64,000 nt of DNA from Gari tellinella. Its lineage: Eukaryota; Mollusca; Bivalvia; Cardiida; Psammobiidae. Below are positions 1-64,000 of the stretch, piece by piece; within the stretch, counting starts at the first letter, position 1; each line of letters starts with the position of its first letter. Both the position numbers and the translations under genes were made by a program. The stretch covers positions 43,694,189-43,758,188 of the forward strand of contig OV277869.1 of the NCBI GenBank assembly GCA_922989275.2, written 5' to 3'. Below the pieces are notes generated by a model. The model was not told the origin of the DNA. It was given only the letters and a program-made list of their open reading frames with translations, and did no database searches.

Positions 1-187
1 TCACTCGTCAATTTATTTATTCTATCAAAATGTCCACTTATTTGTGACAATGAGAAAAACAGCAGACGACAAATTTAAGCAAATAACATTGCAGCCGTGA
101 ATAGGTTGGACATAATTTACCTGTTTAAGTAAATGCGGCAATGGTCGTTGTAAGGAGGGAGTCAATGTTTGGGAGGGCACTGTATAA
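1..187 (+). mobile_element. TA-E MITE, right half, cut by the window edge
   Basis: The segment matches the right halves of the TA-E copies at 38.1, 51.2 and 60.9 kb: a TCACTCGTC start, an AACAGCAGACGACAA stretch, GTTGTAAGGAGGGAGTC, and a GGAGGGCACTGTA end flanked by TA. The left half and central hairpin lie outside the window. Non-coding; a Tc1/mariner-like origin is inferred from the TA flank. Confidence 0.75.
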
Positions 188-344
188 GAAGCTAATACTT
201 TTTTCATGGTCTTCTATATACAGAATACAGTTCATGGTTGGTAAAGTTATTGCTTCATGCATACAATGGTTCTTGGTCCTACGAGATTGCTTCTCCAGGA
301 CTAGACAAATGATTAAAAAGTTTGGAGAAGGAATAAGTGATTAA

Positions 345-599
345 TTAACCTGTTACCCCATAAATACACCTTTTTATGCCACTATTTATTCATCCACTAA
401 AGAAAATATCTCCAATTTAAACAGTCATGAATATGCGCCATATGAAATGTTTTCTATAAACTTGAAAATGGTAACTTAAAGCAGGCTAAAAGTAAAGCAT
501 AATCAGCCTTTAGGCGCATTCTCCTTTATTTTCATCCTGCTTGAAGTGATCACCTGTCTTCAAAACAAGAAACGAGGTATGGAGTAAGGGGTGAAGTTA
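345..599 (-). mobile_element. TTAA-A MITE
   Basis: Starts TTAACCTGTTACCCCATAA and carries a degraded module-1 hairpin (AAAGCAGGCTAAAAGTAAAGC against CATCCTGCTTGAAG). The distal end, GGAGTAAGGGGTGAAGTTA, is a decayed form of GGGTAATGGGTTAA. TTAA flanks and CCC ends suggest a piggyBac-type non-autonomous element (inference). Confidence 0.8.
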
Positions 600-610
600 T
601 CAGTAGTCAA

Positions 611-845
611 GTAACCGATTACCTAGTAAATAAACCTTTTTTACGCCTGTAATTTATGTCTCCACTGAAGAAAATAGTTCAATTTAATACAGTAAAGAAT
701 ATGTAACATAAAATATTTTAATCTTTAATCCTAGCAGACGGTAGCTTATAGTAGGCTTAAAGGTGCATTCTGCTTTACTTTCAATTTTCTTTCAAGCAGT
801 CACAAATCTTCAAAACTAGAAACAGGCTATGGGGTAATGGGTTAA
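611..845 (-). mobile_element. TTAA-A MITE plus flanking half copy
   Basis: Runs from ACCGATTACCTAGTAAATAA to GGGGTAATGGGTTAA. The hairpin has lost much of its left arm. Directly behind it, at 846-928, lies a further half copy (AGGTGCATTCTGCTTTACTT into ACCTGTCGTCAAAACTAG), so two copies were inserted together or one inside the other. Confidence 0.75.
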
Positions 846-939
846 AGGTGCATTCTGCTTTACTTTCAACCTGCTTTAGTGGTAACCTGTCGTCAAAACT
901 AGAAAAATCATCAGCAGCTAGGGGTTACATATAAATAAA

Positions 940-957
940 TTATATATATATATATAA
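940..957. repeat. (TA)n microsatellite
   Basis: An uninterrupted run of about eight TA dinucleotides between two MITEs. Confidence 0.9.
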
Positions 958-961
958 TGGT

Positions 962-1212
962 TTAACTCTTTGAACCCTAGTCCCGCATATAGGCGTGCTT
1001 TTCAAACAGTGTACATGTGAATAGTACACATGTCCTATGCAAACAGTGAAGACCCAGATGAGAGGGCTCCGAAAGGAGCCCTCTGATCAGGGTCTTCACT
1101 GTTTGTCACAATGCCAAAAATTTACAAAAACAACCCTTTAAAGTCAGAAATGGACTAGACTAAAATGGAAACTGGAATTGTCCATTTAAAGTTTCAGGGA
1201 GGAAAGAGTTAA
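962..1212 (-). mobile_element. TTAA-C MITE, complete
   Basis: Bounded by TTAA on both sides. Contains a long near-perfect module-2 hairpin (GCAAACAGTGAAGACCC / GGGTCTTCACTGTTTG with GGGCTCC / GGAGCCC arms). The right end GGGAGGAAAGAGTTAA is the reverse of the family start. It matches the copies at 13.6 and 17.1 kb closely along its length. Confidence 0.9.
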
Positions 1213-1877
1213 AGCAAACTTGATGCTGATATTTTGAGCATGGGTGAAGAGAGAGTCTACTGTGTAAGACTTTCATTTCCATAAATGTATTACAGTTGAA
1301 GTGTTAGATGAGGTGTTAAATGTATTCCTGAATGGGAGTTACAATCCAGATAAAATTTATATCAAAAGATGATTTTCTGCCGGAATCACTCCCATGTGTA
1401 TGCTTAACAGTATAAAGCAGAAAGATATTAACCCTTATAGTGCCTGAAGCATTGCTAGACTGGTATCCATATCTTTTACAAATCTAGATCAGACATCCAG
1501 AGAGTAGACTGTGTCTCAAAACAGAATTAAGAAAAAACTTTGATATACATAAATTAGATAAAAATTTGATTTGTAGTTAGTTTGTAAAATCTAATATTAT
1601 CTAATTTAGAAGTATGATAAGAGTTTAAAACAAGAAGTCATTGTCATAGGCTTTCTCGATTGTGATTTTTGTAGATGCTCCTAAAAGACTGTTGTAAAAT
1701 TCTGTTGCCTTGACAACAGCAATGTAGGTACTGAGATTTTTAAATTATTTTTATAAGACATTTACCAAGATTCTGCTTGTTGAGCAATTTACATTCTGAG
1801 GTGAGGTAATATTGTTTTTTATAACACTGTGAATTCTGAATATATTTTATTATTACCGGTATATGAGTTTCTAGGAT
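1213..1877. other. No feature recognised
   Basis: AT-rich sequence with many stops in all frames. I see no splice-bounded open frame, hairpin or repeat shared with the rest of the window, apart from short TTAACCC-like strings. Confidence 0.6.
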
Positions 1878-2057
1878 TTAAGTCTTAGCATGCCAAACAG
1901 TTTTGATCGTGATGAGACGCCACATTATGCTGCATCTCATTAGGATCAAAACAGTTTGACACCCTGATAAGAAAACTTGAACTTTTTGGTTTTACAGCAG
2001 AAGCAGGTAACAATCTGTTGCAGCTGACAATACGTAACTTGGCATTAAAATAGTTAA
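1878..2057 (+). mobile_element. TTAA-B MITE, diverged
   Basis: TTAA at both ends. The core hairpin pairs CAAACAGTTTTGATC with GATCAAAACAGTTTG around GAGACGCC / GCATCTC. The right end keeps GCAGCTGACAATACG, the family's GCAGACGACAATTG segment. Confidence 0.75.
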
Positions 2058-2337
2058 TAACTAGCACAATGCATACAGTAAACCTCCATTATTTGTAAGT
2101 TATTCTAGAATATAGGACTCCAAATCCAGTGAAAACAGTTGAAATTAATTTAGTGGTCAGGCCGATGGTGTTAATATGCTTGAATTATGTAAAGCACAAA
2201 AGAAATACAGTTAATACTCTGCTATTATGACCAATCAAAAGATAGGCTTGGCTGCAAACTTCAGAACAGGTGGTTTCTCAAAGCAAATTGAAAGTAAGCC
2301 AGAAACAGAGCTCCAGTTAAGGTGCTTCTTTCAGAAA

Positions 2338-2551
2338 TTAACCCTTAGCCTGCCACTCACAACTATAGCTCCATATGCAAACAGCTTGGATCCGGATGAG
2401 ACGCCGAGTAACTCGGCGTCTCATCCGGATCCAAGCTGTTTGACACTCGGACAACTTTTACAGCAATTTTGAGCAACTTTGAAGCACTTTGAAACTTGTA
2501 ACAGACGAGAAATATAGCAGACGACAATTTATTTGGCGGGCTAAGGGTTAA
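2338..2551 (+). mobile_element. TTAA-B MITE, subfamily B2, intact
   Basis: A 214-bp unit from TTAACCCTTAGCCTGCC to GGCGGGCTAAGGGTTAA. Its hairpin has about 32 perfectly paired bases per arm (CAAACAGCTTGGATCCGG...) with a single central base. By eye it differs at about five sites from the inverted copy at 38,595-38,808, so this subfamily moved recently. Confidence 0.92.
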
Positions 2552-2643
2552 AATCCTTATGCCTCCGTCAGACCCTATGTTATGACCACTCATTACAATC
2601 GTTGAAACGAAGTGACGGCATGAAGGAGAAAAACGTTGCAATA

Positions 2644-2837
2644 TTAACCCATTGACCCATAGCCTGTTTCTAGTTTTGAAGATAGTTGACCACTTAAAGC
2701 AGGTTGAAAGTAAAGCAGATGCGCCTTCAGGTGTATTCTGCTTTATTTTCAGCCTGCTTTAAGCTTTTATTTGTTAGAATATAGAAAATATTTCTTAAAG
2801 ATTCTTATTTGTGACAGTATAAATTTGAATTATTTTT
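2644..2837 (+). mobile_element. TTAA-A MITE, left part (split by an insertion)
   Basis: Begins TTAACCCATTGACCCATAGCC, contains the module-1 hairpin, and reaches the family's GACTGTATAAACTGGAACTATTTT segment, where it stops abruptly. The missing tail (TTCAGTGGAGGAATAAATT through GGGTAATGGGTTAA) resumes at 3,892-3,949. The Helentron-like element between them is therefore younger. Confidence 0.9.
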
Positions 2838-3891
2838 AGCTCACCTGAGTTAGCTCAGGGTGAGCTTTTGCAATCCTTGAATGTCCGTCGTTCGTCGTCC
2901 GGCGTCAACAATTTAATTGTTTACACTCTAGAGGCCACAATTTTAATCCAATCTTTCTGTTACTTGCTCAGATTGTATATTACCATAAGAGTTCGGATGA
3001 GTTTGATTATGGTTGAAATCGGACCAATAGGTCAATAGTTATCTACCTTTAAATTGCTGAAAATGCCATATTTAACAGTGTTTACACTCTAGAGGCCACA
3101 ATTTCAATTTAATCTTTCTCAAACTTGCTCAGATTGTATAAAACTAGTAGGGTTCAGATGAGTTTAATTATGGTTGAAATCTGACAAATAGATCAAGAGT
3201 TATCTACCTTTGAATTGCTGAAAATGCCATATTCAACAATGTTGACACTCTAGAGGCCACAATTTTTATCAAATCTTTCTTTTACTTGCTCAGATTATAC
3301 ATTATCATAAGACTTTGAATCAGTTCGATTATGGTTGAGATCTGACCAATAGGTCAAGAGATGATCTACCTTTGAATTGCTGAAAAAGTCATATTTAACA
3401 GTGTTTACACTCTAGAGGCCACACTTTTTATCCAATCTTTCTTAAACTTGCTCAGATTGTATATGACTATAAGAGTTCAGACGAGTTGGATTATGGTTGA
3501 AATCGGACAAATAGATCAAGAGTTATCTGCCCTTGAATTGCTGAAAATGTCATATCTAACACTCACTGTTTACAGTTTTCAATGGATTGCACACAATGTA
3601 TATAGCTATAAGTTCTTGAGGGAGTGCAATTATTGTTGAAATCTGATAATTGTATCTGCCCTTGATATACTTTGAAATGCTAGAAAAGGCTTAATTTAAG
3701 TGTATTATTTAGACTCTAGTTATCTGCCCTTGATGTACTCTATAACTATACTAGATCATATTCCAATGTTGTTTGCATGCTATACTACAAATTTGAATGG
3801 ATTTAGAATAAAATGTGTGAAATTCAAAGGTAAAGCTATCAGGCTTCATTATAACAGGTGAGCGATATCAGGGCCTTCAGGCCCTCTTGTA
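2838..3891 (+). mobile_element. Helentron-like non-autonomous element 1, complete
   Basis: The 5' end folds as a hairpin (AGCTCACCTGAG / CTCAGGGTGAGCT). Its outer arm GCTCACCTG recurs inverted near the 3' end (CAGGTGAGC, 3,855-3,863). A second hairpin (AGGGCC / GGCCCT) and a CTCTTGT terminus follow. Inside are about four tandem ~160-bp core repeats starting TTTACACTCTAGAGGCCAC and containing GTTATCTACCTTTGAATTGC. Subterminal inverted repeats, a 3' stem-loop and T-rich insertion fit the Helentron/pearl class of bivalves (known from the literature; assignment inferred). No Rep/helicase is encoded. Confidence 0.75.
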
Positions 3892-3949
3892 TTCAGTGGA
3901 GGAATAAATTAATGACGTAAAAGGGTGTATTTTTGGGGTAATGGGTTAA
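3892..3949 (+). mobile_element. TTAA-A MITE, right part of the 2,644 copy
   Basis: Carries TTCAGTGGAGGAATAAATTAA and the terminal GGGGTAATGGGTTAA. It joins in register to 2,644-2,837 once the Helentron-like insert is removed. Confidence 0.9.
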
Positions 3950-4391
3950 TGGTTTAGGCACTGTTTTCAAGCTGAAGCCTTGCAGAAAGCTCCCTGTGGG
4001 AGTAACCGTATGTGCCGTAACCTTTAACACCATCAACCAATTCTTCTTCTTAGTGACAGTTAAGGTTTAACTGTTCATACAAGTCAGTGATCAGCCAAGA
4101 AGCCAGACTTCATGATTTAATAATTTTCACGTTGGTTACCAACAAATTTATCTTGGAGGGGGACTTGCAGACGACATGACACGTGGCTGAGATCGCCGCC
4201 TCACAAGTGGTGATAACCACACTCCAAGGACCAGACCAGAAGAAGCGGTTTTTGTCCCTTATTGAGTTTAATTGCTCCAGAAAATCAATTTTTATTTTCC
4301 GCCCTGAATTTAGAAATGCCCTGGAGGTCCCAAGACAGAAGATTGTGTATTGATTTGGCTTTAACCACATGCTGAACACAGGATTTGGTTT
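3950..4391. other. No feature recognised
   Basis: Mixed-composition DNA. A 99-codon minus-strand open frame (4,110-4,409) has no recognisable domain, no flanking splice sites and no usable context, so I do not call it a gene. Confidence 0.5.
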
Positions 4392-4583
4392 AACCCCTTT
4401 ACTTTCCACGATATTATCTGCACATAAAATATGATGTCGGTTTTTTGATTTCTCAATATTTCGATTTCAGGAATTTTGACTAAAAAAATGTTGACATGAG
4501 TTGTAAATGGGTTGGTCATATGTGGAGGAACTTGGCGTGTGATCAGAAACCAACCTTTTTTTTCGTACAACAAGGGTAGTCTG
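4392..4583. mobile_element. Possible TTAA-ended element
   Basis: Begins TTTAACCCCTTTAC and ends TCTGAGGTTAAAG, with GGTTGGTTT-like inverted pieces between. This resembles a weak TTAA element, but no second copy was seen in the window. Confidence 0.25.
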
Positions 4584-5228
4584 AGGTTAAAGAAGTGACG
4601 GGATTAACACTTACTCTAGTTGAAACTGTCATAATATCTGAGAATAGTTCTATGATGAATGTATAGACTGTATAAAACACAGGTGACAGCTTAAAGCAAG
4701 GTGACAGTGAAACAGAAATTTAAGATCCTTTGTTATATACATAACGAACACTAGAACATTTTGTATTTTTATGCATATAAATTAACCCTGTTCTTCTGCT
4801 CCTTTTCAAATGAAATTTCATTAATGGATCAAGTTTCATGAGTGAAAGTATTTTGCACATGGTTAATAATTCTTGCATCAGTAGTATGAGAGTTGTTCCC
4901 CTTTTCTAAACTTTTTTTTCCAGCAGATCCCTTAGCAAAATGAAATGGCATTGAAAGAGCATTTTTTTAAACCATTGAATGAGCATTGAAAAAATAATGG
5001 AAACCCATTTACCAATATGCTTCTTCAGTTATACAAACCATTTAAACAGCATTTAACAACCATTGAAACAGCATTGAAAGAGCATTTAAAAAGCCGAATT
5101 ATGTAAATTAGCATTATGTAAATTTGTAAAACTGGTTGATTAAATGTTGTTTCAATGGTTTACTATAGCATTAAATTTGGGCAAAAAACTGTTTAATTCA
5201 ATGTTGTTTCAATGGTTTACTAAATGCT

Positions 5229-5456
5229 TTAACCCATTTCTCCATATAAATGACTTCTTACACTTTATTAGTATGTACATTAGGGAAAGTAGTCCCCATG
5301 AAGTCCTGTAAATGTCATTTAGAATATTTCCATAGGGTAGCTACAAGCTGGGTGAAAGTAAAGCAGAATGCTTTTAAATGAATATTGTGCTTTACTTTCA
5401 ACCTGCTTTCAATGGACTCTTGCCTTCAAAACACAAGCTATGGAGCGATAGGCTAA
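5229..5456 (-). mobile_element. TTAA-A MITE, diverged, nested in the foldback element
   Basis: Starts TTAACCCATTTCTCCATAT and keeps the module-1 arms GAAAGTAAAGCAGAATG / CTTTACTTTCAACCTGC. Ends at a decayed CTAA. Confidence 0.75.
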
Positions 5457-5640
5457 GCATCAAATCCTAGCAATGAATATACTGCACAAGTATACCAGTG
5501 AATAGTACACTTGTCCTATACATAGAGTGTAGACTCAGATACAAATAATGCAGACCACGGAGCCTTCTGATCAATGTGACCTTCACCAGAACTTTTCTGC
5601 AATACCTTTCTGTTCTTATCTGCATAAAATATTACTCACA
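5457..5640 (-). mobile_element. TTAA-C-like fragment
   Basis: AAATCCTAGCAATGAATAT, AGTACACTTGTCCTATAC and GAGTGTAGACTCAGAT align with the left arm of TTAA-C, and GGAGCCTTCTGATCA with its hairpin. The rest has decayed. Confidence 0.5.
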
Positions 5641-6059
5641 CACTTTGAAATACTTAATTAAGCATTTGAACACCTTCTCATAAACCCTGGAACAAACAGT
5701 GATCATTTACCTCATTAATTGTATCAAAAACACACAGATGAAGACTAGTGAATCCACAACAATAAAACCATGTGCCAGATTCAAATTCATGGCGGCGGAC
5801 ATCTTGGTTATAATGGTTCAGACTAAAACACTGACTTCTCTAAATTAAATGGTAAATCATTGTTTTTTCCAAGACAAGAAAATGGTTGAGGAGAATAAAT
5901 GCTACATCAATGCTGTTTAACTGGTCTGTCCTCACTCAGACCATTTATTCTACCATTTAAAGACCATTTTTATTTCAATGGTGCACTAAAACCTTTAAAT
6001 CAGTTTGTTTAAAGGCTGTTTCAATGGTTTTCACTTGAAAAATGGTCTTTCAATGCTAA

Positions 6060-6742
6060 GTCTTAAAAAATCTTCTTGTCAAAAACCACAAGGACCAGAG
6101 CTTAGATATTTGGCACATGGCATCATCTATAGGTCCTCTATCAAGATTGTTCAAAGTTTGACCCTGGGGTCAAAATTGGGCCCGTCCCGGGGTCACCGTT
6201 TTACATAGAGTTATATAGTGAAATGTTCAAACATCTTCTTCTTCAAAACCACATGCCTGATTGCAACCAAACTTCACTAAGCATTGTCTACAGGTCCTCT
6301 ATCAAATTTGTTCAAATTTTGCCACTGGGGTCAAATTTGGACCCGGCCCGGGTGTCGCCATTTTACATGGAGTTATATAGTGAAATTTTCGAACACATTT
6401 TTCTTTGAAATCAATATGGCTAGAGCTTAGATATTTTGCATGATGTAATGTCTAGAGGTCTTTCACATATGTTGATGAATTGGTTCCGGTCTGTTAAACA
6501 AAGATTTTTTTCAATGAAAACTTTAAAAATCTTCTTGTCTGAAATCATAGTACACTGAGCTTAGACATTTGGCACATAGCATCGTCTACAGGTCCTGTAT
6601 CAAGAGCATTCATATTATGTCCCTGGGGTCAAAAGTGACCCTGCCCATGGGTCAAAGTTTCACAAATCTTCTTTTCTGAAATCACTGACCCATCACCATG
6701 TACAGGTGAGCGATTAAGGGCCATTCTGGCCCTCTTGTTCTG
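6060..6742 (+). mobile_element. Helentron-like element 2, 5' end not found
   Basis: Several ~170-bp direct units share AAATCTTCTTGTC, CCACA, GAGCTTAGATATTTGGCAC, TACAGGTCCTCTATCAA and CCCTGGGGTCAAA. The 3' end is ACAGGTGAGCGAT followed by a GGGCCATTCTGGCCC hairpin and CTCTTGTT, the same terminal design as element 1. The left boundary merges with the foldback element. Confidence 0.6.
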
Positions 6743-6773
6743 TTTTATATTGAAATTTGTATCAGCAAACAGT

Positions 6774-6832
6774 ATAGACTCTGATCGGATGCCGCATTAT
6801 GCGGCTTCTGATCAGAGTCTACACTGTTTGCC
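6774..6832. repeat. Module-2 hairpin, stand-alone
   Basis: GCAAACAGTATAGACTCTGATC pairs with GATCAGAGTCTACACTGTTTGC around GATGCCGCATTATGCGGC. I see no MITE ends around it. Confidence 0.75.
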
Positions 6833-7348
6833 TATGTCCCAGATATGGGATTGTGGGCACAAATAATAGATGGATACTATGAAGTTAGCAGAAGGAGGGC
6901 TTGTTCTAGTATATAAGCATGAAATAAACTGTATACTTTATGTTCTTCGACTAATATATTTTCTTATGAAACAAAGATCTGACTTGGAAACAATAAGTTA
7001 CCGCGTTGCTGTGTAACCTGACTCCTCATTAGAACCCGTGTTATAAACCCTGGTGTACTATAGCCATATCATGTTCCCCTTCTACAAATATTACATAGCC
7101 TTAATAAGGAAACCTGAGATAAAGATATATATGTTTGTATGACTTTTATTGTAAATCCGCGAAATATAATCATTACATATATTCGTAAATTAAAGTTTAT
7201 TTATGGGAGAAGCTGCAAGATCAGCAATATTTATTGTAGTTGGAGTATTTTTTTGACATTGATTATCATTTATTGTGTTCTAAGCAAGTGCTATCTGGTG
7301 TCAAATATGTCTGCTCAGATTGTATGCATGATGAAATATTTGTACTTT
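6833..7348. other. No feature recognised
   Basis: AT-rich sequence without a splice-bounded frame or repeat recognisable from elsewhere in the window. Confidence 0.55.
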
Positions 7349-7490
7349 TTACCCTTTACCCCATAGCCTGTTTCTAAGTTTTGAAGACAGGTGACCACTT
7401 AAAGCAAGTTGAAAATAAGGTATAGTATGCTTTACTTTCAATGAGTTTTAAGTTTTTATCTTAAAAAAGTACATGAAATGTCATCCATGA
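7349..7490 (+). mobile_element. TTAA-A MITE, left half
   Basis: ACCCTTTACCCCATAGCCTG through CAGGTGACCACTTAAAGCAAG is clear. The hairpin is shortened and the right end lost. Confidence 0.7.
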
Positions 7491-7748
7491 GTAATTTCCA
7501 GAACTTTCTATTTAAGGACTACTTTTCTTAGTGTAGGAATAGTAAGCCACAATTTACAAGGTGTATTAATATGACGCAGAAATTGGCTATTTACTGCCTG
7601 AGTATAGGCTCAAACTTATAATAAGGTTGCAGTGCGCTGCTACAATTAAGAGATTACAACTCGATTAACTCACATTCTCATCTCCTTTTAAAACATTCAT
7701 TGAGTCAATTTAGCTTCAGAACAATTAAAGCACCTCATTTAGAACATA

Positions 7749-8062
7749 CAGTAAAACCTCTCCATTACTATACCAATAAAAAAAGGCTTATTGACTGCAA
7801 AAAAGACAGATGACAACTTAATGCAAGGTGAACGACTGAACGGTCACTTTCCTTTAAGCAGTCTCCTGCCTTTAACAACTGGCTCCAAGGTTATAAAGCT
7901 TATGAATTGAGTCTGAAGTCATTCTCAAGCATCTGATTGGTCAGATTTGAGCCTAGGCTCAAATCTGACCAGTCAAATGCTTGAGAACAAATTCAGACTC
8001 ATCTCAAATGCTTTATAACCATGAAGCTGGATAATTTACACAATATAATGGAGGTTTTACTG
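7749..8062. mobile_element. TA-F MITE with its own palindrome
   Basis: Ends CAGTAAAACCTCTCCATTA / TAATGGAGGTTTTACTG are inverted repeats flanked by TA, as in Tc1/mariner-like MITEs. The centre is a long palindrome whose tip is ATTTGAGCCTAGGCTCAAAT, with arms reaching TTATAAAGC / GCTTTATAA. Traces of the module-1 arm (CAACTTAATGCAAGGTGAA) lie to its left. Confidence 0.85.
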
Positions 8063-8329
8063 TAGTGTATGAGGAAATAATTTCTCCTCTCTCCCTCTCT
8101 CTTTTTATTTTTCATACTAGAATCAAAATGTGCACCCAATCGGAAGCTATTTCCTTTTTTTCTTAAATTCCATGCTAGAATTTGTCAGATAATTAGCAGA
8201 TTTGATGAGCTCTTAGTGACATTGGCTGAAATAATAGCTCATTTGGGATTGATCGGACTTTTCCCCTCATTCTCCTTCCTTAGGCAATTATATGATGCCA
8301 TCTTTGCTGAAGTCACTCATAACTTGTAC

Positions 8330-8490
8330 TTTTTATACCTTTTATACCCTGAGCACTAAGCTTTTTTTCAATTTTTAAGTATAGATAGTTATTTAAAGCA
8401 GGAACTGGTTGAAAGTAAAGCAGAAAACTTTGGAAGCCTTTAATGATAAATGCTTAACTTAAAGCAGCTTGAAAGTAAGGCAGAACTTTC
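8330..8490 (+). mobile_element. TTAA-A-derived debris
   Basis: Contains two tandem scraps of the module-1 arm (GGTTGAAAGTAAAGCAGAA and CTTGAAAGTAAGGCAGAA) with weak family ends. Confidence 0.45.
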
Positions 8491-8491
8491 T

Positions 8492-8746
8492 TAGGGCTGC
8501 CATTTCTCCGGATTTTTCCTAAATCTTCAGATTTTTTTCTAGTACATGGTAGCTTAAAGAAGGCTGAAAGTAAAGCAGAATGCGCCTTAAGGCGCATTCT
8601 GCTTTACTTCCAGCCTGCTTTAAGCAGCCACTTGTCAACAAAACTAGACACAGGCGATGGGGTAAAGGTATAATTCGTAAAATTGCACTTGAAAAATGCA
8701 CTTTTGGAAATCTTAGGATTTTTTATGTCAACTTATGGCAGCCCTG
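8492..8746 (-). mobile_element. H MITE with module-1 hairpin
   Basis: Ends AGGGCTGCCATTTCTCCGG and ATGGCAGCCCTG form the H inverted repeats. The middle is a full module-1 hairpin (GAAAGTAAAGCAGAATGCGCC / GGCGCATTCTGCTTTACTT). The same ends occur at 28.1 and 31.4 kb, where 6-bp target duplications are visible; here the duplication has decayed. Confidence 0.88.
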
Positions 8747-9229
8747 AAGAGGGGCAAATATGTTTCAAATAGGAAACATTAATAGTGTCAGCCAAATATT
8801 ATATATATTGGCAAATCGTGCATTTAAAATTGTTCTTATGTATCACGTTTCATTTCAGGCCACATGTGGCATCTAATAAGGGTCTACACAGATTTTTACA
8901 CCTTTAGCACTGCATGACTATAGAATCCAGTTTTTAAGCAATTTGAACTACTCATTCACTGATTGCAAAGTTTAAAGTCCCATTGTGTTTTCAGACCTTT
9001 TTTTAATGTGCGAAATACAATAACGGTTAATAATAATGCTTGAATATTCTAATGGGCCAAACTGATCTATGAAATGTTGAAGACAGACCTAAATCACCAA
9101 AAAAGCGATTTAAAACCATAACAAACCGAAAGTAGATCGTCTGACATAAATATTACCACACGGATTAGTGGCACGTGGAACAGCTGGGTTCAATATCACC
9201 GGGTGCGAACGATTGCTATAAAATGAGTC
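8747..9229. other. No feature recognised
   Basis: AT-rich, leading into the satellite-like array. No open frame with splice signals was seen. Confidence 0.5.
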
Positions 9230-10870
9230 ACATTTCGTCACAACGGTGTTTCAGCCCTTTTTGCTCTCTAACACAAAGAGTTTTTATCGGATCTTCACCA
9301 AACTTGCAGTAAATGTTCTTTTATATAAAATCTAGGTACAGTTAAATTTCTACTTAAATCGAATAAGGCATGTAAGACGTTTTGCCCTTTATGTATTAAA
9401 AGTTGACTGTTTCAGCATTTTTTGCTCTCTAAAACAAGCATTTTTTAGTTGATCTTCACCAAACTTACTGAAATTGTTTATTATTATAAAATCTTGGTCC
9501 AGTTTGATTACTACTAAAATCGCATGTGGCATGTTTGCGTTTTTGCCATTTTTGTATTAAAAATGAGTGATTCAGCAATTATTGCTCTCTTTCACAAATA
9601 CATTTATTGGATCTTCACAAAACTTGCTGAAAATGTTCATTAGTATAAAATCTAGGTTTAGTTTGATAACTACTAAAATCGTATGAGGCATATCTAAGTT
9701 TTTTTTGCCCTTTATGTATTAAAATGACTGTTTTCAGCCAGTTTTTATCTCTAACACAAATTCTTTTTATTGAGTTTTCACCAAACTTGCTGAAAACTTT
9801 CATTGATATTAAATCATGGTTAAATTTGAATACTAGTAAAATCGCATAAGGAATGTCGGAGTAATTGCTCTTGAATTATTAGAAATGACTGTTTCGGCCT
9901 TTTTTGCTCTCTAACACAAAGAGTTTTCATCGGATCTTCTACAAACTTGCTGAAATTCTTAATTTATATAAAATCTAGGTCCAGTTTGATTATTACTAAA
10001 ATCCCATAATGATTGTCTGAGTTATTGCCCTTAATATATTAAAAAGGACTGTTTCACCATTTTTTGCTCTCTAACATAAATGCTTTTTATTGATTTTCAC
10101 CCAATTTGCTGAAAATGTTTATTAATATAAAATCAAGGTTAAGTTTGAATATTACTAAAATCGCATAATGTATATCTGAGTTATTGTCCTTTAATTATTA
10201 AAATATGACTGTTTCAGGTTTTTTTGCACTCTAACACATACAGTTTTTATCGGATATTCACCAAACTTGCTGAACATGTTTATAAATATAAAATATATCT
10301 CCAGTTCGAATAGTATTTATATCGCATAAGGCATGTCTGAGTTTTTTGCCCTTTAGTTATTAAAAATTAATGTTTCAGCATTTTTTGCTCTCTATCACAA
10401 ACATTTCTTTTCGGATCTTAACAAAACCTTGCTGAAATTCTTTATTTATACAAAATCTAGGTTCAGTTTGATTATTACTTAAATCGTATAAGGAATGTCT
10501 GAGTTATTGTCCTTTATGTATTTAGAAATACCTGTTTCACCATTTTTTGCTCTCTAACACAAATAACTTTTTTGTGATTTTCACCAAACTTGTTGAAAAT
10601 GTTTATTAATATAAAATCAAGTTCATAATCTTAACTACCAAAATCGCACAAGGCATGTTGAAGTTATTGCCCTTGAATGATTATAGATTGCATACTTCAG
10701 GCTTGTCAGCTTTCTGACTCAAACGGTTTTAATTGGATCTTCACCAAATTTGCAGAAAATAATATTGGATAAAAACTTAGTCCAGTTCTATGAATACCCA
10801 AATCGCCGAAGGCATGTTGGAGTTACGGTTCTTCAATTATTAAAAATTTGCTACTTCATCCTTATTTTAG
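9230..10870 (+). repeat. Tandem ~160-bp core-repeat array
   Basis: About ten monomers, marked by TTTTGCTCTCTAACACAAA at roughly 9,258, 9,421, 9,583, 9,745, 9,903, 10,064, 10,223, 10,383, 10,543 and 10,704. Each also carries GATCTTCACCAAACTTGCTG, ATAAAATCTAGGTCCAGTTT and CTGAGTTATTGCCCTTTA. Length and layout match the core repeats of bivalve pearl/Helentron elements (literature); no terminal hairpins were identified here. Confidence 0.85.
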
Positions 10871-11081
10871 CCCTGTCAACTCTGTAACAGGAACTGTTTT
10901 TATTCTATTTAAACCAACTATTTGGTCAATAGTTGCATGTGCTTCATCTTGGCCATGTTGGTAATAAGTAAAGTAATAAATGACTACTCCATACCTCCTT
11001 TACCTCTTGAAGGATTTTCAGTCAGCTGTATTCGATTTTTGTCTTGATCTATATTTAAAACAAATACACAATGCCAGCAAG

Positions 11082-11312
11082 TTTGGTGAAGATCCAATAA
11101 AAAGTGTTTGTGTTAGAGAGCAGAAAAGGCTGAAACAGTCATTTTTTTAATTATTCAAGGGCAATAACTCAGACATGCCTCATGCGACTTTAATAGTTAT
11201 CAAAATTGAGCTAGATTCTATAATAATAAACATTTATAGCAAGTTTGGTGAAGATCCAAAAATAGGTGGTTGAGTTAGAGAGAAGACAAGGCTGAAACAG
11301 TCATTTTCAGCA
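11082..11312 (-). repeat. Inverted core-repeat units
   Basis: GCAAGTTTGGTGAAGATCC, GTTAGAGAGCAGAAAAGGC and AGGGCAATAACTCAGACATG are the reverse complement of the array at 9.2-10.9 kb, in two partial monomers. The two blocks face each other across ~210 bp of spacer. Confidence 0.85.
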
Positions 11313-11385
11313 AGATCCCCGTATTGGATTGTACACGCTTACCACCGTGATTAATTATTTACACGTGGGGACCTTATCTCATAGT

Positions 11386-11580
11386 TTAATCCTGTGCCTA
11401 CTGGTCGCAACTGTTTGACTCTAAAACAGACACCGCGTAACGCGGCGTCTCATCTGGATCCAAACTGTTTGACACTCGTCTTAAGGTTTGTTAAATCAAA
11501 AATATGCATAAATCTAAACTGAACAAATATTGCACACGACAATGTCAAAGCAGACGTCTTAGCAGCAGAATAAGGGTTAA
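11386..11580 (+). mobile_element. TTAA-B MITE
   Basis: TTAA at both ends. Right hairpin arm ACCGCGTAACGCGGCGTCTC with ATCCAAACTGTTTGACACTC is intact and the left arm decayed. The right tail keeps GCACACGACAATG and GAATAAGGGTTAA. Confidence 0.75.
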
Positions 11581-11593
11581 ATTCTTCATTTCA

Positions 11594-11784
11594 TCCGGCT
11601 CCAGATAAGAGGAATAAACTGAACAAATCCAACATGTTCTCACTCATTTCAGCACCGAATGCTACGGTGTTACTACTGATTAAACCGTCTCTTCGAGACG
11701 ATTCTAATGAGTATGACACCATTGGGTTTAAAAGCAGAAATAAAGAGTTTAGTAATCGAAATACTTCCATTATCTGGAGCCCTG
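11594..11784 (-). mobile_element. D MITE
   Basis: Ends CGGCTCCAGATAAGAGG / TTATCTGGAGCCCTG with the module-3 hairpin (TTAAACCGTCTC / GAGACGATTCTAATGAGTA, left arm decayed). Short open frames across both strands are by-products of the palindrome. Confidence 0.85.
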
Positions 11785-12011
11785 TATTTACAGAGTTGTC
11801 CTTCTTTCCATTCACAAGGAGGCTCTTTAAATTGTGCTAGCACAAAAAAATTATAAATAAAAATTTAAAAGCGAATTTCTTAGATAAAGCCGCCTTTTAT
11901 GAAAGAATCACGTCCCATGTAGTTCTAATGGGATCCCAAACAACCGTTTTATGCAGGTTTCCCAAAAACACAATGCGGCTTTAATTCGTTGGAAAGCCTG
12001 TTTTGCCAGAG

Positions 12012-12310
12012 TTTAGCCCTTTTACCCCAAAGCCAGATGTTCCTAGTTTTGAAGACACATGGACACATAAAGCAGGTTGAAAGTAAATCAATGTCCCGCT
12101 GCGCAAATGCATAACAAGCCCTGCAGCATATTTATCCAGATTTATCCAGAAAGCAGAATGTACCTTTGGGTGCCTGATTTAAGCTACCGTGAGCTAGGAT
12201 ATAGAAAATATCTCTTGTGGTGCTTATTTTATTATAATGACTATAATCTGGAACTATTTCTTTAATGAAGGAATAAGTTCAAGGCATACATAGGTGAGTC
12301 TATGGGGTAA
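12012..12310 (+). mobile_element. TTAA-A MITE with ~60-bp internal insertion
   Basis: Left end TTTAGCCCTTTTACCCCAAAG and right end GTCTATGGGGTAATTGGTT. Between hairpin arms GGTTGAAAGTAAATC and AGCAGAATGTACC lies extra sequence (GTCCCGCTGCGCAAATGC...) absent from other copies. Confidence 0.75.
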
Positions 12311-12321
12311 TTGGTTCACAC

Positions 12322-12480
12322 ATTCAACCCTAGCGATGAGTATTCTCGTCATTGTAAACAGCATATACATTAAACGTAAAAGTATCCTTAGCAAACACTG
12401 TAGACCCAGATCAGAGGGTTCCTGTCGGAGCAGCCCTCTGATCAGGGCCTACAGTGTTTGTCATTTTGCGATATTTTTTT
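12322..12480 (-). mobile_element. TTAA-C-like MITE, left part with hairpin
   Basis: TTCAACCCTAGCGATGAGTAT matches the family's CCCTAG start. The hairpin GCAAACACTGTAGACCCAGATC / GATCAGGGCCTACAGTGTTTG is nearly complete. No far end is visible. Confidence 0.7.
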
Positions 12481-12497
12481 AATCACCTTAAAGAGAT

Positions 12498-12592
12498 AGT
12501 TCTAATGAGTAGTCACACCATAGGGTTTAATGCAAAAACAAAGATTTTAGTTTTTGAAATACTCTGAGCGGGCTTTTATCTAGAGCCTTTAA
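12498..12592 (-). mobile_element. D MITE, right half
   Basis: TTCTAATGAGTAGTCACACC, ATAGGGTTTAATGC and AGATTTTAGTTTTTGAAATAC match D. The end TTATCTAGAGCC is diverged. Confidence 0.7.
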
Positions 12593-12964
12593 TGAATGAT
12601 CCGACTTTATTTTGAAAAGAAATCTTTCGAAATGTTATAATTTTTCAACCATAACAGCCAGATCCAAATTTTTTGCAAAAATTATCACGATTTTGCCGCT
12701 AGCATGCAAAATGTTAAGACAGTTGAAAATGCTCCCCTAAGCTAGTTTGATTATATGTTCAAAACACAGGGGTTTTCATTTCCTTGACGATACAAAAAAC
12801 TGTTATGAAACACGATATACAAGGTATGATAACACAAAAAAAGGAAATTATTAACAGAACATAATTCTATGGTATTATCAAAAAACAACACCAGATTAGC
12901 TTGATATAAAAGGTAAGATTACAAATTGGAGATAAGGTACTACGGTAATAATTATAACATGTGA

Positions 12965-13065
12965 TAATTTACTCTTTGCATGCTGGGTAATTTTTTTGTC
13001 TGCAACAATTGTCGTCTGCTGATGTTCTAAAAATAGATTTCTAAATTTCTTTTCAAATCAGGATC
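12965..13065 (-). mobile_element. TTAA-B MITE, one end only
   Basis: TTTACTCTTTGCATGCTGGG and GTCTGCAACAATTGTCGTCTGC match the B terminal segment. Similarity stops at about 13,065, where a core-repeat fragment begins. Confidence 0.75.
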
Positions 13066-13069
13066 AAAG

Positions 13070-13240
13070 TTTCATACGCCGGGTTACGCCATAACTTTTG
13101 AACTGCATGTGATTGAGACTTTATATTTGGAATGTGTTCTCACCTCAAGAACCCCTTGAGCTCGGTACATCTTGTGTCATGTCTAACAAAGGTCAAGGTC
13201 ATTTAGAAGTCAAATAGAGTTTACTCAACATTGAGCATAG
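13070..13240 (+). repeat. Helentron-like type-3 core repeat, one unit
   Basis: CCATAACTTTTGAACTGCATGTGA, CACCTCAAGAACCCCTTGAGCT and AACAAAGGTCAAGGTCATTT align with the tandem units at 57.7-58.3 kb. Confidence 0.7.
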
Positions 13241-13361
13241 TTCTGGTTACTGTGAACCGTTTTTGTTGAAATCTCAGGAGCCCTGTACCAGATTGAAATT
13301 GTTGTAGCCAAACATGGAACATATTCTCATTTTCCTTGTTTTAGACTTCAGAATTCTGAAT

Positions 13362-13430
13362 TAGGTTGAACACTTTGGTTTAGCTCCTGAACTTCTGCCA
13401 GAATGGAGAGTCAAACCAAAGTGTTCGAGA
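13362..13430. repeat. Inverted repeat, ~15-bp arms
   Basis: GAACACTTTGGTTT and AAACCAAAGTGTTC pair across ~30 bp. Not shared with any named family. Confidence 0.6.
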
Positions 13431-13606
13431 TTATTTAGATTCACTCTTAGTTCTAAGAATGTGTATGTTAATTTCCATTCTCCTTCACTGAAGTGGTTAC
13501 ATAATAATTGTCAGAATAAAAACCTGCTGCTGAAAGACGACACAATTCTCTTACTGAAGCAACAAAGTTAGTGATGCAAAACAAACCTCCTAGTGGATCT
13601 TCTTTG

Positions 13607-13856
13607 TTAACTCTTTCCTCCCTGAAACTTTAAATGGACAATTCCAGTTTCCATTTTAGTCAAGTCCATTTCTGACTTTTAAGGGTTGTTTTGTCAATGT
13701 TTGGCATTATGACAAACAGTGAAGACCCTGATCAGAGGGCTCCTTTCGGAGCCCTCTGATCTGGGTCTTCACTGTTTGCACAGGACAAGTGTACTATTCA
13801 CATGTACACTGTTTGAAAAGGACGCCTATATGCGGGACTAGGGTTCAAAGGGTTAA
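13607..13856 (+). mobile_element. TTAA-C MITE, complete reference copy
   Basis: A 250-bp unit from TTAACTCTTTCCTCCCTGAA to GGGTTCAAAGGGTTAA. The hairpin is almost perfect (CAAACAGTGAAGACCC... with GGGCTCC TTTC GGAGCCC tip). A second short inverted pair, TGTACACTGTTTG, follows on the right. Confidence 0.93.
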
Positions 13857-13965
13857 GAGGGAAGTTTTTTGGTTAAGTTTTGTTCTCAGCTGTGCCCTGG
13901 CTTAGCTAACGAGAGCAAGATATCAGGCAGCTCTCATAGCTCACCCAGCCTCACATTGCCAAATG

Positions 13966-14143
13966 CAGGGCTCCAGATTAGGGGAATATTTCCAAAAAAA
14001 ACTTTTATTTTTGCTTTAAACTCATGGTGTCACTACTCATTTGAAACATCTCTTTGAGACGATTCTAATGAGTAGTAACAACATAAGACTTGATGCCAAA
14101 ATGTTGGTTTTGCTCAGTTTACTCACTCTTATCTGGAGCCTTG
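13966..14143 (+). mobile_element. D MITE
   Basis: CAGGGCTCCAGATTAGGGG to TTATCTGGAGCCTTG, with module-3 hairpin ACTACTCATTTGAAACATCTC / GAGACGATTCTAATGAGTAGT. CAAATG and CAAAATG flank it, a possible worn target duplication. Confidence 0.85.
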
Positions 14144-14297
14144 CAAAATGTATAATTGAGTACAATCACATCTCCACCATTGAGTTGTGAAATGATTAAA
14201 AAACTATATATAACTCTTTAAGAGAAGGAACTGCTTTATGATAAATTACTATTAAGTTCTGCATTGCTTCTGTTCTGCATAAAACTGAAAGTGGCTC

Positions 14298-14548
14298 TTA
14301 ACCCTTTCCCCCATAGAAGCGCCTTTTAGCGCATTCAATTTATTCTTGCCCTGAAGAAAATAGTTCCAATTTATACATTCATAAATATGTATAATACAAA
14401 ATATTTTCTATATTCTAGCAGATGATAGCTTAAAGCAGGCTGAAAGTAAAGCAGAATGCGCTTAAAGCGCATTCTGCTTTACTTTCAACCTGCTTTAAGA
14501 GGACACCTATATTCATTACTAGAGATATGCTATGTGGGAAAGGGTTAA
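14298..14548 (-). mobile_element. TTAA-A MITE
   Basis: TTAACCCTTTCCCCCATAG to GGGAAAGGGTTAA, with a near-perfect module-1 hairpin (AAGCAGGCTGAAAGTAAAGC / GCTTTACTTTCAACCTGCTT). Confidence 0.92.
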
Positions 14549-14670
14549 ATAAGTCTTATACTCTTATATGTCATCTTTCAGTTGATCGGATACGACATGT
14601 TTGACTGTTGTGTGGAAGCCATACTTAGTTGAAATCTGCCCTGTCGTTTCCATAGAATCAGAAGACTCTG

Positions 14671-14897
14671 TTAACTCTTTGCATGCTGGGTAATTTTTCC
14701 CATCTGCATCAATTCGTCTGCAACTATTCTAAAAATAGAATTTTCAAAAAAATAATTCCAAAAAAGCGTCAGTCTCAAACAGTTTGGATCGTGATGAGAC
14801 GCTGCGTTACCCGGCGTCTCATCTGGATCCAAACTGTTTGCAAATATATAATCACTGTAGAATATATTCGCCACTAGCATGGTAAGGACTCTGTTAA
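14671..14897 (-). mobile_element. TTAA-B MITE with longer flanking repeat
   Basis: Starts TTAACTCTTTGCATGCTGGG and holds hairpin CAAACAGTTTGGATCGTGATG / CATCTGGATCCAAACTGTTTG. GACTCTGTTAA is present on both sides (14,664-14,674 and 14,887-14,897), so the shared flank is 11 bp, longer than TTAA. Confidence 0.85.
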
Positions 14898-15091
14898 TGA
14901 CATGAATTTTCTCCTCTGATATTCTGCACTTGTAAGGTCTCGGGATGAAGCCATACTCGGTAGATACATTTCCATCGAGGCTGCCATTGGAGGGAGCCGT
15001 GTTTAGTATGCATACTCAGTCGGTACTTGAGGGAAGACATAGTAAAGGACCTGACAAAGTGCTGTAGAAATAAATGTTAACAACCATATTG

Positions 15092-15337
15092 TTTACCCTT
15101 TCCCTATTAGGAGCGACTTTTAGCGCATTTTATTCCGCTGAAGAAAATAGTTCCAATTTGTTCAGTCATGCACATGTATGATAAGAAATATTTTATAATG
15201 CCTAGCAGAAGGTAGCTTAAAGCAGGCTAAAAGTAAAGCAGAATGCGCCTTAAGGCACATTTTGCTTTACTTTCAACCTGCTTTAATTGGTTACATGTCT
15301 TCAAAAACAGAAACAGTCTAGGGGGATAAAAGGTTAA
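15092..15337 (-). mobile_element. TTAA-A MITE
   Basis: TTTACCCTTTCCCTATTAGG to GGGGATAAAAGGTTAA, with module-1 hairpin. Confidence 0.88.
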
Positions 15338-15415
15338 CCCTTATAGAAATAGGATGGAAGTTGAGTATTTATGTCCTTAGTAAAAAGTGTAGACCCTGAT
15401 CAGAGGGCTCCTACC
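15338..15415 (+). repeat. Half of a module-2 hairpin
   Basis: AAAAAGTGTAGACCCTGATCAGAGGGCTCC is the left arm only, preceded by a weak TTAA-C-like left end. The pairing arm is missing. Confidence 0.55.
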
Positions 15416-15582
15416 CAGAATTCAAAGTAGACTGGTTCATGTTTTAGAAACTTAAATTATCCACAAGGGAACCTAATAACCCACAAGAGTTACTTAGTGT
15501 TATAACAGTTAAACTAATTGTTTTTGCACTTCTAATGAAAGTATAGGTAGGTGATCAACATAATGATCATCATCATTATCAT

Positions 15583-16025
15583 AAGAGCTCTAGATAAGAG
15601 GGGTATTTCAAAAACTAAAATCTTTATTTCTGCTTTAACCCTTTACCTGATAGCCTATTTCTAGTACTTAAGATAGGTGACTACTTAAAGCAGGTTGAAA
15701 GTAAAGCAGAATGCGCCTTAGGGCGCATTCTGCTTTACTTTCAGCCTGCTTTAAGCTATCATGTGCTATAATATAGAAAATATTCCCCATAATACAATAT
15801 TCATTACTGATTAAATTGGAACTACTTTCTTCAGCGGTTGAATAAATTATATCCGCTAAAAGGCGCTTCTATTGGGGAAAGGGTTAAACCCTATGGTGTC
15901 ACTACTCATTAAAATCGTCTCAAAGAGACAATTCTAATGAGTAGTAACACCATAAGATTTGGTGCTGAAATGAGTGATAAAAATGTTGGATTTGTTCAGT
16001 TTACTTCCTCTTATATGGAGCCCTG
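15583..16025 (+). mobile_element. D MITE containing a nested TTAA-A copy, 8-bp target duplication
   Basis: D ends AAGAGCTCTAGATAAGAGG and CTTATATGGAGCCCTG. It is flanked by ATTATCAT on both sides (15,575-15,582 and 16,026-16,033). The D segment TTTCTGCTTTAA|ACCCTATGG is split at TTAA by the TTAA-A copy. Confidence 0.9.
15635..15888 (+). mobile_element. TTAA-A MITE nested in D
   Basis: TTAACCCTTTACCTGATAGCC to GGAAAGGGTTAA with a full module-1 hairpin. Removing it restores the D consensus with a single TTAA, which shows the target duplication directly. Confidence 0.95.
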
Positions 16026-16413
16026 ATTATCATCATTACATTAAATTTTTTGAAGATCTCAGAAACAAGACGTGTCAAACTGATTTGATACCTTGTTATG
16101 CAGCATATCATCTCAGTCAACACTGTCCTTAGTCCGCCCCATGTGTTTGTTAGAAAGACGTAACAGTGTTCAAATGAAAACAACATTTGGAAAAAGCAAT
16201 TTGATTTGACATGAAAGCATTGATGATATAATTGGAAATGATGGGCTGGTATCCAGTTTAGCAAAAGACATAAGAAACATGACCACGCATAAAACAAAAT
16301 ATAGAAAGGTCTTTGATTTACATGAAAAAGCTATAATAGGTCTTGTAGCAAGCACCGTGAAAATAACATACTTGTGCTGGGCAACAATTCATTGGAAAAG
16401 CTTTGATTTACAG

Positions 16414-16662
16414 TTAACCCTTTACCCCATAACCTGTTTCTAATCTAGAAAATGGTGATCACTTAAGCAGGTTGAAAGTAAAACAGAATGTGCCTTAAGG
16501 CACATTCTGTTTTACTTTCAGCCTGCTTTAAGCTACCATCTGCTAGAATATAGATAATCTTTCTTGTGGTGCAAATTCATTACTGTACCAATTGGAACTA
16601 TTTTCTTCAGTGAAGGAATAAATTAAATGCGCCAAAAGGCACTTCTATACCCGAAAGGGTAT
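16414..16662 (+). mobile_element. TTAA-A MITE
   Basis: TTAACCCTTTACCCCATAACC with hairpin tip GTGCCTTAAGGCAC. The right end has drifted to CGAAAGGGTATA. Confidence 0.9.
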
Positions 16663-16664
16663 AC

Positions 16665-16765
16665 AATGTGGAAAACAAGTGTATACATCATTTGCAAACA
16701 GTGTCAAACCAGATCAGAGGGCCCCAGAAAGAGCCTTCTGACGAGGGTTTGCAGTATTTGTCTTT
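16665..16765. repeat. Module-2 hairpin with a TTAA-C-like edge
   Basis: GCAAACAGTGTCAAACCAGATC / GACGAGGGTTTGCAGTATTTG, imperfect arms. Confidence 0.6.
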
Positions 16766-17029
16766 ATAAAATTCTAACTATTTGGGAAAATAACCAACAA
16801 GGATAAGTGTCTATCATGTTGTGAAAGGCTTGTACCCATCTATGATGTGCACCCCCAAATTGAAAGTAAAAGAGTTTCAGAAAAAAGTGCATTTTACATG
16901 GCAAAAGACAATAGTCCATTATATGAAAAGGACATATTCAAAATTCTGCATAGAGACAGCAAAAATTGTCTTAAGCATCCTGTTGTTGAAAAAGTCCATA
17001 AATATCTGTTTAAAGGTGACATCTAAATC

Positions 17030-17497
17030 CTTCAAATTGCCTCATAGCCCGTTTTTAGTGTTGGAGACAGATAACTACTTACAGCAGTTTGAAATTAACT
17101 CTTTCCTCCCTGAAACTTTAAATTGACAATTCCAGTTTCCATTTTTGTCAGTCCATTTCTGACTTTTAAGGGTTGTTTTTGTCAATGTTTTGCATTATGA
17201 CAAACAGTGAAGACCCTGATCAGAGGGCTCCTTTCGGAGCCCTCTGATCTGGGTCTTCACTGTTTGCATAGGACAAGTGTACTATTCACATGTACACTGT
17301 TTGAAAAGGACGCCAATATGCGGGACTAGGGTTCAAAGGGTTAAAGCAGATTTCACCTGAAGGTGCATTCTGCTTTTATTTCAGCCTGCTTCAAGGTACC
17401 ATGGCATCTGCTAGAAATGTCTTATGGTGCATACTTTCGTGAAGGAATAAACTACAGGTGTGAAAAGGCATATTTATAGAGCAATAGATTGATGCAG
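17030..17497 (+). mobile_element. TTAA-A MITE split by a TTAA-C MITE
   Basis: Left part: CCTCATAGCCCGTTTTTAGTG to CAGCAGTTTGAAA. Right part from 17,345: AGCAGATTTCACCTGAAGG to GGCATATTTATAGAGCAATAG. The insertion lies in the hairpin arm, where GTAAAG had become TTAAAG. Confidence 0.85.
17095..17344 (+). mobile_element. TTAA-C MITE, complete, nested
   Basis: Nearly identical by eye to the copy at 13.6 kb over its 250 bp and bounded by TTAA on both sides. It is younger than its TTAA-A host. Confidence 0.93.
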
Positions 17498-17924
17498 GAC
17501 ATTAGCTGCATTCCTCTCTGCATTTTCCCGATTGCTTAACTTTTCACTTGCGTAAGAAAAAAGTTTGGAAAAAGTTCAGATTTCAAGTCACTTGAAAACT
17601 GATCATGATAAAAATTATTTTGCACATGCATATCCATTCCCTTTTAGTCTAAATTCATCAAAAGATTTGAAAGGAATAGAATGCCAACAACTATTTCTAA
17701 GCTGATGACATTATGGCTGTTAAAAGGTTAGAGGATTTGTCAGTAACTTAGAGAGTCAAACTAAGTTAAACCTAACCTTTTATCGCTGGCAGCAATTTTT
17801 TGATCTAATTGTAATCTTCAGCTATTGTCAAAAATACAGTTGCTGCAGAAAATGACTCTGCTCCGAGTCTGATCCAAACTGGTTTTTGTAACAGTATTAT
17901 CACCAACTTTCCTGCATATAGTGC
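17498..17924. other. No feature recognised
   Basis: AT-rich DNA without repeats or a splice-bounded frame that I can identify. Confidence 0.5.
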
Positions 17925-18176
17925 TTAACCCTTTACCTCATAGACTGTTTCTAGTTTTGAAGACAGGTGACCACTTAAAGCAGGTTGAAAGTAAAGCAGA
18001 ATGTGCCTTAAGGCACATTCTGCTTTACTTTCAGCCTGCTTTAAGCTAAAATCTGCTAGGCTATATAAAATATTTGTAATAGTATTTGTTCATGAGGGTA
18101 TAAACTGGAACTATTTTCTTCAGCGGAGGAATAAATTAAATACGCTAAAAGTCGCTTCTATGGGGGAAAGGGTTAA
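17925..18176 (+). mobile_element. TTAA-A MITE
   Basis: TTAACCCTTTACCTCATAGAC to GGGAAAGGGTTAA. The last TTAA is also the first TTAA of the next element. Confidence 0.92.
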
Positions 18177-18391
18177 CTCTGTGCATGCTTGGTAATGTTT
18201 TTCGTCTGCAACAATTGTCATCTGCTACTGTTCTAAAATTAGAATTTCTTTATTTCTTTCGAAAGCATGGTCAGAATATCAAACTGTTTAGATCCTGATG
18301 AGACACCGCATATGCAGCATATCATCAGGATCCAAACTGTTTGCAAGGTTGTCATGGTTACGTCGCTAGCATGCTAAGTGTTGAAGGTTAA
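18173..18391 (-). mobile_element. TTAA-B MITE abutting TTAA-A
   Basis: TTAACTCTGTGCATGCTTGG, GTCTGCAACAATTGTCATCTGC, hairpin CAAACTGTTTAGATCCTGATG / CATCAGGATCCAAACTGTTTG and right end GCTAGCATGCTAAGTG. It shares one TTAA with the TTAA-A copy. Confidence 0.88.
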
Positions 18392-18722
18392 ATATGCTGC
18401 TCTGAAAATGCTTTTTAGTGGTGCACACTCTAGTATGGTCCTAATTTTCTCATTTTATTGGATTTGTCAAATCTTCTCACCTTTGTCGCATAATGTTAGC
18501 AAGTGCAATTCTGTTGCCATAGAAACTGTGATTTCATTGGTCTCCTGAGGTGCGCCTTATCTGATTTTACCCGTATTAGGGTTATCCCCCATAGTGAAAT
18601 ATATCAGGATTTCTGTGTAAAATGGAACAGAAAAGAATTCCATAATCTGAGAAGAATGTCTTGTACAGCTGTCACGACCTTGTGTTCGAGGATTTATGGT
18701 GATGTTGTGCTGAGAGCTTCCA
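18392..18722. other. No feature recognised
   Basis: A 91-codon open frame crosses this interval into the next MITE, but it has no splice sites or domain signature. Not called as a gene. Confidence 0.5.
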
Positions 18723-18915
18723 CAGGACTCCAGATAAGAGGGAGTAAACTGCACAAATCCAACATTTTTGAAACTTAATTTAACACCAAATTCTATGATG
18801 TTACTACTCATTAGAATCGTCTCGAAGAGACGATTCTAATAAGTAGTGGCACCATAGGGTTTAAGCAGAAATAAAGATTTTAGTTTTTGAGATACCCCCC
18901 TTATCTGGAGCCCTG
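18723..18915 (-). mobile_element. D MITE, 6-bp target duplication CTTCCA
   Basis: CAGGACTCCAGATAAGAGG to TTATCTGGAGCCCTG, with module-3 hairpin ACTACTCATTAGAATCGTCTC / GAGACGATTCTAATAAGTAGT. CTTCCA directly flanks both ends. Confidence 0.93.
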
Positions 18916-18934
18916 CTTCCACTGTAAGAAGATA

Positions 18935-20085
18935 TAGTTCTGGTGCAAAGCTTTGGCCCATTGCTAGAAGATATAGTTATTCTGCAGAGCTGAACCAATT
19001 GCTATAAGATAAAGTTTTGCAATGAAGAAGAGACCTGTTGCAATAAGATACATGTTTGCTTTGAAGCTTGGGTCTGTTGCAATAAGATATAGGTTTGCTT
19101 TGAAGCTTGGGTCTGTTGCAAAAAGATATAAGTTTGCTTTGCAGCTTGGGTCTGTTGCAATAAGATATAGGTTTGCTTTGAAGCTTGGGCCTGTTGCAAT
19201 AAGATATAGGTTTGCTTTGAAGCTTGTGCCTGTTGCAATAAGATATAGGTTTGCTTTGAAGCTTTGGTCTGTTGCAATAAGATATAGGTTTGCTTTGAAG
19301 CTTGGGTCTGTTGCAATAAGATATATAGGTTTGCTTTGAAGCTTGAGTCTGTTGCAATAAGATATGAGTTTGCTTTGAAGCTTGGATCTGTTGCAATAAG
19401 ATATAGGTTTGCTTTGAAGCTAGGATCTGTTGCAATAGTATATAGGTTTGCTCTGAAGCTTAGGTCTGTTGCAATAAGATATGAGTTTGCTTTGAAGCTT
19501 GGGTCTGTTGCAATAAGATATAGGTTTGCTTTGAAGCTTGGGTCTGTTGCAATAAGATATAGGTTTGCTTTGAAGCTTGGGTCTGTTTCAATAAGATATA
19601 GGTTTGCTTTGAAGCTTGGGTCTGTTTCAATAAGATATAGGTTTGCTTTGAAGCTTGGGTCTGTTGCAATAAGATATATAGGTTTGCTTTAAAGCTTGGG
19701 TCTGTTGCAATAAGATATAGGTTTGTTTTGAAGCTTGGGTCTGTTGCAATAAGATATAGGTTTGCTTTGAAGTTTGGGTCTGTTGCAATAAGATATAGGT
19801 TTGCTTGAAGCTTTGGCCTGTTGCAATAAGATATAGGTTTGCTTTGAAGCTTCAATCTGTTGCAATAAGATATGAGTTTGCTTTGAAGCTTGGGCCTGTT
19901 GCAATAAAATATAGGTTTGCTTTGAATCTTGGGTCTGTTGCAATAAGATATAGGTTTGCTTTGAAACTTGGGTCTGTTGCAATAAGATATAGGTTTGCTT
20001 TGAAGCTCGGGTCTGATGTGATAAGATATACATGTAGTTTTACTTTGAAACTTGGACCTGTTGCATAAAGATATGTAGTTTTATG
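18935..20085 (+). repeat. 39-bp minisatellite, about 29 units
   Basis: The unit begins GCTTGGGTCTGTTGCAATAA and continues with GATATAGGTTTGCTTTGAA. The first three or four units and the last two are diverged; the middle ones are near identical. The period is 13 codons, so several frames on both strands stay open for over 100 codons (repeat ALKLGSVAIRYRF on +). There is no start context, splice site or codon bias to support a protein. Confidence 0.95.
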
Positions 20086-20105
20086 GCAGAAGTCACTGCC
20101 ACAGG

Positions 20106-20272
20106 CCGGGCTACAGATAAAACTTTCTTACTTATACAGCACCAAATCATATGGTGTTACTACTCATTAGAATCATCTCTTTGAGAGGATTCTAATGATT
20201 AGTGACACCAAAGGGTTTAAAGCAGAAATAAAGATGTTAGTTTTTGAAATACTCCCTTTATCTGGAGCCCTG
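20106..20272 (-). mobile_element. D MITE
   Basis: CCGGGCTACAGATAAAAC to TTATCTGGAGCCCTG, with hairpin TTACTACTCATTAGAATCATC / GATTCTAATGATTAGTGAC. It is flanked by CTGCCACAGG and CTGCCAGAGG, a 10-bp near match. Confidence 0.88.
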
Positions 20273-20363
20273 CTGCCAGAGGCAAATATTGCAAGAAGAT
20301 ATAAACTCTTAAATGCTTATTTCCTTAACATAACTTTAAAGTAATACAAAAAGAAACTTCTCT

Positions 20364-20468
20364 TTAACCGATTACCCCATAAATATGCCCTTTTTCGCCT
20401 CTAATTTATTCCTCCGTTGAAAAAAATTGTTAAAATTTATACAATCTGATAAGTATGCATCATACGAA
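20364..20468 (-). mobile_element. TTAA-A MITE, one half, fused to TA-E debris
   Basis: TTAACCGATTACCCCATAAA through TACAATCTGATAAGTATGC, then an abrupt change to TA-E sequence. Confidence 0.75.
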
Positions 20469-20608
20469 AAACAGACGACAAAAATATTAAGCAGACAATA
20501 TTGCAGCAGTGTAAGCATTAGACATAATGGTTTTGGGAACAGTGGAAATGATTGTTGTAAGGAGGGAGTCATTGTTGGGAGGACCGTTGTAGGGAGGGAG
20601 CATTGTAC
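20469..20608 (+). mobile_element. TA-E MITE, right half
   Basis: AACAGACGACAA, GCAGACAATATTGCAGCAG, TTGTAAGGAGGGAGTC and the end GTAGGGAGGGAGCATTG followed by TA. Confidence 0.8.
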
Positions 20609-20734
20609 ATGGTTTGCACCATCAGTGAGTAAAAGCGTTATAAGTTTCAGGTGCTTATTTTGAGGAATATACATTGTACATTAGGTTTGGGGAATGGGAA
20701 AAGACATGTGAATGCTTTAAAAGCTGGGAATGGG

Positions 20735-20983
20735 TTAACTCATTTAGCCCTAGTGTAGCATATATGCGTCCTTTACCAAATGTGTACCTGAGAGTACACT
20801 TGTCCTATGCAAACAGTGAAGTCCCTTATCAGAGGGATCCTGCAGGAGCCCTCTGATCAGGGACTTCACTGTTTGTCATTTTGCAATTTATTACAAAAAA
20901 ACAACTCTAAATAGTCTAAAATGGACCAGTCTTTATTGCAAACTGGAATTGTCCATTGGAAGTTTCAGGGGATAATGGGTTAA
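20735..20983 (-). mobile_element. TTAA-C MITE just upstream of the exon
   Basis: TTAACTCATTTAGCCCTAG to AGTTTCAGGGGATAATGGGTTAA, with hairpin GCAAACAGTGAAGTCCC / GGGACTTCACTGTTTG. Its right TTAA lies 35 bp before the exon, inside the expected branch-point zone. Confidence 0.9.
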
Positions 20984-21000
20984 CACACAAATCTCAATTC

Positions 21001-21018
21001 TTTCCTTGTTTGTTTCAG
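21001..21018 (+). promoter_or_regulatory. 3' splice acceptor
   Basis: The pyrimidine-rich tract TTTCCTTGTTTGTTTCAG ends in AG directly before the open exon. TTAAC at 20,980-20,984, the edge of the adjacent MITE, fits the loose yTnAy branch-point pattern at a workable distance (inference). Confidence 0.75.
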
Positions 21019-21149
21019 GACCTATGTCGTCAGCGTATGCAGAGCAAGTCTTCAGAGAAACCAGAGCCTCTTCATGCGGCCTCCCGTGTAGGTAGTGTGT
21101 CTGAGTCCCAAGTGAGAAGTCCCTCCAGCAGAAGCAGCACCTCTTCATG
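21019..21149 (+). CDS. Internal coding exon of an unidentified gene
   Basis: The exon spans 131 nt between the acceptor TTTGTTTCAG and the donor ATG|GTGAGT. Only one of the three frames is open throughout. It enters at codon position 1 (GAC) and leaves after two bases of the next codon, giving 43 full codons. The peptide begins DLCRQRMQSKSSEKPEP, continues PLHAASRVGSVSESQVRS and ends SPSSRSSTSS: basic at the start, then rich in Ser, Pro and Glu, as in a disordered linker that could be phosphorylated. No domain, signal peptide or membrane segment is visible, and I cannot name the gene. MITEs lie 35 bp upstream (TTAA-C) and ~55 bp downstream (TA-F). The flanking introns extend at least ~21 kb upstream and ~43 kb downstream if no exon was missed. 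Codon use is GC-richer than its surroundings, which supports real coding. Confidence 0.8.
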
Positions 21150-21155
21150 GTGAGT
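21150..21155 (+). promoter_or_regulatory. 5' splice donor
   Basis: GTGAGT directly follows the exon's final G and matches the GTRAGT donor consensus. Confidence 0.8.
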
Positions 21156-21203
21156 AGTTATCTCCCTTGCCAATAATGTATTCAGTTATCTCCCTTTGCA
21201 GTA

Positions 21204-21408
21204 CAGTAAAACTTCTCTATTACGACCACTAAATTGTGTTGAGTATTAGGTGTTTCTGACAGGTGACTGCTTAAAGCAAGGTGACAGTAAATCAGAAAGC
21301 TCCTGTAGGAGCTTTCTGTTTTACTGTCACCTCGCTTTAAGCTGTCACCTGTCTTTTATACACTCAATAAGCCTTCTTTTAAATGTCCGTAATAGAGAGG
21401 TTTTACTG
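21204..21408. mobile_element. TA-F MITE with module-1 hairpin
   Basis: CAGTAAAACTTCTCTATTACG / CGTAATAGAGAGGTTTTACTG inverted ends, TA on both sides. The core CTTAAAGCAAGGTGACAGTAA with AGAAAGCTCC / GGAGCTTTCT is the module-1 hairpin with altered arms. It sits ~55 bp inside the intron downstream of the exon. Confidence 0.92.
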
Positions 21409-21475
21409 TAACATTTTCAGTTATCTCACTCTGAAATGGTTTATTTTGTATTCATCTCCATGGCGATGTTTGTTT

Positions 21476-21566
21476 GACCTAACCGAGCATGAAATAATGC
21501 AGTTCATGTGTCGAACTATCGGATAGTTTGAGTTAGGCGAGTTCCAGATATCGAAGTTGGACTGTA
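21476..21566 (+). mobile_element. TA-G MITE, right half
   Basis: CCTAACCGAGCATGAAATAATGC, GTTTGAGTTAGGCGAG and the end GATATCGAAGTTGGACTGTA match the complete copy at 56.75 kb. Confidence 0.8.
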
Positions 21567-21577
21567 TTTTTGTACTT

Positions 21578-21715
21578 TAAACCTTTCCCCGTTAACTTGT
21601 TTTCTGTATTGAGACAGATGGTAATCCTAAAAGCCGGCTGAAAGTAAAGCAAAATGCTCCTTGAAGAGCACTTTGCTTTACTTTCATCCTTTTTAAAGCT
21701 TTGGGGATTTTTTAT
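21578..21715 (+). mobile_element. TTAA-A MITE, left part
   Basis: TTTAAACCTTTCCCCGTTAAC, then hairpin GCTGAAAGTAAAGCAAAATGC / GCTTTACTTTCATCC. No right end. Confidence 0.65.
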
Positions 21716-21864
21716 CCTCCCAGCGGTGTTTAAAAGGGAGTATACAGTATTCAACTTCTTCGTAAAATCCACTGGCTTAATTTCAACCAAACTTCATATT
21801 AATACTCCTCGGATGGTCTATTCCGGATTTTAGTCTGGTAGCAGATAAGGGTATTTTAGCTTAA

Positions 21865-22395
21865 CCTTGCTTGGAGTTGTATAGAAAATGTTTTTGTGGG
21901 TTTTGGTAGAATAGACCCTCAGCATTTAGGATCCGATGTATGACCGCCGGTCATCCTTGAGCGTTTCCAGATATTCAAGATGGCGTCCAAGATGGCCGCC
22001 AGCATTTATCTGGCTAACTGTTAGGTTTGATTCAATAAGCTATAACGGAATTTTCAGCAAATTATAGTTCAATTTCATCTTTGATGACATAATTAAAGTT
22101 CAAAATAGAAATAAAAATAATCTATAATTCAAAATGGCGTCCAAAATGGCCGACAAAGACCATTTTTATGTGAAATAAAATGAAAATGACACTTTACAAG
22201 GCTACGATTTGCTCCAGTTTTTTCCCGTCGTGGTAATATAATTGTTCATAATTAATAAATAAAGCGTGAAAAGATCAAGTTGGCAATTAACTCATTCATA
22301 AATGAATTATCAGAGACTTTCACCAGAATACAGTATGCATAAAAACATACAGCTTAAGTTTACATTGAGTAAGTCCATGCATAACGATAAAATGA
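21865..22395 (+). repeat. Left ~530-bp terminal inverted repeat of the 4.66-kb element
   Basis: Begins CCTTGCTTGGAGTTGTATAG directly after TTAA (21,861-21,864) and matches the reverse complement of 25,985-26,521 along its whole length with scattered changes. It carries CAAGATGGCGTCC, CAAGATGGCCGCC, AAAATGGCGTCC and AAAATGGCCGAC, which resemble the YY1 core (AAGATGGCGGC). Confidence 0.93.
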
Positions 22396-22399
22396 CTAG

Positions 22400-23820
22400 C
22401 TGTTGGGTTTGATTTAAAATTTTCAGCAGATTATAGTTCACTTTCATAACGTTTGACATTATTCAAGTTCAAAATGGAAGTAATAATAATAATGCTTTAT
22501 TCAAAATGGCGTACAAAATGGCCGACAAAGTATTAAGGTGACGTCCAAGATGGTTGCGGGAAGAAAAATGAAACTGCTGTCAGTTTTGATTAGGTAATTG
22601 TCAACTGTAAACAAGATTAAAAGTAGTTCAATACTTCTTCGATGTTTAAAAAAACAAACAGAGAAAAGTATACTGTTAATTTCAAAATGGCGTCAAAAAT
22701 GGCCGACAAAATATGCAAAACAGATGCTTGTCTCTTCAATTTTATATAATAAGCAAAAAACAGAAAGTACCCACTTTTGTATTCTTAATTATCAGCGTCT
22801 TACATTGTATTGAAAATGAAAAGGTCGATAACTCTTTCCGGAAAACAGTATTTTTTATTATAAACGTTCTCTATAGAGGAGATACAATCGTGCTCATATT
22901 CAGCCGCTAGAACATTTGCTTAAAGAAAATAAAATCACATTAGCCTTGCATTCATCGCAATATTCACGGCGTTATCAAGACTAGAAAGTCTTCAAATATC
23001 AAATTACCTCCCTTTGATTTTAAATAAGAATATACCTTGTGTGTTTCATTTTCGTTACATGTGTCGTTTAATATAAATGTTCCACTGGAATACATTGGTG
23101 AACGTATGAACCCTAAAAATCTCAAACAAAACTTGAGTTGAAGAAGTACTTCAAAAGATATGGAGCCTGAAAATTTCCTTAATGTAAAATAAATGTAAAA
23201 AGTGAGTATATAATCTATCCACCAAGCATACCATTCTTTTTAGCCTCTTTTTAAGACAAATGAGTGTTTTTAAGAATTAATTAGAATTATGAAATAACTG
23301 CTTTTGAAAGATTAGTCTTATGTTGATCTATCTAAATCATCGCATTCTGCAGAAAAAATCAAACTTTGAGGTTAATTCAAGTTTGAGTCACCATTGATGT
23401 TTGTGTTTTGAACATAAATTATATGATTCGTTTTCTAAATGGCAATCAGAATGGCTGCCAAAGTCAGCGTTTGGTTTTGTTTGTTTTTCAAGAAGTAATA
23501 TTATGTGAGATGTAATATAAATTGGATACTATTCCTGGTTCTGCATGTATTGTGAAATTTAAAATAAGTGTGTCGCACATAACAACCTATGTAAAGGAGT
23601 TAATAAACATATTGGTGTCGATACACAGTACGTTTATGAATTATCACTTGCATATTGTACTATTATATAAATGAATATTCTTATTAGTAGGGAATAAAAT
23701 TGCACACTGTAAATGATAATTAGAAACAAAAGGTCATGTCAGGTTTCTAACATAGCTTGCTATTAAGTTAGTTGTACTTGACATGATAATGCGTTTATTT
23801 CTCAACTGCTGTGGACGTCC
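22400..23820. other. Internal AT-rich part of the long-inverted-repeat element
   Basis: Contains degenerate echoes of the terminal arms up to about 22,720 and one at 23,436-23,460 (AAATGGCAATCAGAATGGCTGCC). Otherwise AT-rich with stops in all frames. Confidence 0.6.
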
Positions 23821-23879
23821 TAGCAACTCGGGTAGGCTGAATGTGGCTAGAATGTCCTCAAACCTGATTTATATGCTCC

Positions 23880-25340
23880 TCTGACACGCAGGACCTGGTC
23901 ATCTCTTCCATAGTCTAATCATGGCGATTGTGATCTCTTACTAAGTCTTACTAAGCGCAGAATGGTCCTCCTCGTTATTGAGTTGATGCATGAAGTGGCA
24001 CACCCCACCTGTCTATAACATCCCAAATGTTTAGTTCTCATTACTTGTATCTGTGGGACCTCCTCGTCCTGTTTAACGCCACAGATCCAACTGATCACAG
24101 GCTCAATTTCTGCAAACTGTCTGCAAGTCTTCCACAGACGACATGAATGAATAGCCTCCATATTAAATGAAAAATAATAACAAACAGGTGTTGAACACTA
24201 TTCTACGAGTCTCAAAGGATATAATTGTGCTAGATCTTTCTTTGAAATTTCCTTTCCTGTGATTATGACAAGCTCAAATCCTCTTCTAGCCAACAACATG
24301 TTACAGAAGCTTTCTAGACATCAAACGTAGCCCCATCGACACCTAACCGAGTAACTGGTCTTCCATCAAAAAGACAAGTTTAGTCCTGACGTCATAGGCA
24401 TACAAAGTCTGCACTGCATGTAATTGTACAATTAATGTCACATAACTACTGCAATTGAATTTTCTCCAATCTGACAGTCAGCACAGGAACATTCCCTACA
24501 GTCTCGAAGAAAACCAAGCAAATGACCACTCTGAGATCATGAGCCAAGTATTCTTCATGTTAACTCTCTGTCAACACGGTTTGATAACAACCTTCCATCC
24601 AGGTTTTTGGGTTACACTGTCAGTGAATTTGTGATCACAGAAAAGTGTGTACAGAAGCGCCAACGGAACACCTTTGCTAGACTCTTATGACAGAGTCTCA
24701 TACACTAGTAAAGCAGAACATCAAGCACTGGTACAGCAGAGGGTTGAGATCAAATACCTAATGCAAACCATACACAAAAACTTCACGTAATACTGCCCGC
24801 TTCATGTAAGCGGTTTCAAACTCTGTTTGACATGCAAATCGCATTCCTCAAACCAAAAGTTCATTCTTGGTATTGAATCTAAAGGCTTTCTCCAGATCAA
24901 CAAAGGCCACATGCAGAGGTTTGATTTCGACCATTTACTTGTGCTATAGATGGTTCACGGTGAAGAACGAATCAATAGTACCTGTACCATTAACAATTCC
25001 AAACTACATGCATCAATGTTGATAATCTCACGCACAGAGGTATCTGTTTAATCGGTTCATCAACTTTACTGTCTGGTCCTTGAGCTTTACCACATGATAA
25101 GTGTCGCTCATGCGAGCTTGTTATTCACTTTTTTATTGTTTGAGGATGGAATTTGCCTCCCTGTCCTCAGATATCACACAATTACTGAAAATCGCATCAG
25201 TCAGTCGTCTTCAAATCTCAAACCCCTTGTACTCCGAAGCTGCTTTAATCATCTCGGCTATCACTCCTGATAGGCCAGCGGCTTTGCAATATATCATCAT
25301 GTCAAGAGTTATGCACTTCTTATACAAGATGACCACTTTT
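23880..25340 (-). pseudogene. LINE (non-LTR retrotransposon) reverse-transcriptase remnant
   Basis: Read on the minus strand, the translation keeps pieces typical of a non-LTR ORF2 in the expected order. KAAGLSGVIAEM lies near 25,250, GTGTIDSFFTVNHL near 24,980 and KPLHVAFVDLEKAF near 24,900 (fingers/palm of the RT). PVTRLGVDGATFDV lies near 24,345, and ISWICGVKQDEEVP with CATSCINSITR lies at 23,980-24,090 (C-terminal region). The catalytic YADD box is not preserved (an altered LYAYD string is present near 24,400). Many stops and frame changes interrupt it, and the N-terminal endonuclease is absent. It cannot encode an active enzyme. Clade assignment would need alignment. Confidence 0.8.
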
Positions 25341-25984
25341 TTAGTTACTGAATTTGACAGTAACTGTACCAAAGTTCTGTTTATTTTGGTAATTCAGGAG
25401 TAAAGATATGCATTTTTTTATATTAGAAATTATATGTGTGATGTCATTCTTTCTTATTCTAATCTATGTTTAAGCCAAAAGACTGTTCAGTCAAGTGTCT
25501 GTGTAGCCATGTACTCATTCAGCAATATTTCAAAGATATGATGATTCTTTGCAGCAGCAGTACTAGCTTACAAACTCACAGAATACATGCTAAAAGGCTT
25601 GATGAAAAGGAATGATGAACATAGTTTTATACTGTAAGATACTGTACACAGTTATCTGGTTCAAATAGGTGCCACCACATCCTCAGGAGACTTGCATCCC
25701 AAGAAGAATTATTGGTATCCATTCTACCAATTTATTTCCCTGTTCCTAAGAAGCTCACATGTAATTGAACTATTTAACAAGAAAGGTGACATGTGGTGAC
25801 AAATATCTAAGTAATGCAAACACAGAACTTTATTTTTGTACGATAATTTCAGCATTCTTTGTTTAAAAAACAGTGAAATTTATATATTAAGGGTAGGTAA
25901 TTGGGTTCTATGAACTAATTGATAATATTTGAGTTTTGACTTGACTAATTACTTTTCTGTTAATCTGAAATATTTATTGCATTT
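25341..25984. other. Internal spacer of the long-inverted-repeat element
   Basis: AT-rich, no open frame or motif recognised. Confidence 0.55.
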
Positions 25985-26521
25985 TACATGGATATGCATG
26001 AACTAATAATTTAATGTACACTTAAGCTGTATGGTTTTTATGTATACTCTATTCTGATGACAGTCTCTTATAATTCATTCATGAATGAATTAATCGCAAA
26101 CTTGATATTGTCATGCTTTATTATTAATTATGAACAATTATATTATCACGACGGGGAAAAAACTGGAGCAAATCGTAGCCTTGTAAAGTAACGCACTTAC
26201 TTTGCATTTTATTTACATAAAAAAGTACTTTGTCGGCCATTTTGGACGCCATTTTGAATTATAGATTATTTTTATTTCTATTTTGAACTTAACTTATGTC
26301 ACAAAAGATAAAATTGAGCAATAATTTGCTGAAAAATCTGTTAAAGCTTATTGAATCAAACCTAACAGTTAGCCAGATATATCCCGGCGGCCATCTTGGA
26401 CGCCATCTTGAATATCTCAAAATGCTCAAGGATGACCGGCGGTCATACATCGGATCCTTGATGCTGAGGGTCTATTCTACCAAAAACCACAAAAACATTT
26501 TCTATACAACTCATAGCAAGG
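25985..26521 (-). repeat. Right ~530-bp terminal inverted repeat of the 4.66-kb element
   Basis: Reverse complement of the left arm; ends ACTCATAGCAAGG before TTAA. The short open frame at 26,296-26,550 crosses this arm and is incidental. Confidence 0.93.
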
Positions 26522-26759
26522 TTAAACGTGTCCGCGGCCGGACTATTTGATCATGAGCAGCTCATGCAGATGACCTGTTTTACATTCAAAAAGTTATTAT
26601 TTTCATCTCTTTGTGAATTATGTGTATGTATATGTGTGTGCGTGTGTTCAATGTTTAATTTACCTGAAAAAGCAACCAAATAAATGAAGAAAATATCGTG
26701 TTTCCAAATATCATGAACCCTAGCTTATTTTGCTGAAATTACATGCATAAAACCCCTAC

Positions 26760-26938
26760 CAGGGCTCCAGATAAGGGGGGTATTTCAAAAACTAAAATCT
26801 TTATTTCTAAATAAAACCCTATGGTGTCACTACTCATTAGAATCGTCTCTTTGAGTAGTAACACCATAGGATTTGATGCTGAAATGAGTGATAAAATGTT
26901 GAATTTGGTCAATTCAATCCCTCTTATCTGGAGCCCTG
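26760..26938 (+). mobile_element. D MITE with shortened hairpin
   Basis: CAGGGCTCCAGATAAGGGG to TTATCTGGAGCCCTG. The hairpin lost its right GAGACGATTCTAAT arm segment, leaving GTCTCTTTGAGTAGTAACACC. Confidence 0.9.
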
Positions 26939-27036
26939 CTTACTATGAACATATACCATCTTTATAACACTGGCTAATTAAATAAGGATTTTTCTCTGGA
27001 AAAGTGTGCAGACTTACGTGAAACAGATTCTAAAAT

Positions 27037-27089
27037 AAAACAGTGTAGACCCTGATCAGACAGCTCCTTCAGGATCTACACTGTTTTCA
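27037..27089. repeat. Module-2 hairpin, stand-alone and short
   Basis: AAAACAGTGTAGACCCTGATC with CTCCTTCAGG and GATCTACACTGTTTTC; arms partly deleted. Confidence 0.65.
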
Positions 27090-27404
27090 ATAAGCATCAA
27101 TATATGTGCTACCAGCAGAAGATGGGTGAAATTTACATGAAAAACAAATAAATGTAGGAATATCGTGTTTCCAAATATCATTTCAGTGTGACTCAATATA
27201 TCTTATGAAACGTGTGCGAGTGTCAAGTTGTTATTGTTTTCATTATTTGTTCTACTATTGGCAGTATGTCTCAATGTAATATATCCCCGTAAGGTTTCGT
27301 TACCATCTCAAGGTTTGACTTAAGGTGGTATGTTGTTACAAAGTTTATATTTGAAAAACTAGAATGTTGGATTCTGCAGAATGGGTAATAGCTTCGGTTG
27401 CTTA

Positions 27405-27470
27405 ATTACATTCAACCCTAGTGACGAGTATACTCTTCATTTACAAAACAGGTTTTGATGCCCAGTTAGC
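27405..27470 (-). mobile_element. TTAA-C MITE, one end
   Basis: TTCAACCCTAGTGACGAGTATAC matches the CCCTAG end of TTAA-C; then it fades. Confidence 0.5.
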
Positions 27471-27603
27471 AAATTTGTATATTTTATGTTTTTTGTGCTG
27501 CCCAATTAACATGTTTATAATTTTGATGTTTTATGTTTCTCGCCAATACCCTAGTAGCAAGGTCATTACCAACAGCTGCAGAAATGAGTAAGATACACGC
27601 ACA

Positions 27604-27720
27604 TATCTCCAGATATGGGGAGTAATTGAAATATTTAAATCTTTATATCTCCACCAAACCACAAGTTGTGACTTTGCGATGAATCTATTGAGTAGTCAGA
27701 ACATATGTTTTGGTGGAGAT
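27604..27720 (+). mobile_element. Degenerate D-like element
   Basis: CTCCAGATATGGGGAGTA and TTAAATCTTTAT match D. The hairpin arms here are ATCTCCACCAAAC / GTTTTGGTGGAGAT around GAGTAGTCAGAACAT. Confidence 0.5.
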
Positions 27721-27794
27721 TAAAAAAACAACCTTTCCTCAGTGAAACTTCAAATTGACAATTCATGTTTTCCTATTGAATCCAGTTCTTTTTT

Positions 27795-28011
27795 TAGCTC
27801 GTCTATTTTTCAAAGAATAAATAAAACAGAGCAGTTTTCATCACTTCTGAGACTTCTTTAATTTTGCATCTTCAACCCTAAATAGTAACAAGAGCATTGC
27901 ATGCGGTTGCCAATGCTCCTCTGGTTTTGATGATAAGTGGAAAATCAGTAAAATTAGGTCAAAGGTCAAGGTCAATTGGTAAATATTCAAGTATATCAGG
28001 ATAGAACTTGT
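27795..28011 (-). mobile_element. Helentron-like type-3 fragments
   Basis: On the minus strand, GACCTTGACCTTTGACCTAA, GAGCATTGGCAACCGCATGC and AATGCTCTTGTTAC repeat the 3' end of the short element at 52.05-52.32 kb. The plus-strand part at 27,795-27,885 (AGCTCGTCTATTTTTCAAAG) resembles its 5' end, so two fragments lie head to head. Confidence 0.65.
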
Positions 28012-28113
28012 TGACAATGTATTGCAATATGACAAAGGGTGAAGACGTGAATCAGATGGTTTCCTTGGGAGCTCTCTGATCTTGGTCTACATGGTTTGCA
28101 TAGGACATTGTGT

Positions 28114-28321
28114 CAGGGCTGCCATTTCTCCGGAGTTTTTCTAAATCTTCGGATTTTTTTCCAGTACATCGTAGCTTAAAGCAGGCTTACTTACAACCTA
28201 CTTTAAGTAGTGGCATGTCAACAAAACTAGAAACAGGCTATGGGGTAAAGGTATGATTCGTAAAATCGCACTTGAAAAATGCAAATTTTAGGAATTTTCA
28301 TGTCAACTTATGGCAGCCCTG
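28114..28321 (-). mobile_element. H MITE, 6-bp target duplication TTGTGT, hairpin deleted
   Basis: CAGGGCTGCCATTTCTCCGG to TTATGGCAGCCCTG, with TTGTGT on both sides. The module-1 hairpin is reduced to CTTAAAGCAGGC / CCTACTTTAAG; the loop-proximal part is gone. Confidence 0.92.
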
Positions 28322-28374
28322 TTGTGTATTCTATATAGGTAGTACACATGTTTTACTAGGATCCAAAGGGTTGA

Positions 28375-28420
28375 TTTAAAGCATAAAGCTTATAGTGTAC
28401 TCCCTTGTATCTGGAGCTAT
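28375..28420 (-). mobile_element. D MITE end fragment
   Basis: TTTAAAGCATAAAG followed by GTGTACTCCCTTGTATCTGGAGC. Confidence 0.55.
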
Positions 28421-28817
28421 AAAAATTTGTCACAGAGAAATAAATGTTAGCACAGTGCATGTATTTAAAGATTCATTGTAAGCAGTGCAAATGTGTATAA
28501 TTGTGGCTGATCTTAAAAACTGTCAAAAAAACCTTATTATTGATGTGTGAAATAATGTTTCAGATTTGTTATTTAACGTCGCTTTTAACAGTATTTCAGT
28601 CATATCTCAACATCCAGCTAATGACTGTCCTAAATAAATAATTGCCTGTGTTTATTTACAAACTATGTAGATCCTTGTAATCGTTTTGTGGTCCAAATAA
28701 TTTCTAGAAAAACCTTGTATTTAAAATCAGGTATTTAAATAGTAGTTAAACTAAACAATTCATTGTTGATTTGGTTAGGCTTATACTCTAACCTTTGCAT
28801 GGCTCCCTTGAAGAGTT
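28421..28817. other. No feature recognised
   Basis: AT-rich DNA with no repeat or exon signal. Confidence 0.5.
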
Positions 28818-29068
28818 TTAACCCATTGCCCTGTAAATACACATTTTTACGCCTCAAATTAATTCCTCCACTGAAGAAATAGTTCAAATTTATACAGTCA
28901 TTAATATGTATTATGGGGAATATTGTCTTTATTCTAGCAGATGGTAGCTTAAAGCAGGCTGAAAGTAAAGCAGAATGTGCCCTAAGGCGCATTCTGCTTT
29001 ACTTTCAACCTGCTTTAAGTTGTCAACTATGTTCAATACTAGAAACAGGCTATGATGGAATGGGTTAA
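28818..29068 (-). mobile_element. TTAA-A MITE
   Basis: TTAACCCATTGCCCTGTAAA to GATGGAATGGGTTAA, complete module-1 hairpin. Confidence 0.92.
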
Positions 29069-29081
29069 GCAAATATTAATA

Positions 29082-29270
29082 CAGTAAAACTTGTATTATA
29101 CTGTGTTTCAATTATAATAGCCAAAGAAATCTCAAAGCAGATTTAAATTGCTGAATGCAGGACAACAGTTATGCAGAAAGCTCCTTTAGGAGCTTTCTGC
29201 ATAAATGTTGTTATGCATTACTTTAACTGCTTCCAGATTTTTAATTTTCCATATAGATAAAACTTTTAAT
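29082..29270. mobile_element. TA-F-like MITE with AGAAAGCTCC hairpin
   Basis: TA followed by CAGTAAAACTTGTATTATAC, then hairpin TATGCAGAAAGCTCC TTTA GGAGCTTTCTGCATA. The right end has decayed. Confidence 0.7.
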
Positions 29271-30060
29271 GGACTCTGTAACACATGTTAGATTGGGACT
29301 GTTATAAATGCACAGGGTCAGACAGGATTTATCTCCCTTTACTGGATAATACCAGAGGGAGCAATCTACAGCAAACGATAAAGCTTATCTATCACTCCAG
29401 TTTGCTGCCTGAGTTACAATGTTGCCATCATCAAAGCAGTTGATCTGTCTGAGTTCTCCATAACATCATGTTAAATTTAAAGCAGACCAATTCAAGATTT
29501 TCCCCAAATCGCTCATTATCTAGATCTCAGGGGAAACCAATCTTAACATTTCTGAATAATCTTAATATGTAAAACTCCGCCCTCTATGAACATGATTTAT
29601 GTTTTATTTTGGCCCAAAAATCTGATAATGATGAAATTATCATAATATATGAAGCATCTTTAGAAACTACTTTTTGTCTGCAAAAAAAGATTTAGAATAG
29701 AAACACCCCCCACCCCCCACCCCCTGTCTTTGAAATCTTGGCTCTCGGTTAAGGTCATCTGTAGGCACTTATGTGAATTTAAGATAGGGTTGAAAGCCTG
29801 GTTGGAGAAAAAGCCTCAAGTGAAGTAGATATCTATAGTTTTGCAAAATTTTAAGACCTATATTTTATGGCTAGTTTGACCCAGACTAAATGCTTATAGT
29901 AGTTTATTAACATTGTGATGTGGTTGGTGATTGCTTCATGTATTCCACCGTTAAAGTCCTAAACGTTGTGATGCCTGTTTAACTGATGTAGAAAATATTC
30001 TTAAATTTAAACAGATTGCTTTTCTCACACAGTAATTTGTTCAAAGGGTGCAAACTGAGA
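29271..30060. other. Unique DNA with a C-rich tract
   Basis: No gene seen. At 29,704-29,724 lies a run of short C tracts (ACCCCCC repeated). Otherwise AT-rich. Confidence 0.5.
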
Positions 30061-30130
30061 GGCAAACAGTGTAGACCCTCATCAGACTGCTCCTTTAGGA
30101 GCAGTCCGATCAGCGGTTACACTATTTGCT
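30061..30130. repeat. Module-2 hairpin, stand-alone
   Basis: GCAAACAGTGTAGACCCTC, CTGCTCC TTTA GGAGCAG and GTTACACTATTTGC form a near-complete stem. Confidence 0.8.
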
Positions 30131-30534
30131 GATGCCGGTCCGTCCAAATACTCGGCGTCATTACAGTATGTGATGCAGGCAAAATGGTACAAAGTGAGTT
30201 GTTGCTCTTGTCACATTCATCAGTAATTACGTGGCTGTTCTTGCCAGTGCAAAAATGTCAGTTATTATCACAAATTGCGTTCACTCTATGCACCAAGGTG
30301 ATTTCTCTCCAACCCTTAAATTGCATAATATTCATGATTGTTTTGAAACAATGGCATACCAGTCCTATGGTGACTATTAAGGACTACTCTCCCCGCAGTA
30401 TTAAAATGTATTACAGACAGTGTAGAGTGTACTAGCTAGACCCTGATCAGAGATATGTAAGTTGACTAAAGTAATATTGTTATGAGTGTCAATAACATTA
30501 CATGACATCTGACCAAACTATTTGCAAATATAGC
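30131..30534. other. No feature recognised
   Basis: An 83-codon open frame lies here but without splice sites, domain or conserved look. A half module-2 string (CAGTGTAGAGTGTACTAGC) occurs near 30,420. Confidence 0.5.
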
Positions 30535-30738
30535 CAAGACCTCCATATAAGGGGAGTATTAATTTTTAAAAAAAAGACTAAAAGTTTTATTTCTGTATCA
30601 AACCCTATTATGTTACTATTCATTAGAATCGTCTCCTTGAGAGGATTCTAATGAGTATTGACAACATATGATTTAGTGCTGAAATGAGTTAGAAAATGTT
30701 TGATTTTGTCAGTTTACTCCCTCTTATTTGGCGCCCTG
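30535..30738 (+). mobile_element. D MITE, diverged
   Basis: AAGACCTCCATATAAGGGG to TTATTTGGCGCCCTG, hairpin TCATTAGAATCGTCTC / GAGGATTCTAATGAGTA. Confidence 0.85.
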
Positions 30739-30869
30739 ATATTATAACCATTGCAGTCTGGCTATATAAGGCAGTGTAGGGGTAGATTCATTGACTATTT
30801 TCTCCTCTACATACTGCAGATTTACAATCCCAGTGACAAATGACAGATCCTTGTGAAAGGCCAAGTTAC

Positions 30870-30950
30870 TTGATGTCTGACTTGGATCCAAATTGTTTGC
30901 AAATGACTGTCTGTGAATAAATATTAGCCCTTTTACTAGCAAAGGTCTGG
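30870..30950 (+). mobile_element. TTAA-B MITE, half
   Basis: TTGGATCCAAATTGTTTGCAAATG and TTTTACTAGCAAAGG are the right hairpin arm and end of B. Confidence 0.6.
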
Positions 30951-31107
30951 AAGACTTCTTAGCATGCTATCAGTGAAATCATTATTACCTTTACAAACAG
31001 TTAGACAACAGGCAAAGCCTGTGTGAGTCTTCTTCTAAGGCATGCATAGGGAGTAATGTTTTAAGAATTGAGGTCTCTTTTCCACATAAAGAAACATGAT
31101 TTTTGGT

Positions 31108-31333
31108 GTAACTCTTTGCATGCTAGCGGCGAATATACCTGCCACATTGATTGCCTTTGCAAACAGTTTGGATCCTGATGAAACGCCGCCTAAAGTGGTG
31201 TCTCATCAGAATCCAAACAGTTTGACACTCTGATCATGTTTTGAAAACAAATTTTAAAAAATTATTTTTTAGAATCGATAGCAAAAGACAAATGTTGCAG
31301 GTGAAAATAATTACCCAGCATTCAAAGAGTTAA
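31108..31333 (+). mobile_element. TTAA-B MITE, complete
   Basis: GTAACTCTTTGCATGCTAGC to CCCAGCATTCAAAGAGTTAA, hairpin GCAAACAGTTTGGATCCTG / CAGAATCCAAACAGTTTG. Confidence 0.9.
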
Positions 31334-31391
31334 ACTCTGCAATTTATGGGCTAATTTGTAATAATGGTTGCAAACAGTTTGTACCTAGTTA

Positions 31392-31646
31392 CAGGGCTGC
31401 CATAAATTTACATGAAAAATCCTAAGATTTCTCAATATGCATTTTTCAAGTGCGATTTTACGAATCGTACCTTTACCCCATAGCCTTTTTCTTGTTTTGT
31501 TGACATGCGACTACTTAAAGCAGGCTGGAAGTAAAGCAGAATGCGCCTTATGGCGCATTCTGCTTTACTTTCAACCTGCTTTAAGCTTCCATGAAATGGG
31601 AAAAAATCCGGAGATTTAGGAAAAATCCGGAGAAATGGCAGCCCTG
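31392..31646 (+). mobile_element. H MITE, 6-bp target duplication TAGTTA
   Basis: CAGGGCTGCCATAAATTTAC to AAATGGCAGCCCTG, flanked by TAGTTA on each side, with an intact module-1 hairpin (GGAAGTAAAGCAGAATGCGCC / GGCGCATTCTGCTTTACTTT). Confidence 0.93.
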
Positions 31647-31717
31647 TAGTTAAGATGTAGGGTTACTCTTGGTACCTCATAGGAGACACTATTCATGTAT
31701 TCTGAAAGATAGTGCCT

Positions 31718-31972
31718 TTAACCCTTTACCCAATAACCCCTTTGTATCATTAAATACAGATGATCATATAAAGCTGAGGTTGAAAGTAAAGCAGAATGTG
31801 CCTTAAGGCACATTCTGCTTTTCTTTCAGCCTGCTTTAAACTACCATTTACTAGGTTATATAAAAATATTTGTTATGGTAATTGTTCATGAGGGTATAAA
31901 CTGGAACTATTTTCTTCAGCGGAGGAACAAAATAGTTATGTTAAAAGTTGCTTCTATAGGGGAAAGGGTTAA
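31718..31972 (+). mobile_element. TTAA-A MITE
   Basis: TTAACCCTTTACCCAATAACC to GGGAAAGGGTTAA with full hairpin. The preceding AGATAGTGCC-TTAA is ordinary flank. Confidence 0.92.
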
Positions 31973-32101
31973 ATCAACTTTGAGAAGTTTCAGACATCAC
32001 ATTTTGCAGACAACAAATTGCACATTAAAAAAAAACATCAAACAAGTATTGACCTGAACTACTTCTTTTAACTGTTCTAAGCCGTTGTAAATTGCAGTGG
32101 A

Positions 32102-32321
32102 TTAACTCTTTGCATGCAAGTGGCAAAACATTGATTGCCTTTGTAATCAGTGAGTTTGCAGGCGGATGAGACGCCATGCTGTGCCGCGTCTCATCAGAAT
32201 AAAAACTGTTTGACTTACTGACCCTATTTTGGATAAAAAAAATAAAATTCTATAAGTTTAGAAGAGGAGCAGAGGCCACTTAATATTGCAGATGACAGTA
32301 TAGATTAGCTTTCAAAGAATT
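32102..32321 (+). mobile_element. TTAA-B MITE, diverged
   Basis: TTAACTCTTTGCATGCAAGTG; hairpin GATGAGACGCC / GCGTCTCATC; right end GCAGATGACAGTATAG and TTCAAAGAATTTAG. Confidence 0.8.
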
Positions 32322-32650
32322 TAGACAGATTGAAGATTATTAAACTACCTGTTTTATGTCATTTGCCCATTTCACACGTCTCTTCGTAACCATGGCAATG
32401 ACACGTGTCATAAATAACCACACTAATTATGTTACACAGCCATTGGTTCAGACTTGATCGATCAGCTGGCTACATCACTGACACTACGTTAAATTTTAAC
32501 CCCTTAAAGCTAAGGAAGATGGTCTCCTGCCTTCTTTTATAAAAATCCATTCATCATCAACCCATTAATGTCTGAATTTTTTTTTGATAAAGTTGTCTGT
32601 TTTGTCCGTTTCCTAACCCTTTACTCAGTACCCAACAGTCAAAATCAGGT
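32322..32650. other. No feature recognised
   Basis: Unique AT-rich sequence; no exon signal seen. Confidence 0.5.
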
Positions 32651-32876
32651 TTAACCCATTGTATGCTGGGTAATATTTGGCGGCCATTTTAAAATGTCGT
32701 CTGCAGCAGGTATAACTCAAATATTTGCAAAAGGTTTTAGCAGTTTCTGATAGAATATTGACTTAGCTGCAACAGTTTTGATCTCAGATCAGGCCCCACA
32801 ATGTAGGGCCTGATCTGAGAGCAAAACTGTTTGCCAAGAGGTACACCTAAAAGCGTGTCCCTCATAAAATTGGTTA
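32651..32876 (+). mobile_element. TTAA-B MITE, subfamily B3 (GGCCCCAC hairpin)
   Basis: TTAACCCATTGTATGCTGGG, GTCGTCTGCAGCAGG, then hairpin GATCTCAGATCAGGCCCCAC / GTAGGGCCTGATCTGAGAGC with AACTGTTTGCC. The tip differs from B and B2 but still pairs. A similar tip occurs at 52.83 kb. Confidence 0.75.
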
Positions 32877-33011
32877 GCCCATTACCTTATAGCCTTTAAG
32901 CTATTATCTGCTAGAATGTAGAAAATATTTCTTATGATACATATATTCATGACTGTATAAACTGGAGCTATTTTCTTTAGTGGATGAATAAAATAGAGGC
33001 ACAAAAAGGCT
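32874..33011 (+). mobile_element. TTAA-A MITE lacking its hairpin
   Basis: TTAGCCCATTACCTTATAGCC is joined directly to TTTAAGCTATTATCTGC, then the normal right side to AGGCACAAAAAGGC. The left segment and hairpin have been precisely removed. Confidence 0.8.
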
Positions 33012-33224
33012 TATAGAATTGTTCTAGATCTTCAAGAATTACTTTACACATTCTATAAAAGGAGTTCAAGAACTTTTGCATTTCTAAGAACAATGGTTCT
33101 CAAAGTTCTACATATTTTGCAGAGTATTCATGAATGTTAAATGACTGCTTCTAGAATTGTTCATGAATATTCAAGAAATTATTCTGGAATGGTTCATGAA
33201 TAAATCGATACCTTCCCACAGGGG
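33012..33224 (+). mobile_element. TTCTAGAA-type foldback element, right part
   Basis: TTGTTCTAGATCTTCAAGAATTAC, AACAATGGTTCTCAAAGTTC and the end CCTTCCCACAGGGG match the fuller copy at 34.2 kb. Confidence 0.75.
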
Positions 33225-33226
33225 AA

Positions 33227-33478
33227 TTAACCCATTACCTCTTAGCCTATTTCTTGCTTTGAAAACAGGTGACCACTTAAAGCAGGTTGAAAGTAAAGCA
33301 GAATGTGCCTTAAGGCACATTCTGCTTTACTTTCAACCTGCTTTAAGCTACCATCTTCTAGGATATGGAAAATATTTCTTTTGGTACATATTCTTTGCTG
33401 TATAAACTGGAACTTTTTTCTTCAGTGGAGGAATAAGTAAGAGGCGTTAAAAGGCGTTTTTAAGGGGTAATGTGTTAA
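33227..33478 (+). mobile_element. TTAA-A MITE
   Basis: TTAACCCATTACCTCTTAGCC to AGGGGTAATGTGTTAA; the hairpin is essentially perfect around GTGCCTTAAGGCAC. Confidence 0.93.
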
Positions 33479-33594
33479 GGAAATCATAACCAGTTGCCAC
33501 CCACATTGAAACCAGACACTGGTACCCTAAAGCTATCTATGTTGTATGTTTAGTAGATGGCGGCATTGGGTATTTTATATATTTTATATTCATT

Positions 33595-33778
33595 CAGGGC
33601 TCCAGATAACAGGAGTATTACAAAAAAAATAAGATCTCTTTTTCTGCACTAAACCCTATTGTGTCACTACTCATTAGAATTGTCTTGAAGAGACGATTCT
33701 TATGAGTCATGACACCATTGGATTTGGAGCTGAAATGAGTGAGAAACTTTGGAGTTGTTCTGTTTATCTGGAACCCTG
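33595..33778 (+). mobile_element. D MITE
   Basis: CAGGGCTCCAGATAACAGG to TTATCTGGAACCCTG, hairpin CACTACTCATTAGAATTGTC / GACGATTCTTATGAGTC. Confidence 0.88.
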
Positions 33779-33887
33779 TTTTATATATTAACACATATAT
33801 CAAATATGATAAAGCCATATACTACCCTACCCTCAGTAGTCCCATCATTTAGATCAAGTTTGCATATAAGCAGTCTTTTTAAGGTCA

Positions 33888-33966
33888 TTGCTTAATACAG
33901 GAAATAAGTTATGCAGAAAGCTCCTTTAGGAGCTTTCTGCATATATTTTTTCCTGCATGAAGCGGA
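33888..33966. repeat. AGAAAGCTCC hairpin (TA-F core)
   Basis: TTATGCAGAAAGCTCC TTTA GGAGCTTTCTGCAT with GCTTAATACAGGAA / TTCCTGCATGAAGC outer arms, matching the cores at 29.15 and 39.05 kb. Confidence 0.8.
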
Positions 33967-34155
33967 CACGAATGTGTTTGAGCTATCCATACTTCTGTAT
34001 TAATCGTTTGCTAAGTACAGGTTTAATTGTACAAAACGTGTCTGCGATTGCAGTGCTGTGATGGTTCTTGTGGGAGCAATGACAGACAGTGCCTTTAGGG
34101 TCCTAGCAATAAATTGTTTGTGTAAGCTGGGTATGATAATGAGTTGGGACACACA

Positions 34156-34181
34156 TATCCATCCATCCAGCCAGCCAGCCA
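34156..34181. repeat. Tetranucleotide repeat CCAT/CCAG
   Basis: ATCCATCCATCCAGCCAGCC, a short simple repeat. Confidence 0.85.
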
Positions 34182-34210
34182 CATATACTGTACATGTATA
34201 CATTGTCATA

Positions 34211-34692
34211 CCCCTGTGAGAAGTGTTCAAGAATTTTAGAATATTCATGAGCGTTCTAGAATCGTTCTATATAGAGCTTCAAGAATTACTTTACACAGTA
34301 ACAAAAGAACTTTTGTAATTCTAGAACAATTAATGGTTCTAAAGCCATCAAATTTCTAAAACTTTTGCAGAATATTCATGAACATTAAATATCTTATAGA
34401 ATTGTTCTAGAGCTTCAAGAATTACTTTACACATTCAAGAATAGGAGTTCAAGAGCTTTTGTAATTCTATAACAATGGTTCTAAAGCCATCAAATTTCTA
34501 GAATTTTTGCAGAATATTCATATTAAATGGCCACTTCTATATTTGTTCAGGAATATTTCAAGAAACTTTTCTGGAATGCTCGATAGAAAAAGGCCCTTAG
34601 AGGTAGAAATATTAGAAAAGAGCAGTTTATATATTGTTACTAAATATTTTGGAATGGTTCTAGAAAAATTCAGTACCTTCCTATTAACAGGG
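34211..34692 (+). mobile_element. TTCTAGAA-type foldback element with ~145-bp internal repeats
   Basis: Ends CCCCTGTGAGAAG and TTCCTATTAACAGGG are weak inverted repeats. Inside, two tandem ~145-bp units contain GTTCTAGAGCTTCAAGAATTA, GAACTTTTGTAATTCTA and GGTTCTAAAGCCATCAAATTTC. Many TTCTAGAA-like strings pair across the element. Confidence 0.7.
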
Positions 34693-34841
34693 CTAGCTCC
34701 TCTTTAAAGCGACTCGCAACCAGATGGTGTATTAAAAATAGTAATTTGTAAATATGTGTCAAACGCTCATATAAATGGTAAAGAATTAGTTTAGGATAAT
34801 AAATTCTGTTTAAAAAAATGTATTTCAATAAAAAAAAATAT

Positions 34842-34932
34842 TGGTCTCTGGTGGGATTCGAACCCGGGGCCCGGCATTGGCGGACAGAAGGCAAAATAGG
34901 GGAAACCGCTTAGACCAATGGACCACGGAACT
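34842..34932 (-). other. tRNA-like remnant, probably a SINE head
   Basis: On the minus strand, TGGTCTAAGCGG resembles an internal A box and GGTTCGAATCC an exact B box, ~42 bp apart. The would-be acceptor arms (GTTCCGT and AGAGACC) do not pair and the T-stem is imperfect, so it is not a working tRNA. A T-rich stretch follows, as in tRNA-derived SINEs (inference). Confidence 0.5.
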
Positions 34933-35716
34933 ATCTGTTTATCTCGGATCGATTTAACGTATTTCAATGTGTAGCGATCGAAAGTGCATACAACTTCGTA
35001 ATTCGGCTCGGGTTTATGTCTGAGCCCGTGTAGAGAAGCAACAACAACAATTATACCGTCTACTAGTCGGTATAGAAAAACGATGGAAAATATATAAAAA
35101 TCTAAGATTCGGTGACGATTCTTGAGACTTTTTTGGAGTGATCATATTCTTTTAATGTCAGAAGCCACAAATTTGCTTTTATTTGAGTATTTTATTTTAT
35201 TTTGACAAGTACACCATCCGGTTGCAAGTCCCTTTAAAAGTAAGTTTGCAGGCTATAACTTCTTTATTACGTCATCAATACTTCAATATTTTACAGGATA
35301 TTTGTTAATACAGATTTGACTGGTATCAGCTTATTGTAGTACATATAAGTACGTTTGGCAGCTTTCTGCTTTACTTTTGTCCTAAATTAAGCTTTAAGTT
35401 GTTTTTTAAGGAATGACTAAAGCTTCTCCAATGAAAAGTTCCACAAATTGGACTGTATTTTCTGTAGAGTCAAGTATAACATGTATATTTTTGCAAGAGT
35501 CAGTGATAATTTGATTTCTTGTGGTTCTCTGATATTTTAGACCGACTCTGAAGAAAGTTAATGTGGTATAATTCATTTTTAAATTCCTAGTTGTGACGTA
35601 GTCTTCTTGAATTTTGAAAAGTGATAAGCATCTAAGACACTTTCACACTCTCCAAGGTCTAATAAACTGTTTTAAACTTGCAGAAAGTGTACAAGGCTTA
35701 GTGGTAAACTGCTATA
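34933..35716. other. No feature recognised
   Basis: Includes GC-richer pieces near 34,940-35,040 (GGCTCGGGTTTATGTCTGAGCC forms a small hairpin) and then AT-rich DNA. No exon signal was seen. Confidence 0.5.
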
Positions 35717-35850
35717 TATCAGGGTTTGCACAGGTCTTGAAAACAATCCTTGAAATTGATGCCTGTCTTTTAAAAAAAACCTTGAAATTTACCAGATGTC
35801 TTGAAAACCTCTTGAAAGTGTATACAAGCTTATGAAAAAGAAACCTTCAT
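35717..35850 (+). mobile_element. CTTGAAAA-type hAT-like fragment
   Basis: ATCAGGGTTTGCACAGGTCTTG followed by reiterated CCTTGAAAT / CTTGAAAAC strings. The CAGGG start and the iteration recall hAT-derived fragments common in animals; the far end is not seen. Confidence 0.4.
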
Positions 35851-35877
35851 TGATTGATTTGTTTTGTATAATATACT

Positions 35878-36238
35878 AAGTAGCTTTCTGTTTTAATGTC
35901 ACCTTGCTTTAACCCATTACCCCATAGCCTATTTCTATTTTGAAGATAGGTGACTATACTTAAAGCTGGTTGAAAGTAAAGCAGAATGTGCCTTAAGGCA
36001 CATTCTGCTGTACTTTCAGCCTGCTTTAAGCTAAAACTTGCTAGGATATAGAAAATATTTCTTTTGGTATATTATTTATAAAGGTATAGTTTTGAACTAT
36101 TTTCTTCAGTGAAGGAATAAATTAAAAGCGAAAAAAGACGTATTTATGAGGTAATGGGTTAAGCAGTCATCTGTAGTAAACGCCTACAAATTAACACAAT
36201 TAGCACAATTTAGTGGTCGTAATTGAGTGTTTCTACTG
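35878..36238. mobile_element. TA-F MITE right part, split by TTAA-A
   Basis: Hairpin arm GCTTTCTGTTTTAATGTCACC with CTTGCTTTAA is interrupted, then GCAGTCATCTGTAGTAAACG and the end TTTAGTGGTCGTAATTGAG...CTACTGTA resume at 36,163. It matches the family copy at 21.2 kb. Confidence 0.85.
35909..36162 (+). mobile_element. TTAA-A MITE nested in the TA-F hairpin arm
   Basis: TTAACCCATTACCCCATAGCC to GGTAATGGGTTAA. Excision on paper restores CTTGCTTTAAGCAGTCATC, the TA-F arm, proving a TTAA duplication. Confidence 0.95.
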
Positions 36239-36264
36239 TACATACATCAATAATTTATGGTTTT

Positions 36265-38016
36265 ATTATCCCCTGCCGAAAGGCAGAGGGATACTGTTTT
36301 AGGTCTGGCTGTCCGTGCGTGCGTGTGTGCGTGCGTGCGTGCGTGTGTGCGTGCGTGCGTTTTCCGTCCGCAACTGTATCTCCGAAACCTATGAACAGAT
36401 TTGGATTAAACTTGGTATACTTATTTGTCATCATAGGAGCACCGTGGGAAATCAAATTTTTTTCAGAAAATTTTAGGAATTTATGAGTTATCTGCCCTTT
36501 TTGTGTTAAAAATGCCGTCCGTGCGTCCGTCACGTTTTCCGTTCGCAACTGTATCTCCGAGACCTATAAACAGATTTGGATTAAACTTTGTATACTTATT
36601 TGTCATCATAGGAGCACCGTGGGAAATCAAATTTTTTTCAGAAAATTTTAGGAATTTATGAGTTATCTGCCCCTTTTGTGTTAAAAATGCCATATTTAAC
36701 AGTTTTTACACTCTAGCAACTACAGTATTCAACATATTTTGTTTATACTTGCACACATTGTCTATAAGTACAAGTTCTTGCATGTGTGCATTTATTGTAA
36801 AAAAGGATACTTCTGACAAGAGTTATCTGCCCTTGATGTACTTAGAAATGCTAGAAAATGCTTTATTTTGGTATTGTTTACATACTAGAGCCTATAAATA
36901 TGCATGGATTTTTGAAAAAACTTTCTTGAATTATGTATGGCTATTAGTTTTCAAATGAATTTGATTATTGTTGAAAACGGAGAAATTAGTCATGAGTTAT
37001 CTGCCCTTGATAAGTAAAAAAAGCCATATTTAACTGTTTTTACTCTCTGGCAACTACAAATATGAATGGATTTAAATGATACTTGCACACGATGTCTATC
37101 AGTAAAAGTTCTTGAAGGTGTGCAATTATTGTCAAAAAAGGATACTTGTGGCAATAGTTATCTGCCCTTGATGTACTTTGAAATGATAGAAAATGCTTTA
37201 TTTTAGAATTGTTTACATCCTAGTATCTATAAATATGCATGAATTTTGATAAAACAAATTCTTAAACTATGTATGGCTATTAGTTTTCAAATAATTGTTA
37301 TCATTTTTGAAAAACGGAGAAACTAGTCAACAGTTATCTGCCCTTGATGAGTAAAAAAAACCATATTTAACAGTTTTTACCATCTAGAAACTACAGTCTT
37401 TAATGGATTTTGATTTAACTTACACATGATGTATATAAATATAAGGGTAGCAATTATTGTCAAAATAGGATACTTTGTGGCAAGAGTTATCTGCCCTTTA
37501 TGTACTTAGTAATGCTCAACATGGCTTTATTGTTTACATGCTATTGTGTACAAATGTGAATGGATTTTGAAAAAAAAAAAAATCATATATGGCTATTATT
37601 TATAGAATGAGTTCAATTATTATCGAAAATGTGCAAATTAGTCAAGAATACTCTGCCCTTGATGAGTTGAAAATGTGTTTACACTCTAGTAAATTCTACA
37701 GTTCTGATTTTTTTTAATAATACTTGCACACAATTATAAGTTCTTGAAAGTGTTTAATTACTGTTGAATTTGAATCAAGAGTTACCTGCCCCTGTCATAC
37801 TTAGATTTATAATGCTACAAACGGCTTTATTTTTTGTATTGTTTAGGCTTTAAAATGTACAAAATTGATTGGATTTTATAAAACTTTGTAAAAAGCTTTT
37901 GAATGTTGATCTTTAAAGACAGGTGATCACCATTTGCCCCTTCCTCCCACAATAAAGTTTGCCACTTTCTTCTGGACAATCGCTGCGGCAGGGGATATCA
38001 GCTCTAAGGTGCTTGT
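36265..38016 (+). mobile_element. Helentron-like non-autonomous element 4, complete
   Basis: The 5' end folds (ATCCCCTGCC GAAA GGCAGAGGGAT). The arm ATCCCCTGCCG recurs inverted as CGGCAGGGGAT at 37,985-37,995, followed by ATCAG, a small stem-loop and CTTGTT. Next to the 5' end is a GTGC/GTGT microsatellite (36,315-36,361). Then come two ~175-bp units (CGCAACTGTATCTCCGA..., ATTTATGAGTTATCTGCCC) and several diverged ~160-bp units with GTTATCTGCCCTTGATG. The layout is the same as element 1 although the sequences differ. Non-coding. Confidence 0.75.
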
Positions 38017-38101
38017 TAAAAACAATTTTTACATTTTATTGCATTGGGTTGATATATTAACAGCGTAGACTAAGGTTTAGGAGTTTTCTGTGTCTCCTCT
38101 G

Positions 38102-38462
38102 CAGTGTTCCTTCTCTACAACAACACCCAATGGAAGGCAAATAGTGTGTGTTGTTAGGAGGAAGATATGATTGGGAGGGGAAATTATGTTTAATTAATAC
38201 TCAAAGAGTATATTTGCAAACAGAGACCATGTTAAGTGGCATCTGATCTGGGTTCAAACTGTTTGTCACTCATCTTAATGTTTCTTCTGTCAAAATGTCC
38301 AATACTTAATTTTGAGAAAAAACAGCAGACAACAATTTTAAGAAGAAATATTGCAGCAGTTATAAAGCGTTAGACAAAATTGTCTGGTTTGGGGTACAGC
38401 AGCAAGCGTTGTTGTAAGGAGGGAATCATTGTTCAGAGGGCCTTTGTAGGGAGGGAGTGATG
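38102..38462 (+). mobile_element. TA-E MITE, diverged
   Basis: CAGTGTTCCTTCTCTACAAC start, GCAAACAGAGACC / GGGTTCAAACTGTTTGTCAC core (module 2, left arm decayed), TTGTAAGGAGGGAATC and GGAGGGAGTGATG end before TA. Confidence 0.8.
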
Positions 38463-38594
38463 TATTTTCTGCAATAAGTGGTCACTTGCCTTAAAATATA
38501 CGTCCCTATTCTTCCTCAGAAGCAGCATTCTGTATCACTGAAATGACAACGGACGATATAAAAAACCATTTTCTTTTTTCTGTTCAAAATGACA

Positions 38595-38808
38595 TTAACC
38601 CTTAGCCCGCCAAATAAATTGTCGTCTGCTATATTTCTCGTCTGCTTCAAGTTTCAAAGTGCTTCAAAGTTGCTCAAAATTGCTGAAAATGTTGTCCGAG
38701 TGTCAAACAGCTTGGATCCGGATGAGACGCCGAGTTACTCGGCGTCTCATCCGGATCCAAGCTGTTTGCATATGGAGCTATAGTCGTGAGTGGCAGGCTA
38801 AGGGTTAA
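38595..38808 (-). mobile_element. TTAA-B MITE, subfamily B2, intact
   Basis: Same 214-bp length and TTAA flanks as 2,338-2,551, in the opposite orientation, with about five differences by eye. Perfect ~32-bp hairpin arms. Confidence 0.93.
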
Positions 38809-39042
38809 GAATTCTACACATTGACATTTTTGGTTTTAAAGATGTCACTAACTCTCCTGACTGTAATGTTTTTTGTCAGATGTGGAGGTAGAATTCAGGA
38901 CAATGCGGAAAACTTGATGAAACTGCAGTTTCTCTAGAAACCATACTTTTGCATTCAGAAAATAATATACAGTCACACCAATATTCATCAATCATATCGA
39001 AATTACAAAATATTATACACATTGTCTTTCTAACAGGTAACA

Positions 39043-39116
39043 GCTTAATGCAGAACAAAAGTAATGCAGAAAGCTCCCTAAGGGAGCTTTCTGCAATACT
39101 TTTGTTATGCATAAAG
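39043..39116. repeat. AGAAAGCTCC hairpin (TA-F core)
   Basis: CTTAATGCAGAACAAAAGTAATGC, AGAAAGCTCCCTAAGGGAGCTTTCT and the mirrored right arm. No terminal TA ends were recognised. Confidence 0.75.
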
Positions 39117-39387
39117 CAATTGTCTACGTCTTAAAAGATTTTCATGGGAGTTCAATGAGATGTGGACGAGCACGGTTTCGACTGTAGATGACAAAACGTC
39201 TTGGGAATTGAGGGTCATCACTAAGGCGAGTTTCTTGTGTGTGTGTTAGTGTCATCCTGGTCTTGTATAAGATAAAAGGCACAATGTAGATGAATATATA
39301 CAGTTTGTCTTTCGGATAGATTGCAGGAATCGTGCAGGAGGTAATTATATATACAATATATACAGGCTTTATAAATCGACCGCTTAC

Positions 39388-39508
39388 AAGAAGGCTTGGT
39401 TTTAGGGTTAAATGGGCGCCGGGGGTGATTGCTTGAAGCTAGAAAGCTGATTTTTTTAAAGCAGGATGAAAGTAAAGCAATGCTTTACTTTTATTCTGCT
39501 TTAAAAAA
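39388..39508. repeat. Direct-repeat segment plus minimal module-1 hairpin
   Basis: ACAAGAAGGCTTGGTTTTAGG...GCTGATTT (39,388-39,452) recurs at 39,768-39,832. It is followed by AAAGCAGGATGAAAGTAAAGC / GCTTTACTTTTATTCTGCTTT. Confidence 0.7.
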
Positions 39509-39526
39509 TTATCATTTGTCTTACCG

Positions 39527-39765
39527 TTAACCCATTACCCTATGGATTGTTTCTAGTTTTGAAGACGGTTGACCACTTAAAACAGGTTGAAAGTAAAACA
39601 GAATGAGGCTTATAAGGCATATTCTGCTTTACTTTATGCCTTCTTTAAGCTACCATCTGCTAGAATGTAGAAAAAATTGTATGCTATATAATTCGTAACT
39701 GTATAAAGTGGAACTATTTTCTTCAGTGGAGGAATAAATGAAAGGCATATTTATGGAGTAATAGG
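39527..39765 (+). mobile_element. TTAA-A MITE between two direct repeats
   Basis: TTAACCCATTACCCTATGG to TTTATGGAGTAATAGG. Its right end is worn. The ~65-bp repeats on both sides suggest a local duplication. Confidence 0.85.
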
Positions 39766-39828
39766 ACAACAGAAGGCTTGGTTTCAGGGTTAAAAGCAGC
39801 AGACTGCTTAAAGCAAGAGAGCTGATAT

Positions 39829-39957
39829 CATTTTAAAGCAGACAACATTGCAGTCATCAATAGGTTGGACATAATTGTCCTATTTTGGGAACTGCAATAA
39901 GAGTTGTTGTAAGGAGGGATTTGTTGTTGGGAGGGCCATTGTATGGAGGGAGCACTG
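39829..39957 (+). mobile_element. TA-E MITE, right half
   Basis: GCAGACAACATTGCAG, TTGTAAGGAGGGA and TATGGAGGGAGCACTG before TA. Confidence 0.8.
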
Positions 39958-40402
39958 TACTATATTATACTATGAGACAGAGCGAAGTTCGATAGCATTT
40001 CTGAATGACATATTCAAATACCAGACATAAATATCTGTATAGTATTTTGAATGTTTTTTTTGGCAAAATAACAACAAATCAACTAATTTTTGTACATGAT
40101 TTATGAGGCCAATCTAGGTTAATAAAGATTCAAAATAAAGCAGTGTACTGTGAAAACCTTTTCTGACTGACATATTTGATAAATGCACACTGTTGTCCTT
40201 TATCAGGCAGCTGTATGGAAGATCTCACACACTCATGTCATTTTGCTGCCAACTTTTAAATAAGTTTAATTTGCTGCATAACCCTTTTCAAACTGTAGTA
40301 ACTACATTACTGCTTAACCCTTTTAGGGGAGGGCCGTAACTAATGTTGGTAGAACTTGTGGCCCGACCCGATTTCATGAATTTGAAATATAATATGGTTA
40401 AA
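39958..40402. other. No gene; TTAACCC scrap near 40,316
   Basis: AT-rich DNA. TTAACCCTTTTAGGGGAGGG at 40,316 looks like an isolated TTAA-element end. Confidence 0.45.
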
Positions 40403-40638
40403 CTAACCCTTTCCCCCATAGAAGCGCCGTTTAGCTGAAGAAAACAGTTCCAATTTATACAGTCATGCATATGTATCAAAAGGAATATTTTCTTTATTCT
40501 AGTTGATGGTAGCTTAAAGCAGGCTGAAAGTAAAGTAGAATGTGCCTTTAGGCACATTCTGCTTTACTTTCAACCAGCTTTAAGTATACGTAGTCACCTA
40601 TTTTCAAAACGAGAAACAGGCTATGGGGTAAAGGTTTA
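40403..40638 (-). mobile_element. TTAA-A MITE
   Basis: CTAACCCTTTCCCCCATAG to GGGGTAAAGGTTTAA; hairpin tip GTGCCTTTAGGCAC. Confidence 0.9.
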
Positions 40639-40789
40639 AAGGAGAATGAATGTAAAGTAGAAACTTCCTATAGGATACAATTTTAGATAATAAAGATGGT
40701 CTTACTCACCTATGTGTAATCATCCTACTTTTAGCTAACATGTCTTTAACATTATCTGGCAGTCTGTATAAAGAAGTCTTATATGTGTT

Positions 40790-40980
40790 TTAAGGCAAAT
40801 TCTGCTTAGCTTACATTCTAGATGCTTTATTTTAAGCTATACTGTCTGCTACATGATATAAGAAATGTTTCTTATATAATTTCTATCCTTGACTGTATTA
40901 TATTTCAATAGGAACTATTTTCTTCAGTGGAGGTATAAATTAAAGGTGTAGAAATTGGTATCTATGGAGTTATTTAATGA
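40790..40980 (+). mobile_element. TTAA-A MITE, right half, diverged
   Basis: TTTTAAGGCAAATTCTGCTTAGC, then GAACTATTTTCTTCAGTGGAGG and TATCTATGGAGTTATTTAA. Confidence 0.7.
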
Positions 40981-41842
40981 ATAGCTTTCTTTAAAGAATA
41001 GATAATAAAATCTGAAATGCTCTTTTTCATTGGTTAAACTTTTTTTTAAACTTGATTATAGCATTGTCGAAATTTTTTTACTCGTGGAGTTCTCTAAAAA
41101 AAAACAAAAAAAACCCACACTGTTCCTTTACATGACCTCTGTAGAATATTTCACAAATGCAAATTTAGAAAGGTAATTAAAGAACTTGTAACCCAGCTGG
41201 GGGTTAAAGAACTGATGCTCCTTTACTTTCTGAGTGCTGAATAAATGGTGTCTGTTTAAAAAATGTCTTCTTATCAAATTCTAAATTCATATTATAATTT
41301 TTCAGAAAAATAAACCTAACTGGCTATCAGTTTTTTATCTGATCAGTTTGCCACATAAGATGTGAAATCTGCTAATATGAATCCAAACTGTTTTCAATAT
41401 GTGAATAATTGATGCTAGCCGACTAAAAGTTAAATTAAGTAAAATTCATGATATATTTTTTAGTTAAATTAGATAGTGTCATCTTTGTAACTCCCATATG
41501 GAGAGTCATCAGGGGAGGTAATTATTGGCAACCAATGCTCTTTGTGGATATTTTGTTGGATAAAAAACTTACACATGACTCAATTATCTCTTTTTTTGCC
41601 TTGATTTGAAATAAAAACGCAGATTAAATAGGAGTTTTGGGATTTTTTTAAAAGAATTCTAGAAATGGCCCTGTAGGCTTTTAACTTCTCATCAAACTAC
41701 ATAGTTTTAGTTTTATTCTACTTTATCAACTGCTTCTAAAATGTTTACAGTTTGTAAACAAAAAAAATCATTTTCAAAATCTTTTGTTACATACTACGAG
41801 AAACCTAAATCTGTATCTGTATATAATAGTCTGGTATCTTCT
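40981..41842. other. Mostly unrecognised; TTAA-B scrap at 41,385
   Basis: ATCCAAACTGTTTTC with ATGCTAGCCGACTAAAAG (41,385-41,425) is a B remnant. The remainder shows no features. Confidence 0.5.
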
Positions 41843-41913
41843 TACAGCAAGTTGAAAGTAAAGCAGAAAGCTTCTTTAGAAGCTTTCTGCTTTTCTTTTA
41901 TCTTGCTTTTAGC
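41843..41913. repeat. Module-1 hairpin, stand-alone
   Basis: CAGCAAGTTGAAAGTAAAGC, AGAAAGCTTC TTTA GAAGCTTTCT and GCTTTTCTTTTATCTTGCTT. Confidence 0.8.
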
Positions 41914-42153
41914 AATACCAATATACTTATCAGAACAAGTCTCCCAGGTGTAATAGGTTATATATCTTCTGAAAACAGAGCCTAAAAGATAATATGTTAC
42001 AGATATGTTAAATCAACTATTTTGCAAATACCAGTCGAGTAATAGTTGAGAACCGCCTTTTTAAAAACAAAAATTTGGGGTGGTTTTTTTCCCTGAAAAA
42101 TTGGAAGTTTGCTTGAGGAAAACTTTCTCTATTGGATTTTGACTTGACATTTA

Positions 42154-43258
42154 TGCTAGGTTCACACCAACGGCGCTTTGATGGCGCTTTAAAGCGGCCT
42201 GCAAAGCGGCACAAAAGCGTAACAAAGCTTGATTAAAGCGTCAGGGTCGTAATAGATCGTGGGAAAGCTTGGAGTAAAGTGGGACATTCGGCAAGAGCGC
42301 CAATTTTTTTTAAACGGTTTAAAAATGTTGGGCGCTCTGTTACGAATTGATTAGAGCGTATCAGAGCTTAACAAAGCGTAGCAAAGCTCAGCAAAGCTTG
42401 ACTCAAAGCGCAGGAAAGCTTAACAGAGCTTGGTTCAAAGCGGGGACCCCAGTCTTCACGGTCTGTTACCACTTGACACGCTTCGTTAAGATGTCTCAAG
42501 ATTTGTTACGATTTGGCATGAAGATCTCATACGAGGTCAGACGCTTTCATCAAGATCTGACACGCTTTGATACGCTTTGTTACGTTTTCATGAAGGACTC
42601 TCACGCTTTCTCAAGAATTGAGACGCTTTGATCAAGGATTGACACGTTTTGTTAGGCTTTGTTACGCTTGGCAAGCTTCCTCACGCTCTTTCAGGCTCTC
42701 CTACGATACTCAAGCTCTATCTCCATCCCTATAAATAGCGCTGCGACTTGAGTACCACTCATTGTATTGTTTCCGATAGATCGGGTTCTGGTACATCTGG
42801 AACTTCTGGATCTTGTTGTTCTGACATCGTGTTCTTGAGTCAAAAAGCAATGATTTTGTGTATCTGCTGCATCTCTTTTTAGGCTCTGGATTAAAAGCGA
42901 CATGAAATCGGCGATCTTGACATTTTCCAATGCGTAACAGAGCTGAACAGAGCGTAACAATGCACAACAAAGCTTGATAGTTGTATCAGAGCCTAATTTA
43001 AAGCGTCACAATCGCATCAAAGCGTAATAAAGCTTATAAGAGCGTGATTTCAAGTGTAGCAAAGCCTGATCAAAGCGGGATCAAAGCGTGAGGAACCGTA
43101 ACAAGTCGGGAAATAACTCGCCCCAAAGCGGCAACCAATTCGTATCAGAGCTTATTAGAGCGTAAGAGATCGTGATATTTTTGGAAAAGTAAACAAAAAT
43201 GATGACGCTTTGCTCGCCGATTTAAAGCGCGGCATTCGCCGTTGGTGTGAACCTAGCA
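42154..43258. mobile_element. 1.1-kb foldback element with 10-bp AAAGC periodicity
   Basis: Ends TGCTAGGTTCACACCAACGG / CCGTTGGTGTGAACCTAGCA are perfect inverted repeats (22 bp), with TA on each side. Outer thirds consist of AAAGCGTNAC- and AAAGCTTGAT-like strings every 10-11 bp; in the middle part (42,470-42,720) the strings run in the opposite sense (ACGCTTTGTT). A central ~180 bp is not periodic and contains TATAAATAG. Open frames here are by-products of the periodicity. Confidence 0.8.
42730..42738 (+). promoter_or_regulatory. TATA-box-like string inside the foldback element
   Basis: TATAAATAG stands at the edge of the non-periodic core. Whether it initiates transcription is unknown. A 22-codon minus-strand frame (42,759-42,827) starting MSEQQDPEVPDVP lies beside it. 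Confidence 0.2.
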
Positions 43259-43264
43259 TAAGGG

Positions 43265-44270
43265 ACTGATGTTTGTTTTTAGCTTGCCTATACCCAGCAC
43301 AAGACGACCTAATATGTTGTTCCCTCGGCGTATTTGGCGGCATTGTAAACGGCGTCATACATGTGATATCTCCCGATCTGGTCGGGAGCTCCCGAAATTA
43401 GACCTCTACTCACGATCTCCCGGTCGGGAGACGAAATCTCCCGAATTTTCATTAAACCAGGTTCATTTTTTTCAATATGAACTTTTACATCATTTACCTC
43501 GTTCGCCGACTCTAAAAATCTTAAAATTTGCCTCAGAGTCTCTGGCTAATCCATACACACGCTTATCACCTAACGCTACTGATGCGTGTAAACACGTTAC
43601 GCAATCGTCGATGAGCGTGTAGCACTATACATGGCATGTATATGGCAGACTGCCAAACAATGTTTGACCACACGCGCCGAGCGGGTGTGACATATTGCTT
43701 TTAATGTGTTGTAGATCTAATTGGTTATCAAAAAAAGTGATTGACAGGTTCGCCCCGAATCGGAGACCTAGCAACGACAAATTTTAGAAGCGGTGATGCG
43801 AAGGATAAAGATCTACATGTCGCCGATACGGGTCGGATTAAAATCAGATGATTCTCCGTAAGTTCTGGACAAGCACACATTTTATATGAAAGCTGATCAG
43901 AATTAACATTAATGAATTGATTTCCGCCACAAAATAGTTTGAATATTCACGTAACAGAAAAATACTTCGAAAATTATACCATTACAAAATGACGGGGCGC
44001 CGTAATATTTGCTACGAGAATCACGCATATTTTGTTAGTCTAAAAAGTGTTCCCCAGCATCGTTTTCTAACAATCAATTAAAATTAAACATTGGACCTAA
44101 ATTCTTCTGTTTGTTACATACGATCTGTGCAAATGTTTAATTATTAAGTTAGATTTTAAAACCAATTACGCTCGTAAATGGATTTGCAATCAGTTTTCGC
44201 GGTAGAAAATTTAGACGCGTTATTTCGTTGTTAAAACCGCGCCCACTTTATGGCGCTAGTAAATATTGTC
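43265..44270. other. Comparatively unique, CpG-richer DNA with CTCCCG inverted repeats
   Basis: At 43,365-43,445 CTCCCGATCTGGTCGGGAG and CTCCCGGTCGGGAG are small perfect or near-perfect palindromes. The rest has more CpG than the MITE-rich parts but no exon with splice signals or recognisable domain. Confidence 0.5.
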
Positions 44271-44470
44271 TGCAGACTTTGTCGTCTGCAACCTTTGTCG
44301 TCTTCAACAATTCTCTCTGATTTAATCTTTGTGCATTTTCTTTCAGAAATTATCATATGATATATAGTCAAACTTTTTGTATCTAGATAAGATGATGCGG
44401 CGTCTCATCAGGATCCATACTGTCTGCAAACTTTAATTAATAACAGATTGTTAAGTTGCTAACTCTTTCT
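44270..44470 (-). mobile_element. TTAA-B-like degenerate copy
   Basis: TGTCTGCAGACTTTGTCGTCTGC and GCGGCGTCTCATCAGGATCC with CTGTCTGCAAAC keep B order. Confidence 0.55.
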
Positions 44471-44489
44471 AGATATACTCCATAGATAG

Positions 44490-44726
44490 AAATTAAGACC
44501 ATTTGAACTCTCAAGAAAATAGATATAGTTCCAGTTTATCTTTACTAGTCATGAATAATATAAGAACCATAAGAAATAGTTCTTATATCCTAGTTCGATG
44601 GGCCGTAAAACACCATTCATTCATTCATTATATCCTAGTAGATGGTAGATCTAGCTTAAAGCAGGCTCAAGCTTTTACTGAAGCAGAATGCTCCTGAAGA
44701 GTATTCTGCTTTACTTTCAACCTAGA
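44490..44726 (-). mobile_element. TTAA-A MITE, degenerate
   Basis: GAAAATAGATATAGTTCCAG, CCTAGTAGATGGTAG, CTTAAAGCAGGCTCAAGC and GTATTCTGCTTTACTTTCAACC follow family order. Confidence 0.65.
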
Positions 44727-45075
44727 TGAGAATAATAGGCCCATTGTCAGTATTATAAAAACTATATCTCTGGGTGAAAATTGTCTCTGTCTTAGTGGTC
44801 TATAGACTTATAATTCACTGATTTAAAAAATTATAAGCAATTAGTGATAAACTTATGAAAATAGATAAATGTGTTGGATTTTCATCGCCTGCGCCTAGTT
44901 TTGTCGCGAAAAAAGTGTCGCGAAAAAAGCTCCCTATTTGGCACCCCAATCTCCCTATTAAAATTTCCAGATCTCCCTATTTGGGTCCAAGAAAATATCA
45001 CATGTATGAACGGCGTAAACAACTTTTTTAAGAAAATGATCATAACTTCTATGTCCTTTGAGATAATTTGCTTTC

Positions 45076-45910
45076 ATGTTCTAGATGGGTTCCTGACCTA
45101 GTGTTGTTACTATTCAGCTTGCTGACCATACTTACTTCACACTTGGTGCTAATGTTCTAGATGGGTTCCTGACCTTGTGTTGTTTCTATTCAGCTTGCTT
45201 ACCAAACTTACTTCACACTTGGTGCTAATATTCTAGATGGGTTCCTGACCAATTGTTGTTTCTATTCAGCTTGCTGACCATACTTACTTCACACTTGGTG
45301 CTAATGTTCTAGATGGGTTCCTGGCCAATTGTTATTTCTATTCAGCTTGCTTACCATACTTACTTCACACTTGGTGCTAATGTTCTAGATGGGTTCCTGG
45401 CCAATTGTTATTTCTATTCAGCTTGCTTACCATACTTACTTCACACTTGGTGCTAATGTTCTAGATGGGTTCCTGACCAATTGTTGTTTCTATTCAGCTT
45501 TACTTCACACCTGGTGCTAATGTTCTAGATGGGTTCCTGACCAATTGTTGTTTCTATTCAGCTTTACTTCACACCTGGTGCTAATGTTCTAGATGGGTTC
45601 CTGACCAATTGTTGTTTCTATTCAGCTTTACTTCACACTTGGTGCTAATGTTCTAGATGGGTTCCTGACCTTGTGTTGTTACTATTCAGCTTGCTTACCA
45701 TACTTACTTCACATTTGGTGTAAATGTTCTAGACGGATTCCTGGCCAAGTTTTGTTACTATTCAGCTTTCTTACCATTCTTACTTCACACCTGGTGCAAA
45801 TGTTCCAGATGGATTCTTGACCAAGTGATGTTTCTATTCAGCTTGCTTACCGTTACTTCACACTTGTTGCTAATGTTCTAGATGGGTTCCTGACCAAGTT
45901 TTGTTACCAA
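45076..45910 (+). repeat. 76-bp minisatellite with 64-bp variant units
   Basis: About eleven units, each opening with ATGTTCTAGATGGGTTCCTG and closing with CTTCACACTTGGTGCTA. Three consecutive units (~45,460-45,650) lack the 12-bp GCTTACCATACT segment. Outer units on the right are more diverged. Confidence 0.95.
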
Positions 45911-45934
45911 TTTATACTGATTTGAAATAAGTAT

Positions 45935-46142
45935 TTGACATCTGAATAACCTTGATTACCTTTTGCAAATAGTTCAGATTCTCATGAGATGCCTAGTAGC
46001 TCGGTGTCCCATCAGGATACAAACTGTATTACAGTCTGCCCTATTTTGAAAATAATTCATGTTTTGAAAATTCTAAAGTTAATTATGCAGTAACAGACGA
46101 CAAAAGTTATTGCAGACAAAAATCACTTAGCATTCAAAGGTT
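45935..46142 (+). mobile_element. TTAA-B MITE, diverged
   Basis: TTTTGCAAATAGTTCAGATTC / CATCAGGATACAAACTG hairpin, then AGTAACAGACGACAAAAG and CTTAGCATTCAAAGG. Confidence 0.75.
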
Positions 46143-46201
46143 CGAGTAGCTCATATTTATTCAGGTGATTGATATGTTGAGCTAACAGTTAAATCCCACA
46201 T

Positions 46202-46234
46202 GGTTAATCTATATATATATTATATATGTATATA
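46202..46234. repeat. AT-rich microsatellite
   Basis: ATATATATATATTATATATG, a simple TA-type repeat. Confidence 0.85.
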
Positions 46235-46326
46235 CCATAATCGATCGCATGAGCTCAAAATCAATCTAGTGGAACTAATTAGTTTTATTTGAATTTTTAA
46301 TAATGTGGATTCCTGAGATCAGATCT

Positions 46327-46820
46327 AACCCATTACCTCATAGCCTGATTCTAGTTTTGAAGACAGTGACCACATAAGCAGGTTTAATGTAAAGCAGAAT
46401 GCACCTAAACCCATTACCCCATAAATATGCCTTTTTGCCCCTTTAATTTATTAATCTACTGAAGACAATAGTTCCATATTATACAGTCATGAACATGTAG
46501 CATAAGAAATATGTTCTATATTGTAGCAGATTGTAGCTTAAAGCAGGCTGAAAGTAAAGCAGAATGTGCCTTAAGGCACATTCTGCTTTACTTTCAACCT
46601 GCTTTAAGTGGTCACATATTTCCAAAACTAGAAACAGGCTATGGGGTAATGGGTTAAGGTGCATTCTGTTTTACTTTCAGTCTGCTTTAAGCTATCATCA
46701 TCTAGGATAAAGAAAATATCTCTTATGGTGCATATTCATGACTTTATAAAGTATAGCTTTTTTCACTTGTGGAAGAATAAATCAAATGCATAAAAAAGGC
46801 ATTTGTGGAGTAAAGGGTTT
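46327..46820 (+). mobile_element. TTAA-A MITE hosting a second TTAA-A in its hairpin tip
   Basis: Left part CTAACCCATTACCTCATAGCC to AGCAGAATGCACC. Right part from 46,658: GGTGCATTCTGTTTTACTT to GGAGTAAAGGGTTTAG. The split is at the TTAA of the CACCTTAAGGTG tip. Confidence 0.9.
46405..46657 (-). mobile_element. TTAA-A MITE nested inside TTAA-A
   Basis: CTAAACCCATTACCCCATAAA to GGGGTAATGGGTTAA with a perfect module-1 hairpin. It lies in the opposite orientation to its host. Confidence 0.93.
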
Positions 46821-46834
46821 AGATAAATATAATG

Positions 46835-47035
46835 CACAAAGTTTCAATTAAGGCTAAAAAAGCCTGCTTAACTTTAAGGAGCAATCTTGTTTACTTTCAT
46901 CCTGCTCTAAGCTACCAGTCTGCTAGGAGGGTGAATATGTTCTTATGGTGCATATTCATTACTTTATATAAAGTGAAACTATTTTCTTCAAGGGAGAAAT
47001 TAATTAAGTGTAAAAAGGCATTACATACTACATGA
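46835..47035 (+). mobile_element. TTAA-A MITE, degenerate
   Basis: GCCTGCTTAACTTTAAGGAGC, TTTACTTTCATCCTGCTCTAAGC, CTATTTTCTTCAAGGGAG. Confidence 0.6.
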
Positions 47036-47321
47036 CTGTATAATATATGGAGTTATAAAACACATGTATGATCATTTCTTTTGTTAAAATGACTACTGAG
47101 CATAATATTGACTGTATAAAATTTTATATCACAGGCTTACAATAAAGTTGAGTTGTTATAAATATTTCATGAGACTTGGTATTATCATATAGCCTGAAGT
47201 CACACAGATCCCTCCAGTCAAGTGGGTGGACTTTATGGGACAGTTTGGTGATTTTTCCCAGGAATTTATTACTGTTGATTAGTGATTTGTCTCTGTGATC
47301 TCCCAATATCATGTGATTCAC
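47036..47321. other. No feature recognised
   Basis: Unique-looking AT-rich DNA. Confidence 0.45.
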
Positions 47322-47349
47322 ATTTTTGTACTAGCTGAATAGTGTGAGA
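47322..47349. repeat. 28-bp flanking direct repeat, left copy
   Basis: ATTTTTGTACTAGCTGAAT and AGTGTGAGA precede a D MITE. The same 28 bases with one change follow the MITE at 47,545-47,572. Confidence 0.9.
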
Positions 47350-47351
47350 TC

Positions 47352-47544
47352 CAGGATTCCAGATACGGGGGAGTAAACGAAACAAATCCAATATTTTCTC
47401 ACTCATTTCTGCACCAAATCCTAATGGTGTCACTTACTCATTAGAATCGTCTCAAAGAGACGATTCTAATGAGTAGTAACAACACAGGGTTTAATGCAGA
47501 AATAAAGATTTTAGTTTTTGAAAAACACCCGTTATCTGGAGCTG
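47352..47544 (-). mobile_element. D MITE inside an open reading frame, 28-bp flanking duplication
   Basis: CAGGATTCCAGATACGGGG to TTATCTGGAGCTG, hairpin TTACTCATTAGAATCGTCTC / GAGACGATTCTAATGAGTA. The flanking repeat is far longer than the usual 6-8 bp. Confidence 0.9.
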
Positions 47545-47571
47545 ATTTTTGTACTAGCTGAATTGTGTGAG

Positions 47572-47840
47572 AAGAAACTCTTTCAGATAGTGTAGACCAT
47601 ATTGTAACAGGAGAAGGACTGTCTGCAATGATCGTTGTATCAGGGATAATATATATATTATCCCTGGTTGTATTAAAAATCTTGATGAGTGACAAACTGT
47701 ATAGACCGATATCTACTGCCTGATTCGTTGGAAACTTATCTTTGTCTGCAATATTTTCAATGTCCGAAGGGGCAGCAGTATTTTGGCAAACTTTTCTAGA
47801 TCCGAGTAGCAACCATTGATCCAATTGTGATGTTTCCGTT
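47572..47840 (-). pseudogene. Protein-like open frame of unknown origin, interrupted by D
   Basis: On the minus strand an open frame of about 90 codons runs towards the D MITE. Pieces read WLLLGSRKVCQNTAAPSDI, NQAVDIGLYSLSLIKIF and WSTLSERVSSHTIQLVQK. Composition is that of an ordinary soluble protein, unlike the palindrome by-products elsewhere. Beyond the MITE, the left copy of the 28-bp repeat continues the same frame (HTIQLVQK, then CESHDIGRSQRQ) to a stop. No ATG start or splice acceptor is clear. I do not recognise the family. It may be an old transposon protein fragment or a host exon; confidence that it was ever coding is modest. Confidence 0.4.
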
Positions 47841-48176
47841 CAAATCATTGTCTGGATCTTCACTGTTTGCAAGATTTCAATATAATGAGTATAATTTAAA
47901 CAGGTCCATGGTATTGAACGAGTTAAAAAGAGGCCAATAGAAGAATATCTGTTGACATCATTTCTACAGCAGACAACGTTCATTCAGCATCCTCAGAATA
48001 TGGCAGTTTCCTTGTCTTTGTCTGTATTGTGGGGGCGGCCTGTAGTTGATACACTGGCCTTTCTGGTTAATTAGCTTTCAATGAGATAGCTTCACTAGGA
48101 TTCAGGGTAAAAAAGCTTTTGATAGTATTTAGAGCTATTGTGTGGTAAAGGTCAAGGTCACTGCATTCAACACTGT

Positions 48177-48629
48177 TTAACTACTCTAAGCATGCAGCAG
48201 TGAAACCATGATAACCCTAATTCAAAACAGTTTTGATCCTGTTGAGACATTGCGTAATGCCACATCATGTTGATAAGGCATGGAAGTGTTTGAATTTTTA
48301 TAACTTTAGAAAGTTCTATTTAAAGAACAGGGGCCCCGTTTCATAAAACTTCGTACCACAAATGTTGTTGTAAGTCAGATTATAAAAGTCTCAATTATTA
48401 GTTATTTCTCCATCTAATTCTGTCTTGTGACATCTCTTTGAAATAGTCTTTTCAAGACGATTCCAAAGAGATGTCACAAGACAGTATTAGATGGAGAAAT
48501 CAGAAATTAAAAGTATTTTAAAGTTTTGACTTACGACCGTTTTTGTCGTACGAAGTTTTATGAAACTGGCCCCAGTAGCAAGCAGACAACAATTGTGCAG
48601 ACAAAAAAGCTACCCAGCAAGCAGAGAGT
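48177..48629 (+). mobile_element. TTAA-B MITE split by the X element
   Basis: Left part: TTAACTACTCTAAGCATGC, hairpin CAAAACAGTTTTGATCCTG (worn), to TTTAAAGAACAG. Right part from 48,573: CAGTAGCAAGCAGACAACAATTG to CCCAGCAAGCAGAGAG. Confidence 0.85.
48331..48572. mobile_element. X MITE with module-3 hairpin, 3-bp target duplication CAG
   Basis: Ends GGGCCCCGTTTCATAAAAC / GTTTTATGAAACTGGCCC. The core palindrome GTGACATCTCTTTG...CAAAGAGATGTCAC has tip GTCTTTTCAAGAC and pairs like the D core. CAG flanks both ends; the TTAA-B consensus shows one CAG in the empty site. Superfamily not assigned. Confidence 0.9.
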
Positions 48630-48856
48630 TTCCTTAATAGAAGAGCGCCTTTTAATGCATTTAATTTATTCTTCCACTGAAGAAAATAGTTCCAATTTAT
48701 AGTCATAAACATTGATCAAAAGATATCTTAGCAGATGGTAGCTTAAAGCAGGTTGAAAGTAAAGCAGAATGTGCCATTCTGTTTTACTTTCAACCTGCTT
48801 TAAGTGGTCACCTGTCTTCAAAACTTATAGAAACAGGCCATGGGGTATTGGGTTAA
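48629..48856 (-). mobile_element. TTAA-A MITE abutting TTAA-B
   Basis: CCTTAATAGAAGAGCGCC to GGGGTATTGGGTTAA. The hairpin has lost its tip (GAATGTGCCATTCTG). Confidence 0.85.
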
Positions 48857-48903
48857 ATATATCCTGGTTCCACAGTAGTCTGCAAATGTAATAAAAAAGA
48901 GAT

Positions 48904-49119
48904 TTAACTCTTAGCATGTTAGCTGTGAATTGTTGATAACTTTTGCAAACAGTTTAGATCCTGATGGGATGCTGCATCATGCGTCCTCTTATCAGGGTCC
49001 AAGCTGTTTGACACTCTGACACTGTTTTGTAATGAAAATTAGAAAATTCTATTTTTAAGACAGTAGCAGACGACAATTGTTGCAGACGGAAAAAATATCC
49101 CAGCATGCAAAGTGTTGTT
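48904..49119 (+). mobile_element. TTAA-B MITE, complete
   Basis: TTAACTCTTAGCATGTTAGC to CCCAGCATGCAAAGTGTTG, hairpin GCAAACAGTTTAGATCCTGATG / ATCAGGGTCCAAGCTGTTTG. Confidence 0.88.
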
Positions 49120-49513
49120 AGATGGTGGGTCTTGCTGATTTCTTGGCTTTCAGGATTGTCAACTTAGTGTTGGGGATGTGACAGAATTACCTTCCAAGAT
49201 GATGGGAAAATTTGTATTCTGTGTGACTAATCTCATTAGGCGCAGTTCTAAATGCTACTATAGACGGCTCTACACTGCCTTTACCACAAAACTACTTGTA
49301 GCCTTGGCAACAAACTTGTAAAAGTTCTGATCTAGATCACATTCTAAGTCCTTTGATTATGAATGATATTCGTATTTGTTGCACTTTAATGTACTTAGGA
49401 AGATAAGCAGCAGCTAGTTTCGGAAGATTATAATATTCTTATTGGTGTGCAGCGAATGGCTCTCTTGCAGCTGTTCAAAGGAGAGGATTATGGTCAAAAC
49501 TCGTAGAGTTCAT
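49120..49513. other. No feature recognised
   Basis: Unique-looking sequence, no splice-bounded frame seen. Confidence 0.5.
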
Positions 49514-49705
49514 CAGGGCTCCATATAAGGGGAGTATTTCAAAAACTAAAATCTTTATTTCTGCCTTAAACCCTATGGTGTCACTACTCATTAGAATCGT
49601 CTCGAAGAGACGATTCTAATGAGTAGTAACACCATAGGTTTTAGTGCTAAAACAAGTGAGAAAATGTTGGATTTGTTCAGTTCACTCCCCCTTATCTGGA
49701 GCCCA
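49514..49705 (+). mobile_element. D MITE
   Basis: CAGGGCTCCATATAAGGGG to TTATCTGGAGCCC, perfect hairpin CACTACTCATTAGAATCGTC / GACGATTCTAATGAGTAGT. Flanks GAGTTCAT / GAGTTGTT are a partial match. Confidence 0.92.
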
Positions 49706-49892
49706 TGAGTTGTTCAGAGTTGTTCACTTGGTCATGTTCAGTGCATTGATTTCACAATCATATGGTTCACAATACATCCTCCCTTGCAGTTCATTTTCTG
49801 TAGTTATTCATTCCTCCTTGAATGTCCACTTATTATTGAGCTCTTTCAACACCAAGGCATGGACCTGTTTTAAATACACTCTTTTACAATTG

Positions 49893-49946
49893 CAAAAAGT
49901 GTAGACCCAGATATAGGAGTCCTAATCAGGGTCTACACTATTTGCT
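49893..49946. repeat. Module-2 hairpin, short
   Basis: GCAAAAAGTGTAGACCCAGAT / ATCAGGGTCTACACTATTTGC, tip shortened to ATAGGAGTCCTA. Confidence 0.75.
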
Positions 49947-49984
49947 AATTAAGAGCAGTTTTTATTGAACTACCCAGAATTCCA

Positions 49985-50100
49985 AAACTGCAAGCAAAGC
50001 AGACCCTTAAAGGAGCTCTCTGATCTGTGTCTCAACTGTTTAAATAGGACAAGTATACTTTCCACAGCTACTCTGTTTGTAAAGGACACCTATATTCACC
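49985..50100 (+). mobile_element. TTAA-C MITE, right part
   Basis: GGAGCTCTCTGATCTGTGTC, AATAGGACAAGTATAC and GTTTGTAAAGGACACC. Confidence 0.7.
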
Positions 50101-50174
50101 CATTGATGCCTAGCATCTTCGAAAGTACACATTAGCAAACAGTGTAGACCCCAATGAAACACTGCAATTTACGG

Positions 50175-50238
50175 TTTCTGAAGTGCAAGAATAAATTAAA
50201 TGGGTAAAAAGGTGTAGTTTTGGGGTAAATGGTTAACT
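50175..50238 (+). mobile_element. TTAA-A MITE, right end
   Basis: TTCTGAAGTGCAAGAATAAATTAA to GGGGTAAATGGTTAA. Confidence 0.7.
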
Positions 50239-50241
50239 AAA

Positions 50242-50438
50242 CAGGGCTCCATGGAGGTAAGAGGGAGTAAACATAACAAATCCAACATTTTCTCACTCAT
50301 TTAAGTACCAAATCCTATGGTGTTACTACTCATTAGAATCGTCTCGAAGAGACGATTCTAATGAGTAGTGACACCATAGGGTTTAAAGCAAAAATAAAAA
50401 CTTTAGTTTTCGAAATACTCCCCTTATCTGGAGCTCTG
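50242..50438 (-). mobile_element. D MITE, AACTAAA target duplication
   Basis: CAGGGCTCCATGGAGGTAAG to TTATCTGGAGCTCTG, perfect hairpin. AACTAAA directly precedes and follows it. Confidence 0.93.
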
Positions 50439-50808
50439 AACTAAAGCATACTGAAAGTTACAATCAAAGCTTGAAAGTCGATTTCTGCTTTCCTTTCAGC
50501 CTGCTTTACAAAAAAACAACCTGTCTTATACATTGAAATCAAACGGTAATTTAAGGGTTTTATAACCACAGATTAAGAACTCAGACTCGGTGAAAGATAA
50601 AATATGGATCAATAGAAAATGGATTTACATTTGTGCGTTTGACATTTCGTTGTCAAGTAAAGAACTCTGTGAGTGAGACTGGGGAGTTGAGAATATACCT
50701 CTATGATAGATGGGCTGAAGGCATGAGAAAAACACACATATGCCAACCCAATGTGTTCAAATTGACAAGGTTTGTGTCTTATATCGTACAGTCTAACTTG
50801 TATTATTG

Positions 50809-51026
50809 CATTACCCCATAGCCTGTTTCTAGGTTTTAAAGTAGTTGACCACTTAATTAAAGCACATTCTGCTTTACTTTCAGCCTTCTTTAAGCTTACA
50901 ATCTGCTTGGATACATAAACTGTTTCTTATGAAGCATATTCATGATTGTATGAAATTGAACTAATTTCTTCAGTGGAGGAATAAATTAAAAGTGTAAAAA
51001 GGGGTATTTATAGGGAAATAGGTTAA
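50809..51026 (+). mobile_element. TTAA-A MITE with shortened hairpin
   Basis: ATTACCCCATAGCCTGTTTC; the left arm is cut to CACTTAATTAAAG before CACATTCTGCTTTAC; ends GGGAAATAGGTTAA. Confidence 0.88.
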
Positions 51027-51058
51027 CCTGCCACTTTTTTAGGAAAAATCAGGATCTC

Positions 51059-51668
51059 TTAGCTCTTTACTTCATGGATACTCATTGGATTACTTCTTCC
51101 ACTGAGTAAATAGTTCAATTCTATACAGCCATGAATAATGTATCATAATAAATGTTTTCTATACAGCACTCCCTCTCTACAACGAAAACCAATGGGAGAC
51201 ACTGATTGTGTGCGTTGTACGGAGGGAGTCGTTATAGAGAGGGAAAATTGGTTTACATTTGCAAACAGCTTGAATCCAGATCAGACGCCGCGTAACGCGG
51301 CGTCTGATCTGGATTCAAGCTGTTTGTCACTCATCATTAAGTATTTTTCTGTCAAAATGTTGAATATGTAATTTTGAGAAAAACAGCAGAAGACATCTTT
51401 AAGCAGATGATATTGCAGCAGTCAAAGCGTTAGACATAATTGTCCTGTAGGGAACTGTGACAAACGTCGTTGTAAGGAGGGAATTGTTGTTGGGAGGGCC
51501 GTTGTAGAGAGCGAGTGCTGTATTATAAAAGATGGTAACTTAAAGTAGGCTGAAAGTAAAGCAGAGTGCACATGTGCCTTATAATAGGGAGCATTCTGCT
51601 CTACTTTCAACAAGTTTTAAGCAGTCAACAATCTTCAATACTAGAAACAGGCAATGGAGTAAATGGTT
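51059..51668 (-). mobile_element. TTAA-A MITE split by TA-E
   Basis: Left part TTAGCTCTTTACTTCATGG to AATGTTTTCTATA. Right part from 51,521: TATTATAAAAGATGGTAACTT to GGAGTAAATGGTTAA. The family's TTTTCTATATTCTAGCAGATG segment is the empty site. Confidence 0.88.
51164..51520 (+). mobile_element. TA-E MITE, complete, with module-2 hairpin
   Basis: CAGCACTCCCTCTCTACAACG to CGTTGTAGAGAGCGAGTGCTG, TA on both sides. The centre is a perfect hairpin: GCAAACAGCTTGAATCCAG... with tip GCCGCGTAACGCGGC. Confidence 0.95.
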
Positions 51669-51685
51669 AAAGACAGATGACTGCC

Positions 51686-51938
51686 TTAACCCTTTACCCC
51701 ATAGAAGCGCCTTTTAGTGAATATGATTTCTTCCTCCGCTAAAGAAAGAAGTTCCAATTTAATCAGTCATGAATATATATTATAGGGAATATTTTCTATA
51801 TTCTAGCACAGGATAGCTTAAAGCAGGCTGAAAGTAAAGCAGAATGCGCATTAAGGGCGCATTCTGCTTTACTTTCAACCTGCTTTAAGTAGTCACCTAT
51901 CTTCAATACTAGAACCAGGCTATCAGGTAAAGGGTTAA
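51686..51938 (-). mobile_element. TTAA-A MITE
   Basis: TTAACCCTTTACCCCATAG to AGGTAAAGGGTTAA, full hairpin. The preceding AGACAGATGACTGCC resembles the TA-F hairpin flank, the same site type as at 35.9 kb. Confidence 0.92.
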
Positions 51939-52052
51939 CCCATGTTATATTGAACTTTGCATGTTGACTATTCCATGTTTAAACAAAGGTCGAGTGGCAA
52001 ATAACACAAGTTTGCCTGTACTTGAATTGCAATTGAATTTTTCTTGCATTTA

Positions 52053-52318
52053 TAAGCTCTTCTGATTTTCGAAGAAAATAAACGAGCTTAGATTGTTGTC
52101 ACTCCAGCATCTATGTCATAAGTTGTTGCTGTCATCGTCCGAAATGTTCAATTTTTCATCTTCAAACTTCATTTTTGGTATGCTTGTATCATCTTGACCA
52201 TACAAAAAATATTTTAACAATTGACTTTGACCTTGACCTTTGACTAATTTTACTTTGTTTTTCTATGATGTTTAAAAACAGATGAGCATTGGCACCTGTA
52301 TGCATGCAGTGCTCTTGT
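52053..52318 (+). mobile_element. Helentron-like type-3 short element, complete
   Basis: The 5' end AAGCTCTTCTGATTTTCG folds with GAAGAAAATAAACGAGCTT. The middle has GACTTTGACCTTGACCTTTGAC. The 3' end is GAGCATTGGCACCTGTATGC followed by AGTGCTCTTGTT. The same 3' end occurs at 27.9 kb (minus) and 58.5 kb. Confidence 0.75.
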
Positions 52319-52740
52319 TTGGTTTAATATATATATGCCCTTTGAAACAGGAAGTTTTATGGTATGGCATTGTCCTGTTGTCTGTCCATCCATCAGTCTG
52401 TCTGTCCAGTTTGATCTAGTTTTGTCTAATTTTCATCATATTGGGTAGTTTGCTTTGTTGCCTAAATAGTTTGACAAGTTTGAAAACTTCATTTGGACTA
52501 TTCTGGGAGGAGTTATGCTCCTTGTATTGATGGCAAATCTTGTGCTTGAGGCATTACAATTGTTGTTTTCACTACGCTTTCTGTTAAAACAAAAACCTTT
52601 TTGGACTAGATTAACATGCAATGAGACACCAATGCTGCATTCGTATAGCAACTCTCATTATCACCAAGCAAGGAGTGGAATTGTACAAATTGGCTTAAAT
52701 TTGTCTCTATGTTGTTACCATGGCAACCTAGATATGTAAG
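52319..52740. other. Core-repeat-like debris
   Basis: TTTGTCTAATTTTCATCATATTGG and GGAGTTATGCTCC have the look of decayed core repeats. Open frames on both strands lack gene signals. Confidence 0.45.
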
Positions 52741-52830
52741 AAAATGTTAAATTGGAAACTAAAGACTGTCGAGCATGTTTTTAACCTTGAGATAGCAAGA
52801 AGCAATTTAAGGATAGAATTTAAGGCCTTT

Positions 52831-52901
52831 TTCAAACAGTTTGGATCCTAGATAAGGCCCCACGAATGTGGGGCCTTATCTAGGGTCCAATCTTTTTGCT
52901 A
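52831..52901. repeat. Module-2 hairpin with GGCCCCAC tip
   Basis: CAAACAGTTTGGATCCTAG, ATAAGGCCCCAC / GTGGGGCCTTAT and CTAGGGTCCAATC. The tip class matches subfamily B3 at 32.65 kb. Confidence 0.85.
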
Positions 52902-53269
52902 CTCAATTTGAATGGCCTCAATTATATATGGGAATATGTAATTGATTGTCGAATAGCATGTGTGTTTTAAGCAGAGAACATATTCACAGCATTGAGATAG
53001 AGTAGAGGCTTGTTAGCATAAAGTGGCTTCATGGTAAATCTTACCAAAGTGCTATATGGGTGCGTCAAATTACTATTGTAATTCACATTCACTTGACTTG
53101 ATAGAACTGAGAGAAATATATAGCATATTTTCCAGATTTTCAAATTTGAAACATGATTTTATTTCGCTTTAAAATTGGTTTGTCACTTATGGATTCAAAG
53201 TTATAGAATTGAATCTTTGTTGATTTATTGATCTGATTATTATAGTATTAATAGTTTCAAAGACAGGTG
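52902..53269. other. No feature recognised
   Basis: AT-rich, no signal. Confidence 0.45.
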
Positions 53270-53632
53270 GCTGTTCTTGATTACTGGACTTTTTGCCAGA
53301 TTTTCATTCAACACATTTCAACTCTCTTTGGTGGAGTTACGCCCTGTGATGTAGGCCAAGTTGGATTACCAGCCTAATCGCACCAGGCACTTTGGAGTTA
53401 TCATATATGGCCCTTTAACTTCTTAGAATATGGCACCACAATCAATTCTGCTCTCTACTTCAAGTAATTTTCATCTGATCTTTACCAAACCTTTTGGAAA
53501 AGTTTGTTGCCATAAAATAGAGATCATTTCCAGATTTTTTTTTAAAGCAATATCAAATTGCTGTCTTGCCAAGTCAGCTTAGACACAATATTCTCAAGTG
53601 AGTTAAATGAAGGTTATGGCCCTCTTGTTTAG
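53270..53632 (+). mobile_element. Helentron-like element, 3' part
   Basis: Core-repeat-like text (TTTCATCTGATCTTTACCAAAC) and a 3' end AAGGTTATGGCCCTCTTGTT as in elements 1 and 2. The 5' end was not found. Confidence 0.5.
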
Positions 53633-53639
53633 TCTCTTG

Positions 53640-54261
53640 GAATGCATAAAGCTGACTGAAAGTAAAGCAAAAAATTTCCTTAATGATCAAAATAATATCT
53701 AGATCTCAGAACCTAGTTCAAACCCGTGGTGTTAGAGATTATCAAGGGATTTTCTAAAGTAGGAAAATTGGAGCTAGTTTGTGAATCTTTAACAACGTTA
53801 ACTGACTTGGATGTGACCGAAAACTGATTTTAATGAATTCTGGTATTCTTTGAATAAAGTTTTTGTGCTGAATTTAATTGTACACGGGGAAGCCGTTGAG
53901 GAAGACGCCATGAAAATTTAATACCCATAAAATATAACGATTTTACATGATTTATTAGCCATTCAAAGTTCTTAAAGCTTCTCATAAAGTAAAAACAGTG
54001 GCAGATCATGGTGCCCCAGAGATAAGGAAGTATGGAAATTAGATTTTAACCCCCTTCTGTAGGAGATAAGAAGTGGCAGCATTGAAAAATCGAGATCAAA
54101 AAGACGGGGCTTTCTTACGAAAAACTTAATTACCCCCATATGAGGCATCAATTAGCTTTAAGTGGCTTTAACCTTTAACCCTAACCAATACTGAATGTTC
54201 AGAATGACTTTTATAAAGTTTTAAATAAGGCCAGTTTACATTGACTCTCTTTTCAATGTGT
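53640..54261. other. No gene; one module-1 scrap
   Basis: AAGCTGACTGAAAGTAAAGC at 53,650 is an isolated hairpin arm. The rest is unrecognised. Confidence 0.45.
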
Positions 54262-54318
54262 TACAAACAGTGTAGATCATGGTCAGAGGACTCTGATAGG
54301 GATTTACTCTGTTTGAAA
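54262..54318. repeat. Module-2 hairpin, worn
   Basis: ACAAACAGTGTAGATCATGG / GATTTACTCTGTTTG. Confidence 0.6.
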
Positions 54319-54333
54319 ATATTATATATATTA

Positions 54334-54579
54334 CAGTGGAGAATCTGTTATTCTTTCCCGTTTAAACGCAAACGTACGCAAACGCAAAGCACTAAAACGT
54401 AGAAAAGTACAACTTTTTGACAATTCTGATAATTCATCTTTATCTTGGTGGCAAACAGTTTGGAGCCTGATCAGACGCCGGGTTACCAGGCGTCTGATCT
54501 GGCTCCAAACTGTTAGCAGAGAAAATAAAAGTTTTAGCGTAAACGCGTTTATTGGGAAAGAATAACATTTTCTCCACTG
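54334..54579. mobile_element. TA-I MITE with module-2 hairpin
   Basis: CAGTGGAGAATCTGTTATTC / GAATAACATTTTCTCCACTG inverted ends, TA on each side. Core GCAAACAGTTTGGAGCCTG / CTGGCTCCAAACTGTTAGC with tip GACGCCGGGTTACCAGGCGTC. Outside the hairpin it carries AAACGCAAACGTACGC, pairing loosely with GCGTAAACGCG. Confidence 0.93.
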
Positions 54580-54777
54580 TACCAGTGACTGATATTACAT
54601 GTATAGCCTTCAAGTATTACTTATAAAAATGCCTTTTGATGCCTTTATATAGTTTTATATTCCTTATTACAGAAATGTTTTTATATATTACTTATGGACA
54701 CACCTTTTTATGCTTCCAACATATGAAGAGCTATAGGAACCTTACTACATGCAAATGAGACATGTTTTTGTAATGGC

Positions 54778-55237
54778 TTAACCCATTACCCCATAGAGTG
54801 CTTCTTGTTTTGTAGACAGTTGATCACTTAACTCAGGTTGAAAGTAAGGCAGAATGCACCATAAGGCGCATTCTCCTGCTTTAAGCTACCATCTACTAGG
54901 AAATATAAAATATTCATGACTTTATAAAGTGGAACCATTTCCTTCTGTTGAGGAATAAATTAAAGGTGTATTAACCCTTTCCCCCATATAATTGCCTTTA
55001 GCGTATTTACTTTATTCCTCCGCTGAAGAAAATAGTTCCAGTTTATACCCTCATGGACAATTACCATTACAAATATTTTATATAGCCTAGCAGATTTTAG
55101 CTTAAAGCAGGCTGAAAGTAAAGCAGAATGTGCCTTAAGGTACATTCTGCTTAACTTTCAACCTGCTTTAAGTGGTCACCTGTTTTTAAAACTAGAAACA
55201 GGCTATGAGGTAAAGGGTTAATGGGGTAATGGGTTAA
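54778..55237 (+). mobile_element. TTAA-A MITE hosting a nested TTAA-A near its right end
   Basis: TTAACCCATTACCCCATAGAG to AATAAATTAAAGGTGTA, then resumes at 55,222 with TGGGGTAATGGGTTAA. The host's ATTTATGGGG had become ATTAATGGGG, giving a TTAA target. Confidence 0.88.
54971..55221 (-). mobile_element. TTAA-A MITE, nested
   Basis: TTAACCCTTTCCCCCATATAA to GGTAAAGGGTTAA, full module-1 hairpin. Confidence 0.93.
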
Positions 55238-55376
55238 GATGTTTGGAACTGTCTAGATGAACCAACCTAACACTAACTATCATAAAGTATTATAAAGTAT
55301 CCTATAAAGGCTATAAGACTGCCAATGAGACATACTTTGAAAGTGGCTTTATAAACAGATGTTTGACGACTAGATC

Positions 55377-55650
55377 TAGAGCTCCAGATAAGGGGAGTAT
55401 TTCAAAATCTAAAATCTTTATATCTGCCTTAAACCCTATGTTGTTACTATTCATTATAATCGTCTCGAAGAGACGATTTTAATGAGTAGTTACACAATAG
55501 GATTTAGTGCTGAAATTATTGGATTTTTTCAGTTTACTCCCTCTTATCTGGAGTCAATTCTAATGAGTAGTTACACCATAGGATTTGGTGCTGAAATGAG
55601 TGGGAAAATGTTGGATTTCTTAAGTTGACTCCCTCTTATCTGGAGCCCTG
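55377..55650 (+). mobile_element. D MITE with duplicated right half, 6-bp duplication TAGATC
   Basis: TAGAGCTCCAGATAAGGGG start. The first end TTATCTGGAGTC is followed at once by a second right half (AATTCTAATGAGTAGTTACACC...) ending TTATCTGGAGCCCTG. TAGATC flanks the whole composite. Confidence 0.92.
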
Positions 55651-55923
55651 TAGATCCAGTTCTCAATGTTCTAGTGGATGGGTCTGAGTGAAGCACTGTC
55701 TAGATGAACCTAACACTAACCATCAACACGCCTGTCAGCCTCTTAACTCCCAAGACATCTTGTTTTCATGAAAAATCAGACATAGTCAGGCAATACTACA
55801 ATTACTACCAAATTTTGTCTCAATGTCATTCGCCCCAGATCAATATGGAAGCGTATGGGGCTACAGTAAATCACAACTTTCAGTAAAATAAGAAGGAGCA
55901 GATCTAGGATATTAGATATATAG

Positions 55924-56118
55924 CAGGGCTCCAGATAAGGGGGAGTAATCTGAACAAATTCAACATTTTCTCACTCATACAGCACCAAATCCTATGGTGT
56001 TACTACTCATTAGAATCCTCTCTTCGAGACAATTCTAATGAGTAGTTACACCATAGGGTTTAAAGCAAAAATATGGATTTTAGTTTTTTAAATACTCCCT
56101 CTTATATCTGGAGCACTG
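55924..56118 (-). mobile_element. D MITE, 6-bp target duplication ATATAG
   Basis: CAGGGCTCCAGATAAGGGG to ATATCTGGAGCACTG, flanked by ATATAG twice. Confidence 0.93.
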
Positions 56119-56229
56119 ATATAGGTAAAGGGGATTGGAAATAGTTATGGAGGTGCACCAGAAATTGAAAGGAAAATGTTTTTGGGTTTGTTTTATAGAA
56201 AAAGTATTGTATCAATGAAAAGATCTTAA

Positions 56230-56287
56230 TATTGTAGACCCAGATCAGGAAACATAATATTTGATCTGGATATACACGGTTTGCAAG
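56230..56287. repeat. Module-2 hairpin, worn
   Basis: TTGTAGACCCAGATCAGG / TTTGATCTGGATATACACGG with GTTTGCAAGG. Confidence 0.6.
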
Positions 56288-56386
56288 GTCAAGGTGATTT
56301 TTGTCATGTTGTGGATTGTTAAAATGATATTGCAAAGTATAAAGTTTTAGGCTTTATTTTCACCATTGTTTAAGCATTCATCTGTT

Positions 56387-56600
56387 TAAACCCATTAATT
56401 TCTCCAGAGCAGATGTTTCTAATATCAAAGATAGGTGACCACTTAAAGCAAGGGTGCATTCTGCTTTAATTTCAGCCTGCTATAATTAATTTAAGCTGCT
56501 ATCTGTTAGGACATGCATAGCACATATTTTTTAGGGTACAGATTGATAACTGTATAAACTTATTTCTTCTGTGTGGGAAAAATTCAAAGATGTAAAAGTT
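56387..56600 (+). mobile_element. TTAA-A MITE, diverged
   Basis: TAAACCCATTAATTTCTCCAG, GATAGGTGACCACTTAAAGC, GTGCATTCTGCTTTAATTTC. Confidence 0.75.
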
Positions 56601-56651
56601 GAACCCCATATCAGTCAAATTTAAAGATGTTTATACAAGGAACATAATTTT

Positions 56652-56750
56652 GAGATGATTCTAATGAGAAGTAACACCAAAGGATTTATTACTGAAATAG
56701 GTGAGAAAATGTTGGATTTGTTCTGTTCACTCCCTTTTATCTGGAATCAA
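56652..56750 (+). mobile_element. D MITE, right half
   Basis: GATGATTCTAATGAGAAGTAAC, GAAAATGTTGGATTTGTTC and TTTATCTGGAATC. Confidence 0.75.
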
Positions 56751-56753
56751 ATA

Positions 56754-56946
56754 CAGTTGAACTTTGATATCACGAACTCGGTTAGGTCGAACATACCCTT
56801 ATATCAAAGTTAAAATCTGGCTTAGCAACGTTTTAACTTTGAAATACTGGTATGTTTGACTTAACCCAGCATGAAAAAATGCAATTCATGTGTTGACAAA
56901 TCCGATAGTTTGAATTAGGCGAGTTTGAGATATCAAAGTTCGACTG
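56754..56946. mobile_element. TA-G MITE, complete
   Basis: CAGTTGAACTTTGATATCACG / GAGATATCAAAGTTCGACTG inverted ends, TA on both sides, internal inverted pairs CGAACATACC / GGTATGTTTG. Confidence 0.88.
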
Positions 56947-57266
56947 TAGTTTGACTTCATGCTACTAAGTGTTTAGATTGGAAAAAGCCATGTTTGCCAG
57001 GGAATAGACAGTGACTGTTAGGAAGTCATCAGGTTGGTTCTTTGAGAATTATTGACTTTGCTAAACCGTGGCATTTTCATGTAACTGCCAATTGTAGTGA
57101 GTCATGCAGTGAAAATCTCATTTGATTGGTATTCAGCTAAAGCCATCTCAAATTAGAACCTTGTGCCTTTGATCATTGAAAAGCTACATATTGGAGACTG
57201 TATACCAAACAACAGGCAGGCAGGTGAATGCAATAATTATCTGTCTGTCATTAGTGTTTTCTAATA
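56947..57266. other. No feature recognised
   Basis: No repeat or exon signal. Confidence 0.45.
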
Positions 57267-57523
57267 TAACCTTTTATACCTTAGCCTGTTTCTAGTTTTG
57301 AAGACAGGTACCGCTTAAAGCAGGCTGAAAGTGAAGCAGAATGCACCTTAAAGGTGCATTCTGCTTTACTTTCAGCCTGTTTTGAGCGACCATTTGCTAG
57401 GATAGGGAAATTATTTCTTTTGGTGCATATTAAATTTTATGATTATAAATTAAACTTAATTTTTTCATTGGAGGAATACTATTTAAAAACCTTAAAAAGT
57501 GTATGTATGCTGTAATGGGATAA
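57267..57523 (+). mobile_element. TTAA-A MITE
   Basis: ACCTTTTATACCTTAGCCTG to TGCTGTAATGGGATAA; hairpin GAATGCACCTTAAAGGTGCATTC. Confidence 0.85.
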
Positions 57524-57591
57524 GAGGACATATGCTACAGTCATACCTGTGGTAACAGGTTTGGTTAAGCAACATTAAATTTAGCATTTTA

Positions 57592-58502
57592 AGCTCGTTT
57601 GTTCTGTAGAAACTGCAAGCTATTAGCCTCACTCTGACGTCTTCGTTGTCATCATCATCCTTGTTGTCTTCGTCCTCCAAAATCGTAATGCTGGCCATAA
57701 CTTTAGAACTACATGTGATACAGACTTTGTATTTGGTATGTGTACTCACCTCAAACAGACCTTGAGCTCAATTAAATTTGGGTCATGACTAACAAAGGTC
57801 AAGGTTATTTATTGGCCATAAATTTGGAACTACATGTGATAGAGACTTTATAATTGGCATACATGTGTATTCAACTCAAAAGCGTTTGAGCTAAATACAA
57901 CTTTGATCATGTCTGATTAAGATCAAGGTCATTTAGAGGTCAAATAGGATCACTTTAATATTTCCCATAACTCTGAAAAAACATGTGATACATACTTCAT
58001 GGTTATCTTTTCTATTCAACGCAACAAGCGTTTGAGCTAAATACAACTTTGATCATGTCTGATTAAGATCAAGGTCATTTAGAGGTCAAATAGGATCACT
58101 TTAATATTTCCCATAACTCTGAAAAAACATGACTTTTGTGATACATACTTCATGGTTATCTTTTCTATTCAACGCAACAAGCTCTTGAGCTCTGTACAAC
58201 TTTGGTCATAACAAACATAGTTAAGGGTCATTTAGGGGTCAAATAGGTTATGTAATTTTGGAACTGCATGGGATAGAGACTTTTTATTTTGTATGTGTAC
58301 TCAACACAAGTAGCTTTGGAGCTCAGTACAAGAAGGGTGATGTCAAACAAACATCAAGGTCATTTAGAGCCCTGTAGAAGACAGATGGACAAATAGTCAA
58401 TACAGACAAAGGCAATACGAATATCTCACTGTTCCTTCTTAATCTATTAGGATAACAAAACAGAGGAGCGTTTGTTGGCACCCGTATGCAGTGCTCTCGT
58501 TC
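57592..58502 (+). mobile_element. Helentron-like type-3 element with tandem core repeats
   Basis: The 5' end is TTAAGCTCGTTTGTTCTG. Then come four or five ~150-175-bp units with CCATAACT...TGTGATA, GAGACTT, AACTTTGATCATGTCTGA and GATCAAGGTCATTTAGAGGTC. Two adjacent units (57,881-57,983 and 58,029-58,131) are almost identical. The 3' end GAGCGTTTGTTGGCACCCG...GCAGTGCTCTCGTT matches the 52.3-kb element. Confidence 0.75.
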
Positions 58503-58544
58503 TACTTTATGTTTCAATTTAACCCAACGGTGTGTATGGAATCA

Positions 58545-58880
58545 AGGAAACATCTCTTGAAATTATTCCAATAAATAGTTACAACATAGGATTTGGTTAA
58601 CCCATTACCCCTTAAAAACGCCTTTTTACAGCTCTGTTATTCCTCCACTGAAGAAAATAGTTCCAATTTATACAGCCAAGAATATGTACCAGAAGAAATA
58701 TTTTCTATATCCTTGCAGATGGTAACTTAAGGCAGGCTGAAAGTAAAGCAGAATGTGCCTTAAGGCACATTATGCTTTACTTTCAACCTGCTTTAAGTGG
58801 TCACCTGTTTTCAAAGCTAGAAATAGCCTAAGAGGTAATGGGTTAAGGCATAAGGATTTTGTTATTTGAAATGCTAGATC
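58545..58880 (-). mobile_element. D MITE fragment split by TTAA-A
   Basis: Left part AAATTATTCCAATAAATAGTTAC with ACATAGGATTTGG. Right part from 58,847: GGCATAAGGATTTTGTTATTTG. The D motif GGGTTTAAAGCAGAAATAAAG is the presumed empty site. Confidence 0.65.
58597..58846 (-). mobile_element. TTAA-A MITE
   Basis: TTAACCCATTACCCCTTAAAA to GAGGTAATGGGTTAA, full hairpin. Confidence 0.92.
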
Positions 58881-59163
58881 CTCGTCTGATGCAAATTATA
58901 AACAATGTAGGCATTCTGTGAAAAAAATATGTTTTCATACAAAACATTACTCACCTCGAGGGAGAGCTTAGGTTTCATGTAATTATTGAAATTTGTATCA
59001 TAATATTATATTATGTAAAGGTTAGAATTTGTTAAACATCAGTCTGGTATATATTAAATATGAAAAAGCATGTTCAAACATCAGATTCTATCATGGCTGT
59101 TTAAAGATTTATCAGACAGAACTCGGGTGGTAATTTTTTCTGATGACATCACCAATTGCAGGT
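58881..59163. other. No feature recognised
   Basis: AT-rich, nothing recognised. Confidence 0.45.
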
Positions 59164-59406
59164 TTAACCCATACCCTATAGTCTGTTACTAGTTTGGAAG
59201 ACAGGTGACCACTTAAAGCATGTTTAAAGTAAAGCAAAATGTGCCTTAAGTATACTTTCAGTCTGTTTGAAGTGACCAGCATTTACAATATTAAGAACAT
59301 ATTTCTTATGGTGCATATTTATGACTGTTTAAAATGGAACTATTTTCTTTAGTGGAGGAATGATTTTGAAGGCGTAAAAAGGCATATTTATTGTGGAAAG
59401 GGTTAA
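59164..59406 (+). mobile_element. TTAA-A MITE
   Basis: TTAACCCATACCCTATAGTC to GGAAAGGGTTAA, with part of the right hairpin arm lost. Confidence 0.88.
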
Positions 59407-59505
59407 GATGCTTCTGTGGAAAAGTGATTGCAGGCATATTGTGGTGCTTCGATATTCAGTGGCGGAAAGGGTAAAATAAGGACCTGCATGTACAATAAAC
59501 ATGTT

Positions 59506-59755
59506 TTAACCCATTCTCCCATAAATATGCCTGTTTACACCTTTAATGTATTCCTCCACTGATGAAACAATTTACATTTTATAAAGTTTTGAAAGTGAAA
59601 CATAAATCTTTTCAATATCCTAGCTGATGGTATACACTTAAAGCAGGTTGAAATTCAAGCAGTATGTGCCTTAAGGCACATTCTGCTTTACTTTCAACCT
59701 GCTTTAAATGGTCACCTAACTTCAAAACTAGAAACAAGCTATGGGGTAATGGGTA
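59506..59755 (-). mobile_element. TTAA-A MITE
   Basis: TTAACCCATTCTCCCATAAA to ATGGGGTAATGGGTAA; hairpin tip GTGCCTTAAGGCAC. Confidence 0.9.
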
Positions 59756-59945
59756 AAATAAAATCATTGATCCAGCTGTAAGGATTTTATTGTCCCATCC
59801 TGGATGCACATGTAGATTAATGCGACTGATTAGCAAGTGCAAATTTAATCAGACAAAACAGTCACCATGCAACCATTGCTCAAGATAAGGGGCAGCTATA
59901 CTAGCAGTTTAGATACTTAACAATTCCAAAGCCTTCATCATATGT

Positions 59946-60138
59946 CAGAGCTTCAAATAAGAGGGGGTCTTTCAAGAACTAAAAATCTTTATCTCGCATT
60001 TAACCCTATGGTGTTACTACTCATTAGAATTGTCTATTCGAGACAATTCTGATGAGTAGTGACACCATAGGATTTGGTTCTGAAATGAGTGAGAAAATGT
60101 TGGATTTGTGCAGTTTCTCCCTTTTATCTGGTGACCTG
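59946..60138 (+). mobile_element. D MITE, 6-bp target duplication ATATGT
   Basis: CAGAGCTTCAAATAAGAGG to TTATCTGGTGACCTG, flanked by ATATGT twice. Confidence 0.92.
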
Positions 60139-60204
60139 ATATGTTGTGTTGTTACTACTCATTAAATCCTCTCTACAGCATAGTCAGTTTGATGAAGACC
60201 TATT

Positions 60205-60390
60205 ACTCTTTACCCCATAGCCTGTTTTGAAAACAAGATTGAAAGTATAAAGCAGCTTGCTTAAATCTGCTTATCTACAGTAAATATTTCTTATGGTATA
60301 ACCAAGACAGTATAAATTTAAGTGCAACCATTTTCTGTAGTCAAGGAACAAATAAAGACGTCAAAAATGCATATTTATGGAGTAATAATC
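60205..60390 (+). mobile_element. TTAA-A MITE, diverged
   Basis: ACTCTTTACCCCATAGCCTG with a collapsed hairpin, then ATATTTCTTATGG and ATATTTATGGAGTAAT. Confidence 0.75.
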
Positions 60391-60629
60391 TTTTCTAGAG
60401 ATTCTTTTCCTGAAATTACAAGTGAAGTCACAGCTTACAAAACCATAATTATGTTTATAATAGAATTGTTTGAAATTTAAAATAACTTTGAATTCAAATC
60501 TGGATTCTCTGATTAGTGAATATGTAGCAATATTTCCAATTAGAGGAAGTGCACATGTTTGCAGAGGTGTACTCATTATTTTTTACCTCCCTGCAGAAAC
60601 CGTAAATAAGTGAGCCAAAAATCTATTTA

Positions 60630-60830
60630 CCCATTGAACACTATATTATATATAATTATACAGCCCATTATGGAAGAGTATAATTGTCCCATGCAAACAG
60701 TGTAAACAGATCAAATGGCTTGATCTTGAGTCCTTGTTACAATCTGTTTGCATAGGACAAGTGTACTTTTTACAGGTACACACAATGTTTTTAAAGGACA
60801 AGTTATACTCATCTCTAAAGCTCAATAGGT
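60630..60830 (-). mobile_element. TTAA-C-like MITE, diverged
   Basis: TTGTCCCATGCAAACAGTGTAAAC and TTGCATAGGACAAGTGTAC keep the C hairpin flanks. The tip is worn. Confidence 0.65.
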
Positions 60831-60852
60831 CCACCAAACTTTACATTCAACT

Positions 60853-60904
60853 TCTCATTAGAATTGTTGCATAGGGTTTGAAGGAGACATAAGGATTTTT
60901 GAAA
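60853..60904 (-). mobile_element. D MITE fragment cut by TA-E
   Basis: TCATTAGAATTGTTGCATAGGG to GGATTTTTGAAATA, ending at the TA-E insertion. Confidence 0.65.
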
Positions 60905-60906
60905 TA

Positions 60907-61281
60907 CAGTGTTCCCTCCCTACATCGGCCCTCCCAGCAACGACTCCCTCCTTACAACACCCCTTGCCACAGTTCCCTAAACAGGACCATTAAGTTTAAC
61001 CCTTTTAGTGCTGCAATATAGTTTGCTTAAAATTGTTGTCTGCTTTTGTTTCTCAAAGTTACATATGAGTGGATATTTTGATAGAATAAATAAAATGAAG
61101 AGTGACAAACAGGTTGATCCAGATCAGACGCTGCGTCACTCAGCGTCTAACTAGGATTCAAGCTGCAAATGTTACTTATTATGTAAGTTTTAACTTTAAT
61201 TCCCTCCTTTTACAGACTCTCCCCGAACAACACACGCAATCTGTGTCTCCCATTGGGTGTCGTTGTAGAAAGGGAGCATTG
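60907..61281 (-). mobile_element. TA-E MITE, complete
   Basis: CAGTGTTCCCTCCCTACATCG to GTTGTAGAAAGGGAGCATTG, TA on each side. Hairpin GATCCAGATCAGACGC / GCGTCTAACTAGGATTC, outer arms worn. Confidence 0.9.
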
Positions 61282-61395
61282 TAGTTTCCATACGTGAAGT
61301 TCTGGTGAATGTTTGCTTAGAGCAGGTTTAACTGTAAATTTTACAGGGTCCTCAATTATTCAACAAGAAGACACAAAAAACATTAAAGCTTAAAA

Positions 61396-61617
61396 TTAAC
61401 TTTTATAGCGTTGGTGGTGAATTTATTTGCTTTTGCAGATATTGAATCAGGATCAGAATTATAAGCCGATATTCGTAAACTGAGTATCCCAGGTGTTTAT
61501 TAATCTGACTTCGATCATTTTACAATTCTTAAAATTTACAAAAGTTAGAGTCAACTTGAAACTTCAGCAGATGAAAACATAAAACAGACAGCATTTTCTC
61601 AGCATTCACGGGGTTAA
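61396..61617 (+). mobile_element. TTAA-B MITE, diverged
   Basis: TTAACTTTTATAGCGTTGGTG to CTCAGCATTCACGGGGTTAA, with a mostly lost hairpin. A TTTTGCAG/GTAAAC pair inside mimics a tiny exon. Confidence 0.7.
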
Positions 61618-61789
61618 ACAGATGCATACGGTAAAAAATCTAAAAAGGCCTGTGTTTGCATATCTAGCAGAGTTTCAATACATGAACATGGAAAAATTCA
61701 GGAACTCAGGAAGGTTTTGAATTTGAATGATACCAAGTCTTCCTCCCCAATAAATCCATGAAAAATATCTTGTGGCCCATTTTTGTTTT

Positions 61790-62267
61790 TCATGCAAATT
61801 TGTTTTGTTGGTGACCAATTAAAGCTTGTTGAAAGTCAAACAGAGTGTGTTTTAACCCTTTACTTCATAGCCTAGTTATAGTATTGCAGATAGGTTACTA
61901 CTTAAAGCAGGTTGAAAGTAAAGCAGAATGCACCCTAAGGCGCATTCTGCTTTACTTTCAGCCTGCTTTAAGCTATTACCAGCTAGAATAAGGAAAGTAT
62001 TAAATATGACACATATTCAGTACGGTTTATATTGGAACTATTTTCTTCAGCGGATGAATAAAATGCATGTGCTAAAAGTCGCTTCTATCAGGGAAAGGGT
62101 TTAGGTGTATTCTGCTTCACTTTGAGCCTACTTTAAGCTATCGTATCTGTTTGTATATAGAACATATTTCTTATGGTGCATTATTCATAACCATATAAAA
62201 AAGTGGAACTACTTTCTCAAGTGGAAGAACAAATCAAAGGTGGATTATCTATGGAGTCACATGTTAA
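61790..62267 (+). mobile_element. TTAA-A MITE hosting TTAA-A in its hairpin tip
   Basis: Left part GGTGACCAATTAAAGCTTG to AAACAGAGTGTGTT. Right part from 62,104: GGTGTATTCTGCTTCACTTTG to GAGTCACATGTTAA. Confidence 0.85.
61852..62103 (+). mobile_element. TTAA-A MITE, nested
   Basis: TTAACCCTTTACTTCATAGCC to GGGAAAGGGTTTA, full hairpin around GCACCCTAAGGCGC. Confidence 0.92.
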
Positions 62268-62313
62268 AGGTGCATGTGTTATTCAAAGGGTAACAGCATC
62301 ATGCAAGTCTTAG

Positions 62314-62440
62314 TTAACTCTTTCCTCCCTGAAAAGTTAAATGGACAATTCCAGTTTCCAATTTATTCTAGTCCATTTCTGACTTTTAAGGGTTGTTTTT
62401 GTCAATGTTTGGCATTATGACAAACAGTGAAGACCCTGAT
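62314..62440 (+). mobile_element. TTAA-C MITE, left half
   Basis: TTAACTCTTTCCTCCCTGAA to CAAACAGTGAAGACCCTGATC, cut in the hairpin. Confidence 0.85.
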
Positions 62441-62499
62441 CTGACCCTGAAAGACACCATGGTTCTAGATAAAACACTGTTTTGTTGGTGTTGGATCAA

Positions 62500-62693
62500 C
62501 AGGGCTCCAGTTAAGAGAGGGTAAACTAAGCAAATCCAACATGTTCTCACTCAATTTAGCACCAAAGTCTATGGTGTTACTACTCATTAGAATCGTCTCG
62601 AAGAGACGATTCTAATGAGTAGTGACACCGTAGGGTTTAATGCAAAAAATAAAGATTTCAATTTTTTAAATACTCCCCTTATCTTGAGCCCTG
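62500..62693 (-). mobile_element. D MITE, GATCAA/GATCAT flanks
   Basis: CAGGGCTCCAGTTAAGAGAGG to TTATCTTGAGCCCTG, perfect hairpin. The 6-bp flanks differ at the last base. Confidence 0.92.
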
Positions 62694-62989
62694 GATCATA
62701 CGGTGACACAGCCGCTTATGTTCAGGCATGCAAAGCATTATATGATAACAATTTTGTCGACATTTTCACCGTCTATGGTTGGGTCAAGATGGCTGCCACC
62801 CTTGGGGAATTCTGGGTAATCTGATTTTCTCCAGGAGATGATTTGATATTGTAGTTCGTGATATTTTTACCATGCTCTGTCTATGACCAAGATGGAATTA
62901 TTGAAGAAGCAGAAATGGAAGAGACATATGACATGTTGAGAAGTTCTAGTAGGTTCAAGTAGTACGTCCTGCTCCGTCTCGTCTCCCCT

Positions 62990-63017
62990 CCCCCCCCCCC
63001 CCCCCCCCCCCCCCCCC
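62990..63017. repeat. 28-base C run
   Basis: An uninterrupted homopolymer of C, preceded by CTCGTCTCCCCT. The exact length may be affected by sequencing. Confidence 0.9.
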
Positions 63018-63047
63018 TGGTTTTAGTTTGGAGACACCTGTGATCAT

Positions 63048-63198
63048 TTAACCATTGTTACCCTGTAGCTTGTTTCTAGTTTTGAAGACAGGTGACTATT
63101 CAATGCAGGTCAAAAGTAATGCTAAGGAGCATTTTTTCAACTGCTTTAAGTGGTCATCTGTCTCCAAAACTAAAAACAGGCTATGGTGTAATATGTTA
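63048..63198. mobile_element. Symmetrical short TTAA-A derivative
   Basis: CTTGTTTCTAGTTTTGAAGAC on the left is mirrored by TCTCCAAAACTAAAAACAGGC on the right, and both ends read TTAAC/GTTAA-like. The family's normal right half is absent; two left arms face each other. Confidence 0.75.
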
Positions 63199-63375
63199 AT
63201 TGAGAAAAAGACAAATTTGGAAATCTACCATTGAAGAAGCATAGAGATGATCCCTAATTAAACAGGCCCAGAATTCTTTGCAATAACTTTTTCTGAAGGT
63301 CTGCCCATGCTTTAAAAATCTCTTAAAAATATTTGTGTAACCCTTGCTGTGATAAAACAATATCAATACATCCTT

Positions 63376-63447
63376 TGCCAACAGTGTAGACCCAGATCAG
63401 AGGGCTCCTTCAGGAGCCCTCTGATCTGGGTCTGCACTGTCTGTCAC
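63376..63447. repeat. Module-2 hairpin, stand-alone, near perfect
   Basis: CAACAGTGTAGACCCAGATC, AGAGGGCTCC TTCA GGAGCCCTCT, GATCTGGGTCTGCACTGTC. Confidence 0.88.
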
Positions 63448-63973
63448 ACTTTTAGATATTGTTTGGACCAACCATAAATAGCCAGTTTTGGCAAATGATC
63501 AAGTCCATTACAGAACTTTAGCATTGGAAGAAGTGTAGCCTAAAACATACAGAAGATTAGGCTAGGAAAAATTCTATGACTCAAGGGAGTATTAAAAATT
63601 CAACATTTTATGGTTTTAAATTGAGAGGGATTTTTTTATGATTAATTCATATTGATTTCAGTATGGTTAGTGGTGTTTTCTACAGTGTAGGGAAACATTA
63701 TTGTAGTGATTTTGTCTTCAACTTGTATGTCTGGCTGTCTGAAGTTTGTTGCTGCAGTTTTGTCTGTCTATGTGCAGTTTTGTCCGTCTGATTGTCTGTC
63801 TGTCTGTCTGTCTAATCTTGCACTTCCAAAGATTAGTTGTAAATAATGCTCAACTCTTTCAGCACTAAGTAACTCTTGTGGGTTATTAGGATTCCTTGTG
63901 GAACTTTCAGGTACCAAAACGTGAACCAGCCTATTTGGGCTTCTGGGTAGTTTGATAACTACTGCTCTAAATT
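63448..63973. other. No gene; (GTCT)n microsatellite at 63,793-63,813
   Basis: A run of GTCT tetranucleotides lies in otherwise unremarkable DNA. Confidence 0.6.
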
Positions 63974-64000
63974 GGCAAACAGTGTAGACCCTGACCAGAG
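63974..64000. repeat. Module-2 hairpin, left arm cut by the window edge
   Basis: GCAAACAGTGTAGACCCTGA continues past the end of the window. Confidence 0.7.

What the first reader, a model, noticed from the sequence alone, without database searches (positions are those of the whole stretch)
1..64000. Three hairpin cores are shared by MITEs with unrelated ends
Module 1 (CTTAAAGCARGKTGAMAGTAA) sits in TTAA-A, in TA-F (21,204) and in H with 6-bp duplications (8,492; 31,392). Module 2 (GCAAACAG...CTGTTTG) sits in TTAA-B, TTAA-C, TA-E (51,164) and TA-I (54,334). Module 3 sits in D and in X (48,331). Inverted ends and target duplications (TTAA, TA, 6 bp, 3 bp) differ, so different transposases are implied, yet the cores look homologous. 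This suggests the hairpin is a separately acquired module (by nested insertion, template switching, or as an element itself) that makes an end pair successful. I know of no description of this modular pattern.
Basis: partly seen in the sequence, partly recalled or inferred. Interest (0 to 1): 0.88.

Follow-up and report, generated by a model that had tools for sequence, protein, structure and literature searches.

The report
Hairpin cores swapped between unrelated transposons
In this animal genome, likely that of the quagga mussel, three hairpin sequences recur inside small jumping elements with four different kinds of ends, so the hairpins were likely passed between element types and likely help whichever element carries them to multiply.

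Summary
They lie between four end classes (TTAA; TA; CAGGGCT with 6-bp duplications; GGGGCC), two cores per class, 8 of 12 combinations. Cross-class cores beat mirrored-shuffle palindromes; ends are alike within classes, hardly across. New: element Z has core 2 between X-like ends (one copy). Corrections: D makes 6-bp duplications; D and H ends are weakly alike; H and TA-E share much more than a hairpin, each holding the core plus one side of a TTAA element nearly or quite to its tip. Likely mechanism: pieces of nested MITEs were captured between other ends, flanks decayed, hairpins were kept in amplifying lineages. Core change on internal branches is 0.21 (TTAA-A), 0.07 (TA-I), 0.09 (TTAA-J) of spacer change; five other families show no significant effect. 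Coral CMITEs (PMC2872659) already show TTAA families with different inverted ends sharing an internal region, so the pattern is not wholly new; I found no report of sharing across target-duplication classes. Whole-genome tests could not be run.

The parts
17925..18176 (+). TTAA-A element, M1 core at 17974-18045; one of 14 full-length copies listed for the window
17095..17344 (-). TTAA-B element, M2 core at 17201-17266, inserted in a decayed TTAA-A copy
14671..14897 (+). TTAA-C element, M2 core at 14776-14840
2338..2551 (+). TTAA-G element, M2 core at 2378-2442; second copy at 38597-38808
6765..6831 (+). M2 core of TTAA-J type (flank of the J family on one side)
21202..21410 (+). TA-F element; its 96-bp palindrome (21258-21353) is the M1 arm plus TTAA-A's left flank, mirrored
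35909..36162 (+). TTAA-A copy sitting in the TTAA of the hairpin of a TA-F copy (TA-F matches at 35879-35912 and 36159-36238)
8492..8746 (+). H element, M1 core at 8552-8625 plus TTAA-A's left side to 5 bp from its tip
31392..31646 (-). H element, M1 core at 31514-31585, 6-bp target duplication TAGTTA
28114..28321 (+). H copy that has lost most of the hairpin
51162..51522 (+). TA-E element, M2 core at 51262-51326 followed by a TTAA-C/G-like right side
54332..54581 (+). TA-I element, M2 core at 54454-54514, flanks unrelated to the other families
49514..49706 (+). D element, M3 core at 49567-49643; one of 12 full-length copies listed for the window
48330..48573 (+). X element (GGGGCC ends), M3 core at 48404-48500

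Best explanation
Three homologous hairpin cores sit inside small DNA transposons of four end classes, and they likely got there by capture of pieces of one MITE between the ends of another, after which the flanks decayed and the hairpin was likely kept because lineages with it multiply better. Shown: core homology across classes; free combination of ends and cores; in H and TA-E the captured piece is the core plus one side of a TTAA element up to or within 5 bp of its tip; TTAA elements are found inside M1 hairpins of other elements; in TTAA-A and TA-I the core changes much less than spacer and, on internal branches, less than the terminal repeats. Inferred: that TTAA elements were the usual donors (in the M2 tree the TA cores lie among TTAA cores and Z beside TTAA-B, support 91-93, below the 95 level); that nested insertion followed by one-sided deletion or by repair made the chimeras; that TA-I, TA-F, Z and D/X are older captures with decayed flanks; that the advantage acts on amplification, and acts alike for different transposases, so would work through host replication, repair or the DNA structure itself. 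Across M2 families the paired positions change together and almost never through a G-T step, which fits upkeep of a DNA palindrome by copying one arm from the other.
Against: Constraint is not significant in TTAA-B (0.50), D (0.81), TA-F (0.80), TA-E (0.67), TTAA-C (0.73), and J would not survive correction for eight tests; terminal ratios are also below 1 in all eight families, so misaligned spacers or different mutation rates may add to it. D's terminal repeats are more conserved than its core. Outside the core no donor flank is left in TA-I, TA-F, Z or D/X beyond chance (lowest p 0.04 among several comparisons), so capture is inferred there from H and TA-E. Z rests on one copy, X-like M3 on two. 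The data do not reject one origin of all TA cores (p-AU 0.54). Some M2 elements have only 1 or 2 places in the sample, and two coreless inverted-repeat elements (L009:4097, L015:1199) have 21 and 31.
Confidence: 0.6

Rival explanations
1. The hairpin is itself a mobile element that inserts into MITEs and elsewhere.
For: In TA-I, Z and D/X the similarity stops at the palindrome edges. The M1 palindrome of TTAA-A starts and ends with TTAA plus one base (C-TTAA...TTAA-G), like a fully palindromic TTAA insertion. 23 of 209 module palindromes have no listed ends on either side, several M1-like ones in the window among them (29154, 33890, 39043, 41846).
Against: M2 copies show no constant duplication at their edges by inspection. 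TA-F's palindrome runs 12 bp beyond the TTAA into TTAA-A-like flank on both sides. H and TA-E carry one-sided donor flank. Some endless cores belong to further MITE families (L012:2755 has TTAACCCCTTCACTGCC ends).
Confidence: 0.15
2. Ectopic gene conversion or template switching between hairpins, started by breaks or stalls at the palindromes, spreads and homogenises the cores among elements.
For: TA-F's symmetrical extension of TTAA-A's left flank looks like copying of one arm onto the other. In TTAA-A 20 of 20 two-sided changes are complementary (9.7 two-sided expected by independence). Galileo shows chimeric copies put down to exchange among copies (PMC3573991, passages).
Against: Each family has its own core variants, so exchange between families is not frequent now. 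Terminal-branch changes do accumulate in cores. In D only 5 of 11 two-sided changes are complementary, against 12.9 two-sided expected.
Confidence: 0.2
3. Plain common descent: one old element carried the core and its ends drifted until they suited other transposases.
For: TTAA-C and TTAA-G are homologous end to end and TTAA-B and TTAA-J share flanks on both sides, so within the TTAA class this is what happened.
Against: Target duplications differ in length (TTAA, TA, 6 bp) and cross-class ends show almost no similarity, while the same ends hold different cores (TTAA-A/B, D/H, X/Z).
Confidence: 0.05

Closest known systems
CMITEs of Acropora corals (PMC2872659; abstract, sections 10 and 14 and passages read)
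   Same: Six TTAA MITE families with different TIRs share a 75-base internal region more conserved than the TIRs; the authors suggest a role in transposition; TIRs begin CCCTTT as in TTAA-A and TTAA-B here.
   Different: One duplication class (TTAA, piggyBac-like), about 1600 copies estimated in A. millepora; the words palindrome and hairpin do not occur in the text. Here the cores cross four end classes and one alone has over 200,000 matches. Whether the coral region is akin to M1-M3 could not be tested: the figure is not held.
Chimeric Galileo copies in Drosophila mojavensis (PMC3573991, passages)
   Same: Ends of one subfamily with the internal region of another, put down to exchange of sequence.
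   Different: Within one transposon family; the two-TIR chimeras lack matching duplications. Here the chimeras cross duplication classes, are repeated families, and H has duplications in 4 of 5 copies.
P-MITEs of Anopheles gambiae (PMC1562414, passages)
   Same: The authors propose that internal sequence comes from ectopic repair and that a stable secondary structure may give a transposition advantage.
   Different: No hairpin shared between duplication classes is described in the passages seen.
T2-type MITEs of Xenopus (PMC6004289, seen as a search listing only; details recalled)
   Same: Very abundant, long-lived TTAA MITEs.
   Different: Recalled as sharing ends, not cores.

Membership tests
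piggyBac-like TTAA MITEs (TTAA-A, B, C, G, J) | TTAA target duplication at both ends | tested here: met
   Consensus and most listed copies start and end with TTAA
piggyBac-like TTAA MITEs (TTAA-A, B, C, G, J) | CC[C/T]T terminal motif (as given in PMC2872659) | tested here: inconclusive
   A, B and G begin CCCT; C begins CTCT and J CCCA
piggyBac-like TTAA MITEs (TTAA-A, B, C, G, J) | an autonomous transposase with the same ends | not tested
   the PF13843 search did not complete
pogo/Tigger or other TA-class MITEs (TA-E, F, I) | TA duplication with CAG-type tips (recalled) | tested here: met
   TACAGT or TACAGC tips in the consensus
pogo/Tigger or other TA-class MITEs (TA-E, F, I) | matching transposase | not tested
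   no transposase search was answered
hAT-like MITEs (D, H) | 5-8 bp duplication, mostly 8 (recalled) | tested here: inconclusive
   6 bp, perfect in 8 of 23 and 4 of 5 copies
CMITE pattern | internal region more conserved than the TIRs | tested here: inconclusive
   TIR/spacer on internal branches exceeds core/spacer in TTAA-A, B, TA-I, TA-E and J, not in D (0.27 against 0.81), TA-F (0.79 against 0.80) or C (0.46 against 0.73)
CMITE pattern | sequence homology of the internal region to the coral one | not testable with these tools
   coral sequences not held
Rfam structured RNA | match at gathering score | tested here: not met
   0 matches in the window

The most novel reading that the evidence does not exclude
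The hairpins are transferable amplification cassettes: a palindrome that any terminal-repeat pair can pick up and that makes a cut-and-paste element multiply whatever its transposase, by acting on the host's replication or repair (excision from one sister and refilling from the other, or re-replication at a cruciform). About a fifth of this genome would be the product of a few such cassettes shuffled among ends.
Probability: 0.25. Interest if true: 0.87.

Novelty: new variant of a known kind. Interest (0 to 1): 0.63.

Why it matters
Why a few MITE families reach hundreds of thousands of copies is an old open question, usually put down to the ends and the transposase. Here ends and cores are separable and recombined in nature, and the core is the better conserved part in the two best-sampled families, so the question becomes testable: swap the hairpin between end pairs and measure amplification. 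It also warns that repeat libraries that classify MITEs by whole-element similarity will merge elements of different transposases; the published quagga assembly reports 27.7% unclassified repeats and 3.5% DNA transposons (PMC13015404, passages).

Tried and rejected
Chance or convergence: rejected. M1, M2 and M3 as one ancient module: no support. Hairpin as an insertion hotspot: 11 of 239 TTAA-family ends (about 120 elements) abut an M1 arm, against 215 of 3191 TTAA sites beside such an arm; no enrichment. Known RNA: 0 Rfam matches. Exact M1 and M2 patterns in viral contigs: 0 and 0. Literal M2 strings in papers: 0 papers. Whole elements shared between TTAA-A and TA-I type: no. De novo inverted-repeat scans gave many false pairs inside cores and were repeated with termini inside cores or listed families dropped, 48 and 96 candidate pairs; one search dropped only those inside palindromes. 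An earlier rate test on fewer copies gave the same picture (TTAA-A 0.27, TA-I 0.13, B 0.33, D 0.81, TA-F 0.80, TA-E 0.68), as did a count of shared and private variants, where private variants in TTAA-A were even higher in the core, 0.0128 against 0.0073.

Literature searches behind 'no report found'; only open-licence PubMed Central papers.
Full report
What was checked. The window lies in a 1,597,604,326-base assembly of 80 contigs. Size and 16 chromosome-sized contigs (67-122 Mb) fit the published quagga mussel assembly, 1.61 Gbp and 16 pseudomolecules (PMC13015404, passages); this identification is likely, not shown. I used the window, 25 stretches of 10 kb from 16 contigs, and in some analyses eight 3-kb loci around M1 hits.

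The palindromes. With an arm score of 16 or more there are 186 in 264 kb, 55 of them in the window, against 0 in one Markov-1 simulation of the window; single linkage puts 173 of 186 into three groups of 76 (M1), 74 (M2) and 23 (M3). At score 14 there are 231 in 314 kb: M1 92, M2 92, M3 25, other 22 (window alone 30, 20, 13 and 2). An M1 30-mer with up to two mismatches occurs 235,588 times forward and 235,777 reverse in the genome; the reversed control gives 0.

Ends and cores. Consensus sequences were built for five TTAA families, TA-E, TA-F, TA-I, H and D; X rests on two copies and Z on one. Both ends could be assigned to one class for 137 of 209 module palindromes: M1 with TTAA 43, TA 8, H 5; M2 with TTAA 31, TA 29, GGGGCC 1; M3 with D 18, GGGGCC 2. 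The other 72 had one listed end, mixed ends or none. A listed end motif turns up in 10 of 200 simulated flanks. So each of the four end classes holds two of the three cores. Terminal 40 bp were compared for all 66 family pairs: TTAA-A/B, B/C, C/G, B/J and X/Z beat every one of 200 shuffles; D/H, TA-E/TA-F and TTAA-B/G reach p<=0.05; across classes only H/X (beats all) and D/TTAA-B (p<=0.05) stand out, both with low scores. D and H share the CAGGGCT tip and 6-bp duplications, perfect in 8 of 23 and 4 of 5 copies.

Core homology. Cross-class cores score far above mirrored shuffles in most pairs: 64 for TTAA-A/TA-F, 90 for TTAA-C/TA-E, 95 for TTAA-C/TA-I, 50 for TTAA-B/Z. D/X (39) was matched by 1 of 300 and Z/TA-I (25) by 2 of 300. 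The gapless D/X comparison, 66 of 97, exceeds the maximum of 54 in 20,000 pairs.

How far sharing reaches. H contains TTAA-A from base 6 of its left end through the core (134 of 162 identical including a short, weak stretch beyond, p 0.08). TA-E contains M2 and the right side of a TTAA-C/G-like element to its last bases (140 of 191). Outside the cores these are significant on one side only. TA-F's palindrome takes in 12 bp of TTAA-A-like left flank on both sides. TA-I, Z and D/X share the palindrome only (lowest flank p 0.04 among several comparisons). Among M2 cores (35 of the 92, at most seven per family), TA-E and TA-I fall in with TTAA-C and TTAA-G (support 93) and Z with TTAA-B (91); both are below the 95 level, and one origin of all TA cores is not rejected (p-AU 0.54).

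Is the core kept? Copies were collected by their flanks alone, a tree was made per family, and changes were counted by parsimony. Core-to-spacer ratios on internal and terminal branches: TTAA-A (80 copies) 0.21 and 0.48; TA-I (31) 0.07 and 0.80; TTAA-J (8) 0.09 and 0.60; TTAA-B (15) 0.50 and 0.49; D (25) 0.81 and 0.66; TA-F (12) 0.80 and 0.52; TA-E (11) 0.67 and 0.66; TTAA-C (10) 0.73 and 0.93. The internal-terminal contrast is significant in TTAA-A (2e-5) and TA-I (4e-6), marginal in J (0.047), absent in five. In TTAA-A and TA-I the terminal repeats are not conserved (1.10 and 1.99 of spacer); in D they are (0.27). I read this as selection among source lineages, strongest where the sample is largest; misaligned spacers may add to it. 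Across ten M2 variants 16 of 31 pairs change on both sides and 36 two-sided changes face 4 one-sided ones, which speaks for a DNA palindrome repaired arm from arm rather than an RNA helix drifting through G-U pairs (inference).

Does a core go with success? Among TTAA and TA inverted-repeat elements found without reference to families, 24 with M1 have a median of 94.5 related places in 314 kb and 31 with M2 a median of 33; 34 without a core have a median of 11.5 and split into 17 with at most 4 and 17 with at least 19 (p 0.011). Of the latter 17, 15 were dropped from or called similar to listed families; L009:4097 and L015:1199 were not. M3 elements in that scan (2) had 4 places each, and two M2 elements only 1 and 2. 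The 12 families' sequences match 21.7% of the 250 kb outside the window. This is correlation, not cause.

Known and new. Coral CMITEs show the same kind of thing within the TTAA class (PMC2872659), Galileo shows chimeras within one family, and the P-MITE paper proposes ectopic repair plus a structural advantage. I found no report of one hairpin shared by MITEs with TTAA, TA and 6-bp duplications (searches, open-licence papers only). Family labels beyond the CC[C/T]T motif are recalled, and no transposase was searched because the machine did not answer.

Noticed in passing
window 35879-36238: A TTAA-A copy is inserted in the TTAA of a TA-F hairpin: a live example of the nested stage from which chimeras could arise.
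   Followed up: partly
window 7747-8062 (palindrome 7895-8014): A fourth palindrome type (TTGATTGGTCAGATTTGAGCCTAGGCTCAAATCTGACCAATC), four members, lies between TA-F-like tips beside a decayed M1.
   Followed up: no
window 19035-20030: Tandem array of a 39-bp unit, 25.5 copies, directly beside a D element.
   Followed up: no
window 2918-3561, 9247-10760, 45076-45905: Tandem arrays of units of about 161, 160 and 76 bp.
   Followed up: no
L012:2755: M2 core in a further TTAA family with TTAACCCCTTCACTGCC ends, which look like the TIR that the coral paper gives for CMITE family VI (CCCTTTCACTGCCA).
   Followed up: no
window 14776-54514, M2 copies of TTAA-C, TTAA-G, TA-E; also older TA-I copies (L010:8880, L021:5158): A CACTC motif often follows the M2 hairpin on one side, as if the module had a short polar tail; not tested statistically.
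   Followed up: no
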